Source: Bradyrhizobium sp. 1 (lineage in GTDB: Bacteria > Pseudomonadota > Alphaproteobacteria > Rhizobiales > Xanthobacteraceae). From it: a DNA stretch of 64,000 nt. The position numbers and the translations under genes are program-made. Location of the stretch: the NCBI RefSeq assembly GCF_023073315.1, contig NZ_JADPJH010000010.1, forward strand, positions 124,001 through 188,000, in the 5' to 3' direction. Shown piece after piece: positions 1 through 64,000 of the stretch (position 1 is its first letter; each line of letters opens with the position of its first letter). Under the pieces are notes generated by a model. The model searched no databases. It was not told the DNA's origin and saw only the letters and a program-made list of their open reading frames with translations.

Positions 1-423
1 CAGCTTCCGGGCCTTCGAGACCTGAAGGCTCACCGAACGCAGGCTGATGGCCTCGCTCTCGATGTCGGAGTCGCTGCGCAGCTCCGCGCTGATCGGAATC
101 AGCCAATTCTCGCCGCCGACTTCCATGCCGTGCCCGGCGTAGAACACGACAGCAAGATCGGCTCCCTCGGCAGCCCGGCCGAACTCGACGACGGCCTTCC
201 TCATCTCTTGCGCGGTTGCGTTCTTGACCTGGGTGACTTTGAAATCGAGTCGCTCCAACGCGCGGCCGACGTCGGCCGCATCGCGCGTCGGGTTCGGCAA
301 CTCCGGTACCTTCTCATAGGCGCCATTACCGATGACAAGCGCAACCCGGGTCTGCTGCGCAAGCCCCGGCCGGACGAATGAGAGGGAGGTGGCGAGAAGG
401 ACGGCTACCCAAAAAACGCGCAT
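1..423 (-). CDS. Caspase-like (peptidase C14, p20) exported protein, 3' end cut by window edge
   Basis: The 141 visible residues begin with a probable signal peptide (residues 1-22, ending GLA) and continue with RVALVIGNGAY and LPNPTRDAADV, typical of the bacterial caspase p20 fold. YAGHG supplies the catalytic His (residue 98). The catalytic Cys should lie beyond base 1 of the window, so activity cannot be judged. An in-frame ATG at 465 exists, but the ATG at 423 places the signal peptide at the N-terminus and is preferred. Bacterial metacaspase-like proteins are exported or membrane-linked and often carry C-terminal SH3, SEL1 or formylglycine-sulfatase domains; none is visible here. The neighbouring AraC-type regulator is on the same strand upstream, but no functional link is evident. 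Confidence 0.82.
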   Translation of the reverse strand, partial: MRVFWVAVLLATSLSFVRPGLAQQTRVALVIGNGAYEKVPELPNPTRDAADVGRALERLDFKVTQVKNATAQEMRKAVVEFGRAAEGADLAVVFYAGHGMEVGGENWLIPISAELRSDSDIESEAISLRSVSLQVSKARKL

Positions 424-516
424 CAAATTCTGGCCCGGATCAAATATCAGGCGTGAGGGTAGCATTGTCATTCACCACCGCAACGGGAAAAGCTGGCATC
501 GCGGGCGTTCAGGGAA

Positions 517-1512
517 TCACTGCTTGAGCGCGACCGGGTCGCCCAGCCTTGATTGCAGCGCGCCGGATGGTCGCGTGTCGTTGAACCGGCGCCGGTAGTC
601 ACCAGGGCTGACCCCGGCGATCCGGCGGAAGCTCGAACGGAACGTGACGGTCGACTGAAAGCCGCAAGCCGCGGCGATCTGGTCCACGTAAGCTGCGCTG
701 CTCTCCAGCAACTCCTGCGCCCGGCGGATCCGCGCGTTCAGCAGCCATTGCATCGGCGTAGTCCCGATCTGCTCCCGGAAATGGCGCGCAAAACTTCGTT
801 CGCTCATCCCGGCCTGAGCCGCCATTCGTGCCACCGTAAGCGGGTCCGCCAAATGAGCCGCGACCCATTCGAGATGTCGCGCGAGAGAACCGTTCGAGCG
901 CGGCGGATCGCGCCGGATGAATTGTGCCTGACCGCCTTCCCGGTTGACAGGCGCGACGGCCAGCCGTGCGGCATGAGCCGCCACGGCCTGGCCGAAGTCA
1001 CGCCTGACAAGGTGCAGACACATGTCGATGCCTGCCGACGCTCCGGCCGATGTCACGATCTCTCCCTCGTCCACATAGAGGACGTTCGGATCGACCTGCA
1101 CTTTCGGATAGCGGCTGGCGAGCTGATCGGCACACAGCCAGTGGGTGGTTGCCCGGCGCCCGTCCAGAAGGCCGGCCTCTGCGAGGACGAAAGCACCGGA
1201 GCAGATCGAGGCGATTCTCGCCCCGCGACGGTGAGCCCGGTGCAACGCGCCGAGAATGGCCTTCGACCTTGGAGCCAGAGGATTCTCTATTCCCGGCACG
1301 ATCACGGTGCCGGCGCGGGCCAGGACCTCAAGTCCGAAAGGCACCACCAGGCCGACTGCGCCGGCATCGACGCGCGCCGCCTCAGCACAAACGCGGACAT
1401 CGTAGAACGGCTTGCCGCGATCGTCCCTGAGCCGTCCGAACACTTCATAAGCGAGCGTCAGGTCGTAGGGGATCACCTGATCCATCGCGACAATGCAGAC
1501 CCTGTGAACCAT
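517..1512 (-). CDS. GlxA-family transcriptional regulator (DJ-1/PfpI domain plus AraC helix-turn-helix)
   Basis: This 331-residue protein has an N-terminal class I glutamine amidotransferase/DJ-1-like domain (about 1-190) with the nucleophile-elbow Cys104 in ASICSGAF. A C-terminal AraC-type DNA-binding region (about 220-315) contains MAAQAGMSERSFARHF and the second helix-turn-helix IAAACGFQSTVTFRSSFRR. Members are DNA-binding activators, and the DJ-1-like domain is thought to sense a ligand rather than act as an amidase. It is divergent from the DUF3817/CopD gene pair starting at 1655, with about 140 bases between, so that pair is a possible target. The ligand is unknown. Confidence 0.88.
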   Translation of the reverse strand: MVHRVCIVAMDQVIPYDLTLAYEVFGRLRDDRGKPFYDVRVCAEAARVDAGAVGLVVPFGLEVLARAGTVIVPGIENPLAPRSKAILGALHRAHRRGARIASICSGAFVLAEAGLLDGRRATTHWLCADQLASRYPKVQVDPNVLYVDEGEIVTSAGASAGIDMCLHLVRRDFGQAVAAHAARLAVAPVNREGGQAQFIRRDPPRSNGSLARHLEWVAAHLADPLTVARMAAQAGMSERSFARHFREQIGTTPMQWLLNARIRRAQELLESSAAYVDQIAAACGFQSTVTFRSSFRRIAGVSPGDYRRRFNDTRPSGALQSRLGDPVALKQ

Positions 1513-1654
1513 GGCGTTCTATTCCCGGCGGAGCGCGTCGACCTTCATATCACGCTTTGGCAGGAATCGATCGCTCATAGGCAGAAGCGCCACTCATGAC
1601 TTCTGGCCGGATCCGCTAACCACCATCGGCAGCACACCCGCCAACGGTCAGGCC

Positions 1655-1993
1655 ATGAAAAACGAACTCAAGATCAACGTCTCCCTGCTGGGCCAACTCA
1701 AACTCGCCTCCATCATCGAAGCCGCGACGCTGGCTCTGCTCGTTTGCGTTGCCGTTCCCCTCAAGCATCTCTGGGATTGGCCGATCGGGGTGCGAGCGAT
1801 GGGGCCGGTGCACGGCCTCGCCTTCATTTTCTACGGCTGGGCGCTGCTGCAAACCGCCGGCGCCGGAATCTGGCAGCGGCACCACATCGCCTTGCTTGCC
1901 GCCTCGGCCTTCGTGCCGTTCGCGGGCCTTCTCGCGTCCCGGTACATCCGACGACGCATCGAAGCTCTGGATCGGGAATGTTCTGCGACATGA
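1655..1993 (+). CDS. DUF3817 integral membrane protein
   Basis: This 112-residue protein has about three hydrophobic helices and the family pattern GQLKLASIIEAATL near the start, followed by GPVHGLAFIFYGWAL. DUF3817 proteins are small inner-membrane proteins of unknown function. The ATG at 1655 is chosen because the residues before it in the longer reading frame have no membrane-protein character. The stop codon overlaps the start of the next gene (ATGA), so the two are probably translationally coupled. It lies divergent from the GlxA-like regulator. Confidence 0.75.
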   Translation: MKNELKINVSLLGQLKLASIIEAATLALLVCVAVPLKHLWDWPIGVRAMGPVHGLAFIFYGWALLQTAGAGIWQRHHIALLAASAFVPFAGLLASRYIRRRIEALDRECSAT

Positions 1994-2403
1994 ACTTCGC
2001 CGACTATTGCATTTGGCTGAAAGCCGCCCACGTCGCCGCCGCGCTGCTTTTCGTCGGCGGCGTCGTTGCAACGTCGTTGACGCTCGCCTTGCTGCCGACG
2101 ATGCCTGGAGACAGCGCGCCATTCGTTACGGGCATGCGCCGTTACGACCGGTGGGTGACAGTTCCGGCAATCATCGTGGTCTGGCTGTTCGGAACGGGAC
2201 TTGCCGTATCCGGGGCATGGTTCGGCCAGGGCTGGCTCAGCGCCAAGCTTGGCTTCGTTGTGCTGTTGTCAGGCCTGCACGGCGTCCAGAGCGGTCGGCT
2301 TCGGAGGATAGAAGCGGGCGCCTCACCCGCGATGTCGAGATCCCTGCCGTTCGTTCTCTTCGCCGCGATTGCTATCGCGGTTCTCGCTGTCGCAAAGCCG
2401 TGA
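1990..2403 (+). CDS. CopD/HemJ-like small membrane protein
   Basis: This 137-residue protein has four predicted membrane helices: LKAAHVAAALLFVGGVV near the N-terminus, an alanine- and valine-rich second helix, LGFVVLLSGLHG, and a C-terminal FVLFAAIAIAVLA. A His in the first helix and a His after the third are spaced as in the CopD/HemJ superfamily, whose members carry heme or copper. It overlaps the DUF3817 gene by four bases. Its last codons run into a repeated copy of the 3' end of the downstream CitE-like gene, so the TGA stop lies at the very edge of that repeat. Exact function is not known. Confidence 0.65.
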   Translation: MNFADYCIWLKAAHVAAALLFVGGVVATSLTLALLPTMPGDSAPFVTGMRRYDRWVTVPAIIVVWLFGTGLAVSGAWFGQGWLSAKLGFVVLLSGLHGVQSGRLRRIEAGASPAMSRSLPFVLFAAIAIAVLAVAKP

Positions 2404-2493
2404 GAGCCTCAACCCTTCCCCATCGCCGCAATCGCATCCGCGATCTCGATCGTCCGCCGCGCCATATCCGCGTGCAGGCGCTCCAACGGGTCT
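2401..2493 (-). pseudogene. Duplicated 3' end of the CitE-like lyase gene
   Basis: These 93 bases match 3068-3160, the 3' end of the intact CitE-like gene plus eight bases after its stop, with only two differences. On the minus strand the copy still reads LERLHADMARRTIEIADAI followed by the same stop. No start codon or upstream part of the lyase is present, so it is a gene-end fragment. It forms a direct repeat with the intact gene and brackets the small exported-protein gene at 2698-2937. Apart from this fragment, nothing recognisable is seen in 2404-2697. Confidence 0.85.
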
Positions 2494-2697
2494 GTTCGCT
2501 CTGCTCGCACAAGGCGAAGTGCGATCGCGACCTCGCCGACGGCACCGCTGCGGAGAATTCCCACGGCTATTGCGGCAACGCCTCGACGCTGGAATCGCTC
2601 GATCGTGCAGGCGTCGCGCCGCACTGAGCGATCTGCAAATCGAATCGCCCGCACGAGGCGGGCGATCGATGCTCTGAACCAGGGAACGAGACTGAGC

Positions 2698-2937
2698 TTA
2701 GCGACCGTAGAACATCTTGTTGCAGCGGCCGGTGTTTTCCGCCACGTACGGGCCGCGCATTTGGGGGCGCATCGCCTGCCCGCGCTGGTTCACGCCCTGC
2801 ACGCAATTGACATAGCCTGTATTGTTGGCCCAGCGAAAATCGGTGGTGTAGGCGTGCGAGCTGGAGGTGGAACCGACCAGCGAGCCGAAGCCGAGGATGG
2901 CAGCGAGGGCGAAAAGCGCGATGCGGGAGGTCGTCAT
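2698..2937 (-). CDS. Small exported protein of unknown function (79 aa)
   Basis: The ATG at 2937 gives a clear signal peptide (MTTSRIALFALAAILGFGSL, cleavage likely after SSSHA). A mature part of about 50 residues has two Cys (YVNCVQGV and GRCNKMF) that could form a disulfide. Longer in-frame starts up to 3000 would bury the signal peptide and are not favoured. The family is not recognised. The gene sits alone between the two direct-repeat copies of the CitE-like gene 3' end, so it may be cargo of that duplication. Confidence 0.6.
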   Translation of the reverse strand: MTTSRIALFALAAILGFGSLVGSTSSSHAYTTDFRWANNTGYVNCVQGVNQRGQAMRPQMRGPYVAENTGRCNKMFYGR

Positions 2938-3075
2938 GGTTGTTATCCGGTTTGTTGGCTGCACCATGCAGCGCGTGAACGAGACAATGCTCGATTTCAC
3001 CGCGCTGGAATGTGCGTGACATCACAAAGCGGAAGGTCAACGCGCAGAATGCGCGGTCGCACCGTAGTGAGAGCC

Positions 3076-3957
3076 TCAACCCTTCCCCATCGCCGCAATC
3101 GCATCCGCGATCTCGATCGTCCGCCGCGCCATGTCGGCGTGCAGGCGCTCGACCATGGCACCATCCAGCCGGATCGCACCGCGCGAGACGTTCTCCGGCA
3201 ATTCGAACGCCGCGATGATTTTTCGCGCGCGCGCGACTTCTTCTTCGGGCGGCGTGAAGATGGCGTTGCAGGCGTCGATCTGCGAGGGATGGATCAGCGT
3301 CTTGCCGTCGAAGCCGAGGTCGCGGCCCTGTGCGCATTCGGTAGCAAAACCGTCGGAATTGGCGATGTCGCTATAGGGGCCGTCGAGGATTTCGAGGCCA
3401 TGAGCGCGCGTTGCCAGGATGCAGTGGGTGATCATCGAGAGCATCGCGGCGCGGCCCGGCAGCATCTTGATGCGCGTCTCGCGCGAGATGTCGTTCGGAC
3501 CGAACACGAAGCCCAACAGGCGCGTCTTCGGATCGCTCCCGGCGGCGGCCAGCTCCTCGGCATGGAGCACGGCGCGCGCGGTCTCGATCATCGCCCAGAC
3601 CTTGACGGTCGGCGCGGCGCCAAGCTCCGCGAGGCGGCTACCGATCGTCTGGAGATCTTCGACACTTGAAACTTTTGGAACCAGGATGCCGTCCGGAGAA
3701 GCCTTGGCGGCCATCGCGACGTCGTCGGCCCACCAGGGCGTATCGAGGCCGTTGGTGCGGATCAGGATCTCGCGCTTGCCAAACCCCTTGTCCGCGATCG
3801 CGGCGGCGATGCCGTCACGCGCCACCCCTTTGAGGTCAGGGGCGACGGAATCCTCGAGATCGAGAATCAGGCCGTCAGCGGCGAGATTCCGTGCCTTTTC
3901 CAGCGCACGGGGATTGGAGCCGGGCATGAACAGATGGCTGCGGCGCGGGCGGGTCAT
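3076..3957 (-). CDS. CitE-like CoA ester lyase (HpcH/HpaI aldolase/citrate lyase beta family)
   Basis: This 293-residue TIM-barrel protein shows family motifs: RSHLFMPGSNPRALEKA at the start, DGLILDLEDSVAPD with the acidic metal and substrate residues, WAMIETARAVLHAEE, and LGFVFGPNDISRET. Members cleave or form beta-hydroxyacyl-CoA esters such as malyl-CoA or citramalyl-CoA with Mg2+, or act as the corresponding thioesterases; sequence alone does not settle the substrate. The ATG at 3957 fits the family N-terminus, and the upstream extension is not conserved-looking. Its 3' end is repeated at 2401-2493. It is divergent from the carbonic anhydrase gene. Confidence 0.88.
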   Translation of the reverse strand: MTRPRRSHLFMPGSNPRALEKARNLAADGLILDLEDSVAPDLKGVARDGIAAAIADKGFGKREILIRTNGLDTPWWADDVAMAAKASPDGILVPKVSSVEDLQTIGSRLAELGAAPTVKVWAMIETARAVLHAEELAAAGSDPKTRLLGFVFGPNDISRETRIKMLPGRAAMLSMITHCILATRAHGLEILDGPYSDIANSDGFATECAQGRDLGFDGKTLIHPSQIDACNAIFTPPEEEVARARKIIAAFELPENVSRGAIRLDGAMVERLHADMARRTIEIADAIAAMGKG

Positions 3958-3993
3958 GCAAGCATTCCTTCCGGTTTCCTCGAACTTACTCTG

Positions 3994-4043
3994 GAGCATG
4001 ATCCCGGAAAAGCGTGAGGCGGTTTTCCGAAAGGATCATGCTC
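3994..4043. repeat. 50-base intergenic palindrome (Bradyrhizobium REP-like)
   Basis: Outer arms GAGCATGATCC and GGATCATGCTC are exact inverted repeats, and the inner arms CGGAAAAGC and GGTTTTCCG nearly pair. It lies between the divergent CitE-like and carbonic anhydrase genes. From general knowledge, this AAAGCGTGAGGCGGTTTTCCG type of palindrome is scattered between genes in Bradyrhizobium and Rhodopseudomonas. No gene is coded here. Confidence 0.75.
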
Positions 4044-4126
4044 AAACAACAAACCAAGCCGATAGCATCTGGCCTGCCTATTCGAAAGGCTTGTTCGCCC
4101 CTCTGGTCTATGGTTAGGCATAGGCC

Positions 4127-4777
4127 ATGATCACATTCCCGAAGCATTTGCTGGAAGGCTACCAGGCCTTCGCCACCCAGCGGCTGCCGACCGAGCAGAG
4201 CCGCTATCGCGAGCTGTCGGTGAAGGGACAGTTCCCGGAAGTGATGGTGATCGGCTGCTGTGACAGCCGCGTCTCGCCCGAGGTGATCTTCGATGTCGGC
4301 CCGGGCGAATTGTTCGTCGTCCGCAACATCGCCAATCTGGTGCCGGTGTATCAGCCCGACGGCAACGCGCACGGCGTCTCCGCCGCGCTGGAATATGCGG
4401 TGACGGTGCTGAAGGTGAAGCACATCGTCGTGCTCGGCCACGCGCAATGCGGCGGCATCCGCGCCTTCGTCGACAAGATCGAACCGCTCACGCCCGGCGA
4501 CTTCATCGGCAAATGGATGCAGATGTTCATCAAGCCGGGCGAGGTGGTCGAGCAGCGCGACCACGAGACCATGGCGCAATTCGTCGAGCGCATCGAGAAG
4601 GCCGCGGTGTTCCGCAGCCTGGAAAACCTGATGACGTTCCCGTTCGTGCAGAAGGCCGTGGATGCCGGCCAGATGCAGACGCACGGCGCCTATTTCGGCG
4701 TCGCGGAGGGATCGCTGTTCGTGCTGGACCAGGCCGCGAAGGAATTCAAGAGCGTCAAGGACGCCCCCTTGGCCTAG
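4127..4777 (+). CDS. Beta-class carbonic anhydrase
   Basis: This 216-residue enzyme interconverts CO2 and bicarbonate in the cytoplasm. Zinc ligands are visible as Cys44 in GCCDSRVSPE and His105/Cys108 in LGHAQCGG, and the Asp46-Arg48 dyad is present. RNIANLVP and the helix before the His are also typical. Length matches the family. No signal peptide is seen. The gene stands alone, convergent with the peptidase-hydrolase fusion whose stop is three bases away. No specific regulator is apparent. Confidence 0.95.
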   Translation: MITFPKHLLEGYQAFATQRLPTEQSRYRELSVKGQFPEVMVIGCCDSRVSPEVIFDVGPGELFVVRNIANLVPVYQPDGNAHGVSAALEYAVTVLKVKHIVVLGHAQCGGIRAFVDKIEPLTPGDFIGKWMQMFIKPGEVVEQRDHETMAQFVERIEKAAVFRSLENLMTFPFVQKAVDAGQMQTHGAYFGVAEGSLFVLDQAAKEFKSVKDAPLA

Positions 4778-4780
4778 CCT

Positions 4781-6934
4781 CTAGAAGCCTTGCAGGTCGG
4801 TGACCGGCTTGAGCCGCCGGTTGCCGATGATGCGGCCGATGGCGCGGTTCACGACGTCCAGATTATTGTCGAAAGAGCCGTGATTGGCAGGGATCGTTTC
4901 ATCCTTTTTCGGCTCGCGGCGCGTCGGGACTTCGGTGTCGGTGATCGCCGGATCGAGGACGACGCCCCCGCTCACATCCGACCAGGTGTCCAGGATCTTT
5001 TGCGAACCTGACATGAAGGTGTCGTCGTCCGCCTGCCATTTCCGCCAGACCTTCTGCAAGCCCAGGATCGGAGTCTTGTGGTCGGGCTCCAGCGCCCGCG
5101 AAACCAGATACAGCAGCGATTTCGAGTAGAGCGCAGGCACGCATGGATCGCTGGTCTCGTTGGCGTCGCTGAGCAGGTCGACAAACGTCGTCTGGGGATC
5201 GGCGACCTTGTCCGCAAAGGCACTGCCGTATTTGTCGGACGCAAAGGCGACCGTGCAGGCCGGCGCCCAGAGATGGATCGAGGAGGCTTTCAGGCCTCGG
5301 GCTTTCATGGGGGCCAGAAAATACCCGTGCATGATGGCTCCCGCGGAATGTCCGATCAGGTGAATCCGCGGCTGCTGGCTCTTGCTCACCCGACCGAGCC
5401 CACGCTCCAGCTCCCGTGCGGCGACAGCGAGGCCGCCGCCCGCACGGCTCGCACCGGCCGCTCTGAATTTCATGTTCTCCCAGATCGCCTTGACGCCGGC
5501 ATCGCGCGCGAACACCTCGAACGCACGATCCTTGATCTCGTCGATCTTGCTCCTCAGCCAGCCCTTGTCTGCTCCGGAAGGCGCCACCAGCTTGTCCGCC
5601 GCGGTCTTCAGAATATCGCCGGCCGATTCCAGCAGGCCGGTCTGCCAGACCACGAAGATCGGCATGATGCGATTGGCCTCGAACCACGGGCCGAGCACCT
5701 GCGCCCTGGCGATACCATCGGCGCGGCTGTTCAGACCACCGTGATCAACGATCACCAGATCGGGAAACCCCTCCGCGGCCGCCCGGTCCAGGCATTTCTG
5801 GACGACGTGCGCGACGGCATCATCGCCGGAGCCCACCTCGACGAGCTCGCGTTCGGCACTGCCGTTATGCCCGATAAAGATGATGTGCTGGGCTTCTTCG
5901 CCATTGATCCAGGGAGAAACCGCGCTCTCATCGCCTGCCACGTCGGAACGAAGCATCGCCCGCTGACGAAGTCGCTCGTCCAGCGACAAATCGGTCCGCA
6001 TCGACGGGCTGACGAAGCGATGCTCGGCGATCGCTGCGCCTTTGTTGGTTGCGCCTTTCTTGCCCTTGATCGGCGGCAACACGACGCTCATGGGTGCGCC
6101 GAGCGTCAGGGCCCAGGCATCGGTCCCGTAGCGGGTCCAATCCTGATAAGGCAGCAGGCCAAATCCGTGGAAGCCCCAATCGGGCCCCCACGAGTTCTGC
6201 ACGATGAAGCCATCGGAGGTATAGCCGACGAGCGCGAAGGCATGTCCGCCCACGTCATTGGGCTTGTTCGGCGGGAGAATGAGCGCCGCACCGAGCGTCT
6301 TGCAGTTTTTACGAACGCGGTCCCAGCCGTCATGGACGTCGGCGGATACGTAGATCGCATGCGTTTCGTAGATCGCCGACTGCATGTCGACGATGGATTT
6401 TCCGTCGATCCGGTAATAGGCCCCGAGCGGGTTGAGCGGCGCATCGGCATCCCATCCGCTCTTGGGCCGACCGGGCTTCTGCCGCTTCTCGAAATTCGGC
6501 CAGAACTCCTCGCCGCAAACGCCATGCTTGTGAAATCCCTTCATGGCACCGCGACAGCTCGATCCCTCGTAATCCTCGCCCTTCCATTCGTCATAGAGAC
6601 GCGCATTCTGATACAGCATCCGCGCGCTTCGCCGGGCAATCTCCTTGGCGGCCTTCGGGTCATCGGCTGTGATCGGATCCGTGTTCGCCAGCTCCCATTT
6701 GAGATAGTTCACGACCCCGGCGAGGCCGAACCCGGTGCAGGATCCCTCCTGCCCCTGATTGAGAACCATGTCGGCGTTGCGATAGACCGAGAACCAGCGC
6801 TCGATCAGCTGGTCGGACGGATAGGCCGGAGGCAGGCTCACCAGTCGCGCGCGATACGGCAGGTCACGGAAATCGAAGCGATCCGGACGCGCGTCGAATT
6901 TGCGCTCAGACCTGAACAGGATCTTCGTCGGCAT
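4781..6934 (-). CDS. Papain-like C1 peptidase fused to an alpha/beta-hydrolase domain
   Basis: This 717-residue protein appears to hold two enzymes. Residues about 20-290 look like a papain-family peptidase: NQGQEGSCTGFG has Gln60 and Cys66 at papain spacing, GGHAFALVGY gives His231, and VQNSWGPDWGFHGFG gives Asn247. Residues about 350-717 look like a serine hydrolase: a nucleophile elbow LIGHSAGA (Ser530), several buried strands, and a possible catalytic His in ANHGSFDNN near the end. No signal peptide is seen. The ATG at 6934 is preferred to 6955 because AGGGGGG lies six bases before it. Substrate and biological role are unknown. It is monocistronic. Confidence 0.82.
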   Translation of the reverse strand: MPTKILFRSERKFDARPDRFDFRDLPYRARLVSLPPAYPSDQLIERWFSVYRNADMVLNQGQEGSCTGFGLAGVVNYLKWELANTDPITADDPKAAKEIARRSARMLYQNARLYDEWKGEDYEGSSCRGAMKGFHKHGVCGEEFWPNFEKRQKPGRPKSGWDADAPLNPLGAYYRIDGKSIVDMQSAIYETHAIYVSADVHDGWDRVRKNCKTLGAALILPPNKPNDVGGHAFALVGYTSDGFIVQNSWGPDWGFHGFGLLPYQDWTRYGTDAWALTLGAPMSVVLPPIKGKKGATNKGAAIAEHRFVSPSMRTDLSLDERLRQRAMLRSDVAGDESAVSPWINGEEAQHIIFIGHNGSAERELVEVGSGDDAVAHVVQKCLDRAAAEGFPDLVIVDHGGLNSRADGIARAQVLGPWFEANRIMPIFVVWQTGLLESAGDILKTAADKLVAPSGADKGWLRSKIDEIKDRAFEVFARDAGVKAIWENMKFRAAGASRAGGGLAVAARELERGLGRVSKSQQPRIHLIGHSAGAIMHGYFLAPMKARGLKASSIHLWAPACTVAFASDKYGSAFADKVADPQTTFVDLLSDANETSDPCVPALYSKSLLYLVSRALEPDHKTPILGLQKVWRKWQADDDTFMSGSQKILDTWSDVSGGVVLDPAITDTEVPTRREPKKDETIPANHGSFDNNLDVVNRAIGRIIGNRRLKPVTDLQGF

Positions 6935-7095
6935 GCGGTACCCCCCTGTTGTCATGCGGGAGTTCTCGGGGCGGCAATATCGCCCACGCGCTCACGCAAC
7001 CGCTAATTGTGATCCAGCGGAGCCGGCCACGCAACCGGGGGTAGATGACAAAAAGGACGGACCTGCGCGACATCTCGGCGCAGCAGCAAGCCCTG

Positions 7096-7221
7096 TAGCC
7101 CAAGGGTGGGCAAAGCGACTTGGCCGCCGTAGCCCGAAGAGCGAAGGCGGAAGCGTGCCCACCTCGTCTATCGTCATTGCGGAGAGATGGTGGGCACGGC
7201 GCTCCGCGCCTTTGCCCACCG
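7096..7221. repeat. Intergenic repeat of the GTGGGCAAAGCG family
   Basis: The gap between the peptidase-hydrolase fusion and asd (about 300 bases) holds a copy of the GGTGGGCAAAG / CTTTGCCCACC inverted-repeat family, also present at 10556-10652. Inner arms GTGCCCACC and GGTGGGCAC are visible, and the element ends in TTTGCCCACC. No open reading frame with coding character occurs here. Confidence 0.65.
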
Positions 7222-7232
7222 CACGGCGGCTA

Positions 7233-8267
7233 TTACGCCGCTTTCTTCTTCGCGTTGATCAGCTTGCGGTTGATCAGCACTTCCGCGATCTGGATCGCGT
7301 TGAGCGCGGCGCCCTTGCGTAGATTATCGGACACGCACCACAGCACGAGGCCGTTCTCCACGGTCGCATCCTCGCGGATGCGGCTGATATAGGTCGCGTC
7401 CTCGCCGGCCGCTTCGTAAGGCGTCGCGTAGCCGCCGGGCTCATGCTTGTCGATGACGAGACAGCCGGGCGCCTTGCGCAGGATGTCGCGCGCTTCATCC
7501 GCGGTGATCGGATTCTCGAACTCGATGTTGATGGCCTCGGAGTGGCCGACGAACACCGGCACGCGCACGCAGGTCGCGGAGAGCTTGATCCTGGGATCAA
7601 GAATCTTCTTGGTCTCCATCATCATCTTCCACTCTTCCTTGGTGTAGCCGTCCTCCATGAAGACGTCGATGTGGGGAATGACGTTGAAGGCGATGCGCGC
7701 GGGGAATTTCTTGTTGACCAGCTCCTGGTTGGTGTAGACGGCCTTGGTCTGCGAGAACAATTCGTCCATCGCATCCTTGCCGGCGCCCGATACCGATTGA
7801 TAGGTCGAGACCACGACGCGCTTGATAGTGGCCTTGTCGTGCAAGGGCTTCAGCGCGACCACGAGCTGCGCGGTCGAGCAGTTCGGGTTGGCGATGATGT
7901 TCTTCTTCTTGAAGCCGGCGGTGGCGTCGGCGTTCACTTCCGGCACGATCAGCGGCACGTCCGGATCCATGCGCCAGGCGGAGGAATTGTCGATCACGAC
8001 GGTGCCGGCGGCGCCGATCTTCGGCGACCATTCCTTCGACACCTCGCCGCCCGCCGACATCAGGCAGATGTCGACGTCGGAGAAATCATAGTGTTCGAGC
8101 GCCTTGCACTTCAGGGTGCGGTCGCCATAGGAGACCTCGACGCCGATGCTGCGGCGTGACGCCAGCGCCACGACCTCGTCCGCGGGGAATTTGCGCTCAT
8201 CGAGAATGTTGAGCATTTCCCGTCCGACATTGCCGGTCGCGCCGACAACTGCGACTTTGTAACCCAT
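7233..8267 (-). CDS. asd: Aspartate-semialdehyde dehydrogenase
   Basis: This 344-residue enzyme reduces aspartyl-4-phosphate to aspartate-4-semialdehyde with NADPH, the branch point to lysine/diaminopimelate, threonine and methionine. The Rossmann motif VAVVGATGNVGREML is at the start, the active-site Cys lies in NPNCSTAQ (about residue 129), and MMETKKIL and GHSEAINIEFE are characteristic. The C-terminus is Lys/Ala-rich. It is a single gene; leuB, another amino acid biosynthetic gene, lies 2.4 kb away on the same strand. Confidence 0.96.
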   Translation of the reverse strand: MGYKVAVVGATGNVGREMLNILDERKFPADEVVALASRRSIGVEVSYGDRTLKCKALEHYDFSDVDICLMSAGGEVSKEWSPKIGAAGTVVIDNSSAWRMDPDVPLIVPEVNADATAGFKKKNIIANPNCSTAQLVVALKPLHDKATIKRVVVSTYQSVSGAGKDAMDELFSQTKAVYTNQELVNKKFPARIAFNVIPHIDVFMEDGYTKEEWKMMMETKKILDPRIKLSATCVRVPVFVGHSEAINIEFENPITADEARDILRKAPGCLVIDKHEPGGYATPYEAAGEDATYISRIREDATVENGLVLWCVSDNLRKGAALNAIQIAEVLINRKLINAKKKAA

Positions 8268-8383
8268 CGTTCACTCTCCGAGGAAAAAGCCCTTCCCTCA
8301 AGCTGACGCTTAAACAGGAAGAGCAGCGCTTCTATGCGAGAACCGGCCTCAAGACAAATTTGGACCATGCCTTAGGGACGTGG

Positions 8384-9166
8384 ATGCAGTCGCCTGAGGC
8401 CAGCACGGCCGTTAGCCCCACCCAAATCCATCTGGCGCTCGCCAATTTCGCCGACGAGGTGGTCGGCACCTTGGCCCGCCTGTTCGCTTATGTGGGGATT
8501 CTGGTGCTGTTTGCCATCCTGGGCCTCGCGGGCCTCGGCCAGCTGCCCAGCCTGCGCGACGATGAGCCCGCTTCGAGGCCGAGCTGGAGCGAGGCCTCCC
8601 GCTCGCATCCGGCGTTCGCCCTCAGCCGGCTCGATTCATCCGAAAAAACAGTCTCTTACACCATCCTGAGGCATCCCGAGGGTGGTCGCAGGGACGTGCT
8701 GCGCTGGACCGGCGAGGCGGACAAGCCCGTGGCCGAGCTCGAGATCTACCGGGAAGGCAGCGAATTCGATGTGACGCGCCCGGCAACCGAGGGCCTGGCC
8801 GTCCGGATGGGACTGGCGGCAGCCACCCCGCTCGAACAGGCCGGCCTGATCGACACGAAATTCGGCCCCGTCGCCCTGTTCCGGCCGACCGGCACGGCGC
8901 AGGGGGCGTGCCTGGGCTATCTCAAGCGTAACGAGGAGCCGGCGCTCCAGATCTCCGGCTTCTCCTGTCACGGCGATACCTTGCCCGCCCAGCGTGCGGC
9001 GGTCGCCTGCACGCTGAACCGGCTGACCCTGCTCGCCTCGGGCAACGAGCCGAAGCTCGCGGAATTGTTCGCCCATGCCGAGCTCAAGCGCCGGCCCTGC
9101 GCCCCCGCGGGCTCGCCGGACTGGCTGCTGGGCGCCGCGAACGCGCAATTGCGCGGAGCGCTTTGA
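8384..9166 (+). CDS. Membrane-anchored protein of unknown function
   Basis: This 260-residue protein has one membrane helix near the N-terminus (LFAYVGILVLFAILGLAGL) and a large, probably periplasmic C-terminal part containing RHPEGGRRDVLRWTGE and pairs of Cys near the end. The ATG at 8384 is preferred to the TTG at 8360 because AGGGA lies just before it. No family is recognised. It lies divergent from asd and upstream of another small exported protein gene. Confidence 0.7.
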   Translation: MQSPEASTAVSPTQIHLALANFADEVVGTLARLFAYVGILVLFAILGLAGLGQLPSLRDDEPASRPSWSEASRSHPAFALSRLDSSEKTVSYTILRHPEGGRRDVLRWTGEADKPVAELEIYREGSEFDVTRPATEGLAVRMGLAAATPLEQAGLIDTKFGPVALFRPTGTAQGACLGYLKRNEEPALQISGFSCHGDTLPAQRAAVACTLNRLTLLASGNEPKLAELFAHAELKRRPCAPAGSPDWLLGAANAQLRGAL

Positions 9167-9322
9167 TCCGCACCAAGCTCAAGTGGCTGGTATCCATGCA
9201 ACTTTTGCCGGCGCGCACGATTATTCAGGCGTGGTGTGACCCAATAGACCTAGTTGCGGACACCCCGGCCGGGCTAGTATGGAGCGAAATCGACTGGCGG
9301 CTTGCTGCCTGAAGGGGACGTG

Positions 9323-9706
9323 ATGAGCTCGAAATTTTCTGCCGCGACCAAATTTGCAACCTGGCTTGCGGCGGGCGCCGTCGTTGCATTGGCATGCGCG
9401 GCACCGGCCTCGGCCGACACCAAGCCCAAGCGCTATGACGATCGCGGCCGCCACTATTACGGCCCGAGCGGCCCCAACACGGTCTATCAGCAGGGACGCA
9501 CCCGCCTCTATGTGAGCAAGCGCTCCTGGCTCGACGGCGGCACCGAGGTCAATCCGGGCGACCGCAAGTTCTCCGACTACGCCTTCCCGCCGGCCGTCGG
9601 CTATCCGTCCTTCGCTCGCGAGAACAACAACCGCCCGATCGATCGCCAGCCGCTCCCGACGCCGGCCGATCTCGGCGGCTATCCGCAGAATTTCCCGCTG
9701 TACTGA
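9323..9706 (+). CDS. Small exported protein of unknown function (127 aa)
   Basis: A signal peptide is clear (residues 1-29, ending APASA), and the mature part is rich in Tyr, Arg and Pro (GRHYYGPSGP, RPIDRQPLPTPADL). GAAGGGGACGTG ahead of the ATG at 9323 gives a ribosome binding site. No enzyme motif is seen. The gene is followed at once by a strong rho-independent terminator, so it is expressed as a single unit ending there. The family is not recognised. Confidence 0.72.
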   Translation: MSSKFSAATKFATWLAAGAVVALACAAPASADTKPKRYDDRGRHYYGPSGPNTVYQQGRTRLYVSKRSWLDGGTEVNPGDRKFSDYAFPPAVGYPSFARENNNRPIDRQPLPTPADLGGYPQNFPLY

Positions 9707-9726
9707 CACCTCGCAGCGACCGAATC

Positions 9727-9757
9727 AAAAGGCCGGGCCTACGCCCGGCCTTTTTGT
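9727..9757 (+). terminator. Rho-independent terminator
   Basis: The stem GGCCGGGC / GCCCGGCC with a four-base loop is followed by TTTTTG and flanked by A and T runs, about 20 bases after the stop of the 9323-9706 gene. Confidence 0.88.
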
Positions 9758-9770
9758 TTTATGAGATCTT

Positions 9771-9883
9771 GTAGGGTGGGTTAGCTGGGCGGATGCGCGA
9801 AGCGCAGTCCGCCCGGCGTAACCCACCTCTTTAGTATCCGCGGAGACAGACTTGGTGGGTTACGCTGCGCTAACCCACCCTAC
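9771..9883. repeat. Inverted-repeat element with GTAGGGTGGGTTA ends
   Basis: The 13-base terminal arms GTAGGGTGGGTTA and TAACCCACCCTAC are exact inverted repeats at 9771 and 9883, with further internal pairs (GCGTAACCCACC and GGTGGGTTACGC). It resembles 10556-10652 in its end sequence but differs inside. It ends three bases from the stop of the hexapeptide acyltransferase gene. Confidence 0.8.
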
Positions 9884-9886
9884 GAT

Positions 9887-10531
9887 TTAGCGGCCTGCTG
9901 CAAAAGCCGGGTCGTAGCGCCTGCAAAAATCCTCGATCGCCTCGGAGCGAAAATCGCCGAGGCGCTCGAAGATGAGCTCATCCGGCCAATCCCACCAGGC
10001 GATCCGGCGCAGGCTCTCCGCGACGGAATCATCAAAGCGCTTGCGGATGGCGCGTGCGGGAACGCCGCCGACGATGGTGTAGGGCTCGACATCGCGGCTG
10101 ACCACCGCGCCCGCGGCGATCACAGCGCCGTCGCCGACGATCACACCCGGCAGCAGGATGGCGGCGTGGCCGATCCAGACATCATTACCGACGATGACGC
10201 GATCGCCGCGGCGCTCCGCGAAGAAGTCGCGGTCACGCGTTGCGGTCGCGTCGTAATACTCCGGGACATAGGTGAAGCGATGCTGCGACGGCCGTCCCAT
10301 CGGATGGTTCGGCGCGCCGATCCGCACCGAGTTTGCGATCGCCGTGAACTTGCCGATGACGGCGTCGGCGACTTCGCAGTTCTCGCCGAGATAGGAGTAG
10401 TCGCCGAGCGAGGCATATTCGATGCGGGTATGGCTGAGGATCTCGCAACGCCGCCCAATCTGCGCCTCACGCAGGCGCACCGTTTCATGGATGATCGTTT
10501 CCGCGATCTTGGGGCGGGGCGAGGTGTCCAT
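9887..10531 (-). CDS. Hexapeptide-repeat acetyltransferase (phosphonate-metabolism/DapH-like)
   Basis: The 214 residues form a left-handed beta-helix: repeated hexapeptides run from [20 protein letters not shown] to [19 protein letters not shown], followed by [16 protein letters not shown]. The insert [18 protein letters not shown] and the C-terminal [10 protein letters not shown] resemble the hexapeptide transferases found in phosphonate operons, but no phn genes are nearby, so substrate is open; chloramphenicol/VatD-type acyltransferases share the fold. The start at 10531 is chosen because the longer frame runs back into an intergenic palindrome. The gene is bracketed by two related inverted-repeat elements. 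Confidence 0.8.
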
Positions 10532-10555
10532 GAAGGTGGCTCCGAGAGCAGGTGC

Positions 10556-10652
10556 CGTAGGGTGGGCAAAGGCGCAAAGCGCCGTGCCCACCATCTCGCG
10601 GCAATCGCGATAGAAGTAAGTGGTGGGCACGCTTCGCTTTGCCCACCCTACG
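10556..10652. repeat. Inverted-repeat element with CGTAGGGTGGGCAAA ends
   Basis: The 15-base terminal arms CGTAGGGTGGGCAAA and TTTGCCCACCCTACG pair exactly, with nested inner arms GTGCCCACCA (10584) and TGGTGGGCAC (10621). It fills the gap between leuB and the hexapeptide acyltransferase gene and belongs with 7096-7221 and, by its ends, 9771-9883. Confidence 0.85.
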
Positions 10653-10669
10653 ATAGCGGTGCTTACCGC

Positions 10670-11782
10670 TTACGCGTGCAGCTTCTGCAATTCCTTCAGA
10701 ATCGCTTCGCCCATCTGCGTGGTCGAGGCGGCCTTCGTGCCCTCCGACTTGATGTCGGCGGTGCGCAGGCCGCTGGCCAGCACCGCGGCGATCGCGGCGT
10801 CGACCTTGTCGGCGAGCGCGCCCATGTCGAAGGAATAGCGCAGCGCCATGCCGAACGACGAGATCATCGCAATGGGATTGGCGAGGCCCTGGCCGGCAAT
10901 GTCGGGCGCCGAGCCGTGCACGGGCTCGTACAGCGCCTTGCGCTTCTTGCTCTTGACGTCGACTTCGCCGAGCGAGGCCGAGGGCAGCATGCCGAGCGAT
11001 CCCGTCAGCATCGCCGCGATGTCGGACAGCATGTCGCCGAACAGATTGTCGGTGACGATGACGTCGAACTGCTTCGGCGCCTTCACCAGCATCATGCCGC
11101 CGGAATCGGCGAGCTGATGCTCGAGCGTGACGTCGGGATATTCGCGCTTGTGGACCGCCGTCATGACCTCATTCCAGAGCACGCCCGATTTCATGACGTT
11201 GCGCTTCTCCATCGACGTCACCTTGTTCTTGCGCTTCCGGGCCAGCTCGAAGGCGACGCGGCCGATGCGCTCGATCTCATAGGTGTCGTAGACCTGGGTA
11301 TCGATCGCGCGCTTCTGGCCGTTGCCGAGATCGGTGATGGTCTTGGGCTCGCCGAAATAGACGCCGCCGGTGAGCTCGCGCACGATGACGATGTCGAGGC
11401 CCTCGACCGCCTCGCGCTTCAGGCTCGAAGCGTCGGCCAGTGCCGGATAGCACACGGCCGGGCGGAGGTTGGCGAACAGAGCGAGATCCTTGCGCAGGCG
11501 CAGCAGGCCGGCTTCGGGGCGAACCTCGTAAGGCACCGCATCCCATTTCGGGCCGCCGACCGCGCCGAAAATGATGGCGTCAGCGGCCAGCGCCTTGGCC
11601 ATGTCGCCTTCGGAGATCGACACCTTGTGGGCGTCATAGGCGGAGCCGCCGACCAGGCCGGTATCGGTCTCGAATTTGGCGATCCCGGCCGAATTGAGCC
11701 AATCGATCAGCCGCTTCACCTCGCCCATCACCTCGGGGCCGATACCGTCGCCGGGGAGCAGCAGCAATTTGTGGGTCGCCAT
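10670..11782 (-). CDS. leuB: 3-isopropylmalate dehydrogenase
   Basis: This 370-residue enzyme performs NAD-dependent oxidative decarboxylation of 3-isopropylmalate in leucine synthesis. [15 protein letters not shown] is at the N-terminus, [13 protein letters not shown] and the metal-binding [10 protein letters not shown] region follow, and the coenzyme motif [19 protein letters not shown] is near the C-terminus. Length is normal. It is a single gene; leuC and leuD are not adjacent, as is usual in Rhizobiales. Confidence 0.97.
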
Positions 11783-11916
11783 GGTCGTGTCCTCTGAGAT
11801 CGAATTTCGGCCGGAGTGCTAGAGCGGCGTTGCGCGCTTGGCAAGACACCATTGCCGGGGCGCGGCTGTGCAACGCGGGCGGAGCCTGCCACACTGCGGT
11901 CGCCGGAGTACCCCTG

Positions 11917-13146
11917 TTGCACGCCCCTGATCGTCCCCCGCCTGACGCGCACCCCGCGCGGCTGATCCTGACCCTGTCGCTGGCGGCGACGGTCGGGCTC
12001 GGCATCGGCCGCTTTGCCTATGCGCTGGTGCTGCCCGACATGCGGGAGGACCTCGGGTGGTCCTACTCGGCGGCCGGTTTCATGAACACCATCAACGCCG
12101 TCGGCTACCTCGTGGGCGCACTGGTCGCCTCCCGGCTGATCCAGCGGGTCGGCTGGTCGGCGGCGATCCGCGGCGGGACCCTCGCCTGCGTCGCCGCACT
12201 CGCCACTTGCGCGCTGACAGGCAATTTCGTCGCGCTGAGCCTGGCGCGCCTCGTGCTGGGCCTGGGGGCGGCGGCCGGCTTCGTTGCCGGAGGCGCGCTG
12301 GCCGCAACCGTCGCGCAGTCGCAGCCCGCGCGGGCCAATTTCCTGCTGAGCTTGTTCTACGCCGGACCCGGCATCGGCATTCTCTCCTCGGGGCTGATCG
12401 CCCCGTTCACGCTGCAATATTTCGGACCGGGCTCGTGGTGGATCGTCTGGTGGGCGCTGACGCTGCTGTCGGCCGTGATGACCGTGCCGCTGTTCCTGAT
12501 CCGCATCGAAAGCGCCGCGCGCTTCTCGGAAGGCAGCCACGCCGCCTTCGCGCTTCCGCCCGTGCTGATCTATCTCGCAGCCTACTTCCTGTTCGGCGCC
12601 GGCTACATCGCCTACATGACCTTCATGATCGCCTATGTGCGCGACGGCGGCGGCGGAGCCGCGGCACAGGCTGCGTTCTGGAGCCTGATCGGTCTCAGCG
12701 CCTTCGTCACACCGTGGTTCTGGCGTCGCGTGCTTGCGCTCGACCGCGGTGGACTTGCGACCGCGATCATCCTCGGCACCAACGCGCTCGGTGCCGCCTT
12801 GCCGATGCTCGGACATTCGCCGGCGTGGCTCGCGACCTCGGCCGTCGTGTTCGGCGTCGCCTTCTTCGCCGTCGTCGGCTCGACCACGGCCTTCGTCCGC
12901 TTCAATTATCCGCCCGAGGTGTGGCCAACTGCGATCGCGGCGATGACGATCTCGTTCGGGGTCGGCCAGACACTCGGCCCGATCGTGGTCGGCGCGATCA
13001 CGGATGCGCTGGGCAGCTTGAGTTACGCGCTGAATGTGTCGGCGGCGCTGCTGGCGCTGGGGGCGGTGCTGTCGTTGCTTCAGCGCAAGGTCGGGCCGAC
13101 CAGGCACCCTACGGCACCGGAGAGCTATCCCGGCGCGGGGCCGTAA
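11917..13146 (+). CDS. MFS transporter, YbfB/YjiJ type
   Basis: The protein has about 12 membrane helices and begins with LSLAATVGLGIGRFAYALVLPDM, characteristic of the YbfB/YjiJ group of major facilitator carriers; substrates are not established. Start choice is uncertain: the frame is open from a TTG at 11830, but the TTG at 11917 follows GGAG at reasonable spacing and leaves a short leader before helix 1. No ATG is available near there. Its 3' end overlaps the convergent lolA gene by 22 bases. Confidence 0.8.
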   Translation: MHAPDRPPPDAHPARLILTLSLAATVGLGIGRFAYALVLPDMREDLGWSYSAAGFMNTINAVGYLVGALVASRLIQRVGWSAAIRGGTLACVAALATCALTGNFVALSLARLVLGLGAAAGFVAGGALAATVAQSQPARANFLLSLFYAGPGIGILSSGLIAPFTLQYFGPGSWWIVWWALTLLSAVMTVPLFLIRIESAARFSEGSHAAFALPPVLIYLAAYFLFGAGYIAYMTFMIAYVRDGGGGAAAQAAFWSLIGLSAFVTPWFWRRVLALDRGGLATAIILGTNALGAALPMLGHSPAWLATSAVVFGVAFFAVVGSTTAFVRFNYPPEVWPTAIAAMTISFGVGQTLGPIVVGAITDALGSLSYALNVSAALLALGAVLSLLQRKVGPTRHPTAPESYPGAGP

Positions 13147-13937
13147 TTGGTGAAGTCGATCTTGAACATGCCGGGATCGAGCTTCTTGGTCGCGTCGAGA
13201 TTGTAGACCGCGATCGTGGTGTCGTAGCCCTGCGGATCGGTGACGGTCCACTGCTTCAACTGGCCGTCCTTGGCGCCGAACATCAGCATCAGGCGGCTGG
13301 TGCCGACCAGCGCCTGCTTCTCCTCGATCGTGACGCTGACGAAGATATCGTCGGCCGTGACGCTGACGACATTGGTGTCCTTCATCAGGTCGATGCGGTC
13401 GGACAGCAGGAAGCGCAGCGGCGTCTGTGACAACGGATAGACGTCCTGCGTCGCAAGCTTGCGGTCGCGCACCACCAGCGAGGATCCGTCGGCGACGATG
13501 TCGATCGGGCTTGGCGCGTCATATTCGAAGCGCACCTTGCCCGGCTTCTGGATGTAGAAATCGCCCTGCGTCTTGCTGCCGTCGGGGCCGACCTGGACGA
13601 AATTCCCGACCAGCGTCGACAGCGACGACAGATAGGCGCTGACCTTGGCCGCCTGCGCCTTCTGGTTGGCGTCAAAAGTCTGGAAGATGCTGCTCGGCAC
13701 GTTGCGGCGCGGATCCGGAATGACCGGGTTCGGCGGCGTCTGCGTCGCGCCGGTGACGGCGGGCCCACTGGCGGACGCGCCGGCATCGCGGCCCTTCGGC
13801 GCGGGTTTTGGCACGGGCACGGTCTGCGCGAATGACGTCGCGGTCACCATCGCGGCGGTGACGAGAAGCACGCCGGCCACGCGCGCGCTCCGCGCAGCGA
13901 TGGTGGCAGCGAATCGAATGTCCGGAGGTCTGATCAA
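13125..13937 (-). CDS. lolA: Outer-membrane lipoprotein carrier protein
   Basis: This 270-residue periplasmic protein has a signal peptide (through TATSFAQ), a Pro/Ala-rich spacer and a LolA domain: YLSSLSTLVGNFVQVGPDG, GDFYIQKPGKVRFEYD and the C-terminal YDTTIAVYNLDATKKLDP. LolA ferries lipoproteins from LolCDE to the outer membrane. The start is a TTG at 13937 preceded by AGGACG, since no suitable ATG is available. It follows ftsK with a 95-base gap, the usual alphaproteobacterial order. Its 3' end overlaps the MFS gene tail to tail. Confidence 0.88.
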   Translation of the reverse strand: MIRPPDIRFAATIAARSARVAGVLLVTAAMVTATSFAQTVPVPKPAPKGRDAGASASGPAVTGATQTPPNPVIPDPRRNVPSSIFQTFDANQKAQAAKVSAYLSSLSTLVGNFVQVGPDGSKTQGDFYIQKPGKVRFEYDAPSPIDIVADGSSLVVRDRKLATQDVYPLSQTPLRFLLSDRIDLMKDTNVVSVTADDIFVSVTIEEKQALVGTSRLMLMFGAKDGQLKQWTVTDPQGYDTTIAVYNLDATKKLDPGMFKIDFTNYGPAPG

Positions 13938-14032
13938 CGCGTCGTCCTGTGTGGCTGGGCGCCTTTTTAGCGTGATTTTGGGCAAAAGCAGATAACGATT
14001 TCGCGTGAAATTACGTTTTGAGGCTCCTCGCC

Positions 14033-16516
14033 TCACATATGGCTGTCTTCTTCCTCGACCAGAATCTCGCGTTTTCCGGCGTGATTGGCGGGTCCGACGA
14101 TGCCTTCCAGTTCCATGCGCTCCATCAGCGACGCGGCGCGGTTGTAGCCGATCTGCAGGCGGCGCTGGATGTAGCTGGTCGAGGCCTTGCGGTCGCGTTT
14201 GACGATGGCAACGGCCTGCGTGAACAGGTCGCCGCCGCCATCCGCGCCCATGCCGCTGGCATCGAACACGGCGCCGCCGTCCTCGTCCTCGGTGGGCTCT
14301 TCCGCGGTAACAGCTTCGAGATATTCCGGCTGGCCCTGCGTCTTGAGGTGGCGCACCACCTTCTCGACTTCGTCGTCCGACGCAAACGGTCCGTGCACGC
14401 GGCTGATGCGGCCGCCGCCGGCCATGTAGAGCATGTCGCCCTGGCCGAGCAGCTGCTCGGCGCCCATTTCGCCCAGAATCGTGCGGCTGTCGATCTTGGA
14501 CGTCACCTGGAAGGCGATGCGGGTCGGGAAGTTCGCCTTGATGGTGCCGGTGATGACGTCCACGGACGGACGCTGCGTCGCCAGGATCACATGCAGGCCG
14601 GCGGCGCGCGCCATCTGCGCGAGGCGCTGCACCGCGCCTTCGATGTCCTTGCCGGCGACCATCATCAGGTCGGCCATTTCGTCGACGATGATGACGATGT
14701 AGGGCAGCGGGTCGAGCGAGAGCTTCTCTTCCTCGTAGATCGCCTTGCCGGTTTCCTTGTCGAAGCCGGTGTGCACCGTGCGCGTCGGCTCTTCGCCCTT
14801 GGCCTTCAGTTCGCCCAGGCGCGTATTGTAGCCGTCGATGTTGCGCACACCGAGCTTGGCCATGTTCTTGTAGCGCTCTTCCATCTCGCGCACGGCCCAT
14901 TTCAGCGCGACGACCGCCTTCTTCGGGTCCGTCACGACGGGGGTGAGCAGATGGGGAATACCGTCATAGACGGAGAGTTCGAGCATCTTCGGATCGACCA
15001 TGATCAGGCGGCACTGATCGGGGCGCAGCCGATAGACCAGGCTGAGGATCATGGTGTTGATCGCGACCGATTTGCCGGAGCCGGTGGTGCCGGCGATCAG
15101 CATGTGCGGCGTGCGGGCGAGGTCGATGATGACAGGGTCGCCGCCGATGGTCTTGCCGAGGCACAGTGGCAGCTTCGCCACCGACTCCGTGGTTTCCTTG
15201 GCGACCAGCAATTCGCGCAGATAGACCTTTTCGCGATGCGCGTTCGGCAGCTCGATGCCGATGGCATTGCGGCCGGGCACGACCGCGACGCGCGCCGACA
15301 GCGCGCTCATCGAGCGGGCGATGTCGTCAGCCAAGCCGATCACGCGCGACGACTTGATGCCGGGGGCCGGCTCCAGCTCGTACAGCGTGACCACGGGACC
15401 CGGATGGGCCTTTACGATGTCGCCGCGCACGCCGAAGTCCTGCAGCACGCCTTCGAGCGCGCGCGAATTGGTTTCCAGCTCGGCCTTGCTGAGCGGCTGG
15501 CGATCGCCTGCCTTGGGCGCGGCAAGCACGGAGACGGACGGAAGCTCGAACTTGTCGGAGGATTTTTTGGAAGCGGCTTTTGGCGCAGCTTTCTTGCGTG
15601 GGGCACGCGCGGCGGGCTCTTCCTCTTCTTCCTCCTCGTCGTCCGCTTCCTCTTCGTGCGCGTCTTCGTAGTCCTCGTCCTCGGACTGCGGCGAGATCGA
15701 CGGCGCGGCGCGGCCACCGCCGAGCTTCGGCTCCTGGCGGCTGAAGGCGATCGCCTTGGTCTTCGGCCCGCTCGAGACCAGCGAGCGGTAAGCGGCACCA
15801 CACAGCCAGATCAGCCGTGCCTTCGTGCTCATCAGCGCGTGGAACAACCAGCCCAGTGACACCGAGCCGCGATCGCTCTCTTCGTTTTCGTCGAGCGGCT
15901 TGTCGTCATCCTCGATGTCCGCGAGTTCCTCGTCGTGCTCACGCGCGCCGAGACCGCAGGCGATCAGGAAAGTCGCGGCCAGGCCTGCAAACAGGATCAC
16001 ACCGAGCACCGTGCGATAGATCGCGCCAGGCGGTCCGAAAATTACCGCGGGCGCGCGTACCAGCGCATCGCCGACCACACCGCCCAAACCGGTCGGCAGC
16101 GGCCATGCGCCGCCGTGCGGCCAGCAGCTGACGAAGCCAGCCGCGATCACCGTGCAGAGGATCCAGCAGCCGAGCCGCAGCGCTTCGCGGTCGAACGGGC
16201 GATGGGTCATCATGCGCCAGCCCCAGACCGCCACGGTCAGGACCAGCATGATCGCGCCGAGCCCGAGGATCTGCATCGCAAGGTCGGCGCCGATCGCACC
16301 GGCATAACCAAGAATGTTGCGGATCGGCCGCGAGGTGGCGTGGCTGAGACTGGGATCCTGCACCGACCAGGTCATCATCGCCGCCGAGGCTGTGCCCGAC
16401 AGCGTGATCAGGCCGAAGCCGGTGAGCTCGCGCACGCGCCGCGTCAACGCCTCGCGGATCGACGGCGGCAAATGGCCGACCAGTGGAATGACACGTTCGA
16501 TTGCCGACATGCTCAC
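14033..16516 (-). CDS. ftsK: DNA translocase FtsK
   Basis: This 827-residue septal ATPase moves chromosome ends toward dif during division and activates XerCD. N-terminal membrane helices (about residues 30-215) are followed by an acidic, Lys/Ala-rich linker (about 270-330). The motor carries Walker [13 protein letters not shown] near residue 477 and Walker [13 protein letters not shown] near 612. The C-terminal winged-helix gamma domain (about 760-827) has [20 protein letters not shown] for reading KOPS sites. It lies nine bases after the aminotransferase gene, so the two are probably co-transcribed, with lolA downstream. Confidence 0.96.
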
Positions 16517-16525
16517 GGGCCCCGC

Positions 16526-17734
16526 CTAACCCAGAGTCTCGACCAGGCGGTGCAACGCCGCCGCCGTGGTCTCGCCATCCTGCACCAGCGCGAGGCGAAT
16601 GTAGCCTGCGCCGGGATTGAAGCCGTCGGGCTGGAGCCGGGCCAAAAAGCTGCCGGGCACCACGCGCACGCCTGCTTCCTTGAAGAGTCTTAGACACACC
16701 GACACGTCGTCGCCGAGCTCGGACGTGTTGAGCCAGACGCAGAAGCCGGCGTCGGGCCGGCGATAGCCGTAACGATTGCCGATGATCTGGTCGGCGAGAT
16801 CGAACTTGATCCGGTAGAGCCTGCGGTTCTCCTCGACATGCGCTTCGTCGCCGTAAGCGACGGTCGCGACATGCTGGAGCGGCACCGGGACCTGCGGGGC
16901 TGCGATGTTGCGCAGCTCGAGGAACATGCCGATGAATCTCTTGTCGCCGGCGGCAAAGCCGACGCGCAGGCCCGGCAGGTTTGAGCGCTTCGACAGCGAC
17001 TGGAACGCAGCCACGCGGGTGAAATCGGGGCCGGCGCATTCGAGCGCGCTGCCCGGGGCCTCGCGCGTGTAGATCTCGGAGTAGCACTCGTCGCTGAGGA
17101 TCATGAAGTTGTAGCGATCGGCGAGCTGCTTCAGGCGCGTGAAATAATCGCGCGATGCGACGGAGCCCTGCGGATTGGCGGGCGAGGCCAGATAGAACGC
17201 CACGGTGCGCGCCAGCGTCGCCTCGTCGATGGCGTCGAGATCGGGCAGGAAACCGTTTTCGACGGTGGTCGGCAGATAGACCGACTCGCAAGCTGCGGCA
17301 CCGGCGCCGGCGCCATAGACCGGATAGAACGGATTCGGCATCAGGATGGCGGGCTTGCCGGGCTTCGGGCCGACATAGCGCGCGGCTGCGATCGCGGCGA
17401 GGAACAGCCCTTCGCGGCTGCCATTGAGGACGAGCATTTCGCTCTTGGGGTCGAGCGCTCGCGGCAGCTTGAAGCGCGATGACAACCAGGCGCTGGCTGC
17501 AATCCGGAACGGCTCGGTGCCCTGGTTCATCGGGTAACGGCCGAAATCGGCGATGTGCTTGGCCAGCACCGGACCGACGAAATCGGGCACGGGATGCTGC
17601 GGCTCGCCGACCGCGAGCGAAATCAAGGGTTTGCCGGGTTGATGCGGCGCCAGTAGCTCGTTCAGCCGGACAAAGGGCGAGCGTTCGCTATCGGAACTTC
17701 CACTGGCCTGCGGCGCACGGGATGAAGCGGTCAT
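16526..17734 (-). CDS. Class I/II PLP-dependent aminotransferase, DapC-like
   Basis: This 402-residue fold-type I aminotransferase has LISLAVGEPQHPVPDF near the start, LASPANPQGSVAS for substrate carboxylate binding, LSDECYSEIY, and the PLP Lys in SLSKRSNLPGLRVGF. The pattern resembles succinyldiaminopimelate aminotransferases of the DapC type (lysine and cell-wall precursor), but other amino acid aminotransferases cannot be excluded. The ATG at 17734 is chosen; 17740 is also possible. It heads the aminotransferase-ftsK-lolA block. Confidence 0.85.
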   Translation of the reverse strand: MTASSRAPQASGSSDSERSPFVRLNELLAPHQPGKPLISLAVGEPQHPVPDFVGPVLAKHIADFGRYPMNQGTEPFRIAASAWLSSRFKLPRALDPKSEMLVLNGSREGLFLAAIAAARYVGPKPGKPAILMPNPFYPVYGAGAGAAACESVYLPTTVENGFLPDLDAIDEATLARTVAFYLASPANPQGSVASRDYFTRLKQLADRYNFMILSDECYSEIYTREAPGSALECAGPDFTRVAAFQSLSKRSNLPGLRVGFAAGDKRFIGMFLELRNIAAPQVPVPLQHVATVAYGDEAHVEENRRLYRIKFDLADQIIGNRYGYRRPDAGFCVWLNTSELGDDVSVCLRLFKEAGVRVVPGSFLARLQPDGFNPGAGYIRLALVQDGETTAAALHRLVETLG

Positions 17735-17910
17735 GACCATTCTGGACGCCAGCACTCTTGGAACAGCCGGTCGCAGCAAGGCGCCGGCGGGAAGCGGTTC
17801 AGTTCACCATAGATAGGGCGAGGTTAAGACGCGATTAACCATCGGCGGGCGGGTGCGTCCAGAGCGGGAATATTGGGGCCGAATAACAACGGGATGCGCG
17901 GCGGTTCCAG

Positions 17911-17932
17911 CCTCTCCCGCAAGCGGGAGAGG
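17911..17932. repeat. Perfect hairpin in intergenic DNA
   Basis: CCTCTCCCGC and GCGGGAGAGG flank AA. This is a common Bradyrhizobium intergenic palindrome, lying between the aminotransferase and GFA genes. It has no T run, so terminator function is doubtful. Confidence 0.6.
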
Positions 17933-17989
17933 TCGGCGCGCAAGCGCCGCTGACGCCAGAACAGAGATAGAATGCTGTCAGGGATCGAC

Positions 17990-18394
17990 CTAATGCTCCG
18001 GCAGCTTCTCGAACGTCGCCATGCCCGCGGGGATCGCGTGGAACTCCTGGCTGTCGCAGGTGTAGATCGCCATCTGCGGGCGGAACTGTTTCGGCTCGTC
18101 CAGCGTGCCGACCTTCAGGATCGCTGCGGGCAGGCCCGGAACCTTGGTCACCAGATGGGTACCGCATTCGGCGCAGAATTCGCGCGTGACGGCGCGTTCG
18201 AGATCCTTGCGCGTGAACTGCTTGGGTTGTCCGATGATGTAGCTGAAGCCGGCCGCCGGCATCGCAATGAAGGTGTTGGGCGCACCGCCCGAGATGTACT
18301 GGCACTCGCGGCAATGACACTGGGCCTGCATCATCGCATCGCCCTCGGCGACATAGCGCACTTCGCCGCAATAGCATCCGCCTTCCAAACGCAT
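17990..18394 (-). CDS. GFA family (glutathione-dependent formaldehyde-activating-like) zinc protein
   Basis: This 134-residue protein has the GFA zinc-binding cysteines: GGCYCGEVRY, QCHCRECQ and REFCAECGTHL. The fold binds two zincs. Named after Gfa, which condenses formaldehyde with glutathione, most members have unknown substrates. GGGAGGT precedes the ATG at 18394. It lies downstream of amtB on the same strand but beyond a strong terminator, so it is probably independently transcribed. Confidence 0.85.
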   Translation of the reverse strand: MRLEGGCYCGEVRYVAEGDAMMQAQCHCRECQYISGGAPNTFIAMPAAGFSYIIGQPKQFTRKDLERAVTREFCAECGTHLVTKVPGLPAAILKVGTLDEPKQFRPQMAIYTCDSQEFHAIPAGMATFEKLPEH

Positions 18395-18480
18395 GACGAC
18401 CTCCCGATTGTTTTTCGTTGTGGTCGGTATTTCTGCGCCGGCAATCTGGAATGGCAATGCTTTTCTTTGTCGCGCTGGGC

Positions 18481-18515
18481 AAAAAGAAAGGGGCTCCAAC
18501 TTGCGCTGGAGCCCC
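18481..18515 (-). terminator. Rho-independent terminator of the glnK-amtB operon
   Basis: The nine-base arms GGGGCTCCA and TGGAGCCCC pair exactly. Read on the minus strand they are followed by TTTCTTTTT, about 85 bases beyond the amtB stop. Confidence 0.88.
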
Positions 18516-18598
18516 TCAACGGTCGGGGCATTGCCGGGTATGTGCCCAAACCGTAGTTGTGGGCGCGGTCCCGAGGAGAACCGCGCCCGGGAGGATCG

Positions 18599-20047
18599 TT
18601 ACATGTTGTAGGCGCGCTCGGTGTGCTCGGTGATGTCGAGGCCTTCACGCTCGGTCTCGACATTGGCGCGGAGGCCAACGATCACATCGACGACCTTGTA
18701 GAGGATCGCCGAACCGACGCCCGACCACACCAGCGTGGTGCAGACGGCTTCGATCTGGGAGATCATCTGCGCGGTGAAGTCGTAATCGGCAACCTTCGGC
18801 GGGATCGCCGTGTAGTCGATGATGCCCGCGCCGCCGAGGGCCGGGTTCACCAGGATGCCGGTGCCGAGGGCGCCGATGATGCCACCGATGCAGTGCACGC
18901 CGAACACGTCGAGCGAGTCATCGTAGCCGAGCGCATTCTTCACGACGGTGCAGAAGAACAGGCAGACCACGCCGACCACGAGACCGAGGACAATCGCGCC
19001 CATCACGCCGGAGAAGCCGGCGGCGGGGGTGACGGCCACGAGGCCCGCGACAGCGCCGGAGATGACGCCGAGAACGGACGGGTGACCCTTGATGATCCAC
19101 TCCGCGAACATCCACGACAGCGCGGCGGCTGCGGTGGCGACGAAGGAGTTGGTCATGGCAAGCGCTGCGCCGCCGTTGGCTTCCAGGTTGGAGCCGGCGT
19201 TGAAGCCGAACCAGCCGACCCAGAGCAGCGAGGCGCCGATCATCGACATGGTCAGCGAGTGCGGAGCCATCAGCTCCTTGCCGTAGCCGGTGCGCTTTCC
19301 GATCAGGAGAGCGCCGACGAGACCTGCAATGCCGGCGTTGATGTGCACCACGGTGCCGCCTGCGAAGTCGATCGCGCCCTTCTTGAAGATCCAGCCGGCG
19401 TCGGCATTGATCTCGTCGAGCTTGGCCTGAGCCGCGGTCTTCGCCGCTCCATCAGCAGCAGCAGCGAGAGCCTTGGCCGCATCCTGGATCGCGTCCGGGC
19501 CGGGCCAGTACCAGACCATGTGCGCGATCGGAAAGTAGATCAGCGTGACCCAGAGCGGGATGAAAAGAGCGATCGCCGAGAACTTCATGCGCTCGGCGAA
19601 GGCGCCGACGATGAGGGCGGGCGTGATCGCCGCGAAGGTCATCTGGAAGCACATATAGATGAGCTCCGAGATATTGGCGTCGACCGAGAAGGTCGCGGCC
19701 TTCGAGTCGGTGGTGACGCCCATCATGAAGGCCTTGGAGAAGCCGCCGATGAAGTCGGAACCGCCGGTGAAAGCGAGGCTGTAGCCGTACACAGCCCAGA
19801 TCACGGTGACGACGCAGACGGTGTAGAACACCTGCATCAGAACGGAGAGCATGTTCTTGGAACGGACGAGGCCGCCGTAGAACAGCGCGAGGCCGGGGAT
19901 GGTCATCAACAGCACGAGCACTGTCGATGTCAGCATCCAGGCGTTATCTCCCTTGTTGACCGTTGGCTCGGCATAGGCTGCGGTCGCAGCGAACAGGCCG
20001 ACTGCGAGAGCCGCCAATCCCGCGCCATAGGGACGCTTAAACGTCAT
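18599..20047 (-). CDS. amtB: Ammonium transporter AmtB
   Basis: This 482-residue channel of the Amt/Rh family starts with a cleavable signal sequence (through TAAYA) and has 11 membrane helices. Family motifs are NKGDNAWMLTSTVLVLLMTIPGLAL, FGVHCIGGIIGALGTG and the conserved pore histidines in HINAGIAGL and GVHCIGG. It passes ammonium when nitrogen is scarce and is blocked by the GlnK protein coded 38 bases upstream. CAGGAG lies before the ATG at 20047. It carries a 30-odd residue Ala/Asp-rich insertion in the central loop (DAAKALAAAADGAAKTAAQA). Confidence 0.95.
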   Translation of the reverse strand: MTFKRPYGAGLAALAVGLFAATAAYAEPTVNKGDNAWMLTSTVLVLLMTIPGLALFYGGLVRSKNMLSVLMQVFYTVCVVTVIWAVYGYSLAFTGGSDFIGGFSKAFMMGVTTDSKAATFSVDANISELIYMCFQMTFAAITPALIVGAFAERMKFSAIALFIPLWVTLIYFPIAHMVWYWPGPDAIQDAAKALAAAADGAAKTAAQAKLDEINADAGWIFKKGAIDFAGGTVVHINAGIAGLVGALLIGKRTGYGKELMAPHSLTMSMIGASLLWVGWFGFNAGSNLEANGGAALAMTNSFVATAAAALSWMFAEWIIKGHPSVLGVISGAVAGLVAVTPAAGFSGVMGAIVLGLVVGVVCLFFCTVVKNALGYDDSLDVFGVHCIGGIIGALGTGILVNPALGGAGIIDYTAIPPKVADYDFTAQMISQIEAVCTTLVWSGVGSAILYKVVDVIVGLRANVETEREGLDITEHTERAYNM

Positions 20048-20085
20048 TTCATTTACTCCTGATTGAATTTTGATTGAGCGCGAAA

Positions 20086-20424
20086 TCAAAGTGCCGCTGC
20101 GTCGGCCTCGCCGGTGCGGATGCGAACCGCATGGTCGAGGTTGATGACGAAGATCTTGCCGTCGCCGATCTGTCCGGTTTTCGCGGCGGACGTGATGGCG
20201 TCGATGGTCTTGTCGACCTGGTCGGAGGCGACAGCGACCTCGATCTTGATCTTGGGCAGGAAGCTCACGGCATATTCGGCGCCGCGATAGATTTCCGTAT
20301 GGCCCTTCTGGCGGCCATATCCCTTGACTTCCGTCACCGTGAGACCGTGAACGCCGATGGCGGTCAGGGCGTCACGGACTTCTTCCAGCTTGAATGGCTT
20401 GATAATCGCCATAACAATTTTCAT
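20086..20424 (-). CDS. glnK: Nitrogen regulatory PII protein GlnK
   Basis: This 112-residue trimeric PII signal protein has the uridylylated Tyr51 in [11 protein letters not shown] and the C-terminal KIFVINLDHAVRIRTGE. It binds ATP/ADP and 2-oxoglutarate and plugs AmtB when ammonium returns. GGGATAGG precedes the ATG at 20424. It is the first gene of a glnK-amtB operon behind a -24/-12 promoter and is a paralog of the protein at 23641-23979. Confidence 0.96.
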   Translation of the reverse strand: MKIVMAIIKPFKLEEVRDALTAIGVHGLTVTEVKGYGRQKGHTEIYRGAEYAVSFLPKIKIEVAVASDQVDKTIDAITSAAKTGQIGDGKIFVINLDHAVRIRTGEADAAAL

Positions 20425-20530
20425 GGGTCCTATCCCCGCTTGGGCCCGGTCCGGACGTGGCCGGGCGTTTCTCGACTGGTTCGCCACGAGGGAGAAAGTT
20501 CACTACGCGGGCACAGCCAGGACCCATAGA

Positions 20531-20546
20531 ATCAAATGCCGTGCCA
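20531..20546 (-). promoter_or_regulatory. Sigma-54 (-24/-12) promoter of glnK-amtB
   Basis: On the minus strand the site reads TGGCACGGCATTTGAT. This matches the consensus TGGCACG-N4-TTGCW at every fixed position except the C of the -12 GC, which is A. It lies about 107 bases before the glnK start. Nitrogen control by NtrC and RpoN is expected for this operon; NtrC sites were not identified with confidence. Confidence 0.72.
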
Positions 20547-20732
20547 GATCGGGCGGATTGCCTAACGGACTATGAAAACGGGTGTTTTCGCGTTTGACGC
20601 GTATTGCGGCGCAGTGCGCCATTACGTCGCGCTCATTACGTGATCACGTCTGGTCAAAAACTGGGCAAGACAGACTGCCGACACAATGCTGCTCATGCGT
20701 CGGGCAGACAAAAGGTATCCTATTATGGCGTG

Positions 20733-20791
20733 AGAGCCTTGCCGTGCTGCGAAATATCGCGCCCCTCGCGGTCCTGCTCATGAGATACGCG
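20733..20791 (-). pseudogene. Fragment of an amtB 3' end
   Basis: An ungapped 59-base alignment with the 3' end of the second amtB gene (22224-22282) gives 46 identities. On the minus strand the fragment still reads RVSHEQ...EG.DISQHGKAL before a TAA, against RVSREH...EGLDISQHGEAL in the intact protein. No upstream part of amtB is present. It lies downstream of clpP, so it and the intact amtB2 end bracket clpP, SRPBCC and ArsR. The rest of 20425-20872 holds only the glnK promoter region. Confidence 0.72.
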
Positions 20792-20872
20792 CAAATAGGC
20801 GCAACCGAATGGCCGGCTTGGGCAGGATGACGCTTGCCGGATGGTCTCCGGCTGGAGGCCGCTGTCGGCCCA

Positions 20873-21475
20873 TCAGGCAGCGTCGCGCTCCGCGAACACC
20901 CTGTCGATCAGCCCCCATTCGACCCCCTGCTGCGCGGTCATGAAGTGGTCGCGATCCAGGGTCCGTTCCACCTCCTCCTCGCGGCGCCCGCAATGCCGCG
21001 CGTAGAGCCGGATCAGGCGCCGTTTGGTTTCCTGCATTTCGGTGGCGTGGATCAGGATGTCGGACGCCTGGCCCTGGAAGCCGCCGAGCGGCTGATGCAC
21101 GTGCAAGCTCGCATTGGGCAGCGCGGCGCGGTGACCGGGCTCGCCGGCCATCAGCAGGAACGAGCCCATGGAGCGCGCGGTACCCATGCACAGCGTATGA
21201 ACCGGCGCCTTGATGAACTGCATGGTGTCGTACATCGCGAGGCCGGAGGTGACCACGCCGCCGTAGGAATTGATGTAGAGATTGATCGGCTTGTGCGGAT
21301 TCTCCGCCTCCAGGAACAGCAACTGCGCGCAGACGAGGCCCGACATCGCATCATTGACCTCGCCGTTGAGGAAGATGATGCGCTCGCGCAGCAGCCGCGA
21401 GTAGATGTCGAAGGACCGTTCACCGCGGGCGGATTGTTCCACAACCATAGGGACGAGCTGAAGCATGTCGCGCAT
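20873..21475 (-). CDS. clpP: ATP-dependent Clp protease proteolytic subunit, ClpP paralog
   Basis: This 200-residue ClpP has the catalytic triad Ser102 (GTARSMGS), His127 (LHVHQPLGG) and Asp176 (TLDRDHFM). [20 protein letters not shown] and [10 protein letters not shown] are typical. The elbow reads GTARSMG rather than the usual GQAASMG, and the protein is not next to clpX, so it is probably an accessory ClpP rather than the housekeeping one. It starts at the ATG at 21475. It lies in a segment flanked by amtB 3'-end repeats, which may indicate acquisition. Confidence 0.9.
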
Positions 21476-21516
21476 CGGCGACCTCCATGTCTGCGGGTGA
21501 TGAAGTCTTGCTGGTG

Positions 21517-21867
21517 TTAGGCGGCTGCGCGCATCAGGCAGCAATTGCTGTTGGCCGGCTTCGGCAGCGCTACGTCGCAGGCTTGCTGGATGATGCGAAA
21601 GCGGGTGCCGCCGTCCTCGTTCGGCTCGATCCGGAAGATGACGTGGCTTTCGCGATAGGGCGGCTCGGAATCACGAAGCCGGTAGCGCACCTCTTCGCCT
21701 GGAATCGATGATTCCGGTTCGGCGCCCGCGAGGTCGCAATCCGGCAGCCAGCGCTCGCGCAAAGCCGGAATGGTTACGGCGCGCCAGACCTTTGCCGGCG
21801 GCGCATCGAACTCATATTCGAGCACCAGCTTTGCGTCGGGACGATCCGTTTCGACTGCGTCGCTCAT
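21517..21867 (-). CDS. SRPBCC/AHSA1-like domain protein
   Basis: This 116-residue START-like protein begins [20 protein letters not shown] and continues with [20 protein letters not shown], the AHSA1 pattern of a hydrophobic-ligand-binding helix-grip fold. Its start overlaps the stop of the ArsR gene (ATGA), so the two are co-translated. ArsR-AHSA1 pairs are common in Rhizobiales and ligands are generally unknown. The C-terminus is short with two adjacent Cys. Confidence 0.82.
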
Positions 21868-22178
21868 TGATCCATGTCCTTGAGGAGATCGGCGAGTGCT
21901 TCCATGCGCTTCGGCCAATAGGCACGGTAGCGCGCAAGCCATGCCCCGATGGCGACGATTCCGTCGGGGTCGACTTCGTAATTCACAAAGCGGCCCTGCC
22001 GCTGCTCGCGCACCAGGCCAGCTGAGCGCAGCACCGCAAGATGCTGCGACATCGCGGGTTGGCTGATCTCCAATCCGTCGCGCAAGGTGCTGGCATTCAG
22101 GCTTCCGCCAGCGAGCTTCTCAAAGACCTTGCGGCGCGTCGGGTCGGCCAGCGCCTTGAAGATGTCGGCTTCGATCAT
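21864..22178 (-). CDS. ArsR-family transcriptional regulator
   Basis: This 104-residue winged-helix repressor begins ADIFKALADPTRRKVFEKL and has the recognition helix ISQPAMSQHLAVLRSAGLV. No metal-binding ELCVCDL motif is present, so it is the non-metal kind paired with an SRPBCC protein. It is the first gene of a two-gene operon and probably represses itself through the 26-base inverted repeat immediately upstream. Confidence 0.9.
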   Translation of the reverse strand: MIEADIFKALADPTRRKVFEKLAGGSLNASTLRDGLEISQPAMSQHLAVLRSAGLVREQRQGRFVNYEVDPDGIVAIGAWLARYRAYWPKRMEALADLLKDMDQ

Positions 22179-22181
22179 GAC

Positions 22182-22207
22182 AACACATAAGCACGTACTT
22201 ATGTGTT
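22182..22207. promoter_or_regulatory. Probable ArsR operator
   Basis: AACACATAAG and CTTATGTGTT are exact inverted repeats around CACGTA (24 of 26 positions symmetrical), three bases before the ArsR start codon. Its placement and symmetry fit autorepression. It also lies just beyond the stop of amtB2. Confidence 0.7.
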
Positions 22208-22216
22208 GCGCAAGCC

Positions 22217-23518
22217 TTATTGCAAAGCCTCGCCATGCTGCGAAATGTCGAGGCCTTCGAGTTCATGCTCGCGCGATACGCGGAGAGGCACGAACAGCGA
22301 GACCAGCTTGAGCAGCACAAAACTCACGCCCGCCGCCCAGACGAAAGTGACGGCGACCCCGTAAACCTGGATCAGAAGCTGCTGCGGGTGGCCCTCGATC
22401 AGGCCGGCCGTGCCGCCGATCGCGCTGGTGGCAAACACGCCGGCCAGCAAGGTACCGGTCAGGCCGCCGATGCCGTGGACGCCGAACACATCGAGCGAAT
22501 CGTCATAGTTGAAGCGGTGCTTCAGCCAGGTGCAGGCCCAATAGCAGACGGCACCGGCGATCATGCCGATGACGATGCCATGCCACGGCGCAACGAAGCC
22601 CGAGGCCGGCGTGATGGTGCCGAGGCCCGCGACCGCGCCGGAGATCATGCCGAGCACGGAGGGCTTGCGCCGGGTCGACCATTCGATCGCGCCCCAGGTC
22701 AGCGCGCCGGAGCAGGCCGCAAGATGCGTCGCGATGATCGCCAGCACCGCGCGCGAACTGGCCGCGCCCGCCGAGCCGCCATTGAAGCCGAACCAGCCGA
22801 CCCACAGCAGGCCGGTGCCCATCACCGCGAGCGACAGATCGAACGGCGAGAGATTTTCGGTGCCGTAGCCGTGACGGCGTCCCATCACCTTCGCCGCCAC
22901 GAGTCCGGCGGTGCCGGCCGACAAATGCACCACGAGGCCGCCGGCGAAATCCAGCACGCCCATGCTGGCGAGGAAGCCGCCGCCCCACACCCAATGCGCC
23001 AAGGGAATGTAGACGAAGATGAACCAGGCGACCGAAAACACGAGATAGGCGGAGAACCGCATCCGGTCGGCGACCGCGCCCGCGACCAGCGCCACTGTGA
23101 TGATCGCAAACGTCATCTGGTACAGCATGAACAGCGCCTCGGGAATCGTCTTCGCCGCCGGGTTGACGCTGTCCATGGTCATGCCCGCGAGGAACCAGCG
23201 GTCGAGCGTGCCGATCCACGGGCCATCGCCGACGAAGCAGAGCGAATAGCCGAACGCGACCCAGAGAATCGAGATGATCGTCACTGCGGCAAGGCTCTGC
23301 GCCATGGTCGCGAGCACATTCTTCTTGCGCACCATGCCGGAGTAGAACAGCGCCAGGCCCGGGATCGTCATCATCAGCACCAGCGCGGTGGCGACGATCA
23401 TCCAGGCGGTATCGGCGGTGTTGATCTCGGAGTTCGCGGCATGCGCCGGTGACGTCATGGCCCACACAAATCCGATTCCCGCAGCCATAGCAGCTGCGCG
23501 GCGCAACAATCTCGCCAT
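22217..23518 (-). CDS. amtB: Ammonium transporter AmtB, second copy
   Basis: This 433-residue Amt/Rh channel has a signal sequence (ending SPAHA), NTADTAWMIVATALVLMMTIPGLALF, FGVHGIGGLTGTLLAG and the two pore histidines. It lacks the central-loop insertion of the first copy. The ATG at 23518 follows GGGGGAA; the longer frame runs back into an intergenic palindrome and is rejected. Its 3' end is repeated in degenerate form at 20733-20791. The glnK paralog is 122 bases upstream, so the pair forms an operon. Confidence 0.95.
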   Translation of the reverse strand: MARLLRRAAAMAAGIGFVWAMTSPAHAANSEINTADTAWMIVATALVLMMTIPGLALFYSGMVRKKNVLATMAQSLAAVTIISILWVAFGYSLCFVGDGPWIGTLDRWFLAGMTMDSVNPAAKTIPEALFMLYQMTFAIITVALVAGAVADRMRFSAYLVFSVAWFIFVYIPLAHWVWGGGFLASMGVLDFAGGLVVHLSAGTAGLVAAKVMGRRHGYGTENLSPFDLSLAVMGTGLLWVGWFGFNGGSAGAASSRAVLAIIATHLAACSGALTWGAIEWSTRRKPSVLGMISGAVAGLGTITPASGFVAPWHGIVIGMIAGAVCYWACTWLKHRFNYDDSLDVFGVHGIGGLTGTLLAGVFATSAIGGTAGLIEGHPQQLLIQVYGVAVTFVWAAGVSFVLLKLVSLFVPLRVSREHELEGLDISQHGEALQ

Positions 23519-23583
23519 GTCGTTCCCCCAGCAGTGATGACGTCGCACGCTGTGGCGTCGTTGCCCGGTGCGATCGAAGCAGA

Positions 23584-23630
23584 GCGTTTTCGAGCGAAGC
23601 GGATACCGGTTCGCGTGAAAAAACGCGTCA
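23584..23630. repeat. Intergenic palindrome between glnK2 and amtB2
   Basis: The segment GCGTTTTCGAGCGAAGCGG-ATACCGGTTCGCGTGAAAAAACGCG contains GCGTTTT and AAAACGC arms and CGAAGCGG/CCGGTTCG inner arms. This is a frequent Bradyrhizobium intergenic repeat. Within an operon it could fold in the mRNA and tune amtB2 relative to glnK2. Confidence 0.65.
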
Positions 23631-23640
23631 AACAAAAAGT

Positions 23641-24132
<492 letters not shown>

Positions 24133-24232
24133 TCATCCATCACAATGCATTTTTCGCATGGATGCGGTAAACCCGAGCGGTGAACCTAAGCGTCCCTGCG
24201 GGTACATAAGTATGTTTGAGGGGGGACGCTTC

Positions 24233-25126
24233 ATGGCGAGTTGGTTCTACGCATCCGAGGGCAAGCAGCAGGGGCCCTATCCGGACGGGCAATTCCGCGA
24301 CTTGGTCGCGCAAGGCATTGTGCGCCCGGATACGCTGGTGTGGTCCGAGGGCATGGCCGGCTGGCAGAAAGCCGCCGAAATCCCCGGCCTGATCGGCGGC
24401 AGTGGTGCGCCCCCGATGATGCCCGCCGGCGGGCCGCCGATGATGGGCGGCGGCGGTTATGCGGGCGCGGCCGGCGGTGGACCGCTGGTGCCTCATTTCA
24501 GCGTGTTTGGTCTTCTCGGCCGCAGCATCGTGTTCGTGATCGGCACGATCCTGGTCATTCCGGCGCCGTGGGTCGCGGTCTGGTTCTACCAATGGATCAT
24601 GTCGCACATCCAGGTGCCGGGCCGGCCTAATTTCGGCTTTGCCGGCCAGCCGATGGACATCTGGTGGGCGTTCATGGCCAACGGGCTTCTGGCCTACGCC
24701 AGCTTCACCGGAATTTCGGTCGCGCCGCTCCTTGCGGTGGTCGTCAATGCCGTCCTGGCCTGGGTGATCATGCGTTGGATCGTCGCCAATCTCACCTCGA
24801 ATGGAGAGCGTCTGCCGGTCTCATTCCAGGGCAGCGCGATCGGCTATGTCGGCTGGTATCTCCTGATGATGATCTCGACCATCACCATCATCGGCTGGGC
24901 CTGGGTGATCGCGTTCTGGATGCGCTGGAATTGCCGGAACATCGAGGGCACGCGGCGCGAGGTCGTATTCAACGGCAGCGGCTGGCAGATCCTGTGGCGA
25001 TCGGTGGTGTTCTCGCTGGCCTCGAGCTTGATCATTCCGATCCCGTGGATGTTGCGCTGGTACGGCCGTTGGTTCGTGTCGCAATTTGCGCTCGTCGACC
25101 GCGGCGCTGCCGCTCGCAGCTTCTGA
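24233..25126 (+). CDS. GYF-domain multi-pass membrane protein
   Basis: Residues 1-50 form a GYF_2-type domain (ASWFYASEGKQQGPYPDGQF, then LVWSEGMAGWQKAAEIP), which usually binds proline-rich peptides. A Gly/Pro/Met-rich linker (about 52-83) leads to about six membrane helices resembling DUF898-like regions. GAGGGGGG precedes the ATG at 24233. The partner is unknown. It lies divergent from glnK2, and its stop codon is only four bases from a tesB 3'-end fragment. Confidence 0.8.
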   Translation: MASWFYASEGKQQGPYPDGQFRDLVAQGIVRPDTLVWSEGMAGWQKAAEIPGLIGGSGAPPMMPAGGPPMMGGGGYAGAAGGGPLVPHFSVFGLLGRSIVFVIGTILVIPAPWVAVWFYQWIMSHIQVPGRPNFGFAGQPMDIWWAFMANGLLAYASFTGISVAPLLAVVVNAVLAWVIMRWIVANLTSNGERLPVSFQGSAIGYVGWYLLMMISTITIIGWAWVIAFWMRWNCRNIEGTRREVVFNGSGWQILWRSVVFSLASSLIIPIPWMLRWYGRWFVSQFALVDRGAAARSF

Positions 25127-25130
25127 TTAT

Positions 25131-25190
25131 CTTCGCTCGCGCACGGAGCCTTCCTGCGCGAGCGAAGACCACCGCTGGGGCGTCCGGCTT
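25131..25190 (-). pseudogene. Fragment resembling the tesB 3' end, also a hairpin
   Basis: Bases 25135-25159 match 31181-31205, the 3' end of tesB, at 24 of 25 positions, and similarity continues weakly to about 25190 (tesB 31240) with one gap. On the minus strand it reads LAQEGSVRERR then stop, against VAQEGSVRERRT in TesB. The same bases form a 13-base perfect hairpin (25131-25143 with 25155-25167), so terminator use for the GYF gene is possible although no T run follows. With tesB itself it brackets the IclR catabolic region. Confidence 0.6.
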
Positions 25191-25217
25191 ACGGGCGACC
25201 CGGCCGCCCACGACCGA

Positions 25218-25997
25218 TCAAGCGTGAATCGCCAATTGTGCGGCGATCGCTTCCGCGACCGCGCGCATGTCGCGCGCAAGCGCCAGCGAGGTCGGGCGAT
25301 CCAGCTGGCTGCCGAGGCCGACGGCTGCGACCGTGTGCGAGATCGTCCCCTTCGCGTTCAGGACGGGCACGGCGACGATCGTCACGCCGGCAATGTAATT
25401 GCCGCGATCGATGCTAAAACCCTGCTTGCGCACCTGATCGACCTCCTTGCGCCAGGCATCATAGCTCGGCGCGTTGTGCCAGCGCAGCAGGCGAAAGCGC
25501 CTCTCGATCTCCTTGTCCGGCTGGCCGCTGAAGGCGGCGACACAACGGCCCGTGGCGCTGATCAACGCGGGAAAGCGGCTTCCGATGTCGACATGAAGCC
25601 GCACCGGCGCCTGGCTGCGCGCCAGCGCGACGACGATCATGTTGTCCAGGTCCGGCACCTCGACACCGATCGCCATGACGCCGTAGCGGCTTGAGAGCTC
25701 TTCGAGCTTCGGCCGCATCAGGCTGGGAAAGTCGGCAGCATTCTCGAGCACGGCGCGCGCCAGCGGCAGCATGCCGACGCCAAGGCTGTAGCGCTTGGTC
25801 TGCGGATCGACCTGCAGCAAATCCTCTGCCAGCAGCGCGCGCACGATGTGCAACGCCGTGCTCGGCACCAAATCGAGAGTCTCCGCAATCGCCTTGAGCC
25901 CCTGCGGCGTGGGGCTGCGGCTGAGCAGGCGGAGGATGGCGACGGCGCGCGTGACCGCGGGGACGGCACGGACGCGGGGTGATTTGGCATTCGGCAT
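25218..25997 (-). CDS. IclR-family transcriptional regulator
   Basis: This 259-residue regulator has an N-terminal winged helix (AVTRAVAILRLLSRSPTPQG, LDLVPSTALHIVRALLAEDLL) and an IclR effector domain (about 85-255) with TGRCVAAFSG and RGNYIAGVTIVAVPV. It is divergent from the acyl-CoA ligase operon and probably controls it in response to a substrate or CoA intermediate. The ATG at 25997 has no clear ribosome binding site because an inverted repeat abuts it; an upstream ATG pair, 14 codons earlier, is an alternative. Confidence 0.9.
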   Translation of the reverse strand: MPNAKSPRVRAVPAVTRAVAILRLLSRSPTPQGLKAIAETLDLVPSTALHIVRALLAEDLLQVDPQTKRYSLGVGMLPLARAVLENAADFPSLMRPKLEELSSRYGVMAIGVEVPDLDNMIVVALARSQAPVRLHVDIGSRFPALISATGRCVAAFSGQPDKEIERRFRLLRWHNAPSYDAWRKEVDQVRKQGFSIDRGNYIAGVTIVAVPVLNAKGTISHTVAAVGLGSQLDRPTSLALARDMRAVAEAIAAQLAIHA

Positions 25998-25999
25998 GA

Positions 26000-26013
26000 T
26001 TGTATCGGTACAA
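26000..26013. promoter_or_regulatory. Probable IclR operator, proximal to iclR
   Basis: TTGTA-N4-TACAA, the same half-sites as at 26121-26134, two bases before the start codon of the IclR gene. Binding here would block iclR expression. Confidence 0.6.
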
Positions 26014-26118
26014 CAGCGGCCGCGAGCCAACAACATCATCTCATCGCAGGCGCGCCGGTACGGCTTTGATCTTTCCTGCCGCGCCGCATGCGCAGCAGCG
26101 TTCGCCGCGATCTTTGAT

Positions 26119-26136
26119 AATTGTATATATACAATT
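26119..26136. promoter_or_regulatory. Probable IclR operator, operon side
   Basis: AATTGTATATATACAATT is an 18-base perfect palindrome containing TTGTA-N4-TACAA, about 47 bases before the ligase start codon. It shares half-sites with the repeat next to iclR, as expected for a regulator controlling both divergent transcripts. Confidence 0.68.
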
Positions 26137-26182
26137 GACAGTGCTATTTGACAATTAGCGCGTCGTCGGTATCTTGCCGGCC

Positions 26183-27742
26183 ATGACCAAGCTGACCGAC
26201 TACACAAGCTACGCAGCCGCGCAGACGATCTTCTCCCCGGAGAAGCTCTGGGAATTGTTCGACGGCAATCGCGCGCAGCTGAACATCGCGCATGAATGCA
26301 TCGACCGGCACGCCGGCCGTTCCAATCCGGCCGTGATCGTCGTTCGCGCGGACGGCCCGGACGAGGTGCTGGGCTTTGCCGAGCTCGCGGACGCGTCCTC
26401 GCGCTTCGCGCATGATCTGGTGAGCCGCGGGATCAAGGCCGGCGATCGCGTCGCGATCATGCTCGAACCCTCGCGCGCCTTCTACGTGTCGGTGTTCGGC
26501 ACCATGAAGGCCGGCGCCATCGCGGTGCCACTGTTCACGCTGTTCGGCCCTGATGGCGTCAAGCTGCGCGTCGACGATTGCAAGCCGCGGCTGATCGTGA
26601 CCAATGCGGAGAAGGCGCCGCTGCTCGCCGGGATCGGCACCGAGGTGGTGGTCGCCGACGACGCTTTCCTGAACGAGTTGAATCGCTTCGCGCCGCACTT
26701 CACGCCCGATACGGCGGCCGACGCGATGGCCCTGTTCCAATACACCTCGGGCACGACGCGCGAACTGCCCGAGGCGGTCAAGCACACGCATCGTTCGATC
26801 GTGACGCTGATGGTGGCGGCACTGTACGGCACCGGCCTGCGCCCGGGCGATCGCTTCATCTGCCCGTCGTCGCCGGCATGGGGACACGGGCTCTGGCACG
26901 GCACACTGGCGCCGCTGGCGCTCGGCATCACCATCGGGGCCTATGCCGGCAAGTTCAATCCGGAGCGGCTGCTGGCTGCGCTCGAGCAGCACCGGTTCAC
27001 CAACATCTCGGCGGCGGCCACGCATTACCGCATGATGCGGAATTCGGGTGCCGCGCCGCGCTACCGCTACGTGCTGGAGAAATTGTCGTTCACCGGCGAA
27101 CCGATCGACAGCGAGACGGCGACATTCGTCAACGACACCTTCGGCCGCCAGGTGTGCAGCATGTACGGCACCACCGAGATCGGCGTGATCCTGGTGAGTT
27201 ATCCCGGCGCGCGCGATTTCGTCGTCAAGCCGGGATCCCTGGGCAAGCCGATCCCCGGCGGCCGCGTCGAAGTGCAGGATGCCGAAGGGCGGCCGTGCGC
27301 GACCGGTGTGACCGGCGAGCTGAAGGTCTGGCGCCGTGACACGTGGATCGCGACCAAGGACCTCGGGCGCATCGACGAGGACGGGTACTTTTATCACGGC
27401 GGCCGGGCCGATGACGTCATCATCTCCGCCGGCTGGACCATGAGCGCGGTCGAAATCGAGGATGCGATCCTCAAGCATCCGCAGGTGCGCGAGGCCGCGG
27501 CCATCGGCGTCCCCGATCCGCTGCGCGGCCAGGTGGTGAAGGCCTTCGTGGTCACGGAACGGCCGGGCGATGCGGCCTTCGAGCACGAGATTCAGAACGT
27601 CGTGCGCCAGCGCCTCAGCCATCACGAATATCCGCGCCTCGTCAGCTTCGTCACAGAGCTGCCGAAGACGCCGGCCGGCAAGGTCAATCGCAAGGTGCTG
27701 CGGGACCGCGAAGCAATCAAGCAATCAGAAGCAACAAGCTAG
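26183..27742 (+). CDS. AMP-forming acyl-CoA synthetase
   Basis: This 519-residue ANL-family ligase makes an acyl-AMP and then an acyl-CoA. The ATP loop reads FQYTSGTTRELPEAVKH, so the usual glycine and lysine (TSGTTGLPKG) are replaced. The aromatic/Thr motif MYGTTEIG, the YFYHGGRADDVI hinge region and the catalytic C-terminal Lys in PAGKVNRK are kept. The type is close to benzoate or medium-chain acid ligases; the acid is unknown. The ATG at 26183 is preferred to the TTG at 26174. It is the first gene of a four-gene operon. Confidence 0.9.
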   Translation: MTKLTDYTSYAAAQTIFSPEKLWELFDGNRAQLNIAHECIDRHAGRSNPAVIVVRADGPDEVLGFAELADASSRFAHDLVSRGIKAGDRVAIMLEPSRAFYVSVFGTMKAGAIAVPLFTLFGPDGVKLRVDDCKPRLIVTNAEKAPLLAGIGTEVVVADDAFLNELNRFAPHFTPDTAADAMALFQYTSGTTRELPEAVKHTHRSIVTLMVAALYGTGLRPGDRFICPSSPAWGHGLWHGTLAPLALGITIGAYAGKFNPERLLAALEQHRFTNISAAATHYRMMRNSGAAPRYRYVLEKLSFTGEPIDSETATFVNDTFGRQVCSMYGTTEIGVILVSYPGARDFVVKPGSLGKPIPGGRVEVQDAEGRPCATGVTGELKVWRRDTWIATKDLGRIDEDGYFYHGGRADDVIISAGWTMSAVEIEDAILKHPQVREAAAIGVPDPLRGQVVKAFVVTERPGDAAFEHEIQNVVRQRLSHHEYPRLVSFVTELPKTPAGKVNRKVLRDREAIKQSEATS

Positions 27743-27757
27743 AGGAAGGAACGCCAC

Positions 27758-28897
27758 ATGCTGGACAAGATCGAAAGCAGATTTCCGAAGATCACCGAAG
27801 AGGGCCTCGACGATCTGCGCAAGCGCATCGGCGTCACCATCGGCGTGACCGCCGAGCCCTGGTGCTACGAGGCGACGCGCGACAACATCCGTCACTACGC
27901 GCACGGCATCGGCGACGACAACCCGCTCTGGTGCGATCCCGATTACGCCGCCAAGTCCAGCTATGGCGGCATCGTCGCGCTGCCGAGCTTCCTGTTCTCG
28001 ACCAGCCGCATCGTGTCCGGCTATGTCGGCGGCATGCCCGGCGTCCACGCCATGTGGTCGGGCGCGGACTGGACCTGGCACAAGGCTGTCAGGCGCAACG
28101 ACGTGATTTCGACCGAGGCAAAGTTGAAAGACCTCGTCGAGCATCAGACGCGCTTCGCGGGTCGGGCGATCCAGCAGACCTATCACGTCGATTTCTTCAA
28201 CCAGCAGGGCGACCTCGTCGCCGAAGCGGATAGCTGGTGCTTCCGGACCGAGCGCGACCATGCGCGCGACCAGGGCACCAAATACAGCGAGGTCAAGGCC
28301 CGCGCGCCGCGCCGCTACAGCGACGAGGAGCTCGCCGCAGCCTACAAGCACTATGCCGCCGAGCGGATTCAGGGTTCGCGGCCGCGCTATTGGCAGGACG
28401 TCACCGAAGGCGAGGCGCTGCCGGTGATGCTGAAGGGCCCGATGACGGTCACCGGCTTCATCGCCTATGCACAAGGCTGGGGCGGTCTCTACATCCGCGC
28501 CAACAAGCTCGCCTGGAAGCTGCAGGACGCCCACCGCGGTCTCGGCATTCCGAACCGTTTCAATATCCCCGACTGTCCCGAGCGCGTGCATTGGGAAGAG
28601 GAATTCGCGCTCGAAGTCGGCGCGCCCGGCGCCTATGATTACGGTCCGGAACGCTGCTCCTGGCTGACCCATCACCTCACCAACTGGATGGGCGATGACG
28701 GTTTCCTGCGCCGCGCGACCTGCAAGATCCGCCGGCACAATCCCGAGGGCGACATCCTGTTCATCAAGGGCAAGGTGAAGCGCAAGTTCGTCGAGAACGG
28801 CCGTCACCTCGTCGAGATCGAACAGGAAGCGCGCAACCAGGACGACGAGCTCTCCGTACTCGGCACCGGTATCGTGGAATTGCCAAGCCGTAGCTAA
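27758..28897 (+). CDS. MaoC/FAS1-like acyl-CoA dehydratase, two-hotdog protein
   Basis: This 379-residue protein has an N-terminal FAS1-like dehydratase half (TRDNIRHYAHGIGDDNPLWCD) and a second hot-dog half (VMLKGPMTVTGFIAYAQGWGG, then VHWEEEFALEVGAPGAYDYG). The Asp-x4-His type catalytic pair of MaoC hydratases is not obvious in the second half. Members hydrate or dehydrate 2-enoyl-CoA or C4-mesaconyl-CoA-like thioesters. It lies 15 bases after the ligase gene, so it is co-transcribed and probably acts on the ligase product. Confidence 0.82.
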   Translation: MLDKIESRFPKITEEGLDDLRKRIGVTIGVTAEPWCYEATRDNIRHYAHGIGDDNPLWCDPDYAAKSSYGGIVALPSFLFSTSRIVSGYVGGMPGVHAMWSGADWTWHKAVRRNDVISTEAKLKDLVEHQTRFAGRAIQQTYHVDFFNQQGDLVAEADSWCFRTERDHARDQGTKYSEVKARAPRRYSDEELAAAYKHYAAERIQGSRPRYWQDVTEGEALPVMLKGPMTVTGFIAYAQGWGGLYIRANKLAWKLQDAHRGLGIPNRFNIPDCPERVHWEEEFALEVGAPGAYDYGPERCSWLTHHLTNWMGDDGFLRRATCKIRRHNPEGDILFIKGKVKRKFVENGRHLVEIEQEARNQDDELSVLGTGIVELPSRS

Positions 28898-28921
28898 CAG
28901 TAACCAACTGGGCGAACGAGC

Positions 28922-30139
28922 ATGCCCGCAACCGAACTCACGCGCGGAGCGGTGACCGGCCTCAAGGTCGTCGATCTCTCGCGCGTGCTGGCGGGGCCGC
29001 TGTGCACGCAGATGCTGGCCGATCATGGCGCCGATGTCGTCAAGATCGAGCCACCGTCGGGCGATGAGACCCGCGGTCTCGGGCCACCGTTCGATGCGGC
29101 CGGACAGGCCGCGTATTTCGGCGCCGTCAACCGCGGCAAGCGCGGCATGGCGCTCGACCTCTCGCGCACTGAAGGGTGCGCGGTGCTCGACGCGCTGCTG
29201 AAGGACGCCGATGTGCTGGTGGAGAATTTCCTGCCCGGCACCATGGAGCGCTGGGGGCTCGGCTACGAGGCGCATTTATCCGCGCGCTTTCCGCGCTTGA
29301 TCTACTGCGCGATCTCGGGCTTCGGCGCTGACGGGCCGCTCGGCGGATTGCCCGGCTATGATGCCGTGCTCCAGGCCATGTGCGGCCTGATGAGCATCAA
29401 CGGGACGGAAGGTTCGGGCGCCACGCGCGTCGGCGTTCCCATCGTCGATTACGTCACCGGCTACAATGCGCTCACCGGCGTGTTGCTGGCGCTCGCGGCG
29501 CGCGAACGAACCGGACGGGGGCAGCGTGTCGAGGTGACGCTGTTCGACACCGCGCTTGGCCTGCTGGTCCCGCACGCGGCGAACTGGATCTGCTCTGGCA
29601 ACGTGCCCGGCCGCCTCGGTAGCGCCCATCCCAACATCGCGCCTTACGACAAGTTCGCGGCGGCCGACGGCGAGATATTTCTCGGCATCCTCAACGACGG
29701 CCAGTTCCGCCGCTTCTGCCAGAAGGTGAGACGCGGCGACCTGCTCGACGACCCACGTTTCCGCACCAACGCCGATCGGCTCCGTCACGTGGCAGCGCTT
29801 CGCACCGAGCTGGAGCGGACGCTGGCCGGATTCAAGTCCGATGATCTCTGCCGCGACTTGATGCAGGCCGGCGTCCCCGCCGGCGTGGTCAACACGGTGC
29901 CGCAGGCGTTCGCGCAAGCCCATGTCGCCCACCGCGACATGCTGGTTGAAAGCGAGGGCCATCGCGCGCCCGGCATTCCCGTGAAGCTGGCGCAGACGCC
30001 TGGGAGCGTGGAGCGACGGCCGCCCCGCTTTGGCGAGCATGCCCGCGACATTCTGGCGGGGGCCGGTTTTGACGAGGCGATGATCGACCGCCTGATCGAC
30101 GCAGGCATCGTCATGCCGCAAAGGAAGGACACCGCGTAA
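28922..30139 (+). CDS. CaiB/BaiF family (class III) CoA-transferase
   Basis: This 405-residue family III transferase has LKVVDLSRVLAGPLCTQMLADHGADV at the N-terminus, ENFLPGTMERWGLGYE, and the catalytic Asp176 in VGVPIVDYVTGY. These enzymes move CoA between carboxylates through an aspartyl anhydride. Together with a ligase and a dehydratase it suggests degradation of a dicarboxylic or hydroxy acid via CoA thioesters. It lies 24 bases after the dehydratase gene. Confidence 0.92.
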   Translation: MPATELTRGAVTGLKVVDLSRVLAGPLCTQMLADHGADVVKIEPPSGDETRGLGPPFDAAGQAAYFGAVNRGKRGMALDLSRTEGCAVLDALLKDADVLVENFLPGTMERWGLGYEAHLSARFPRLIYCAISGFGADGPLGGLPGYDAVLQAMCGLMSINGTEGSGATRVGVPIVDYVTGYNALTGVLLALAARERTGRGQRVEVTLFDTALGLLVPHAANWICSGNVPGRLGSAHPNIAPYDKFAAADGEIFLGILNDGQFRRFCQKVRRGDLLDDPRFRTNADRLRHVAALRTELERTLAGFKSDDLCRDLMQAGVPAGVVNTVPQAFAQAHVAHRDMLVESEGHRAPGIPVKLAQTPGSVERRPPRFGEHARDILAGAGFDEAMIDRLIDAGIVMPQRKDTA

Positions 30140-30193
30140 CGATAAGAAGGCGACCAGGAAAACAATCAAAATAAATAATCGGAGGAAACGATC

Positions 30194-31156
30194 ATGCTGA
30201 AATCCGCGAGATGGGCCGTGGGATTGCTGGCCCTGCTATGGAGTTGCGCAAGCCTTGCGCAAACGTTTCCGACCAAGCCGGTCAGGATCATCGTTCCCTA
30301 CCAGGCGGGCCAGGGCACCGACGTCGTGGCACGATATCTGGCCGACCATTTGTCGCGCACGCTCGGCCAGCGCTTCTATGTCGAGAACAAGCCCGGTGCC
30401 GGCGGCAATATCGGTGCCGAGCAGGCGGCGCATTCGGAGCCCGACGGCTACACGCTGCTGATGGGCACCAACGCCACCCAGACCATGAACGAGTTCATGT
30501 ATCCTTCGATGGGTTTCGCGCCTGACAAGGACTTTGCTCCGATCATCCTGGTCGGCAAGCTGCCGCTGGTGATCACGGCCGGTCCGTCGTTTGCCGGAAA
30601 CGACGTGGTCGATCTGATCGCTGCGGCCAAGACGAAGCCCGACAAGATCGACGTCGCCCTGCCGAGCACGACGGCGCGTGTCATCTTCGAGTTTCTCAAG
30701 GATGTGACCGGCGCGCCGATGTTCGGCGTTCCCTACAAGGGCTCGGCAACGGCGATGACCGACGTGCTCGGCGGACAGGTGCCGCTGCTGATCGATACGG
30801 TGACCGCGGTGCGCACCCAGATCGAGGATGGCAAGCTGAAGGCGCTCGGCGTCACCGTGCTGAAGCCGAGCGAGTTGTTGCCGGGCGTGAAGCCGGTCGC
30901 CGAGCAGGGCGTGCCTGATTTCGAGATGGCGGGATGGAATGCCTTCTACGCGCCGCGCGACACGCCGCAGGCCATCATCGAGCTTCTGAACGGCGAGTTC
31001 GCCAAGGCGCTCGCCCTGCCCGAGACGCGGAAGCGGCTGCAAGAGCTGGGCTTTGATCCGGCCGGCGGAACGCCGATGGACCTCGCCCGGTTCGAGACGC
31101 GGGAACGGCTCAAATGGGGGCCAGTGATCAAGGCGACGGGTTTGCAGGGCGGCTAA
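30194..31156 (+). CDS. Bug/TctC-type periplasmic substrate-binding protein
   Basis: This 320-residue protein has a signal peptide (through SCASLAQ) and a Bug-family fold: FPTKPVRIIVPYQAGQGTDV, VENKPGAGGNIGAE, PDGYTLLMGTNAT, FGVPYKGSATAMTDVLGG and LKALGVTV. Such proteins bind carboxylates and usually hand them to TctAB carriers; none is coded nearby, so it may use a carrier elsewhere or serve as a sensor partner. GGAGGAAA precedes the ATG at 30194. It is the last gene of the operon, convergent with tesB. Confidence 0.93.
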   Translation: MLKSARWAVGLLALLWSCASLAQTFPTKPVRIIVPYQAGQGTDVVARYLADHLSRTLGQRFYVENKPGAGGNIGAEQAAHSEPDGYTLLMGTNATQTMNEFMYPSMGFAPDKDFAPIILVGKLPLVITAGPSFAGNDVVDLIAAAKTKPDKIDVALPSTTARVIFEFLKDVTGAPMFGVPYKGSATAMTDVLGGQVPLLIDTVTAVRTQIEDGKLKALGVTVLKPSELLPGVKPVAEQGVPDFEMAGWNAFYAPRDTPQAIIELLNGEFAKALALPETRKRLQELGFDPAGGTPMDLARFETRERLKWGPVIKATGLQGG

Positions 31157-31169
31157 CGTTGCAGCGAGA

Positions 31170-32033
31170 TCAGGTTCTGCGCTCGCGCACCGAGCCTTCC
31201 TGCGCCACTGAGGCCACCAGCGTACCATCCGGCTTGAAGATGAGGCCGCGGCTCAGGCCGCGGCCGCCTTGCGCGCTCGGCGAATCCTGCGCGTAGAGCA
31301 GCCATTCGTCGGCGCGGAACGGGCGGTGGAACCACATCGCGTGATCGAGGCTCGCCGGCATCATGCGCTTGTCGAACAGCGTGCGGCCATAGCGCGCCAT
31401 GATCGCGTCGAGCAGCGAAAAGTCCGAGGCGTAGGCGAGCGCGCACAGATGCAGCGCAGGATCATCAGGAAGTTTTGCGGCCGTGCGGATCCAGATATGG
31501 ATGCGGCCGTCGTCGACCTTCTGGCCGAAATAGCGGCCGATCTCGACGGGGCGCAATTCGATTGGGCGATCCATCTCATAGTAGCGGCGGATGAACTCCG
31601 GCATCTCCTTGAACTGCGGCTGCTTTGCAACCTCCTCCGCGGTCAGCTTTTCCGGCGGCGGCACGTCCGGCATCTTGTCCTGGTGATCGAAGGCGCTTTC
31701 CTCCTCGGCGTGGAATGACACCATGATCGAGAAGATCGCATTGCCGTGCTGGATCGCGGTGACGCGGCGGGTCGAATAGCTCTTGCCGTCGCGCAGCCGT
31801 TCGACCTGGTAGATGATCGGAACCTGCGGGTCGCCGGGCAGGATGAAATAGCAATGCAGCGAATGCGGCAGCCGGCCTTCGACGGTCCGGCAAGCCGCAA
31901 CCATCGCCTGCCCGATCACCTGGCCGCCAAAGACCCGCTGCCAGTCCGTCTTCGGGCTGTTGCCGCGAAACAAATTCACCTCGAGCTGTTCGAGGTCGAG
32001 GATCGAAATCAGGTCGAACAGGCTCTTGGACAT
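31170..32033 (-). CDS. tesB: Acyl-CoA thioesterase II
   Basis: This 287-residue double hot-dog thioesterase hydrolyses acyl-CoA to the free acid. FGGQVIGQAMVAACRTV and RLRDGKSYSTRRVTAIQHG belong to the first half, and YASDFSLLDAIM with the catalytic Asp, then SLDHAMWFHRPFRADEWLLY, to the second. It ends VAQEGSVRERRT, and this 3' end is partly repeated at 25131-25190. In related genomes it sits between ubiH and glnK-amtB. It is divergent from the hydroxylase gene at 32184. Confidence 0.95.
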   Translation of the reverse strand: MSKSLFDLISILDLEQLEVNLFRGNSPKTDWQRVFGGQVIGQAMVAACRTVEGRLPHSLHCYFILPGDPQVPIIYQVERLRDGKSYSTRRVTAIQHGNAIFSIMVSFHAEEESAFDHQDKMPDVPPPEKLTAEEVAKQPQFKEMPEFIRRYYEMDRPIELRPVEIGRYFGQKVDDGRIHIWIRTAAKLPDDPALHLCALAYASDFSLLDAIMARYGRTLFDKRMMPASLDHAMWFHRPFRADEWLLYAQDSPSAQGGRGLSRGLIFKPDGTLVASVAQEGSVRERRT

Positions 32034-32183
32034 GGCGTGAACTTTCTTGCCGTCATTCCGGGTCGGGTGCTCCGGAATGATACAATAGGGGCTTCCGCCC
32101 TTGTTTCACCTCACTGTTTCGCCCAGCTATAGTCTGCTAGCAAGACCAAGAATTGACTGGGACTTTGGCAGGAAAACTTGGGT

Positions 32184-33404
32184 ATGTCGGTACAGGGTAG
32201 CATTGTCATTGGCGGCGGCGCGTTTGCCGGCCTCGCACTGGCTCTGGCGTTGCGTCAGGGGCTGGGACCTGAGATTCCCGTCATCGTCGCCGACCCCGCG
32301 CTTGCCACACGGCCGAGCCGCGACCCGCGCGCGACCGCGATCGTGGCCGCCTGCCGCCGCCTGTTCGAGGCGATCGGCGCCTGGGACGACGTCAAGGGCG
32401 AGGCGCAGCCGATCCTCGACATGGTGGTCACCGATTCCAAGCTGGAGGACGCCACGCGTCCGGCATTCCTGAATTTTGCCGGCGACGTCGCGCCGGGCGA
32501 GCCCTTTGCCCACATGGTCGAGAACCGCCGCCTGATCGATGCGCTGGTGCTGCGCGCCGAGGCCGAGGGCATCGATCTTCGCGCGACGACTGTGGCAACT
32601 TACGACGCGCGCGACGCGGGCATCGATGTAACGCTCGGCGACGGCAGCGTGATTGCGGCAAGTCTCCTTGTCGCCGCCGATGGCGCACGGTCAAAACTGC
32701 GCGAACGCGCCGGCATCGCCACCCATGGCTGGGAATACGACCAGTCCGGCATCGTCGTCACCGTCGGTCACGAGCGCGATCACGAGGGCCGCGCCGAAGA
32801 GCACTTCCTGCCGGCCGGTCCGTTCGCGATCCTGCCGCTCTCGGGAAAACGCTCGTCGCTGGTCTGGACCGAGCGTCGCAGCGAGGCGGCGCGCATCATT
32901 GCGCTCAGCGACGAAGAATTTCATGGCGAGCTCGAGCAGCGTTTTGGCCTGCATCTCGGCGAAGTGAAGGCGCTCGACAAGCCGCGCGCGTTTCCGCTGT
33001 CCTATTTCGTCGCGCGCTCCTTCGTCGCCGAGCGCCTCGCGCTGGTCGGCGATTCCGCGCATGTCATTCACCCCATCGCGGGCCAGGGTCTCAACATGGG
33101 GCTGAAGGATGTCGCAGCACTGGCCGAGGTCGTGGTCGATGCCGCGCGGCTCGGCATGGATCTCGGTGGCACCGACGTGCTCGAACGTTACCAGCGCTGG
33201 CGCCGCTTCGACACCATGGCGATGGGCGTTGCCACCAACTCGCTGAACTTCCTGTTCTCCAACCAGTCGACGTTGCTGCGCACCGTCCGCGACATCGGGT
33301 TAGGTCTCGTCGACCGCGCCCCGCCGCTGAAGAATCTTTTCATTCGGCAAGCCGCAGGGCTGACGGGCGAGATACCGCGGTTGCTGAAGGGCGAGGCACT
33401 GTGA
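32184..33404 (+). CDS. UbiH/UbiF/COQ6-family FAD monooxygenase
   Basis: This 406-residue flavoprotein probably hydroxylates the ubiquinone precursor ring. The FAD motif is IVIGGGAFAGLALALAL, DGARSKLRE marks the second FAD contact, and ALVGDSAHVIHPIAGQGLNMGLKDV is diagnostic of the family. The ATG at 32184 is preferred to the TTG at 32178. Which ring position it oxidises cannot be read from sequence. It is divergent from tesB. Confidence 0.92.
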   Translation: MSVQGSIVIGGGAFAGLALALALRQGLGPEIPVIVADPALATRPSRDPRATAIVAACRRLFEAIGAWDDVKGEAQPILDMVVTDSKLEDATRPAFLNFAGDVAPGEPFAHMVENRRLIDALVLRAEAEGIDLRATTVATYDARDAGIDVTLGDGSVIAASLLVAADGARSKLRERAGIATHGWEYDQSGIVVTVGHERDHEGRAEEHFLPAGPFAILPLSGKRSSLVWTERRSEAARIIALSDEEFHGELEQRFGLHLGEVKALDKPRAFPLSYFVARSFVAERLALVGDSAHVIHPIAGQGLNMGLKDVAALAEVVVDAARLGMDLGGTDVLERYQRWRRFDTMAMGVATNSLNFLFSNQSTLLRTVRDIGLGLVDRAPPLKNLFIRQAAGLTGEIPRLLKGEAL

Positions 33405-33409
33405 GGGCG

Positions 33410-33456
33410 AATGGTGAGTAGCGAATAGCGAGTGGATCCATTCGCTACTCGCCATT
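33410..33456. repeat. Hairpin repeat after the hydroxylase gene
   Basis: AATGGTGAGTAGCGAAT and ATTCGCTACTCGCCATT pair with one mismatch, between the convergent hydroxylase and Trm112 genes. It is a known type of Bradyrhizobium intergenic palindrome and may serve as a terminator in both directions, though T runs are absent. Confidence 0.65.
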
Positions 33457-33471
33457 CCCTATTCGCCGCCC

Positions 33472-33669
33472 TCAATCGATCTTGCGCGCCTCTTCCGGCA
33501 GCATGATCGGGATGCCGTCGCGGATCGGATAAGCGAGTTTTGCGGACCGCGAGATCAGCTCCTGCTTGGCGGAATCGAACTCCAGCGGGCCCTTGGTCAG
33601 CGGGCAGACCAGGATCTCCAGCAGCTTGGGATCGACGCTGTTTTCGGGGCGTTCGGTGGGCGCGTTCAT
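33472..33669 (-). CDS. Trm112/UPF0434 family protein
   Basis: This 65-residue protein contains [17 protein letters not shown] and [18 protein letters not shown], the Trm112-like pattern. The eukaryotic relative activates methyltransferases; bacterial members are small and may do the same. Only one Cys of the zinc knuckle remains. It ends convergent with the hydroxylase gene. Confidence 0.9.
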
Positions 33670-33714
33670 TGTGGTCTCCGACGGTCGGTTGCCTCTAGCA
33701 CAGAAAACCGCGGT

Positions 33715-34245
33715 CTAGGCGGAAACCATCCGCATAATTTCGTCGAGCAGGCCCTGGAGCCGTGCCGCCGGCGCCGGCGTGCCCGACAGGGCAAAGCCGA
33801 GAAACGTCCAGTACAGGATCTGCCCGCGGGCCTGCGCGGTCGCAGGCGCAAGTCCGCGTTTCTCCAGCAGCCGCTCGATATAGTCGATCCTGCGGCGGTC
33901 GATCGCGCGGACCGCGGCTTGCGCGGCGGCATCGAACGCCGCCCAGTTGCGCACGGCACGCTCGACATCGAGCCGCGCGCCAAAAGTCCGCCGCAGCAGC
34001 GCTTGCAGCGGCTCGTCGCTTCCGGCTTCGACGTCGGCGATGATCTGCTCAGCCGCAATCTCGCGCCAGCGTTTCAGCACGGCCGCGTGGAACGCGCCGA
34101 GATCGGCAAAATGCCAATAGAAGCTGCCGCGCGAAACGCCCATGGCCTTGGCGAGCGGATCGGCCTTCAGCGCCGTGAAGCCGCTCCTGGCGAGCGCCTT
34201 CACGCCTTCCTTGATCCAGTCGTCGGCGGAGAGCTGCTCGGTCAT
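33715..34245 (-). CDS. TetR-family transcriptional regulator
   Basis: This 176-residue repressor has an N-terminal helix-turn-helix (EGVKALARSGFTALKADPLAKAMGVSRGSFYWHF) and a ligand domain. The start at 34245 is chosen since the longer frame crosses the promoter region. It is divergent from a small membrane protein gene, and two inverted repeats with shared half-sites lie between them, so it likely represses both. The inducer is unknown. Confidence 0.9.
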   Translation of the reverse strand: MTEQLSADDWIKEGVKALARSGFTALKADPLAKAMGVSRGSFYWHFADLGAFHAAVLKRWREIAAEQIIADVEAGSDEPLQALLRRTFGARLDVERAVRNWAAFDAAAQAAVRAIDRRRIDYIERLLEKRGLAPATAQARGQILYWTFLGFALSGTPAPAARLQGLLDEIMRMVSA

Positions 34246-34266
34246 GTCGGGTCCCGCAATTCGACC

Positions 34267-34280
34267 ATACACTAGTGTAT
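34267..34280. promoter_or_regulatory. Probable TetR operator 1
   Basis: ATACACTAGTGTAT is a 14-base perfect palindrome 22 bases before the TetR start codon. Its half-site recurs at 34310-34327. Confidence 0.62.
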
Positions 34281-34309
34281 TGACAGCCGGCGAACCAGCG
34301 CTTATCTCA

Positions 34310-34327
34310 CCATACACAGATGTATGG
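34310..34327. promoter_or_regulatory. Probable TetR operator 2
   Basis: CCATACA-N4-TGTATGG lies 24 bases before the chosen start of the membrane protein gene and shares the CATACA half-site with operator 1. An ATG at 34324 lies inside it, which is why the start at 34351 is preferred for that gene. Confidence 0.6.
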
Positions 34328-34350
34328 ACAGATTCTCGGGAGCTTTGTCG

Positions 34351-34701
34351 ATGCGTGATCTTTTGCTCCAAGGTGCCGGCGTCGCCGCCATAGCCGTCGC
34401 CGTCATCCATGGCACCCTCGGTGAGACCAAGGTGTTTCCCCGCGCCCGGATCGAGCCGGAACGGCTCCGGACGCTGATCCGCCTGGTCTGGCAGGCCTCG
34501 ACCGTCGCCTGGATCGGCGGTGGCGTGCTGCTGATCGCGGCGCCCTGGATGGACTCGGAGCCGGCACGCCGCTGGATCGTCACCACCATGGCCTGCGTAT
34601 ACGGCTTGTCGGCGCTCGCCAACGCATGGGCGACGCGTGGCCGGCATTTTGGTTGGATGGCGCTCAGCGCCGTCGTCGCGCTCGCGGTCGCCGGCTACTA
34701 G
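34351..34701 (+). CDS. Small four-helix membrane protein of unknown function
   Basis: This 116-residue protein has helices at about 5-22, 45-65, 70-90 and 97-115, with the conserved-looking stretches VIHGTLGETKVF and LIRLVWQASTVAWIGGGVLL. GGGAG precedes the ATG at 34351. No family is assigned. It is paired with a divergent TetR regulator, so it may be an inducible membrane function such as efflux or stress response. Confidence 0.7.
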   Translation: MRDLLLQGAGVAAIAVAVIHGTLGETKVFPRARIEPERLRTLIRLVWQASTVAWIGGGVLLIAAPWMDSEPARRWIVTTMACVYGLSALANAWATRGRHFGWMALSAVVALAVAGY

Positions 34702-34789
34702 CAACGCGACTCTGGCCCGTGAGACGTAAGGCCGCAGCGTCGCACGAAATGCACGCTGAACACGGAGCGCGCTGATCTTTTTCGGATCG

Positions 34790-34804
34790 TTAGAATAACT
34801 CTAA
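34790..34804. promoter_or_regulatory. Irr/ICE-like palindrome
   Basis: TTAGAATAACTCTAA has exact TTAGA/TCTAA arms and resembles the TTAGAA-N3-TTCTAA type of iron control element bound by Irr in Rhizobiales, with one departure. It lies about 97 bases before the PepSY/cytochrome b561 genes. The rest of 34702-34900 shows nothing else. Confidence 0.4.
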
Positions 34805-34900
34805 AGCAATCCGGCCCCAAACCGGATTGACTTCACCCTCTCCTTTGCTTCCTTCGGCCCCGCTTCGCGCCGCGCGCGCACGACAGAGGAGGAGACGTTC

Positions 34901-35179
34901 GTGAAGGTCATTCGTGTTGTTGCAATTGCACTGACGGTCGGCATTGGGATGAGCTCGGCGGCCATGGCCGACGGTTTCAGGGATTGCACCAAGCTCGACA
35001 AGGCGTCGTGGAAGCCGGCGAGCGAAGCCGAAGCCAAGGCCAAAGCGCTGGGTTACGAAGTGCGGCGCTCCAAGATCGAAGGCTCGTGCTATGAAGTCTA
35101 CGGCGTCAAGGAAGGCAAGCTCTACGAGCTGTTCTACAGCCCCGAAGATCTCAGCCTGAAGAAGACGGTTGCCAAGTAA
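34901..35179 (+). CDS. Small periplasmic PepSY-like protein
   Basis: This 92-residue protein has a signal peptide (ending AAMA) and a single PepSY-like module: KASEAEAKAKALGYEVRRSKIEG-type helix and strands, CYEVYGVKEGKLYELFY. It starts at a GTG preceded by GAGGAGGAG. PepSY proteins often accompany cytochrome b561-like membrane proteins, as here, 32 bases upstream. Two Cys may form a disulfide. A redox or peptidase-inhibiting role is inferred only from the family. Confidence 0.72.
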   Translation: MKVIRVVAIALTVGIGMSSAAMADGFRDCTKLDKASWKPASEAEAKAKALGYEVRRSKIEGSCYEVYGVKEGKLYELFYSPEDLSLKKTVAK

Positions 35180-35211
35180 GGTTTCAAGTAAGGCTTGAGG
35201 ATAGTCCCGGC

Positions 35212-35805
35212 TTGATCGACGAAGCGGTGCCAGAAGCGCGCGGGGCGTCCGACAGGACCCCCGCGGATCGAACGGTTTCGCGGACGGTCGCAGTCTGGGA
35301 CCTCCCGCTGCGTCTGTGGCATTGGGCCTTCGCGGCCAGCATTCTGGCCGCGTGGTTCACCCCGACCGTTTACGACAGGCTTCACCGCATCGCCGGCTAC
35401 ACGGTGCTCGGGCTCCTGGCCTTCCGCCTGGCCTGGGGTTTTTTTGGAAGCCGCTATTCCCGCTTTCGCATGGTCGGCGTCAGGCTTCGGGCCGCGCCGC
35501 GCTATCTCTGGAATCTGCGCCGGGGCATGACCGGCCGCTATATCGGGCTCAATCCGGCCGGCACTCTGATGCTGGTGGCCCTGCTGCTGGCCATCGCCGT
35601 CTCGGCCATCACCGGCGCGATGTCGGTGACGGTCACCTTCTTCGGCCTGTGGTGGGTCGAGGACACTCATGCCTATGCGTCGGACGCGGTCATCGTGCTG
35701 GTCGTGCTGCACGTGTTGGGCGTGGTGCTGATGGGGCTTCTTCAGCGCGAGAACCTGATCCGCGCGATGATCAGCGGACGCAAGCGCATCCGGCATCACA
35801 GCTGA
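35212..35805 (+). CDS. Cytochrome b561-type membrane protein
   Basis: This 197-residue di-heme b-type cytochrome resembles the hydrogenase cytochrome b/DUF4405 group. VWDLPLRLWHWAFAASILAAWF supplies the first heme His, LHRIAGYTVLGLLAFRLAWGF the second, and a His in VLVVLHVLGVVLMG the C-terminal one. It starts at TTG 35212; no ATG is nearby. It probably moves electrons across the inner membrane to or from the PepSY protein coded upstream. Confidence 0.82.
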   Translation: MIDEAVPEARGASDRTPADRTVSRTVAVWDLPLRLWHWAFAASILAAWFTPTVYDRLHRIAGYTVLGLLAFRLAWGFFGSRYSRFRMVGVRLRAAPRYLWNLRRGMTGRYIGLNPAGTLMLVALLLAIAVSAITGAMSVTVTFFGLWWVEDTHAYASDAVIVLVVLHVLGVVLMGLLQRENLIRAMISGRKRIRHHS

Positions 35806-35808
35806 GTG

Positions 35809-36486
35809 TCACTGCAACGGCGGATCGCCGCTGGTGCGTTTCTTGGCGAGGTCCATCTCGGTGACCGCGATCAGGATCTCGGCGCGGGTCTTCAGATCCA
35901 TGGCTTCCAGCATGGCCTGCTTCTCCGCGGGGCCATAGGGCGACATCATCGCCAGCGCATTGACGAGCGCTTCGTTCGGCGCGCTCTCGACGCCTTCCCA
36001 ATCGACCTTGAGATTGTTGGCCTTCAGAAAATCCGACAGCACCGTCAGCAGCGCCTCGCGGTCGACCTCGTCCTCGCCTATGCGCGCGGTGAAGTCGTCG
36101 ATGAAGGTGAAGAAATCCACCTTGCACTGCCGGTAGGCGGTGAGCACTTCGAGCTCCTCGACCACCTTGAAGCGCGAGACGCCGGTGAGCTCGAGGATGT
36201 AACGGCCGTCGCCGGATTCGGCGAGCTGGGTGATGCGGCCGACGCAACCGACCCGGAATAGCGTCGGCTTGTCGGAACCCTTCGGCGAGTGCGCGATATC
36301 AGGCTGGATCATGCCGATCAGGCGATGGCCGTCGCGGAAGCTGTCGTCGACCATCGAGAGGTAGCGCGGCTCGAAGATGTTGAGCGGCATCTGGCCGCGC
36401 GGCAGCAACAGCGCGCCCGGCAGCGGAAACACCGGAATGATCTCGGGGAGGTCGGCGGGTCCGCGATATTCGATGTTGATCGGCAT
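35809..36486 (-). CDS. LON-substrate-binding domain protein
   Basis: This 225-residue protein has only the Lon N-terminal substrate-binding domain: IPVFPLPGALLLPRGQMPLNIFEPRY, IGMIQPD, and GCVGRITQLAESGDGRYILELTG. There is no ATPase or protease part. Its role is unknown, perhaps protein quality control. It lies 33 bases after the cnoX gene, as is common in Rhizobiales, so the two are probably one operon. Confidence 0.9.
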   Translation of the reverse strand: MPINIEYRGPADLPEIIPVFPLPGALLLPRGQMPLNIFEPRYLSMVDDSFRDGHRLIGMIQPDIAHSPKGSDKPTLFRVGCVGRITQLAESGDGRYILELTGVSRFKVVEELEVLTAYRQCKVDFFTFIDDFTARIGEDEVDREALLTVLSDFLKANNLKVDWEGVESAPNEALVNALAMMSPYGPAEKQAMLEAMDLKTRAEILIAVTEMDLAKKRTSGDPPLQ

Positions 36487-36519
36487 CTGGTCCCCGCTGA
36501 CGTCGCTCGCGCGTCTTCC

Positions 36520-37440
36520 TTAAGAAAACAGGATGATCGACAAGCGCTTGCGTCCCTCGACGGTTGCATCATCCGCGCCGCCCCAGGCCTCGAAGAACTG
36601 CACGAGCTGCTTGCGGGCGCCGTCGTCGTTCCATTTGCGGTCGCGCTTGACGATCGCAAGCAGCTGCTCGGTGGCGGCCGCGCGGTTGCCCTGCGCATTC
36701 AGCGCGGTCGCAAGATCGAATCGCGCCTGATGATCGAGCGGGTCCGCCGCGACTTTCTGTTCCAGCTCCGCCACCGGCCCCAGCGATTCAGCCTGCTCGG
36801 CGAGATCTATCGCGGCCTGCACCGCCTTCACGGCAGGGTCGTTGCGCTTGGACTCCGGCACCATGGCGAGCGTCTGCTTGGCCTGCTCCATCGCGCCGGA
36901 GACGGCGTAGCATTTTGCCAGCCCGGCGAGGGCGGCGATGTTGGTCGATTCATGCTGCAGCACTTCGGCGTAGATCTGGGCGGCCGCAGCGGCATCGCCC
37001 TCGGCGAGCACGGCCTCGGCCTCCTGGAGAATCTCGGCGATGTTCGCCTCGCCCGGCGCCGTGACGCCCTTGGTGACCTTTTCGATGAAGGCGTTGATCT
37101 GGCTCTCCGGCACCGCGCCCATGAAACCGTCGGCGGGCTGACCGTTGACGAAGGCGATCACGGCAGGGATCGACTGGATCCCCATCTGGCCCGGGATCGC
37201 CGGATGCTGGTCGATGTTCATCTTGACCAGCTTGACCTTGCCCTTGGCCGCCTTGACCGCCTTTTCCAGGATGGGGGTCAGCTGCTTGCAGGGACCGCAC
37301 CACTCCGCCCAGAAGTCGATCAGCACCGGCTGCAGCTTCGATTCCTCGATGACGTCGTTCACGAAGGTCTGGGTCGTGGTGTCCTTAATCAGATCGGCCG
37401 CAGCCGGGCCCGCTCCGTTACCCTGGTCGATGATCGTCAC
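36520..37440 (-). CDS. cnoX: Thioredoxin-TPR co-chaperone CnoX (YbbN)
   Basis: This 306-residue protein has a thioredoxin domain with an intact WCGPC site (VLIDFWAEWCGPCKQLTPIL) and then a TPR-like region (about 125-300) of alternating Ala-rich helices. CnoX proteins hold unfolded or oxidised proteins and hand them to GroEL or DnaK; in alphaproteobacteria the redox site is intact. It starts at a GTG at 37440 preceded by GAGGGA. It is upstream of the LON-domain gene. Confidence 0.92.
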   Translation of the reverse strand: MTIIDQGNGAGPAAADLIKDTTTQTFVNDVIEESKLQPVLIDFWAEWCGPCKQLTPILEKAVKAAKGKVKLVKMNIDQHPAIPGQMGIQSIPAVIAFVNGQPADGFMGAVPESQINAFIEKVTKGVTAPGEANIAEILQEAEAVLAEGDAAAAAQIYAEVLQHESTNIAALAGLAKCYAVSGAMEQAKQTLAMVPESKRNDPAVKAVQAAIDLAEQAESLGPVAELEQKVAADPLDHQARFDLATALNAQGNRAAATEQLLAIVKRDRKWNDDGARKQLVQFFEAWGGADDATVEGRKRLSIILFS

Positions 37441-37716
37441 GGGATTCCCTCGTCTGATGTCTGGAATGGCGGGCTCTTTAGCACGTCGCCAATGCATATG
37501 CTTTGTCGTCGGCTCCTAAATTGGGCCGGGACGGCCGAATTTCAATCCATCGGGATCGATTCGCCGGTTCTGGGGCATTTCCGGGCCATTTGGCCGCATT
37601 CGGGGTCCATATAGGGCCCGGATCGCGAATCTATCCCGCCGGTAGCTGTTGCATTCCCCGCCCGGTTTTGGCATACGACAGCCGTTGCCGGGCGCGTCAC
37701 GCGGTCGACACAGGAT

Positions 37717-37791
<75 letters not shown>

Positions 37792-37972
37792 ATTTACCTC
37801 TTGGCAGATTTTGGGCTGTTCAGCGCCGGTTCAGGCGGCTCCTGGTTTAATCCGGAGCGTTCCGTCAGGGTCGCAAAATTGATCCGGAACCCGGGCAAAT
37901 CCTTGCAGGTTTTGTAAATAAGCTTAAATTACGATCCAGAGGTTGCATCCTGAGCGGATGCGGAGTCAGACG

Positions 37973-38053
37973 ATGATGAAAGCCCAAATTTTTATGCTCG
38001 TGATCGCGCTGATGCTCTGCTTGCAGAGCGTGGCGATGGCGAAGACGATCTAG
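37973..38053 (+). CDS. Candidate 26-residue membrane or leader peptide
   Basis: A short open frame reads MMKAQIFMLVIALMLCLQSV then AMAKTI and stop, a near-perfect signal or membrane segment with GGAG eight bases before the ATG. It lies 180 bases after the tRNA. No downstream part follows the AMA cleavage-like site, so it may be a small membrane protein or a relic of an exported protein. Support is only its composition and ribosome site. Confidence 0.38.
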   Translation: MMKAQIFMLVIALMLCLQSVAMAKTI

Positions 38054-38060
38054 CTCACCC

Positions 38061-40187
38061 CTATTTTGTCTTCGCCTCTGAGAGCTTGGCTTGGCTTCCT
38101 GCGTCCGTCCAGGAGCAGGTATCGCCGACACGATTCGCAACAGTTCTGATTAATTGGCGCAAGTGGTGCTCTTGTGCCTTGTCGAGTTCGTTCACCTCTA
38201 TGGTTGGTTGCACGGATGCCGAAGCTTCGTTCACATAGAACAACGCTGCGGTACAATTTTGTACGCTGACGCGATTTCTATCCGGCAAAAGGATGGAGGT
38301 TAGCGCTATAGCCAAGTCCGCCTGCAGCAGAAAATCTGGATCAATCTTGATGTCGGACTGAAGATCGAGGCCCTCGTCCTCATGCAGATGAGCCTTCATT
38401 CTGGCGTTCAATTCAACTGTGAACAGGCCATCAATATTTGCGACGGGAAGGTTCAGCCGAGCTTGCAGCATTGCTTGTAATCGGCTTGCTGCCTTTACCC
38501 AGCTTTGGCGATGTCCTTCGGGAATTTTTTCGTCAGCTAAGATATGACGAACGTAGACGTCAACTTCGGCGGTAAGCGTCGCAAATGAGTTTCTGAGAAA
38601 GATGCCATAAATTGTCGACATGTTCTTCGCATCTTTCTTGCGCTGCTTTTCCTCCTCTGTGACTTGTTCTGGCGTTTTGCGTTCTTGCGAGTCTGCCGAG
38701 GCCCTCTTTTCGATCTCGTCTAACCTCGACCCGCTACGTGCCATCAAGACATCAACGCCGTGAATGGCGTACTCAATCTGCGATCGTACCAGATCAAGAG
38801 GCAATGACCCGATACTGTTGAGCCATGAGTCCGTGACCTGATAGTGGAGATTTATGATCCCGGGCGTTATGTCGTCGTCGGATGGGTCAAAATCACTGAG
38901 AATATTCAGCAGGAAATCAGCTTTTTCTCCTTCCCCAGAAATCAAGGCAACTAGGTCTGCCGCTGCACCGGTCAAATATGGGTCGAAAATCCTCAAGGAG
39001 CGAACCGACGCCTTGTTGACCTTTTGTTGTTTGTCCAACGCGTTTTTGTAGAGCAGAGCGACTTGATCGGCTGCGATCGTATTTATCAACGTTCGAGAGT
39101 AAGCAGGCTCAATCGCGGGTAAATCTTCTTTGCATTCGGGATATGCATCGCGGACGCGCTTAATGAAGGGAGCAGATTTGCGAGGCAACGAAATCAGAAA
39201 AGTCTTTAAGAGACTCGACGTAAGCAGGCGATCATCACGATGAATCTGCAGCAAGAAGTCCTGCCAAGCCGAGCTATAAAGTGACAGGTCGGGGTCATGA
39301 ATAGCTTCGTTCAGGGCATGTGCCCTCGCTAAGCAAAGAACAGATGAAAGCACCGGGTTGACGTATTGCTCGAATATCAACGAAGCGATTTCACCCGATT
39401 CCTGTTGAATATCGACAATTGTGGGAGAGCTTAGATCCCGCCGCGCCAACCCTCTCGGCGAGCTTGCCGATATAAAATCTTCTCTAAATTTCTTGTACTG
39501 CCTAACAGCAATCTTCTCGCGGAATTCTCTTAGATTGAGGCGGGCGTCTCTCAACGGCAAGGGTCCCTGATCCCCGAATGTCGCCTCCACGGTCCCGAAT
39601 TTGAACGACTTCAAATACAGCAGCAGATCCGGTCTCACGACGAATAGACCGATCGCAATCAGTCCGACCGCCAACGCGCCCTGCAACGCCCAAGCCGTGC
39701 TGCCGTCTTTGTCTCCGATGACGGCATTTCCCAACCGCCGTCCAAAGTTGCCAAGTTGCCGCCGATATTGTCTGAAGACAAGTCCGCTCAGTATCCCGAC
39801 AATAAATGCCTGAACGCGAATACCGACAAGGTATGACTTTACGACGAGCACGCACTGGAGCAGCTGAGCGTTGTCGGTGGCTGCGGCAAAAGCGATCACG
39901 AGCAACGCGATCACGATCAAGGCCGCGAGCCATCGTCCGAGGGTCTTAACGGAAGGTCGAACGAGGTCTGTTGAGCCTTCTTCGTGCGGCTGAATAGCAG
40001 GCGGGTACCCGTATAGCGCCGCGAGAACCCTTTGGAGTGCCAGCAATGCTTTTGTCAGAGCGTTAAGCTGATCCAACGAGCTGGCATCCAGAGCCTGCCG
40101 CCGACGCTCCGATCGCCAAATCTTGTAAAATTGCCAGATAAACCAACCAAGAAGAACGCCAGTCAGCCACCACGCGACTAAAAACAT
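38061..40187 (-). CDS. Large multi-pass membrane protein of unknown function, AT-richer than neighbours
   Basis: The 708 residues begin with a membrane helix (LVAWWLTGVLLGWFIWQFYKI) and have three or four more by residue 220, including ALIVIALLVIAFAAATD and ALAVGLIAIGLFVV. About 480 residues follow that look alpha-helical and soluble, with a charged stretch EEEKQRKKDAKN. No known domain is recognised. GC content and codon choice are clearly lower than in flanking genes. The ATG at 40187 follows GGGGTG; longer frames would overlap the divergent epimerase gene. It stands alone downstream of tRNA-Gly. Confidence 0.72.
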   Translation of the reverse strand: MFLVAWWLTGVLLGWFIWQFYKIWRSERRRQALDASSLDQLNALTKALLALQRVLAALYGYPPAIQPHEEGSTDLVRPSVKTLGRWLAALIVIALLVIAFAAATDNAQLLQCVLVVKSYLVGIRVQAFIVGILSGLVFRQYRRQLGNFGRRLGNAVIGDKDGSTAWALQGALAVGLIAIGLFVVRPDLLLYLKSFKFGTVEATFGDQGPLPLRDARLNLREFREKIAVRQYKKFREDFISASSPRGLARRDLSSPTIVDIQQESGEIASLIFEQYVNPVLSSVLCLARAHALNEAIHDPDLSLYSSAWQDFLLQIHRDDRLLTSSLLKTFLISLPRKSAPFIKRVRDAYPECKEDLPAIEPAYSRTLINTIAADQVALLYKNALDKQQKVNKASVRSLRIFDPYLTGAAADLVALISGEGEKADFLLNILSDFDPSDDDITPGIINLHYQVTDSWLNSIGSLPLDLVRSQIEYAIHGVDVLMARSGSRLDEIEKRASADSQERKTPEQVTEEEKQRKKDAKNMSTIYGIFLRNSFATLTAEVDVYVRHILADEKIPEGHRQSWVKAASRLQAMLQARLNLPVANIDGLFTVELNARMKAHLHEDEGLDLQSDIKIDPDFLLQADLAIALTSILLPDRNRVSVQNCTAALFYVNEASASVQPTIEVNELDKAQEHHLRQLIRTVANRVGDTCSWTDAGSQAKLSEAKTK

Positions 40188-40287
40188 CTTTGCACCCCAT
40201 AATGGGTGCAATCCTAATATAGGGTGGAACCATCTTACAACCGTCGTCGCGACACCTCCGCGATCACTTCTGGCGTCAGGATCGAAG

Positions 40288-41283
40288 ATGACGATTCTCA
40301 TCACCGGCAGCGCGGGCCACCTTGGGGAGGCCATCTTGCGGACGCTCCGGGCGGGCGTGTCCCCTGTGCGTGGGATAGACCTGAAGCCATCGCCCTTCAC
40401 CGATGCCGTGGGCTCGATCGTCGACCCCGGCTTCGTCCGGGAGCAGATGGATGGCGTCACCGCCGTCATTCACACCGCGACGCTGCACAAGCCGCATGTG
40501 GCGACCCACGGCAAACGGGACTTCGTCGACACCAACGTCACCGGCACGCTGAATCTGCTCGAGGCGGCGGTAGCTGCCGGTGTGCGCAGTTTTGTTTTCA
40601 CCAGTACCACCAGCGCGTTTGGTTCGCAGCTTCGCGCCGAGGCCGAAGAGGCTGCCGTGTGGGTCACCGAGGACCTGCCGCCAGTGCCGAAGAATATCTA
40701 CGGCTCCACAAAACTGATGGCGGAGACCCTGTGTGAGCTGTTCTTCCGCGAGCGCGGCCTGCCGGTGGTTGTCTTACGGACCTCGCGCTTCTTTCCCGAG
40801 GACGACGACGATCCGGCGATGCGCTCGGCTTACCCGCTGGACAACGCGCAGGCCAACGAGCTGCTCTGTAGGCGCCTGGATATAGCGGATGCGGTGAGCG
40901 CCCATCTGCTCGCCGTCGAGCATGCGCCGAAGATCGGTTTCGCCCGCTACGTCATCTCCGCAACGAGCCCGTTCGAGCCACGCCATCTCGCGGCCCTGGC
41001 ACGCGACGCGGCCGGCGTCGTGCGCGAGCTCTATCCGGATTGCGCGCAGCTTTATGCGCTACGCGGCTGGCGGCTCTTCCCCGGGATCGACCGCGTCTAT
41101 GTCAACGAGCGCGCGCGGCGCGAGCTGGGCTGGCGGCCTGAATTCGACTTTGCTCATGTGCTGAACAGCCTGCATGCCGGAACCGACTTTCGCAGCGCGC
41201 TGGCGCGCGAGGTCGGGTCGAAAGGCTATCACGAGACGATTTTTGACGACGGGCCCTACCCCGTCCGGCTGCCTCCAAATTAA
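40288..41283 (+). CDS. NAD(P)-dependent epimerase/dehydratase (extended SDR)
   Basis: This 331-residue extended short-chain dehydrogenase has the nucleotide motif ITGSAGHLGEAIL and the catalytic YGSTK (Tyr-x3-Lys), with VFTSTTSAFG providing the Ser/Thr. Such enzymes act on nucleotide sugars or related carbonyls; this substrate is not known. It is divergent from the AT-rich membrane protein gene, whose start lies 100 bases away. Nothing is recognised in the 239 bases downstream. Confidence 0.88.
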   Translation: MTILITGSAGHLGEAILRTLRAGVSPVRGIDLKPSPFTDAVGSIVDPGFVREQMDGVTAVIHTATLHKPHVATHGKRDFVDTNVTGTLNLLEAAVAAGVRSFVFTSTTSAFGSQLRAEAEEAAVWVTEDLPPVPKNIYGSTKLMAETLCELFFRERGLPVVVLRTSRFFPEDDDDPAMRSAYPLDNAQANELLCRRLDIADAVSAHLLAVEHAPKIGFARYVISATSPFEPRHLAALARDAAGVVRELYPDCAQLYALRGWRLFPGIDRVYVNERARRELGWRPEFDFAHVLNSLHAGTDFRSALAREVGSKGYHETIFDDGPYPVRLPPN

Positions 41284-41522
41284 GCCGCACGCCATTATGA
41301 TTCCGCGTTGCAGCGAGATCATTGCCGCTGCATGCGCGGCGGGAGGAAATCTGTCTCAATTTTTATTGAGCGCAACTACTGCGCACGCGACGCGCTTCTC
41401 AGCGCTCGCAGATGTGCTAACCTTTTCGCGCCTGCCTCTCAGGCGGACTCCAAACTTCGCCTCTCGACTAGCCATAATAAAATAACGTGCAGCCCTGACG
41501 GCTGCCATAGGGGAGTGACGCG

Positions 41523-42791
41523 ATGACATCGATGTTCAATCGATCCGTGTTGGCGCTTGCGGCCGTGGCCCTTCTTGCGGGGACCAGCGTTGGCAATGCG
41601 CAGGACAAGAGCAAACCGCTCAAGAAATACGAATCCGGCACCAAGGAGTTCTGGACCCATCCGCCGGATGACTGGTTCCTCGGCGACGAGACCGAGGCGC
41701 AAAAGGGCCTCGCGCCGCCGTCGGGCCCGCCGACCGGCGCGTCGGAGGCCGAGCTCGCGGCGATGATGAAGAAGATCAAGCTGCCGGCCGGCTTCAAGAT
41801 CGAGGTCTATGCGCCCGGCGTTCTCGCCGCGCGGCAGATGGCCTGGGGCGACAAGGGCACGCTGTTCGTCGGCTCGTTCGGCCTTGGCAACGTCTATGCC
41901 ATCAAGGACAACAACGGGAAGAAGGAGGTCAAGACCATCCTGAAGGGGCTGAACATGCCCACGGGTCTGGCCGTCAAGGATGGTGCGCTCTATGTCATCG
42001 CGGTCGACAAGCTGATCCGCTACGACGACATCGAAAACAAGCTCGACAATCCCGGCGAGGGCAAGGTCGTCTATGACGACATGCCGTCCTATGCCGCGCA
42101 TGGCTGGAAGTACATCGCGGTCGACAAGGACGGCTGGTTCTATTTGCCGTTCGGGCCGCCCTTCAATGTCGGAATCCCGCCCACCAGCGTGTCGCAGATC
42201 CGACGCGTCGATCCCAAGACCGGCAACGCTGAAATCTACGCGCTTGGCGTTCGCAACTCGGTCGGCGGCGACGTCGATCCGCGCAGCGGCAAATACTGGT
42301 TCACCGAGAACGCGCGCGACTGGATCAGCGACGATCTGCCCAGCGACAAGCTGAACATGATCTCGAAGATGGGCGAGCACTTTGGCTATCCCTACTGTCA
42401 CCAGGGCGATCTTCCCGATACGAAGTTCGCGATGGGCCACAAATGCTCCGAGTTCACGCCGCCCGTGCTGAATCTCGGCGCCCACGTCGCTCCGCTCGGC
42501 ATGAAGTTCTATACCGGCGACCAATTCCCCGCCGAGTACAAGAACAACATCCTGATCGCCGAGCACGGCTCCTGGAATCGTCACAAGTACCAGGGTGGCA
42601 ATATCACGCGCGTGATCGTCGGGCCCGACGGCAAGAATGCCAAGAAGGAGGTGTTCGCTTCCGGCTGGATCGAGGGGGACCAGGGCTATCTCGGCCGTCC
42701 CAATGACATCATCCTCGCCAAGGATGGATCGATCCTCGTCGCCGACGACTGGGCCGGCGCGATCTATCGCATCAGCTACAGCAAGAAGTAG
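41523..42791 (+). CDS. Sorbosone-type PQQ-dependent dehydrogenase
   Basis: This 422-residue exported protein (signal ending VGNAQ) is a beta-propeller of the glucose/sorbosone dehydrogenase family: LPAGFKIEVYAPGVLAARQM, RNSVGGDVDPRSGKYWFTEN, HVAPLGMKFYTGDQFP and LGRPNDIILAKDGSILVADD. It oxidises sugars or aldehydes in the periplasm using PQQ; substrate is unknown. A cytochrome c gene follows 210 bases later and is a likely electron acceptor, although a terminator lies between them. Confidence 0.88.
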   Translation: MTSMFNRSVLALAAVALLAGTSVGNAQDKSKPLKKYESGTKEFWTHPPDDWFLGDETEAQKGLAPPSGPPTGASEAELAAMMKKIKLPAGFKIEVYAPGVLAARQMAWGDKGTLFVGSFGLGNVYAIKDNNGKKEVKTILKGLNMPTGLAVKDGALYVIAVDKLIRYDDIENKLDNPGEGKVVYDDMPSYAAHGWKYIAVDKDGWFYLPFGPPFNVGIPPTSVSQIRRVDPKTGNAEIYALGVRNSVGGDVDPRSGKYWFTENARDWISDDLPSDKLNMISKMGEHFGYPYCHQGDLPDTKFAMGHKCSEFTPPVLNLGAHVAPLGMKFYTGDQFPAEYKNNILIAEHGSWNRHKYQGGNITRVIVGPDGKNAKKEVFASGWIEGDQGYLGRPNDIILAKDGSILVADDWAGAIYRISYSKK

Positions 42792-42806
42792 CGCGCTGCT
42801 GAAACG

Positions 42807-42845
42807 GAGGCTGCGGTGGCCGGGAGGTGCCGCAGCCTCTTTTCC
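42807..42845 (+). terminator. Rho-independent terminator
   Basis: GAGGCTGCGG and CCGCAGCCTC pair exactly around a 13-base loop and are followed by TTTTCC, 16 bases after the dehydrogenase stop. Confidence 0.85.
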
Positions 42846-42927
42846 TTTCAACTTTGTTGCCGTTCCGGATTGCGCGCCAGCGCAAGTCCGGAACCCATAT
42901 CCACGAACCGGGGTTATGGATTCTCAG

Positions 42928-42944
42928 ATGCGCAATCGCGCATC
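42928..42944. repeat. Small palindrome in the dehydrogenase-cytochrome c gap
   Basis: GATGCGC-AATC-GCGCATC is an exact hairpin. The surrounding 42850-43000 resembles a common Bradyrhizobium intergenic repeat (TTATGGATTCTCAG followed by GCGC-rich arms and CCCGGAATGACGAG). No gene is coded there. Confidence 0.5.
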
Positions 42945-43001
42945 GCAGCTTGTGCTCCGCACGCCCCGGAATGACGAGTTCGATAGATCGGAATCCCAAT
43001 C

Positions 43002-43595
43002 ATGCGCCGGCAGTTCATCTCGCACGCAATCAGCGTGGTTGCGTTCGCAGCATTCGCATTCGTCCCGGCCCGGGCCGCCGACAATGCCGCGATCAAGGAG
43101 AAGGCCGCTGTCTGCTCCGGCTGTCACGGCGAGAACGGCATTTCGCAGACGGAGAACATCCCCTCGCTGGCGGGCCAGCCGGATCAGTTCATCCAATGGC
43201 AGCTCGTGTTCTTCCGCGCCGGTTCGCGCAAGAACGACCAGATGCAGCCGATCGCCGAGGAAATTACCAACGAGGACGTCCGCAATCTCGGCGCCTATTT
43301 CGCGGCGATGACGCCGCCGACAGCGGCGGAGGACAAGGATCCGGACCTGTCGAAAAAGGGCGCGCAAGTCGCCGTCGGCCGCCGCTGCGCTTCATGCCAT
43401 ACCGATAGCTTCGCCGGCACCAAGGCGGTGGCGCGGCTGGCGGGCCAGCGCGAGGAATATCTCGTCAAGGCGCTGCATGATTACAAGAGCAGCCAGCGCG
43501 TGGGTGGCGGCGGTGCCGCGATGGCCGATGTCGCCTATCACATGAGCGACGAAGAAATCACCGCCGTCTCGCACTATCTCGCGTATTTCAAATAG
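43002..43595 (+). CDS. Di-heme cytochrome c, c4-like
   Basis: This 197-residue periplasmic protein has a signal peptide (ending ARA) and two c-type heme sites, CSGCH (about residue 40) and CASCH (about 130), each followed by a cytochrome c fold; QIVF-like WQLVFFRAGSR and the late Met supply the rest. Two tandem domains fit cytochrome c4. It probably accepts electrons from the PQQ dehydrogenase coded upstream and passes them to the terminal oxidase. Confidence 0.9.
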   Translation: MRRQFISHAISVVAFAAFAFVPARAADNAAIKEKAAVCSGCHGENGISQTENIPSLAGQPDQFIQWQLVFFRAGSRKNDQMQPIAEEITNEDVRNLGAYFAAMTPPTAAEDKDPDLSKKGAQVAVGRRCASCHTDSFAGTKAVARLAGQREEYLVKALHDYKSSQRVGGGGAAMADVAYHMSDEEITAVSHYLAYFK

Positions 43596-43621
43596 CGTGT
43601 GGCTGTAGCCGCCAACACAGC

Positions 43622-43662
43622 TCGTTGTCCCGGGGCGCGCAAAGCGCGAACCCGGGACGACA
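43622..43662. repeat. Intergenic hairpin repeat
   Basis: GTCCCGGG and CCCGGGAC arms enclose a GCGCGCAAAGCGCG-type inner palindrome. It lies between the convergent cytochrome c and ketopantoate reductase genes and may act as a two-way terminator. Confidence 0.65.
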
Positions 43663-43682
43663 GCGGAGTGGGTGGCTACTAC

Positions 43683-44606
43683 CTACCCCGCCCGTTGCTT
43701 CTCATACGCCTTCAGATGCGTATACGCGATGCGCAGCTTCGGCACCGGCACCTTGGCGGCATCGGCGCGCGCAATGAGGTCGCCGATCACGTGATCGGCT
43801 TCGACCGGCAGGCCCGCCTTGACGTCGCGGAACATCGAGGCGGTCATCGGCGAGCCCTCGGTCGTGATGTTACCCTTCACGCGCTCGAAGAACGGCCCGC
43901 CCGGCGTGTAGCCCGACGCGGTGGCGATTGCGCTGGTCTCATCGAGCATGCCGAGCAAAAAGTCGCGACCACCGGGGGCCGCCAAAATGTTGCCGACGGA
44001 GGTGCGCATCAGACTGGTGCTTGCGGCGAGCGAGGACAGGAACACCCACTTTTCCCACATGTCCTGCATGATGTTCTGGCTGGCGGTGGCACCATTGATG
44101 CCGCTCTTGAAGGCCTCGTCGATCGCCTTGACCCGGTCTGACAGTTTTCCGTCGCGCTCGCCGAAATTGATCGACTGCATCGGCTGGAGCTGCACCACCT
44201 CGCGCTTCTCGTTCAAGGTCGCGGCGATGGCGCAGAGGCCGCCGAGCACGCGCTCCTTGCCGAATTTGGCATCGAGCGTGTCGAGATGCTTCATGCCGTT
44301 CAGCATCGGAATGATCGCGGTATCAGGTCCGACCGCCGGTGCAAACGACTTGATGGCGTCGTCGAGGTCGAACGCCTTGCAGCTGAGCAGCACGACATCG
44401 AATTTCTCCTTGAGCGCATCGGCCTGAACCGTCGGCGGATTTTTCAAGGTGACGTCGCCATTCGGGCTCTTGATGACGAGACCGGCGCTCGCGAGTTCGC
44501 CTGCGCGGCGTGGCCGAACCAGGAAGGTGACGTCGCAGCCAGCCTGCAACAGCCTCCCACCAAAATAGCCACCGATGGCGCCGGCGCCGACCACGAGAAT
44601 GCGCAT
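43683..44606 (-). CDS. panE: 2-dehydropantoate 2-reductase family protein
   Basis: This 307-residue NADPH-dependent reductase has MRILVVGAGAIGGYFGGRL at the start, a central LSCKAFDLDDAI region, LNGMKHLDTL, and a helical C-terminal domain with KWVFLSSLAASTSLMR. ApbA/PanE makes pantoate for coenzyme A, but the family includes other ketoacid reductases, so the symbol is provisional. It is a single gene. Confidence 0.87.
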   Translation of the reverse strand: MRILVVGAGAIGGYFGGRLLQAGCDVTFLVRPRRAGELASAGLVIKSPNGDVTLKNPPTVQADALKEKFDVVLLSCKAFDLDDAIKSFAPAVGPDTAIIPMLNGMKHLDTLDAKFGKERVLGGLCAIAATLNEKREVVQLQPMQSINFGERDGKLSDRVKAIDEAFKSGINGATASQNIMQDMWEKWVFLSSLAASTSLMRTSVGNILAAPGGRDFLLGMLDETSAIATASGYTPGGPFFERVKGNITTEGSPMTASMFRDVKAGLPVEADHVIGDLIARADAAKVPVPKLRIAYTHLKAYEKQRAG

Positions 44607-44650
44607 GGAATTGTCCTTGTTGTTGCTATTGGCGGCCTATCTATAGGCGT

Positions 44651-44682
44651 CATTGCGCGCGAAGCGAAGCAATCCAGAATGG
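44651..44682. repeat. Fragment of the CATTGCGAGCGAAGCGAAGCAATCC-type repeat
   Basis: CATTGCGCGCGAAGCGAAGC followed by AATCCAGAATGG matches from memory a frequent Bradyrhizobium intergenic repeat. It lies between panE and the isomerase gene, with no coding function. Confidence 0.5.
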
Positions 44683-44719
44683 TACCGCGATCACATTCCG
44701 TCGCCGGAGAAGGAAGGGA

Positions 44720-45334
44720 TTACGTCCCCAACACCATCTCCTCGACCTCGCGCAGCTGCTCCTTGCCGAAGAACATCTCGTTGCCGACGAAGAAGGTCGG
44801 CGAGCCGAACGCGCCGCGGGCAACTGCCTCCTCGGTATTCTTGATCAGCTTGCCCTTCACCTCGGGCTCCTGCGCGCGGGCGAACAGCTTTTGGGCATCG
44901 AGACCGGAGGATGCCAGCGCCTTGGCTGCAACCTCAGGGTCGTCCATCTTCTTCGGCTCGCGCCACATGTGGTGGAAGGCGGCGTCGACGTATTTCTCGA
45001 ACACGCCTTCGAGCTGCGCCGCGATCGCCGTGCGCATCAGGTTCAACGTGTTGACGGGGAAGTTGGGATTGAAGACGTAAGGCTCGACCTTGAAGCGCTT
45101 GACGAAGCGCTCGGTCTCGATCCCCTGGAATTCGCGCTTGTTCTTGACGCCGGCGAGCGTCTCGACCGGCGACTTGTTGTTGGTGGACTTGAAGATGCCG
45201 CCGAGCAGGATCGGCACATATTCGAACTTGACGCCGATGCGCTGCTCGATCGCCGGTATCGCGAGATGGCTGAGATAGGCGTTCGGGCTGCCGAAATCGA
45301 ACAGGAATTGCGGGGCTGTGCGGGTCAAAATCAT
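44720..45334 (-). CDS. 2-hydroxychromene-2-carboxylate isomerase family protein (DsbA-like)
   Basis: This 204-residue thioredoxin-fold protein of the kappa GST/HCCA isomerase group shows FLFDFGSPNAYLSHLAIPAI with Ser at the glutathione contact, NPNFPVNTLNLMR, and GAFGSPTFFVGNEMFFGKEQL near the end. It probably uses glutathione in aromatic compound breakdown or detoxification; substrate is unknown. The start at 45334 follows AGGGAGA closely; 45373 is an alternative. Confidence 0.87.
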   Translation of the reverse strand: MILTRTAPQFLFDFGSPNAYLSHLAIPAIEQRIGVKFEYVPILLGGIFKSTNNKSPVETLAGVKNKREFQGIETERFVKRFKVEPYVFNPNFPVNTLNLMRTAIAAQLEGVFEKYVDAAFHHMWREPKKMDDPEVAAKALASSGLDAQKLFARAQEPEVKGKLIKNTEEAVARGAFGSPTFFVGNEMFFGKEQLREVEEMVLGT

Positions 45335-45431
45335 TCTCCCTGACCGAACTTTCTGATCTGGCTTTTCAGCCATTGTGGCGCAGGGCGCGCCACAGGTCTA
45401 CCGTTTAATGACGGTCATAATATCTTGATCG

Positions 45432-46781
45432 TCAGACCAGACGCCGGATCGCCCGCTTGCGCCACACCAGCAGGTAATAGCCCGTCTGCAAAATAAACAT
45501 GGCGCAGAACACGATCGGATACGCCGCCCACACGCCCTTGAGGCCGACGGTGCGACTCAGGATCACGGCGGCCGGCAGCTCGATCGCGACGATGGCGAAG
45601 ATCGAGAGCAGCATCGGCGTCAGCGCCACGCCGGCAGCGCGCATCGCGCCTGAGAATACAGTGGCCATGCCGAACGGCACCGAGCTCCACAAGGCGATGA
45701 AGAGCAATTCCTTCGCCAGATCGAGCACGGCGCCGTCCGTGATAAAGATGCCAAGCACGGCGCGCGGCGCGAGGTAGATCAGCGCGACCAAGCCGCCGGT
45801 CAGAACGAGGTTGAACGCGAGGCCGGTCCGCACGATGCCGTCGAGCCTGGTCCTGTCTCCGCCGCCGATCGCCTGCGCGCCGAGGATCGAGACCGCAATC
45901 GAAATCGACAACGCCGTGAACTGCGTGTAGCCCATCACCTGGTTCACCGCGCCGTAAGCCGCGGTGGCCTCTGACCCATAACCGTTGACGAGGCCGAGCA
46001 GCACCAGCTCCGCAATCGCCATCACTACCATGCCGATCGCGCTCGGCAATCCGATGCCGAGGATTTTTCCCAGCACGGCGCGATCGAGTCGGAGATGACG
46101 CAGTAGCGCAGCATCCGGCGCCAGCGCATGTTTCTTCCGCAGCAGATAGACGGCCAGCGCGAGCAGCGTCAACGCGTTGGCGATTGCAGCCGCCCAGGCC
46201 GGGCTGGTGATGCCGGTCGCGGGCACTCCGAACGAACCGCGGATCAGCATCGGCGTCAGAATCAGGCCGATTGTCGTCGACAACGCCAGCGCCAGCAGCG
46301 GCGTGAGCGCGTCGCCGACGCCGCGGATCATCGCCGTCATCAGCAGGAAGACGAAGCCGAGCGGCATCGTCAGCAACATGATGCGTGCATAGGCGCTGGC
46401 CTGGTCGAGAATGTCTGTGGGCGTGGCGAGCATCATCATCAATTGGCGGCTGAAGATCCCGCCGGCGAGTGCAATCGATATCGATAGCAGCAGTCCAATC
46501 GCGAGTGTCGTACCCGCGATGCTCCTGATCCTGCCGTGCTCGCCGGCTCCAAACGCCTGGCCGATCAGCACGGTGGCGCCGGTGCTCAGGCCCATCACGA
46601 AGGCGAACAGGAAGAACATCACCGGGAAGAACACCGAGACCGCAGCGAGCGCGTCGACGCCGATCATCTGGCCGAGATAGACATTGCTGACCGTGCCGAA
46701 CAGCGATTGCAGCGCGTTGCTCAGCATCAGCGGCGCGAGAAAGCGCAGGAACGTTTTCCAGAGCGGCGTGGCGACGGACAT
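45432..46781 (-). CDS. MATE-family multidrug efflux transporter
   Basis: This 449-residue protein has 12 membrane helices and MATE hallmarks: PLMLSNALQSLFGTVSNVYLGQMIG, GQAFGAGEHGRIR, and the second-half counterpart AQAIGGGDRTRLD. It exports cationic compounds in exchange for H+ or Na+. The ATG at 46781 is chosen since AAAGG precedes it; 46796 is also open. It is a single gene. Confidence 0.93.
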   Translation of the reverse strand: MSVATPLWKTFLRFLAPLMLSNALQSLFGTVSNVYLGQMIGVDALAAVSVFFPVMFFLFAFVMGLSTGATVLIGQAFGAGEHGRIRSIAGTTLAIGLLLSISIALAGGIFSRQLMMMLATPTDILDQASAYARIMLLTMPLGFVFLLMTAMIRGVGDALTPLLALALSTTIGLILTPMLIRGSFGVPATGITSPAWAAAIANALTLLALAVYLLRKKHALAPDAALLRHLRLDRAVLGKILGIGLPSAIGMVVMAIAELVLLGLVNGYGSEATAAYGAVNQVMGYTQFTALSISIAVSILGAQAIGGGDRTRLDGIVRTGLAFNLVLTGGLVALIYLAPRAVLGIFITDGAVLDLAKELLFIALWSSVPFGMATVFSGAMRAAGVALTPMLLSIFAIVAIELPAAVILSRTVGLKGVWAAYPIVFCAMFILQTGYYLLVWRKRAIRRLV

Positions 46782-46865
46782 GGATGCGCCTTTCATCAGG
46801 ACGTGCGAAGCCGTTGCCGCGCAATGCGCGGCTCGGCCGGCGATGGGGTTGTGAAGAGGCGCGCT

Positions 46866-47462
46866 TTAAGCGCGGTCACTGTAGGCGAGCTTGACGATGT
46901 GATCGCGGATGGCAGTAGGCCAGTCGGCGATCAGTCCGGTGAAGCGTCGCCGATCATCCGCGAACAAAGCCCGCGAGGCTTCCTCGAATTGCGGGAGGTT
47001 GCCGGCCATCGTCGACATGAAGTGATAGGCCGCATCGCGCGCCTGCCGCTCGCGGTCCTTGTCGCCGCTGACACGCCTTGCCTCATCGACGAGCTTTCGC
47101 AAAGCGACCGACGCACCGCCCGGCTGGGCTCCGAGCCATTCCCAGTGTCGCGGCAGCAGTGTCACCTCGCGCGCGACCACGCCGAGTTTTGGACGGCCGC
47201 GCCCACGCGGCTCGGCCGGTGCTGCAATCTCATCAACCGGCGGCGGGATAAGCTTCGCCAAACGCGCCAGCACCTCGCGATCCCCACCGCGCAGATCGAA
47301 GTCGATCGATCGGCCGGTGTCGTCCTCGAAGATGATGATGGGTTCGTCCGGCCGCGGCGCCATCCGCTTGACGACCAGCGCGACCTCTCCTGCCGGCCCG
47401 GATACCAGGCGACGCTGCCCCTGGAAGGCAGTGAAAGTCTTTTGCATTGAAATCATTGCCAT
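46866..47462 (-). CDS. DUF2239 family protein
   Basis: This 198-residue protein has a short N-terminal beta region (FTAFQGQRRLVSGPAGEVAL, then EPIIIFEDDTGR), a basic AT-hook-like RGRGRPKLG near residue 90, and a helical VTLLPRHWEWLGAQPGGASV then ALRKLVDEARR stretch reminiscent of ribbon-helix-helix proteins. DUF2239 has no established function. Two TACCCGGGT-type palindromes lie just upstream, between it and the divergent GST gene, which suggests a DNA-binding autoregulator, but that is inference. Confidence 0.82.
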   Translation of the reverse strand: MAMISMQKTFTAFQGQRRLVSGPAGEVALVVKRMAPRPDEPIIIFEDDTGRSIDFDLRGGDREVLARLAKLIPPPVDEIAAPAEPRGRGRPKLGVVAREVTLLPRHWEWLGAQPGGASVALRKLVDEARRVSGDKDRERQARDAAYHFMSTMAGNLPQFEEASRALFADDRRRFTGLIADWPTAIRDHIVKLAYSDRA

Positions 47463-47486
47463 ATTGATCGACGTTGGCCTTTTTAA

Positions 47487-47523
47487 TACCCGGGTAAATC
47501 AGTGGGGTCAATATACCCGGGTG
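47487..47523. promoter_or_regulatory. Pair of TACCCGGGTR inverted repeats
   Basis: TACCCGGGTA (47487-47496) and TACCCGGGTG (47514-47523) are centred 27 bases apart, in a region otherwise rich in A and T, 25 bases before the DUF2239 start codon and upstream of the GST gene. The spacing is close to an integral number of helix turns (2.5), fitting a tandem regulator site. Confidence 0.6.
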
Positions 47524-47613
47524 AAAATATTCGTCCGGATGGCTCGACATTGCGTTCCCGGACTGGCACGAACGCGCGTCCGATCGACCACGCCTAGCCT
47601 CGGGGACCACGCG

Positions 47614-48279
47614 ATGCTGACTGTTCATCACCTCAACAATTCCCGCTCGCAGCGCGTGCTGTGGCTGCTCGAAGAGTTGGGTGTGCCCTACGAGATCGTG
47701 CGCTATCAGCGCCAGCCCGACATGCGCGCGCCGAAGGAGCTGCGCGCGATCCATCCGCTCGGCAAGTCGCCCGTCATCACCGACAACGGCAACACCGTCG
47801 CTGAATCAGGCGCGATCATCGAATATCTCATCGCCACCTACGGCAATGGCCGGCTGATCCCGCCGCCGAACACGCCGGATCGGCTGCGCTTCACTTACTG
47901 GCTGCACTATGCGGAGGGATCCGCGATGTCGCCGCTGCTGCTCAAGCTACTGTTCACGCTGATGCCGAAGCGCGCGCCGGCGCTGCTGCGACCGCTGGTG
48001 CGAAAAGTCTCGAATCAGGCGCTCACCACGCTGGTCAATCCGCAGCTCAAGCAGCACATGGATTATTGGGAAGGCGAGCTTGCGAAGAGCGAGTGGTTCG
48101 CCGGCAACGAGTTCACCGCCGCCGACATCCAGATGAGCTTTCCGCTGGAGGCAGCCCAAGCACGTGGTGGGCTCGAGCTCGGCCATCCCAAGGCGATGGC
48201 ATTCCTGGAGCGCATCCACGCACGGCCGGCGTACAGCCGCGCCCTCGAGAAGGGCGGACCGTACCAGATCGGACGGTAG
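47614..48279 (+). CDS. Glutathione S-transferase
   Basis: This 221-residue GST has an N-terminal thioredoxin fold (LTVHHLNNSRSQRVLWLLEEL, with Ser as likely glutathione activator; VAESGAIIEYLI) and an alpha-helical C-terminal domain (YWEGELAKSEWFAGNEFTAADIQMSF). It may detoxify electrophiles. It is divergent from the DUF2239 gene and shares the upstream palindrome pair. Confidence 0.94.
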   Translation: MLTVHHLNNSRSQRVLWLLEELGVPYEIVRYQRQPDMRAPKELRAIHPLGKSPVITDNGNTVAESGAIIEYLIATYGNGRLIPPPNTPDRLRFTYWLHYAEGSAMSPLLLKLLFTLMPKRAPALLRPLVRKVSNQALTTLVNPQLKQHMDYWEGELAKSEWFAGNEFTAADIQMSFPLEAAQARGGLELGHPKAMAFLERIHARPAYSRALEKGGPYQIGR

Positions 48280-48289
48280 TTCGCTTTCA

Positions 48290-49585
48290 CTAATCCGCGT
48301 GCAACACGCGGCCCTTCGTCTCCGGCAGCGCAAAGGCTGCGATGAAGAACAGCGCGTAGGCCACGACCGCGAACATCGCGATCGCATTCGCAAGCGACGT
48401 CGACGCTGAGAGCGAGCCGACGAGGAACGGAAACAGCGCGCCGATGCCGCGGCCGAAATTGTAGCAGAAGCCCTGGCCGGAGCCGCGCAGCCGCGTCGGA
48501 TAGAGCTCGGTCAGGAACGCGCCGATGCCGGAGAAATAGCCGGAGGCGAAGAAGCCGAGCGGGAAGCCGAGTACCCACAGGATCTCGTTGGTGAGCGGCA
48601 GCTGCGTGTAGAGCAGCACCACCGCCATGGCGCCGATCGAGAAGATCAGGAACAGATTGCGCCGTCCGATCCGGTCGGCAAGCCAGGCGCCGGTGAGATA
48701 GCCGATGAAGGAGCCGATGATCAGCGTCGACAGGTAGCCGGTCGAGCCGACGATCGACAGATGCCGCTCCTTTGTCAGGAATTGCGGCACCCAGAAGGTG
48801 ACGGCGTAATAGCCACCCTGACAGCCCGTCGCCATCAGCGACGCCAGGATCGTGGTCTTCAGGATCGGGCCGGAGAAAATCTCCCAGAGCGCCGGACGAT
48901 CACCGCTCGCGGCCTGCTTCGCGCGGGCCTCAGCCGCGATCTCCGGCTCGGTGACGGAGCGGCGAATATAGAACACCAGCAGCGCCGGCAGCGCGCCGAT
49001 CACGAACATCCAGCGCCATGCCGTCTCCGGAGGCATCAGCGAAAACAGGATCGCCTGCGACAGCACCGCGAGGCCCCAGCCGACCGCCCAGCCCGACTGC
49101 ACCGAGCCGACCGCGCGTCCGCGATATTGCGGTCGGATCGCTTCGCCCATCAGCACGGCGCCCGCCGCCCACTCACCGCCGAAGCCCAGGCCGAGCACGG
49201 CGCGCGCGATCAGGAGCTGATCGAAATTCTGCACGACCGCGCAGACCAGCGAGAATACGGAGAACCAGATGATGGTGATCTGGAGCGTCCTGACCCGGCC
49301 GATATGGTCGGAGAGATAACCGCCGAGCCAGCCGCCGATGGCGGAGGCCAGCAACGTCACGGTGCCGGCGAGGCCCGCCGAGGCCGCATCGACCTTCCAC
49401 AGCGCGATGATGGTGCCGATCACCAGCGGATAGATCATGAAGTCCATGCCGTCGAGCGCCCAGCCCGCGGCGCAGGCCCAGAACGTCCGACGCTCCGGCG
49501 CATTCATGTCGCGATAGAAGGCGAGAAGGCTGGTGTCTTCGATCTCCGCGCGCTCGATGCGCAGGTTCGGATCGGCTGCGGTCAT
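48290..49585 (-). CDS. MFS metabolite:proton symporter
   Basis: This 431-residue carrier has 12 helices and the sugar/organic-acid type motifs GWALDGMDFMIYPLVI, GGYLSDHIGRVRTLQ, GLGFGGEWAAGAVLMGE and ELYPTRLRGSGQGFCYN. It belongs with carriers of aromatic acids, shikimate or sialate-like anions; the substrate is not determined. The start at 49585 is selected. It is convergent with the GST gene. Confidence 0.92.
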   Translation of the reverse strand: MTAADPNLRIERAEIEDTSLLAFYRDMNAPERRTFWACAAGWALDGMDFMIYPLVIGTIIALWKVDAASAGLAGTVTLLASAIGGWLGGYLSDHIGRVRTLQITIIWFSVFSLVCAVVQNFDQLLIARAVLGLGFGGEWAAGAVLMGEAIRPQYRGRAVGSVQSGWAVGWGLAVLSQAILFSLMPPETAWRWMFVIGALPALLVFYIRRSVTEPEIAAEARAKQAASGDRPALWEIFSGPILKTTILASLMATGCQGGYYAVTFWVPQFLTKERHLSIVGSTGYLSTLIIGSFIGYLTGAWLADRIGRRNLFLIFSIGAMAVVLLYTQLPLTNEILWVLGFPLGFFASGYFSGIGAFLTELYPTRLRGSGQGFCYNFGRGIGALFPFLVGSLSASTSLANAIAMFAVVAYALFFIAAFALPETKGRVLHAD

Positions 49586-49673
49586 GTGCGTTTCCCCGGC
49601 GTTTTTTCTTTGGTCGAGGGGTGGTAGCACGCGCGGCAGCGAGCGCAAGATGTCGGACCATGCAGGGATCGGG

Positions 49674-51428
49674 TTACTGTCCCGCTGCCTCCGCGCCGCG
49701 CGAGCGCGGATCGGGCGCGCCGAGGGGGCCGTTCGGGGTCACGAGAATCGAATTGGCCGATGTCTGCCCCATCGGCTCGACGATGAGGTGGTCCATCGCC
49801 TTCAGCTCGAACAGGACATCGTCGGGAAAGCCGCGCTCGATGCGGACCTCGTCCGGCAGCCATTGATGATGCAGCCGCGGGGCGGCCACGGCAGCGGCCA
49901 CGTCCATCTTGTAATCGAGGACGTTGACGATCACCTGGAGCACGGTCGAGATGATGCGGCTGCCGCCCGGCGAACCCGTGACCAGCACCGGCTTGCCGTC
50001 CTTCAACACGATGGTCGGCGACATCGAGGACAGCGGCCGCTTGCCGGGGCCGGGCAAATTCGCCTCGTAGCCGACGAGGCCGTAGGCGTTGGAAGCACCG
50101 ACCGCCGCGGTGAAATCGTCGAGCTCGTTGTTGAGCAGCACGCCGGTGCCGTCGGCGACCAAGCCGACGCCATAGCTGAAGTTCAGCGTGTAGGTGTTGC
50201 TGACGGCGTTGCCGCGGCTGTCGACGACCGAGTAATGCGTGGTGTTGGTGCCTTCGCGCGGCGCAGGAGGAGCGGACACGATATCCTTGGACGGCGTGGC
50301 GCGATCTGTCGAGATGCCGATGCGCAGCTTGGTGGCATAGTCCTTCGCGGTGAGTGTCTCGATCGGCGCCTTGACGAAGGCGGGATCGCCGAGATAGCGC
50401 GCGCGGTCGGCATAGGCACGCTTCATGGCTTCGATCAGCAGATGCAGCGATGCCGGCGAACCCTGCTTCAGGTCAGCAAGCTGATAGCCTTCGAGGATGT
50501 TGAGGGTCTCCATCAGCACGATCCCGCCGGAGGATGGCAGCGGCATCGAGACGATGTCGTAGCCGCGATAGCTGCCGCGCACCGGCGCGCGGATCACGGC
50601 AGAATAGGATTTCAGATCGGCCGGCGTCATGATGCCACCGGCCTCGGCGATGGCCTTGGCGAGCTTTTCGGCGACCGGCCCTTCATAGAAGCCGCGTGGT
50701 CCCAGCGCCGCGATAGCCGACAGCGTTTCGGCGAGATCGGTTTGCACCAGCCTGTCGCCTTCGCCGAGCGACGTGCCATCGGGACGCGAGAAGATTTTGG
50801 CCGAGGAAGGCCAGCGCGCGAGCCGCCGGTGCCACCCCGGCAGCGTGTCGGCCATGTCGTCGGTGAGGACAAAACCGTCGCGGGCGAGCACGATCGCGGG
50901 CTCGAGCAATTGCGCCAGCGTGAACTGGCCCGAACCATATTTTTCCAGCGCCAGCGCAAAACCCGCAACGGTGCCGGGCACGCCGACGCCAAGTGCGGAA
51001 TCGCGCGACTTCGCAGCATCAGGCTTGCCATCGGCGTCGAGGAAGATTTGCGGCGTGGTCGCCGCCGGCGCGGTCTCACGATAGTCGATCGTGATGTCTT
51101 CGTGACGCTCGGCCGAATGGATCACCATAAAACCGCCGCCGCCGATATTGCCGGCGCGCGGATAGGTCACCGCCATCGCAAAGCCGGTCGCAACCGCGGC
51201 ATCGACCGCATTGCCGCCGCGCCGCAGGATGTCGGCGCCGACCTGCGCGGAGATCTTCTCCTGCGCCACCACCATGCCGTGCTCGGCGGGAACGGCGTGC
51301 ACCGTGTCGAGTGCAGGCGGGACATAGGCCCGTCGCGCATCCTGCGCGGCGGCCGACGCAAGACCAAACGCCAGAGTGGCAACGAAGGCGAAAAATGCCC
51401 GCCGTGTCGAAAATGACGCCATCATCAA
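49674..51428 (-). CDS. ggt: Gamma-glutamyltransferase
   Basis: This 584-residue periplasmic enzyme transfers or hydrolyses gamma-glutamyl groups, mostly from glutathione. It has a signal peptide (ending SAAAQ), GGNAVDAAVATGFAMAVTYP and GNIGGGGFMVIH early, the self-cleavage nucleophile Thr in NTTHYSVVD (about residue 396), and GSPGGSRIISTVLQV late. The large and small subunits would be split before that Thr. Three ATGs occur in a row at 51428-51420. It is divergent from an MFS gene. Confidence 0.95.
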   Translation of the reverse strand: MMMASFSTRRAFFAFVATLAFGLASAAAQDARRAYVPPALDTVHAVPAEHGMVVAQEKISAQVGADILRRGGNAVDAAVATGFAMAVTYPRAGNIGGGGFMVIHSAERHEDITIDYRETAPAATTPQIFLDADGKPDAAKSRDSALGVGVPGTVAGFALALEKYGSGQFTLAQLLEPAIVLARDGFVLTDDMADTLPGWHRRLARWPSSAKIFSRPDGTSLGEGDRLVQTDLAETLSAIAALGPRGFYEGPVAEKLAKAIAEAGGIMTPADLKSYSAVIRAPVRGSYRGYDIVSMPLPSSGGIVLMETLNILEGYQLADLKQGSPASLHLLIEAMKRAYADRARYLGDPAFVKAPIETLTAKDYATKLRIGISTDRATPSKDIVSAPPAPREGTNTTHYSVVDSRGNAVSNTYTLNFSYGVGLVADGTGVLLNNELDDFTAAVGASNAYGLVGYEANLPGPGKRPLSSMSPTIVLKDGKPVLVTGSPGGSRIISTVLQVIVNVLDYKMDVAAAVAAPRLHHQWLPDEVRIERGFPDDVLFELKAMDHLIVEPMGQTSANSILVTPNGPLGAPDPRSRGAEAAGQ

Positions 51429-51536
51429 ACTTCCGCCGTTGGCCTTCAGTCTCTCTGGGCCAGTTCACACGCGTCATTGCAATGCTATACGGTTTGCCCC
51501 GAGAGAGGCAAAACTGTTCGTGATGAGGACTATGGA

Positions 51537-52922
51537 ATGACGACGATCGCCCCGGATGCGCGCTTGGCCGGCGCGCAGCGGACCTATCCGCCGCGCGCAG
51601 CCGTCGTCAGCTGGATCTTCTTCGACTGGGCCGCGCAGCCTTATTTCACGCTGATCACGACCTTCGTGTTCGCGCCCTATTTTGCCACGAGCATCGCGCC
51701 AAATCCTGCCACCGGACAGTCGCTGTGGGGCTTTGCGATGGCGGCGGCGGGTCTCGCGATCGCGCTGATGTCGCCGCTGTTGGGGGCCATCGCGGATGCT
51801 TCAGGCCGCAGGAAGCCGTGGATTGCGGGATTCGGCGCGCTGCTGGTGCTGGCGTCCTGCACGCTGTGGATCGGCAAGCCCGGCGATCCCAGCATCATTC
51901 CGCCCCTGCTCACCGCGGTCGCGCTCGCCAGCGTCGGCGCGGAATTCGCCACCGTCTTCAACAATGCGATGATGCCGACCCTCGTTCCGCCGGAGCGCAT
52001 CGGCCGGCTCTCCGGCACCGGCTGGGCTACGGGTTACATCGGCGGCATCGTCAGCCTCATCATTGTGCTCGGCTTCCTCGCGGCGAATCCGGAGACCGGA
52101 CGCACGCTGCTCGGCCTCACGCCGCTGTTCGGGCTCGATCCCGCAACCCATCAAGGCGACCGCGCCGCGGGACCGCTGACCGGGCTGTGGTTCATCATCT
52201 TCGTGACGCCGATGTTCCTGTTCACGCCGGATTACCCGGCCAAACGTCCGGTGCGCGAGGCGTTGCACGCAGGCCTTGCCGAGCTGAAGCAATCGATCAG
52301 GAGCTTGCCGCAGCAGAAGTCGCTCGCCGCGTTCCTGCTCGCCAACATGATCTACACCGACGGCCTGGTGTCGCTGTTCGCGTTCGGCGGCATCTATGCG
52401 GCAGGCACCTTCGGCTGGCACACGATCCAGATCGGCACCTTCGGCATCATGCTGGCGATTGCCGGCACCTTCGGCGCATGGCTCGGCGGCAAGCTCGACG
52501 ATCATCTCGGGCCGAAGCGGGTGATCGCCGGCAGCTTGCTGCTCCTCCTGCTCGCGGTAGCGGCGATCCTGCTGGTCGACAAGGACAGCGTGCTGTTCGT
52601 CAAGGTCGGGCCGCCGCTGCCGGGCGCGCCGATGTTCTCGAGCGCCGCGGAGCGGGCCTATCTGGTGCTGGGCTGTCTCATCGGCGCTGCCGGCGGCCCG
52701 CTTCAGGCAGCTTCACGCACGCTGCTGATCCGTCTCGCGCCGAAGGACCGCATCGCGCAGTATTTCGGCCTCTTTGCGTTGACCGGAAAAGTCACGTCCT
52801 TCATCGGCCCGCTGCTGATCGGCGTGATCACCGCGGTAACAGCGAACCAGAAAGCCGGCATGGCCGTGCTGGTGGTGTTCTTCGTTGCGGGGTTCGCGCT
52901 GCTGATGCGTGTGCGGGAGTAG
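51537..52922 (+). CDS. UMF1/Atg22-type MFS transporter
   Basis: This 461-residue carrier has about 12 helices and the UMF1 signatures SWIFFDWAAQPYFTLITTFVF near the start, SPLLGAIADASGRRKPW, and GRLSGTGWATGYIGG. Atg22-like proteins in yeast export amino acids from vacuoles; bacterial relatives are uncharacterised. The ATG at 51537 is chosen. It is divergent from ggt, so amino acids released by GGT might be its cargo (inference). Confidence 0.88.
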   Translation: MTTIAPDARLAGAQRTYPPRAAVVSWIFFDWAAQPYFTLITTFVFAPYFATSIAPNPATGQSLWGFAMAAAGLAIALMSPLLGAIADASGRRKPWIAGFGALLVLASCTLWIGKPGDPSIIPPLLTAVALASVGAEFATVFNNAMMPTLVPPERIGRLSGTGWATGYIGGIVSLIIVLGFLAANPETGRTLLGLTPLFGLDPATHQGDRAAGPLTGLWFIIFVTPMFLFTPDYPAKRPVREALHAGLAELKQSIRSLPQQKSLAAFLLANMIYTDGLVSLFAFGGIYAAGTFGWHTIQIGTFGIMLAIAGTFGAWLGGKLDDHLGPKRVIAGSLLLLLLAVAAILLVDKDSVLFVKVGPPLPGAPMFSSAAERAYLVLGCLIGAAGGPLQAASRTLLIRLAPKDRIAQYFGLFALTGKVTSFIGPLLIGVITAVTANQKAGMAVLVVFFVAGFALLMRVRE

Positions 52923-52932
52923 CCGCGCTTCA

Positions 52933-52977
52933 CCGTCACTCCGGGCTCGCGCCAAGTGGCGCGGCCCGGAGTGACGG
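52933..52977. terminator. Bidirectional hairpin between convergent genes
   Basis: CCGTCACTCCGGGC and GCCCGGAGTGACGG pair exactly over 14 bases, with further GCGCC/GGCGC pairing inside. It lies between the MFS and purH stops. There is no T run, so it may be a REP-like repeat serving as terminator. Confidence 0.62.
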
Positions 52978-52982
52978 CGAGA

Positions 52983-54575
52983 TCAGTGCCGGAAATGCCG
53001 CGTCCCCGTGAACACCATGGCGATGCCGTGCTCGTCGGCGGCCTTGATCACCTCGTCGTCGCGCATCGAGCCGCCGGGCTGCACCACGGCGGTAGCGCCG
53101 GCCTCGATGCAGGCGAGCATACCGTCGGCGAAGGGGAAGAACGCGTCCGACGCCACGACAGAACCCTTGGTGAGCGGCTCGGCGAGCTTCAGCTCATTCG
53201 CGGCATCCTGCGCCTTGCGCGCCGCGATCCGCGCTGAATCCACGCGGCTCATCTGGCCGGCGCCGATGCCGACGGTGGCGAGGTCCTTGGCGTAGATGAT
53301 GGTGTTTGACTTGACGTGTTTTGCGACACGGAACGCGAATTTGAGGTCGCGCATTTCGGCATCGCTAGGCGCACGCTTGGTCACGACCTTGAAAATCATG
53401 TCATCGACCACGGCGTTGTCGCGGCTCTGCACGAGCAGACCGCCCGCGACCGTCTTGGCGGTGAGGCCCGGCGCGCGCGGATCGGGCAGGCTGCCGGCGA
53501 GCAGCAGGCGCAGATTCTTGCGCGCACCGATGATGGCGATCGCCTCCTCGCTGGCGTCGGGCGCGATGATCACCTCGGTGAAGATTTTCGTGATCTCGCG
53601 CGCGGTATCGGCATCGAGCGCGCGGTTCATCGCGATGATGCCGCCGAAGGCCGAAGTGGAATCGCAGGCCAGCGCCTTGCGATAGGCGCTGACGGGGTCG
53701 GATCCTTCCGCGACGCCGCAGGGATTGGCGTGCTTGACGATGACGCAGGCCGCGGTGCGCTTGGCGTCGAACTCGCCGATGCATTCATAGGCCGCATCGG
53801 TGTCGTTGATGTTGTTGTAGGAGAGCTCCTTGCCCTGGAGCTGCCGTGCGGTGGAGACGCCGGGGCGCTTGTCGGGCGTGGCATAGAACGCCGCGGTCTG
53901 GTGCGGGTTCTCGCCGTAGCGCAGCGACTGGATCAGCTTGCCACCGAAGGCGCGAAAATCGGGCGCGTCGATTTCGAGCTGCCGGTTGAACCAGTTCGAG
54001 ATCGCGGCGTCATAGGCTCCGGTACGCGCGTAAGCCTTTGCGGCAAGCCGCCGGCGCAGTTTCAGCGTGGTCGCGCCATTGTTGGCGGCGAGCTCGTCGA
54101 GTACGGCCTTGTAGTCCTCGGCCTCGACCACGACGGCAACGTCGTCATGGTTCTTGGCGGCGGCGCGGATCATCGCGGGGCCGCCGATGTCGATATTCTC
54201 GATGCAATCCTCGAAGCCCGCGCCTTTGTCGACGGTTGCCTCGAACGGATAGAGGTTGACGACGAGCAGATCGATCGGCGCGATGCCGTGCGCCTTCATC
54301 GCGTCCGCATGCTCCTTGTTGTCGCGGATCGCGAGCAGGCCGCCATGCACCTTCGGATGCAACGTCTTGACGCGGCCGTCCATCATCTCGGGGAAGCCGG
54401 TGAGGTCGGACACGTCCTTCACCTTGAGGCCGGCCGCAGCGATTGCTTTCGCGGTGCCGCCGGTCGAGACCAGTTCGACATCATGCGCGGCAAGCGCTTT
54501 TGCGAACTCGATCAGGCCGGTTTTGTCGGAAACGGAGAGAAGAGCGCGGGTGACGCGACGGGGATGGTCAGTCAT
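52983..54575 (-). CDS. purH: Bifunctional AICAR formyltransferase/IMP cyclohydrolase
   Basis: This 530-residue enzyme performs the last two steps of IMP synthesis. The N-terminal MGS-like cyclohydrolase domain has [30 protein letters not shown] and [14 protein letters not shown]. The formyltransferase domain has [26 protein letters not shown] and DAFFPFADG. The ATG at 54575 fits the family. It follows the heparinase-like gene with a 165-base gap. Confidence 0.97.
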
Positions 54576-54740
54576 GAGCAAGATCCTCTGTCTTAAGGAG
54601 TGTCTATGCCCAGGCGCGCGGCGTCTCAGTCCCGCGCTTCCCGATGGTGCTCCATCCAAGGTCGCCAGTCGCGCGAGCGTGGGCTCGATAGCAGTTTTCA
54701 GCCGGTTTCACAACGCCCGACAGGACTGGCAGACGCGCGT

Positions 54741-56498
54741 TTACAACGGAAGTTCCGGTTCACGCCGGGCGTTGCGGCGGGCATTGGTGACCGCCGGCGA
54801 AGCGCTCGAGCGAACAAAGCTCCAGCGGATCGAGGGCGCCTGCCGCGCATCCTGCCGGATCACGATCTGCGCGGTGCGGCGCGGGCCGTCATTGCCGGCC
54901 AGGAACACACTGTCCTCAAGGTCCACCTTGTCGTCCAGGGCTTCGAAGGTCCAGACGTCGCGGTTCGGCAGCACCAGCATGACGCCGCGGGCATCCGACA
55001 GCCGGCTCGCCTTCACCGCGGGATGCAGATGAAAGCGCAGCGCGAAGTCGGCATCGGCGCCCTTGAAGCGTCCGCCCTGCGGCGGTGACAGCGTGTCCTC
55101 GCCGTCGATACGCGCGCCATCATTGGAGATCATCAGCACGCGGCGATGGATCGCGCCGAATTTCGCGAGATAGCCGTCATGCGAGGTCGTCAGCAGCGTG
55201 CCGTTCTGCACCACCTCGCGATAACTCTCGACCTCGACAGGCCCGCTGGTGACGGGCGAACCGTGCAAGAGCCGCTTCATCGCCGACATCTCGACGAATT
55301 GGCATGAGGAGGTGTCATGATAGGTCAGCGTCGAATGCGCCGCCGTGCCGCGCGCGAATGGCCGCCAATTGTCGCGGCCCGTGGTCGGCATGCCGCAATT
55401 GGTGACGATGCGACTGATGCCGGACGACAGCTCGAACGACAGGCAGCCGGCATGGGCGTCATGGCTGACGCCGGCCGACGGCGGCGGACCGGTGTCGACG
55501 ATCACAGTGGTCTGGCCGGCATCGAGTCGCTGGAAACCGGTATGCGGCATGTTCGCCATCGGCGTGCCGTGGGTATCGTCGTAAGCGAGCAGTGTCGCGA
55601 GCAGGTCCGAGGACGTCGCGCTCATGCCGTTGAACAGCGCGAAATTGCCATCGCCGTGCCGGAAGAAGCGCAGCATCGGCATCATGCGGTCGATCGCGTT
55701 GAGCAGCGCCGGCGGCGGTGCGATGTTGCGCGCGGCAAAGGTCTGCCGCAGCGGCAACAGGTCGATCAGGAGCTCGATCAGCGCGCCTGGATTGCGGGAG
55801 ATGTGGCCGCCGTCAGGCAGGATCTGCCGCTGCAATTCGTCCGAGAGCTTTTTCGATGCGCTGCGGATCTGACCCGCCTGGTTGGCGAGGCAGAGTGCCG
55901 CGTAGCACAGCGCGATCAGCACCTGCAGCTTCGGCACCCCGTCGGGGATGTTCACCATGGTGTAGCGCAGCAAGCGGATTTCGCGTGCCAGCGCGCGCAA
56001 GTAACGGCGATAGAATTTGTTGTCAGTGTCGTTGAGCACCAGCGGCGCTTGCGACAACAGAGAGATCACGCGACGCGCCAGCACGTCGGCGCGCCGCGCG
56101 ACGGCACGGCGCTTATTGGCGGGGTTGGCGATCCAGTCCTCGACCAGCGCGCGCGCATTGGCCCGCGTCAGCGCGGTGTCGGCGGCGCGTAAATGGCGCA
56201 GCCAGCCGAAGCCGAGCAGTGCGACCTCCCAATCCTCCGACGGCGGTTCGAGATCGAAGATCGAGCGGCCGTGGCAATTGACGATCTTGCCGGCGAAGAC
56301 GAAGCGGCCGGCATAGATCTCGGCGGCGCGGGTCGCATCCGCGGTGCGCAGATCATGCGGCGCGATGATGAGCCGGTCGGTGCGGCCCGGCCAGACCCGC
56401 GACAGCGCAACGGAACCGCCGCTCGCGCGCGCGAGCATGTTCCGCGCGAAGCGGTTCATCACCAGCGTCGAGATACGTCTGCGTTGAGCGACCGACAC
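54741..56498 (-). CDS. Heparinase II/III family protein
   Basis: This 585-residue protein has an alpha-toroid part (about 60-330, with DLEPPSEDWEVALLGFGWLRHL and RQILPDGGHISRNPGALIELLID) and a C-terminal beta-sandwich with AAHSTLTYHDTSSCQF and HDGYLAKFGAIHRR. Members are polysaccharide lyases; alphaproteobacterial homologs are conserved between rsmB and purH, as here, and may act on envelope glycans. The start is a GTG at 56498 with AAGG before it; ATG 56459 is an alternative. Confidence 0.87.
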   Translation of the reverse strand: MSVAQRRRISTLVMNRFARNMLARASGGSVALSRVWPGRTDRLIIAPHDLRTADATRAAEIYAGRFVFAGKIVNCHGRSIFDLEPPSEDWEVALLGFGWLRHLRAADTALTRANARALVEDWIANPANKRRAVARRADVLARRVISLLSQAPLVLNDTDNKFYRRYLRALAREIRLLRYTMVNIPDGVPKLQVLIALCYAALCLANQAGQIRSASKKLSDELQRQILPDGGHISRNPGALIELLIDLLPLRQTFAARNIAPPPALLNAIDRMMPMLRFFRHGDGNFALFNGMSATSSDLLATLLAYDDTHGTPMANMPHTGFQRLDAGQTTVIVDTGPPPSAGVSHDAHAGCLSFELSSGISRIVTNCGMPTTGRDNWRPFARGTAAHSTLTYHDTSSCQFVEMSAMKRLLHGSPVTSGPVEVESYREVVQNGTLLTTSHDGYLAKFGAIHRRVLMISNDGARIDGEDTLSPPQGGRFKGADADFALRFHLHPAVKASRLSDARGVMLVLPNRDVWTFEALDDKVDLEDSVFLAGNDGPRRTAQIVIRQDARQAPSIRWSFVRSSASPAVTNARRNARREPELPL

Positions 56499-56616
56499 GC
56501 CTTGCCTTGTAGGGGGAGAGGATTCCGACGAATCCTTATTAATCCCAAAATCGGGCTTCTGACACCACCTTGAAAGCCCTCGAATCAGTACAGCGGCAGC
56601 AAAAACCGGTGCAAAA

Positions 56617-57963
56617 TCAGGATTTAACAAGCCGGGCCGCGAAAAATCCGTCGAGCCCGCCGAGCTTGGGGTCATCGTGCGGCAGGTGGCTCGGCAGGGT
56701 CCGGAGGTCGCCGTCGGCGGTGATGATCTCGCCGAGTCCGGAAACCTCAGTGGCATCGACCGGCACGCGGCGAAGCGCTGGCTCGGCAGTCAGCAGCGCG
56801 GCGACAGCCTGCTCGCCTTCCTCGGGTTCCAGCGAACAGGTGCAGTAGACCAGCGTGCCGCCGGGCTTGAGCAGCGAGACGGATTTGCGCAGCAGTCGTT
56901 GCTGGAGAACGGTCATCGCAGCGATGTCGGATTCCTGCCGGAGCCAGGAGACATCGGGATGGCGGCGGATCGTTCCGGTCGAGGTGCAGGGCGCATCGAT
57001 CAGGATTCCATCGAAGCCATCCGCCGGACCCGCCCATTCGACGGCGTCGGCGACGACAGTCTCGGCCTGGAGCGACAAGCGCGCCAGGTTTTCGCGCAGG
57101 CGCGCCACCCGGGCCGGCGATCGATCGATCGCCGTGACGTGCGCGCCTGATAGCGCCAGTTGCGCGGTCTTGCCGCCGGGCGCAGCGCAGAGATCGGCAA
57201 TGGTTTTGCCCTTGATATCGCCAAACAAGCGGGCCGGCAGCGCGGCCGCGGCGTCCTGCACCCACCATTGTCCTTCGGTGAAGCCGGGCAGCATGGTCAC
57301 CGCGCCGTGCAGCACTGTGCGCACCGATCCTGTCGACAGCACCTCACCGTGCAGCCGGGTCGCCCATTGCGCAGCGTCGGACTTCACGGTCAGGTCGAGC
57401 GACGGCTCATGGCCGAGCGCCAGCGCCATGTCCCGCGCGGTCGCCTCGCCGTAATGCGCGCTCCAGCGCGCGAGCAGCCAGGGCGGCAGGTCCAGCGATT
57501 GCGCGGTAACCTCTTCGACCAGCGCTTTGCCCTCGCGCGCGCAGCGGCGCAGCACGGCATTGACGAGGCCGGCATAGCGCGCAGCGCGCCGGTCGGATTG
57601 CACCAGGCGAACGGAGAGATCGACGGCGGCGTGATCGGGCACGTCCATCCAGAGGATCTGGGCGGCGCCGATCAGCAGCGCGCTCTGCGCGCGCGGTGCG
57701 TCGGAGGGAATGCCCTTGTCGAGCAAGCGCGACAGCACGTGGCCGAGCGTGCCGAGCCGACGCAGGATGGTCGCAACCAGACGCCGCATCAGCGCACGGT
57801 CGCGGTCGGCCAGCGTCTTCAATCCGGGATGGGCCCCGGTACCGTCGAGCTGCTCATCGAGCGTGCGGTGCTTGTGCAGCACGCCGTCGACGATGTCGGC
57901 AGCAATTCGCCGCGCCGCGAGACCGGGCACTTCGGACGGAGGGGCAAAACGTTGAGATGGCAT
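56617..57963 (-). CDS. rsmB: 16S rRNA m5C967 methyltransferase, RsmB/NOP family
   Basis: This 448-residue SAM-dependent enzyme has an N-terminal NusB-like RNA-binding domain (about 15-150) and a NOP2/Sun domain: DLCAAPGGKTAQLALSGA for SAM, DAPCTSTGTIRRHPD and VYCTCSLEPEEGEQ with the two catalytic Cys. It would methylate C967 of 16S rRNA. The ATG at 57963 is chosen. It lies upstream of the heparinase-like and purH genes. Confidence 0.93.
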   Translation of the reverse strand: MPSQRFAPPSEVPGLAARRIAADIVDGVLHKHRTLDEQLDGTGAHPGLKTLADRDRALMRRLVATILRRLGTLGHVLSRLLDKGIPSDAPRAQSALLIGAAQILWMDVPDHAAVDLSVRLVQSDRRAARYAGLVNAVLRRCAREGKALVEEVTAQSLDLPPWLLARWSAHYGEATARDMALALGHEPSLDLTVKSDAAQWATRLHGEVLSTGSVRTVLHGAVTMLPGFTEGQWWVQDAAAALPARLFGDIKGKTIADLCAAPGGKTAQLALSGAHVTAIDRSPARVARLRENLARLSLQAETVVADAVEWAGPADGFDGILIDAPCTSTGTIRRHPDVSWLRQESDIAAMTVLQQRLLRKSVSLLKPGGTLVYCTCSLEPEEGEQAVAALLTAEPALRRVPVDATEVSGLGEIITADGDLRTLPSHLPHDDPKLGGLDGFFAARLVKS

Positions 57964-58152
57964 GCGGAAGCAAGGTTCTGAGCGAGCGGCAGTTCCGCCG
58001 ATATGGGCGCATGCCTTGAGAAAGGCCAGCTCTGACATGCGAATATGCCAAATGTAAGAATGGCCTCTGGCGTTTGCAGCCCTCCACGGCCATTTCAGCA
58101 TTGCGTTATTGGACGTCGCGCATGTCGTGACCCTGCGATAGGAACTCGGACG

Positions 58153-58350
58153 ATGAACGACCAGACTTCCGCTCCCGATCGCAAGCCGTTGCCGCCGGCC
58201 GCCCAGCGCGCGCTGGCCGAAGCCGAGGCGCGCCGGCAGGCCGCCGCGGCTCATGTCGAGGCCGCGCCGAAGGAATTGCAGGGGCCAAAGGGACCCGAAC
58301 CCACGCGCTATGGCGATTGGGAACGCAAAGGCATCGCCTCGGATTTCTGA
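58153..58350 (+). CDS. SdhAF4-like (DUF1674) protein
   Basis: This 65-residue protein is charged and Ala-rich at the start and ends in the family signature GPEPTRYGDWERKGIASDF. DUF1674 corresponds to succinate dehydrogenase assembly factor 4, which helps flavinylate SdhA. AGGA precedes the ATG at 58153. It is divergent from rsmB; no sdh genes are nearby. Confidence 0.86.
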   Translation: MNDQTSAPDRKPLPPAAQRALAEAEARRQAAAAHVEAAPKELQGPKGPEPTRYGDWERKGIASDF

Positions 58351-58424
58351 CGCTCCGGTTTTTGCCGCTCCGGTCACATAGGGCTCTCTTGCCGGCCCGG
58401 CCGACTCAGCCCTAGCGTGCGAGG

Positions 58425-59015
58425 ATGTCGCGCTTCGACCCCGGCCATCCCTATCGGCCTTCCTACAACGGCTCGCCTTTTGGCCGCCGCTTCTCCGGAT
58501 TGCTGCCATGGATGTTCGTGGTCGGGATCGCGGTGGCGATCGTGCTCACCTTCAGGCACGGGACGAATTGGCCGATCCCGCACCCGACCGATGGTCGATC
58601 GCGCGATGCCGAGATCATCCTCCAGCAGGCCGGCAATCCCGATATTCGCCAGCCGGTCGATGTCATCCGCACCATCGACGGTGACACCTTTCTCGCCCGT
58701 GTGCATCAGCGCGACGGACGAGATCTCGTTGCCCGCGTTCGCCTGCGCGGCATCGATGCGCCTGAGATGAAGGCGTCTTGCCAGCAGGAATTGGACAAGG
58801 CCGAAGCCGCCACGGATGCGTTGCGGGCGCTGCTCGGCCAGGGCGGCGTCACGATCTATAATCTCGGCACGGAAAAATACGGTCGCGTCCTCGCTGATGT
58901 CGCGACCAAGCGCACCGCTAACGTCTCTGCCATGCTGCTCGCCGGCGGCTATGCGCGCAGCTACAGTGGCGGTCATCGCGACGGCTGGTGCGCGCGCAGC
59001 TGGCGCTTTTGGTAA
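58425..59015 (+). CDS. Membrane-anchored thermonuclease-like (SNase) protein
   Basis: This 196-residue protein has one N-terminal membrane helix (LLPWMFVVGIAVAIVLTF) and a staphylococcal nuclease fold: TIDGDTFLARVHQ, RVRLRGIDAPEMKASCQQE with Arg and Asp, and YGRVLADV with Tyr and Arg. These bind Ca2+ and cut DNA/RNA at the outer face of the membrane. It ends at a bidirectional terminator. Confidence 0.9.
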   Translation: MSRFDPGHPYRPSYNGSPFGRRFSGLLPWMFVVGIAVAIVLTFRHGTNWPIPHPTDGRSRDAEIILQQAGNPDIRQPVDVIRTIDGDTFLARVHQRDGRDLVARVRLRGIDAPEMKASCQQELDKAEAATDALRALLGQGGVTIYNLGTEKYGRVLADVATKRTANVSAMLLAGGYARSYSGGHRDGWCARSWRFW

Positions 59016-59016
59016 C

Positions 59017-59047
59017 AAAAAAGCCGCGCAAATGACGCGGCTTTTCT
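59017..59047. terminator. Bidirectional rho-independent terminator
   Basis: AAAAGCCGCG and CGCGGCTTTT pair exactly, with T runs on both strands, right after the nuclease stop and 24 bases from the L,D-transpeptidase stop. Confidence 0.9.
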
Positions 59048-59069
59048 AATTCTGTTCCGATCCCGGAGA

Positions 59070-59585
59070 TCAGCGCGCCACGACCACCGTCGTTCCGACG
59101 GAGACGCGGCTGTAGAGATCGGTGATGTCGTCGTTGAGCATGCGGATGCAGCCATAGGAGACGAAGCCGCCGACCGAGCCCGGCACGTTGGTGCCGTGGA
59201 TGGCATATTCGCCGCCGGCCAGCGTCATCGCGGCAACACCCATCGGGTTGCGCGGCGAGCCGCCCGGGATCACGTCGGGAAGCTGCGGCTTGTCGCGCTT
59301 CACCTCGGCGGGCGGCGACCAGGCCGGATTGCGATACTTGCCGTCGATGCGGGTGGTGCCGGCCCATTGCTTGCCGGACTTGCCGACACCGACCGGATAG
59401 CGCACGGCGTGGCCGTCATCGAGAATGAGATAGAGCCGCCGCTCGCTGGTTTTGACCAGGATGGTGCCGGGCGAGTAGTTGGCCACGTGCGATCCCACCA
59501 TTTCCGGCCGCGCCTGCGCCGCCGTCGACATCATGACCCCTGCCCCGATGGTGGCGGCCAGCGCCACAGCAACTTTCATCGACAT
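59070..59585 (-). CDS. Exported L,D-transpeptidase (YkuD)
   Basis: This 171-residue protein has a signal peptide (ending TAAQA) and a YkuD domain with GTILVKTSERRLYLILDDG, the catalytic HGTN...SYGCIRM motif and Cys. It forms 3-3 cross-links in peptidoglycan or anchors outer-membrane proteins to it. GGGGGAAG precedes the ATG at 59585; 59579 is an alternative. It is convergent with the nuclease gene. Confidence 0.93.
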   Translation of the reverse strand: MSMKVAVALAATIGAGVMMSTAAQARPEMVGSHVANYSPGTILVKTSERRLYLILDDGHAVRYPVGVGKSGKQWAGTTRIDGKYRNPAWSPPAEVKRDKPQLPDVIPGGSPRNPMGVAAMTLAGGEYAIHGTNVPGSVGGFVSYGCIRMLNDDITDLYSRVSVGTTVVVAR

Positions 59586-59876
59586 CGATACTTCCCCCTG
59601 CCCCAAACGGATCGTCCAAATCTACGCAGTACGCGGCAATTGCCCGCTCACCCCGACATTCTTAACCGCGCTTGTTAACCGGATGGTTTCCACGCGCGGC
59701 TGCGGAGGGCCAGCCAGCAGAGGGAACAAAGGAAATGTTCGAAACAAAGTAAATGACTTGAAAACAACACTCGGCCGGAAAGATGCGGCCGTGCCCGCCC
59801 GCGCCCTGACAAGAGCGTGAGGATGTGAACGTGGGTTGTTTCGGGGAAAGCGAGCTGGCGCGAAAGGCAGTCTCGT

Positions 59877-59999
59877 CCGGACGCGGCGCAGCGCGAAGCG
59901 GTGCGACGCAGAGCCGGGACCCAGAAAGCAACACATCCCGCTATGGCATGGGCCCCGGCTCTGCAGCGCACCGCGAAGTGCGCGCCGCGCTGCGTCCGG
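59877..59999. repeat. Long intergenic inverted repeat before the acs 3' end
   Basis: Inner arms 59908-59921 and 59951-59964 (GCAGAGCCGGG and its complement) and outer arms from CCGGACGC (59877) to GCGTCCGG (59999) form a long imperfect stem. This GCGCAGCGCGAAGCG type element is common between Bradyrhizobium genes. Apart from it, 59586-60013 shows nothing coding. Confidence 0.72.
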
Positions 60000-60013
60000 G
60001 GCACGAGCTCGGC

Positions 60014-61960
<1,947 letters not shown>

Positions 61961-62382
61961 GTTTCCCTCCACATACGGCAAGCCAAACGCTGGCGACGCG
62001 CAAGCCGACTTGATCGTTGAACCGATTATGCGTCCGCGTAACCGGACCCGACAAGGTGCACAAGCTGGACCTTCGGCGAGCCGCTCGCCATGCGGAGAAT
62101 CAAGCCGCACGGGCAGGCTGTCGCAAATCTGAAACAGGCTGAAAGGCAGCTTTCGGCTCTTTACCCAATCTTGGGAATAGCACGGCGCAGAGCCCCATGC
62201 GCCCCTCGGAGGTATTTAGGAACCGCTTCTCACCGATTCGGGACTCGCAATACGGTTCGGAACACCCTAAGTGGCTAACCCGGGTCCCCAGAGACTGTCC
62301 AAGAGACCCTCAAAGAGACCCTTGGAACAAAAATCAGAACAGCGGCATTGATCGATAACAGGCAGGGCTAAGGCTTAAGACT
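61961..62382. other. Intergenic region without recognised gene
   Basis: These 422 bases between divergent acs and topoisomerase IB genes hold no convincing open frame or palindrome. A short tandem-like GAGACC...CAAGAGACCC...CAAAGAGACCC run lies near 62290-62325. Both promoters must be here but are not identified. Confidence 0.5.
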
Positions 62383-63552
62383 ATGATGGATCAGCAGAAT
62401 CTCGGGACGATACGGCCCGCTTCAGCCGATCCTGCCGCTATTGCGCTGGCCAAAGCCCTCGGACAATGGCCGAAACCGGCCGGTTCCAGCCGTCCCAGCC
62501 CGAAAAAGGTCTTCGACACGGCGCCCGCGGCGACGGTCGAGGCGCTCGCCAAAGAGCTGGGCCTGCGGCTCGGCGATCAGAACGAGCTGAAGATCCGCCG
62601 TATCAAACGCGGCAAGGGCTATTCCTTCGTCCGTCCCAACGGTGCCCATATCCGCGACGCCCGTACCATTCGCCGCCTCCACGCCATGGCGGTGCCGCCG
62701 GCCTATCGCGAGGTGCGCTACTCCGCCGATCCGAGCACGCATCTCCAGGCGGTGGGACGCGATGCCGCGGGCCGGCTGCAATATCGCTATCACGCCGACT
62801 GGGAGAAGGTCCGCGAGCACCGCAAGGCGCATCGCCTGGAAAAGCTCGTCGGCGCGCTGCCAAAGATCCGGCGCAAGGTTTCGGCGTTCCTGTCGGCGGA
62901 CGAACCGACGCGCGAATTCGCGCTCTCGGCGGTGATCGAGCTGATCGCGCGTACCGCGATCCGCCCCGGCAATGAATCCTACGCCCGCCTCAACGGCACC
63001 CGCGGCGCGACCACGCTGCTGAAGTCGAACGTGACGCTCGAAGACGATTCCTTCGTGCTGACCTTCAAGGCGAAGGGCGGCAAGGCGGTGCGCAAGGAAT
63101 GCGACGCGGCCAAGCTGGTGCGCGCCATCGGCATTTTAAACGGCGTTCCCGGCAAACGGATGTTCCAGTACCGCGATGCCTACGGCATCGTGCGCGCGGT
63201 CAGCACCACGCAGGTGAATGCGTTCCTGCGTGAGATCGCCGGCATCAAGATTTCGCTGAAGGATTTCCGTACGCTGATGGCGTCCGCTGTCGTCGTGGAA
63301 TCGTTGTCGCGGATCACGCCGGCGGTCAGCCAGCGCGGCCGCAAGAAGCAGGTGCTGGAGGCGATCCGCGCCGCGGCGGACAAGCTCTCCAATACGCCGG
63401 CGATCTGCCGCAAGAGCTACGTCCACGACACCATCGTCACCGCCTTCGAGGACGGCATCCTGGAGCGCTTCGCCGCGACGATGAAGGGCCAGCGCTCGCA
63501 GGCGCGGCGCGAGCAGCTGTTGCAGCAGGTGGTGGCGACCGCGGCGGTGTAA
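62383..63552 (+). CDS. DNA topoisomerase IB (poxvirus/eukaryote-like)
   Basis: This 389-residue type IB enzyme relaxes both supercoil signs through a 3'-phosphotyrosine. An N-terminal VRPNGAHIRDARTIRRLHAM region, the catalytic RTAIRPGNESYA and KGGKAVRKE, and the active Tyr346 in CRKSYVHDT are visible. Bacterial TopIB occurs in a minority of species, including Bradyrhizobium. Two ATGs occur in a row at 62383. It is convergent with the SRPBCC gene. Confidence 0.93.
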   Translation: MMDQQNLGTIRPASADPAAIALAKALGQWPKPAGSSRPSPKKVFDTAPAATVEALAKELGLRLGDQNELKIRRIKRGKGYSFVRPNGAHIRDARTIRRLHAMAVPPAYREVRYSADPSTHLQAVGRDAAGRLQYRYHADWEKVREHRKAHRLEKLVGALPKIRRKVSAFLSADEPTREFALSAVIELIARTAIRPGNESYARLNGTRGATTLLKSNVTLEDDSFVLTFKAKGGKAVRKECDAAKLVRAIGILNGVPGKRMFQYRDAYGIVRAVSTTQVNAFLREIAGIKISLKDFRTLMASAVVVESLSRITPAVSQRGRKKQVLEAIRAAADKLSNTPAICRKSYVHDTIVTAFEDGILERFAATMKGQRSQARREQLLQQVVATAAV

Positions 63553-63565
63553 CCGTAGCAATTCG

Positions 63566-64000
63566 CTACATCTTGTCCGAAACACCCCTGTCCGGACCGG
63601 GATCGCTGCCCGCCGCTGCACTCGTGAGCCGACCCAGATAGTGCGCCCATCCTGTCGCGTGCGCGGCCGCCTGTTCTTCGGTCGGCAGCCCGCTGTGGGT
63701 CATGCGCAGCAGCGTGCCGCCGTCGCGCTCGATCAGGTCGATCTCGACCAGGCTCGAGCCGGGCGGCACCTCCTGACCGCCCTCCCATCCGAATGTGTAA
63801 GCGAGGCGATGCACCGGCACGACCTCGCGGAAGGCGCCGCGGGCAACGCCGCCACGCGGGCCGACTCCTTTGAGCAGATAAAGCCCGCCGGGATGCGGCT
63901 CCGTGGTCGCATCCGAGCCCATCCAGCTCAGGATTTTCTCGGGGTCGGTCAAATAGGCGAAAACGGTGGCACGCGGGGCTGCGATCTGGGTCTCGCGTTG
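63566..64000 (-). CDS. SRPBCC/AHSA1 domain protein, 5' end beyond the window
   Basis: The frame stays open to the window edge (145 codons), reading RETQIAAPRATVFAYLTDPEKI and then SWMGSDATTEPHPGGLYLL, the AHSA1 START-like pattern, so the true start is upstream. The TTG at 63952 inside it is not the start. It resembles in type the gene at 21517-21867; such genes usually follow an ArsR regulator, which would lie outside this window. Ligand unknown. Confidence 0.82.
   Translation of the reverse strand, partial: QRETQIAAPRATVFAYLTDPEKILSWMGSDATTEPHPGGLYLLKGVGPRGGVARGAFREVVPVHRLAYTFGWEGGQEVPPGSSLVEIDLIERDGGTLLRMTHSGLPTEEQAAAHATGWAHYLGRLTSAAAGSDPGPDRGVSDKM

Follow-up and report, generated by a model that had tools for sequence, protein, structure and literature searches.

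Three genes on the minus strand of the 64,000-nucleotide window (the whole stretch of Bradyrhizobium DNA that was analysed) are each followed by accessory DNA and then by a stray copy of the gene's own 3′ end. At locus 1 the anchor is a citE-like gene:

3076..3999, minus: intact citE-like HpcH/HpaI aldolase/lyase gene, the anchor (Pfam PF03328; NCBIfam citE below cut-off)
3068..3150, minus: 3′ end of the intact citE, upstream member of the repeat (81/83 against 2401-2483)
2698..3000, minus: cargo 1 (block Y), a small gene of 100 aa and no known family (no Pfam or NCBIfam match)
2487..2628, plus: remnant of the right-flank gene (DUF6455), cut down to its C-terminal end; it forms the left side of the seam (83-88% identity with DUF6455 regions in its own and other genomes)
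2401..2483, minus: stray citE 3′ end, a direct repeat and the right side of the seam; putative resident end
558..2408, no strand assigned: block B, the allele after the citE stray (directly after intact citE in G022)

The DUF6455 remnant, a feature absent from the first-pass annotation, ends 3 bp from the citE stray, and a complete DUF6455 copy lies outside the window at C28:122258-122719. Block Y is found directly after citE in L154 and after a citE fragment in G022; block B aligns to G022 at 88% (query 662-2518, subject 2-1866). The anchors of loci 2 and 3 are amtB2 and tesB:

22217..23635, minus: amtB2, ammonium transporter (PF00909)
20873..22178, minus: cargo 2, encoding an ArsR-type regulator, an SRPBCC/AHSA1-like protein and ClpP (Pfam)
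20733..20834, minus: stray amtB2 3′ end (46/59 in its core), contiguous with the native amtB2-glnK1 spacer
20086..20487, minus: glnK1 (P-II), right neighbour of locus 2 (PF00543)

31170..32033, minus: tesB, acyl-CoA thioesterase II (PF02551, NCBIfam tesB)
26174..31156, plus: cargo 3, encoding an AMP-binding ligase, a FAS1-type dehydratase, a CoA-transferase III and TctC (family matches)
25218..26207, minus: cargo 3, IclR regulator (family matches)
25130..25190, minus: stray 3′ end of tesB, of which the last ~40 bp can be recognised; contiguous with resident downstream DNA
24077..25126, plus: GYF-domain gene, convergent right-flank neighbour of tesB (PF14237)

As the first-pass annotation had proposed, all three strays are real, all are on the minus strand and all have cargo between gene and repeat. 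Recounted without gaps, the citE repeat matches at 85/93 (2401-2493 against 3068-3160) instead of the 91/93 first given, its well-matched part (2401-2483 against 3068-3150) at 81/83. The amtB2 value of 46/59 was reproduced, and the tesB core (25131-25155) came to 23/25, not 24/25. Over 25130-25159 the tesB repeat matches at 28/30 and over 25130-25190 at 39/61; shuffling the downstream 6.1 kb 100 times gave the 30-mer no match better than 21/30. What had been called an IclR operon is not a single minus-strand unit, since four plus-strand genes diverge from the minus-strand IclR gene. Two broader suggestions, that the three loci differ in age and that a single general process is common to them, are supported.

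The strays as probable resident gene ends

At tesB, the sequence 24900-25190 matches G011 in one piece (87%), from within the tesB end of that genome onward. At amtB2, where the cargo is present in 26 of 41 genomes, 20480-20834 aligns in one piece to cargo-less genomes (82% in G062, for example), and the amtB2-glnK1 gap measures 245-259 bp in 14 of the 15 loci without intact cargo. The cargo-less relatives at both sites have one 3′ end only, as the proposed comparison with empty sites had anticipated. Because these single ends continue into the sequence that follows the stray, we take the stray to be the resident end; at citE we do so because the DNA after the stray directly follows citE in G022. 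The earlier idea that a gene end and the cargo arrived together is supported, with the roles reversed: the stray is the resident and not the newcomer. The cargo-less amtB2 loci may be primary, or may have been restored via deletion between the repeats. Both amtB2 copies are of one type, so the donor cannot be told there.

On its sequence type, the intact tesB gene is the apparent newcomer. The tesB of G000 has the state of cargo-bearing G002 and G068 at 24 of 32 informative sites, with 13 of 15 sites newcomer-type between gene positions 400 and 600; six controls had that state at only 0-4 of 32-34 sites. The cargo 3 block (25218..31156) also lies after tesB in G002 and G068, at 90%. Upstream of tesB there were only 4 informative sites, 2 of them newcomer-type, and G068 or G002 also rank first in 4 of 12 windows there; the left end of the tract was not located. 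This counts against the explanation preferred below, as do the lack of a visible stray in G002 and G068 despite their tesB cargo and the absence of one in G009, which has the amtB2 cargo.

A cargo-less relative still carrying a stray had been named beforehand as evidence against the arrangement, and G034 is such a genome, with a tesB fragment though the tesB cargo is absent. We read it as another event of the same kind, because different DNA lies between gene and fragment and the sequence after the fragment directly follows tesB in G036.

Other origins of the strays were considered separately. The end of a lost tesB paralogue was discarded because the cargo-less relatives have this end on their own tesB genes. 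A dispersed repeat was rejected for citE: at E 1e-3 its stray matched just two places in the genome it comes from, with scores for 40 of 81 first-look candidates.

citE fragments across genomes

Among 100 citE loci, 18 carried a total of 20 citE 3′ fragments, all downstream of the gene, on the same strand and running up to the stop. Ten weaker rows (E 3e-4 to 1e-3), which lay on both strands and at upstream and internal positions, were treated as chance and left out of this count. G022 was kept despite an own-gene E of 3e-4 because the citE of the window matches it at 2e-6; the count becomes 17/100 when it is left out. G016 had no full citE, and 19 loci duplicated another locus. The citE gene aligns to its last codons across genomes. 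The 5′ breakpoints of the fragments are scattered over citE positions 423-897, and truncated right-flank sequence adjoins 7 of the 20.

Twelve fragments lead into DNA that is found directly after an intact citE elsewhere (one of them, L182, through a 41-bp match); the other 8 showed no such contiguity, which counts against the preferred explanation. The 400 bp after the gene and the 400 bp after the fragment were alike in 0 of 20 cases. Where relatives could be ranked (14 of the 20 fragments, most short ones being left out), the gene of another genome ranked as high as the own gene or higher in 9, and the own gene came first in 5, an outcome that a same-species donor, duplication or gene conversion would also explain.

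Further loci in the same genome

A scan for such repeats had been suggested in the first-pass annotation; run on 1.225 of the 7.99 Mb of the window's own genome, it showed that the pattern recurs. Among 1046 genes there were six non-paralogous 3′ copies, downstream and on the same strand (a count made after manual removal of paralogue pairs and of the row reciprocal to the AEC copy; 176 internal rows are not part of it). The scan yielded two further loci, an AEC-type transporter gene and a gene at C28:500977.

Partial copies of the AEC gene formed 31 rows in 15 of 32 genomes (13 of 32 if G016 and G021, with weak or 5′ rows only, are set aside), all on the same strand and 30 of them downstream. 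The 5′ breakpoints of the 3′-part rows are scattered from 600 to 949. Eleven of the 31 rows end more than 30 bp short of the stop, and this counts against the preferred explanation. After 14 of 23 fragments we found DNA that directly follows the intact gene elsewhere (a fifteenth, the match of G007 to its own genome, was left out); the lack of this contiguity in the other 9 again tells against that explanation. In none of the 23 cases were the 400 bp after gene and after fragment alike. Of the 31 rows, 18 were compared (most short ones left out): 9 placed another genome's gene as high as the own gene or higher and 9 placed the own gene first; the latter are compatible, too, with gene conversion, duplication or a donor of the same species.

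Over its full length, the intact gene at C28:500977 has 86% identity to G068 and G058 and 69-70% to G008 and G022. Its fragment is 88-90% identical to G008, G055, G011 and G022 and 77-78% identical to G068 and G058. By these identities the intact copy appears to be a foreign newcomer and the relic the resident. The fragment begins at gene position 391, and the repeat extends about 300 bp beyond the gene; it is therefore not confined to gene ends. The cargo-bearing genomes G005 and G046, moreover, are not those most similar to the intact gene. Both points speak against the preferred explanation.

These data bear on an improbable alternative, in which a tandem duplication within one genome would be followed by allelic exchange of one interval with that of another strain. 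The fragments that rank their own gene first (5/14 for citE, 9/18 for AEC) are consistent with it, as is the citE fragment of G066, at 99% identity across 498 bp. However, gene and fragment are followed by unlike sequence (400 bp compared) in 20/20 and 23/23 cases, many post-fragment sequences occur alone after the gene elsewhere, and another species' gene is equal or closer in about half of the compared cases (genome groups being defined by identity only). Two steps would also be required each time.

Seams and a proposed one-sided import

These loci hold alternative versions of variable regions, one stacked on the other: a region is present as two unlike alleles in tandem, and at abrupt seams truncated right-flank sequence is joined to a gene 3′ fragment. 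By eye, the four readable seams share 0 (G000), 4 (G013), 5 (G066) and 9 (L130) bases; BLAST overlaps were -3, 10, 5, 9 and 23, plus 33 at the L113 seam, which is unclear.

The most likely explanation, to which we give a probability of roughly 0.6, is that the strays are resident gene ends left after one-sided homologous import and illegitimate joining. Incoming foreign DNA would carry the same gene together with accessory genes. One side would recombine homologously with the resident gene, and the other, judging by the seams, would be joined illegitimately into the resident gene's last codons. The incoming DNA was probably linear, the process then being homology-facilitated illegitimate recombination (HFIR). 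The homologous side would be the work of RecA and the other that of end joining, in which the Ku proteins of the genus may act; Ku was found in 40 of 40 genomes. Selection would retain only events that leave the anchor gene whole, and gene 3′ ends would therefore become landing pads. Repeated events would stack alleles with the newest adjoining the gene, and old strays would drift and shrink.

For the homologous side of HFIR, newcomer-type gene sequence was found far upstream of the fragment breakpoint at tesB and C28:500977, with the crossover point not located; for the illegitimate junction, the seams share little sequence (0-9 bases). The resident gene end is retained from the breakpoint onward, and loss of resident DNA upstream would be hidden because homologous sequence replaced it. 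At citE in G000 no donor tract was shown upstream of the breakpoint, and gene and stray are each other's nearest (73/75), both of which count against the preferred explanation; a search for a single donor of this cargo gave nothing decisive.

The main rival starts from a linear fragment that holds the gene's 3′ part, the cargo and a piece of the right-flank gene, is end-joined to a circle and enters by a single Campbell crossover; the seam would mark where the circle closed, and the stray would be the 3′ part in duplicate. This is unlikely overall; Campbell integration, raised in the first-pass annotation, keeps its place as a rival for citE and AEC and fits poorly at tesB, because newcomer-type sequence spans most of that gene and the stray is only ~40 bp. 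Closure predicts a right-flank piece joined to a gene fragment, which is the seam type seen, and L130 has the identical seam twice, both fragments starting at position 823. The block that follows citE in G013 is 98% like its counterpart in L118, against only 86% for the last citE window; the similarity breaks near the gene end, which favours the circle and counts against HFIR because a long homologous anchor would predict otherwise. Against a circle, the gene at C28:500977 is newcomer-type throughout, although its fragment reaches back only to position 391, and none of the 100 citE loci showed a duplicate of the entire gene. Strays only 28-100 bp long also offer little length for efficient crossover. 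In E. coli, duplications attributed to single crossover of a trimmed circle made up most of 60 recombinants obtained from cut DNA, and 4 were HFIR events (PMC3240628); for Rhs arrays, circles were proposed by Jackson et al. 2009 (PMC2935791). Both support the rival.

Gene, cargo and 3′ repeat is also the general layout of integrase islands. Site-specific integrases that restore their target at gene 3′ ends and were since lost, the other mechanism offered at first, are very improbable and unsupported here, because the 5′ breakpoints are scattered over hundreds of bases instead of sharing a fixed attachment core and because no integrase or transposase appeared among the families listed for 50 cargo proteins or in the cargo of the window. 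No integrase was present among all 16 and all 13 family matches for 28 proteins, among 25 of 31 families listed for 12 more, or among 25 of 57 listed for the set of 50; none of 22 PHROGs, many of them undescribed, is described as one (5 of the 18 citE genomes had no gene calls).

If one-sided import is correct, it would explain how accessory genes pile up beside core genes without an integrase, where the entry of such genes into chromosomes without mobile elements is an open question. Double homologous exchange, the usual answer, leaves little scar. The seams described here are scars, from which one can read the anchor gene and the breakpoint, and often also in which order events took place and a relative of the donor type. 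With them, one-sided imports could be counted across genomes, and whether Ku end joining makes the second junction could be put to a direct genetic test. A wider and more tentative possibility is that Bradyrhizobium core genes are landing pads where DNA uptake with one-sided homology stacks gene sets at 3′ ends, newest first, each locus being a genus-wide import stratigraphy made by housekeeping recombination and Ku with no mobile element.

Relation to known systems

Among the titles and abstract openings listed in keyword searches of the open PMC library, which lacks most subscription papers, displacement arrays were at toxin-type loci and none was at housekeeping genes. Several known systems resemble the present loci. 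In competent bacteria HFIR combines one homologous and one illegitimate junction (PMC3240628), and the shared sequence there is mostly 3 to 10 bp, against 0-9 bp here. Deletion and insertion are generally of similar size in those laboratory events, unlike here, where part of the resident gene end is kept. Integrase-free hotspots (Oliveira et al. 2017, PMC5635113) likewise show fast gene turnover between conserved neighbours without recognised mobile elements; the double homologous recombination modelled for them replaces an interval, whereas the one-sided outcome stacks it. For T6SS immunity-gene arrays (Kirchberger et al. 2017, PMC5361080), one homologous anchor and an illegitimate end were proposed, with old genes displaced downstream and no integrase. 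Retained immunity genes may be protective in those arrays; no such selection is evident here, and the cargo consists of metabolic, regulatory or unknown genes.

The layout also resembles that of Rhs and mafB C-terminal displacement arrays (PMC2935791), in which downstream of an intact gene lie same-strand fragments of it that differ in length and run into different sequences, and older versions are displaced downstream. The variable tip is part of the gene in Rhs, whereas here whole neighbouring genes vary, next to anchors (citE, tesB, amtB and AEC-transporter genes) that are ordinary and retain their own stop codon. In Rhs arrays the fragments are nearly identical to the adjoining gene; here they are often not nearest their own gene (own first in only 5/14 and 9/18), and some seams show right-flank sequence cut short.

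Gene 3'-end repeats in the window and across the genome

Three genes of the window had been described in the first-pass annotation as each having a direct repeat of its 3' end downstream, and rechecking of the sequence confirmed that these repeats are real. The genes are as follows:

3076..3999, minus strand: citE-like gene
22217..23635, minus strand: amtB2
31170..32033, minus strand: tesB

The identities given there for citE and tesB were too high, the recount being 85/93 and 23/25, respectively. Rather than being a widely dispersed repeat, the citE fragment was found at just two places in its own genome (G000), where the window sits in a 571-kb contig.

The genome scan for such repeats that had been suggested was carried out blind on 1.225 Mb of G000 (1046 genes called with a codon-usage gene finder; part-gene copies up to 12 kb away). 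With paralogues removed, six partial 3'-end copies were downstream on the same strand. These were at citE, amtB2, tesB, DUF6455 (the right-flank gene of the citE locus, and the same seam) and two new loci:

C15:165365-166348: gene with PF03547, which we take to encode an AEC-type transporter
C28:500977-501528: gene without a Pfam hit

Copies of 3' ends lying upstream were limited to one weak 35-bp match besides the AEC reciprocal, and those on the opposite strand to one 23-bp match. The 15 rows for 5' ends had no common direction, and nine of them were 25-29 bp long. At C28:233267-237462, a 25-bp sequence is common to the first codons of three adjacent genes, with an inverted copy near.

A wider count took in 2.32 Mb of sequence from 152 fetched loci, with 2046 genes called; since many of these loci are homologous, they are not independent. 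Of the partial copies of 3' ends, 49 lay downstream on the same strand, 6 upstream on the same strand and 3 on the opposite strand. The 58 copies of 5' ends were directionless (21, 19 and 18).

The citE-like gene as a hotspot, and the AEC-type gene

The citE comparison drew on 40 loci plus the best 80 of 111 from named genomes, nearly all Bradyrhizobium, and gave 100 distinct genomes with the full gene. One record, JAUEPE010000038.1, is titled Frankia sp. RB7 and has a citE region with 92% protein identity to the window gene; it is likely a mislabelled or mixed assembly. Twenty citE fragments were found across 18 of the 100 genomes (17 if G022 is taken by own-gene E-value). All 20 are on the same strand as the gene, begin 0.6-5.6 kb downstream and end within 13 bp of the stop, while their 5' ends span gene positions 423 to 897; two are split in two pieces. 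A truncated DUF6455 gene, or the DNA beyond it, lies 0-9 bp before the fragment in 7/20.

The DNA after the fragment was the DNA directly after intact citE in another genome in 12/20 cases. The DNA right after intact citE also directly followed citE in another genome for 13 of the 18 genomes, one of them by 36 bp only. The interval after citE and that after the fragment were dissimilar in 20/20, and 32 allele clusters were found right after citE among the 100 genomes. The order in G000 is citE, block Y (encoding a 100-aa protein), a DUF6455 piece, the citE fragment, blocks B and C and intact DUF6455; in G022, block B adjoins citE and block Y comes later, behind that genome's own citE fragment. 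G000 and G022 each have this one variable region twice, in differing order.

At four distinct readable seams, right-flank sequence gives way abruptly to citE. Exact shared bases, read from the aligned strings, numbered 0 in G000, 5 in G066, 4 in G013 and 9 at locus L130, where the identical seam is present twice; the BLAST overlaps were -3, 5, 10, and 9 and 23, respectively. A further seam, at L113, had a BLAST overlap of 33 and was not clearly readable, and is outside the set of four. No citE match was obtained at the G022 seam.

Two side observations concern the citE surroundings. Three of the 13 scanned cargo proteins (genes lying between gene and fragment), downstream of citE at L047, L048 and L130, match caspase-domain Peptidase_C14 and CHAT; judged by length, these are probably the 571-602 aa proteins of those loci. 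At ten loci among L113-L167, a gene upstream of citE (near 4.8-5.5 kb) has its first 40-90 bp repeated nearby, often in both orientations, as if its start were supplied by a short mobile or palindromic repeat.

The AEC-type gene has an empty site in G022. The full gene was present in 32 genomes, and 15 of these had partial copies (13 if two weak cases are set aside). All 31 rows were same-strand and 30 were downstream; 29 began at gene position 600 or later and 20 ended within 30 bp of the stop. The DNA after the fragment was found directly after the intact gene elsewhere in 14 of the 23 tested, the intervals after gene and fragment were dissimilar in 23/23, and there were 23 allele clusters among the 32 genomes. 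The richest stack, in G047, has seven rows spread across the 16 kb that follow the intact gene. A 19.9-kb stretch of G060 (C45:40000-59900) has three AEC 3' fragments and lacks the full gene.

A probably old event at amtB2

The ArsR-SRPBCC-ClpP cargo was present at amtB2 in 26 of 41 fetched genomes. Sites lacking the cargo had been predicted to be empty of the stray 3' end, and 14 of the 15 genomes without intact cargo have a gap of 245-259 bp between amtB2 and the neighboring glnK1; the other, G026, has a ClpP remnant and a 523-bp gap. In one group of 18 cargo-bearing genomes the ClpP-glnK1 distance is 320-386 bp. The own-gene test detected the amtB2 fragment in ten of these, and in the rest it was judged solely from the extra length and the portion of the alignment listed. 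A second group of six has 253-255 bp, without the extra length. G009 has the cargo, 268 bp to glnK1 and no amtB2 fragment, and glnK1 was not found in the G010 stretch. From the distribution of cargo, spacer and fragment over the 41 genomes, the event looks old and shared.

The window also has a tandem double glnK-amtB (18599-23979), with DNA identity in parts of 78-79% for glnK and 65-75% for amtB. The second glnK is present in 40/41 genomes, the exception being the G010 stretch.

Newcomer-type genes at tesB and C28:500977

For tesB, the stray region and the gene each served as query against 72 genomes of the genus, taken from a larger set. The cargo (IclR and divergent catabolic genes) was contiguous with tesB solely in G002 and G068; G012 has related genes located elsewhere. 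The empty-site prediction was borne out here also: in genomes without cargo, such as G011, their own tesB end continues into the DNA that follows the window stray. Own-gene fragments reaching the 3' end (E 1e-3) were found in G000 and G034 alone among 40 genomes with full tesB. G034 lacks the IclR cargo and has different DNA between gene and fragment; the sequence after its fragment lies directly after tesB in G036 (85%). G042 has two tesB pieces, with tesB itself on a separate contig. Both 3' pieces there (locus L093, contig C224) lead into sequence matching the 3' end of the GYF-domain gene, the right-flank neighbor of tesB, and this is probably another stacked locus.

In an alignment of tesB ends, the stray was similar to G011 and G022, and the intact-gene end to G002 and G068. 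The latter two were also nearest to G000 by identity summed over tesB (39 genomes). Upstream of tesB the nearest-genome ranks were mixed, G068 or G002 being first in 4/12 windows there too. Informative sites were those at which G002 and G068 share a state that sets them apart from 29 cargo-less genomes. This state is found in G000 at 24 of the 32 tesB sites (3/3, 3/5, 13/15, 4/7 and 1/2 along the gene) and at 2/4 upstream; in six controls it occurs at 0-4 of 32-34 tesB sites. The presence of newcomer-type sequence far upstream of the 40-bp stray favors two distinct junctions, a crossover within or ahead of tesB and another junction in the last codons of the gene. The ~55 bp from the IclR stop to the recognizable stray (25163-25217) align poorly both with G002/G068 and with genomes lacking the cargo.

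At C28:500977, G008 and G022 have a single copy of the gene in the stretch compared. The G000 fragment is 90% and 88% identical to their respective gene ends, a match that continues unbroken into the DNA after the fragment, and 77-78% identical to the G068 and G058 genes. The intact G000 gene is 69-70% identical to G008/G022 and 86% to G068/G058. Because the fragment groups with the former pair and the intact gene with the latter, the relic is most likely the resident here too, and the whole intact gene the newcomer. The repeat is not confined to the gene end but extends ~300 bp beyond the gene. G005 and G046 are among the genomes that have the remaining cargo, and their relation to the intact gene is less simple; the G005 homologue has two versions of the gene's 3' part close together, upstream of the common cargo.

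Origin of the fragments

One possibility is that the fragments arose by duplication within the genome. The own gene ranks first for 5/14 citE and 9/18 AEC fragments compared. For the remainder, another species' gene is equally near or nearer (in G013 the own gene ranks 64 of 100). Within-genome duplication is probably not the full explanation.

One homologous and one illegitimate junction would account for all loci. Linear DNA entering by homology-facilitated illegitimate recombination (HFIR) fits best at tesB and C28:500977. At citE and AEC, an end-joined circle and a single homologous crossover may have acted instead. This alternative fits the seam found twice at L130 as well as the G013/L118 block, and in E. 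coli circles are reported to result more often from cut DNA (PMC3240628).

Excerpts of other published work describe related cases. Rhs and mafB arrays have the same layout as the Bradyrhizobium loci, and circles are the explanation given for Rhs (PMC2935791). HFIR is offered tentatively for T6SS immunity arrays (PMC5361080) and was proposed for small variable segments of E. coli (PMC2884548), where it was later judged unlikely (PMC3240628). Transformation-made merodiploids depend on repeats (PMC3784515), and double recombination at core genes is the proposed model for integrase-free hotspots (PMC5635113). What the Bradyrhizobium loci add is a scar of this kind at housekeeping genes that recurs across the genus; some sites show both partners of the seam.

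A Sinorhizobium study on end joining in heterologous DNA acquisition is cited by title in an excerpt of PMC10932983. Ku matches were found in 40/40 genus genomes searched (1 to 10 per genome, 2 in G000) and in 1/14 controls, and we infer that Ku may be linked to the second junction.
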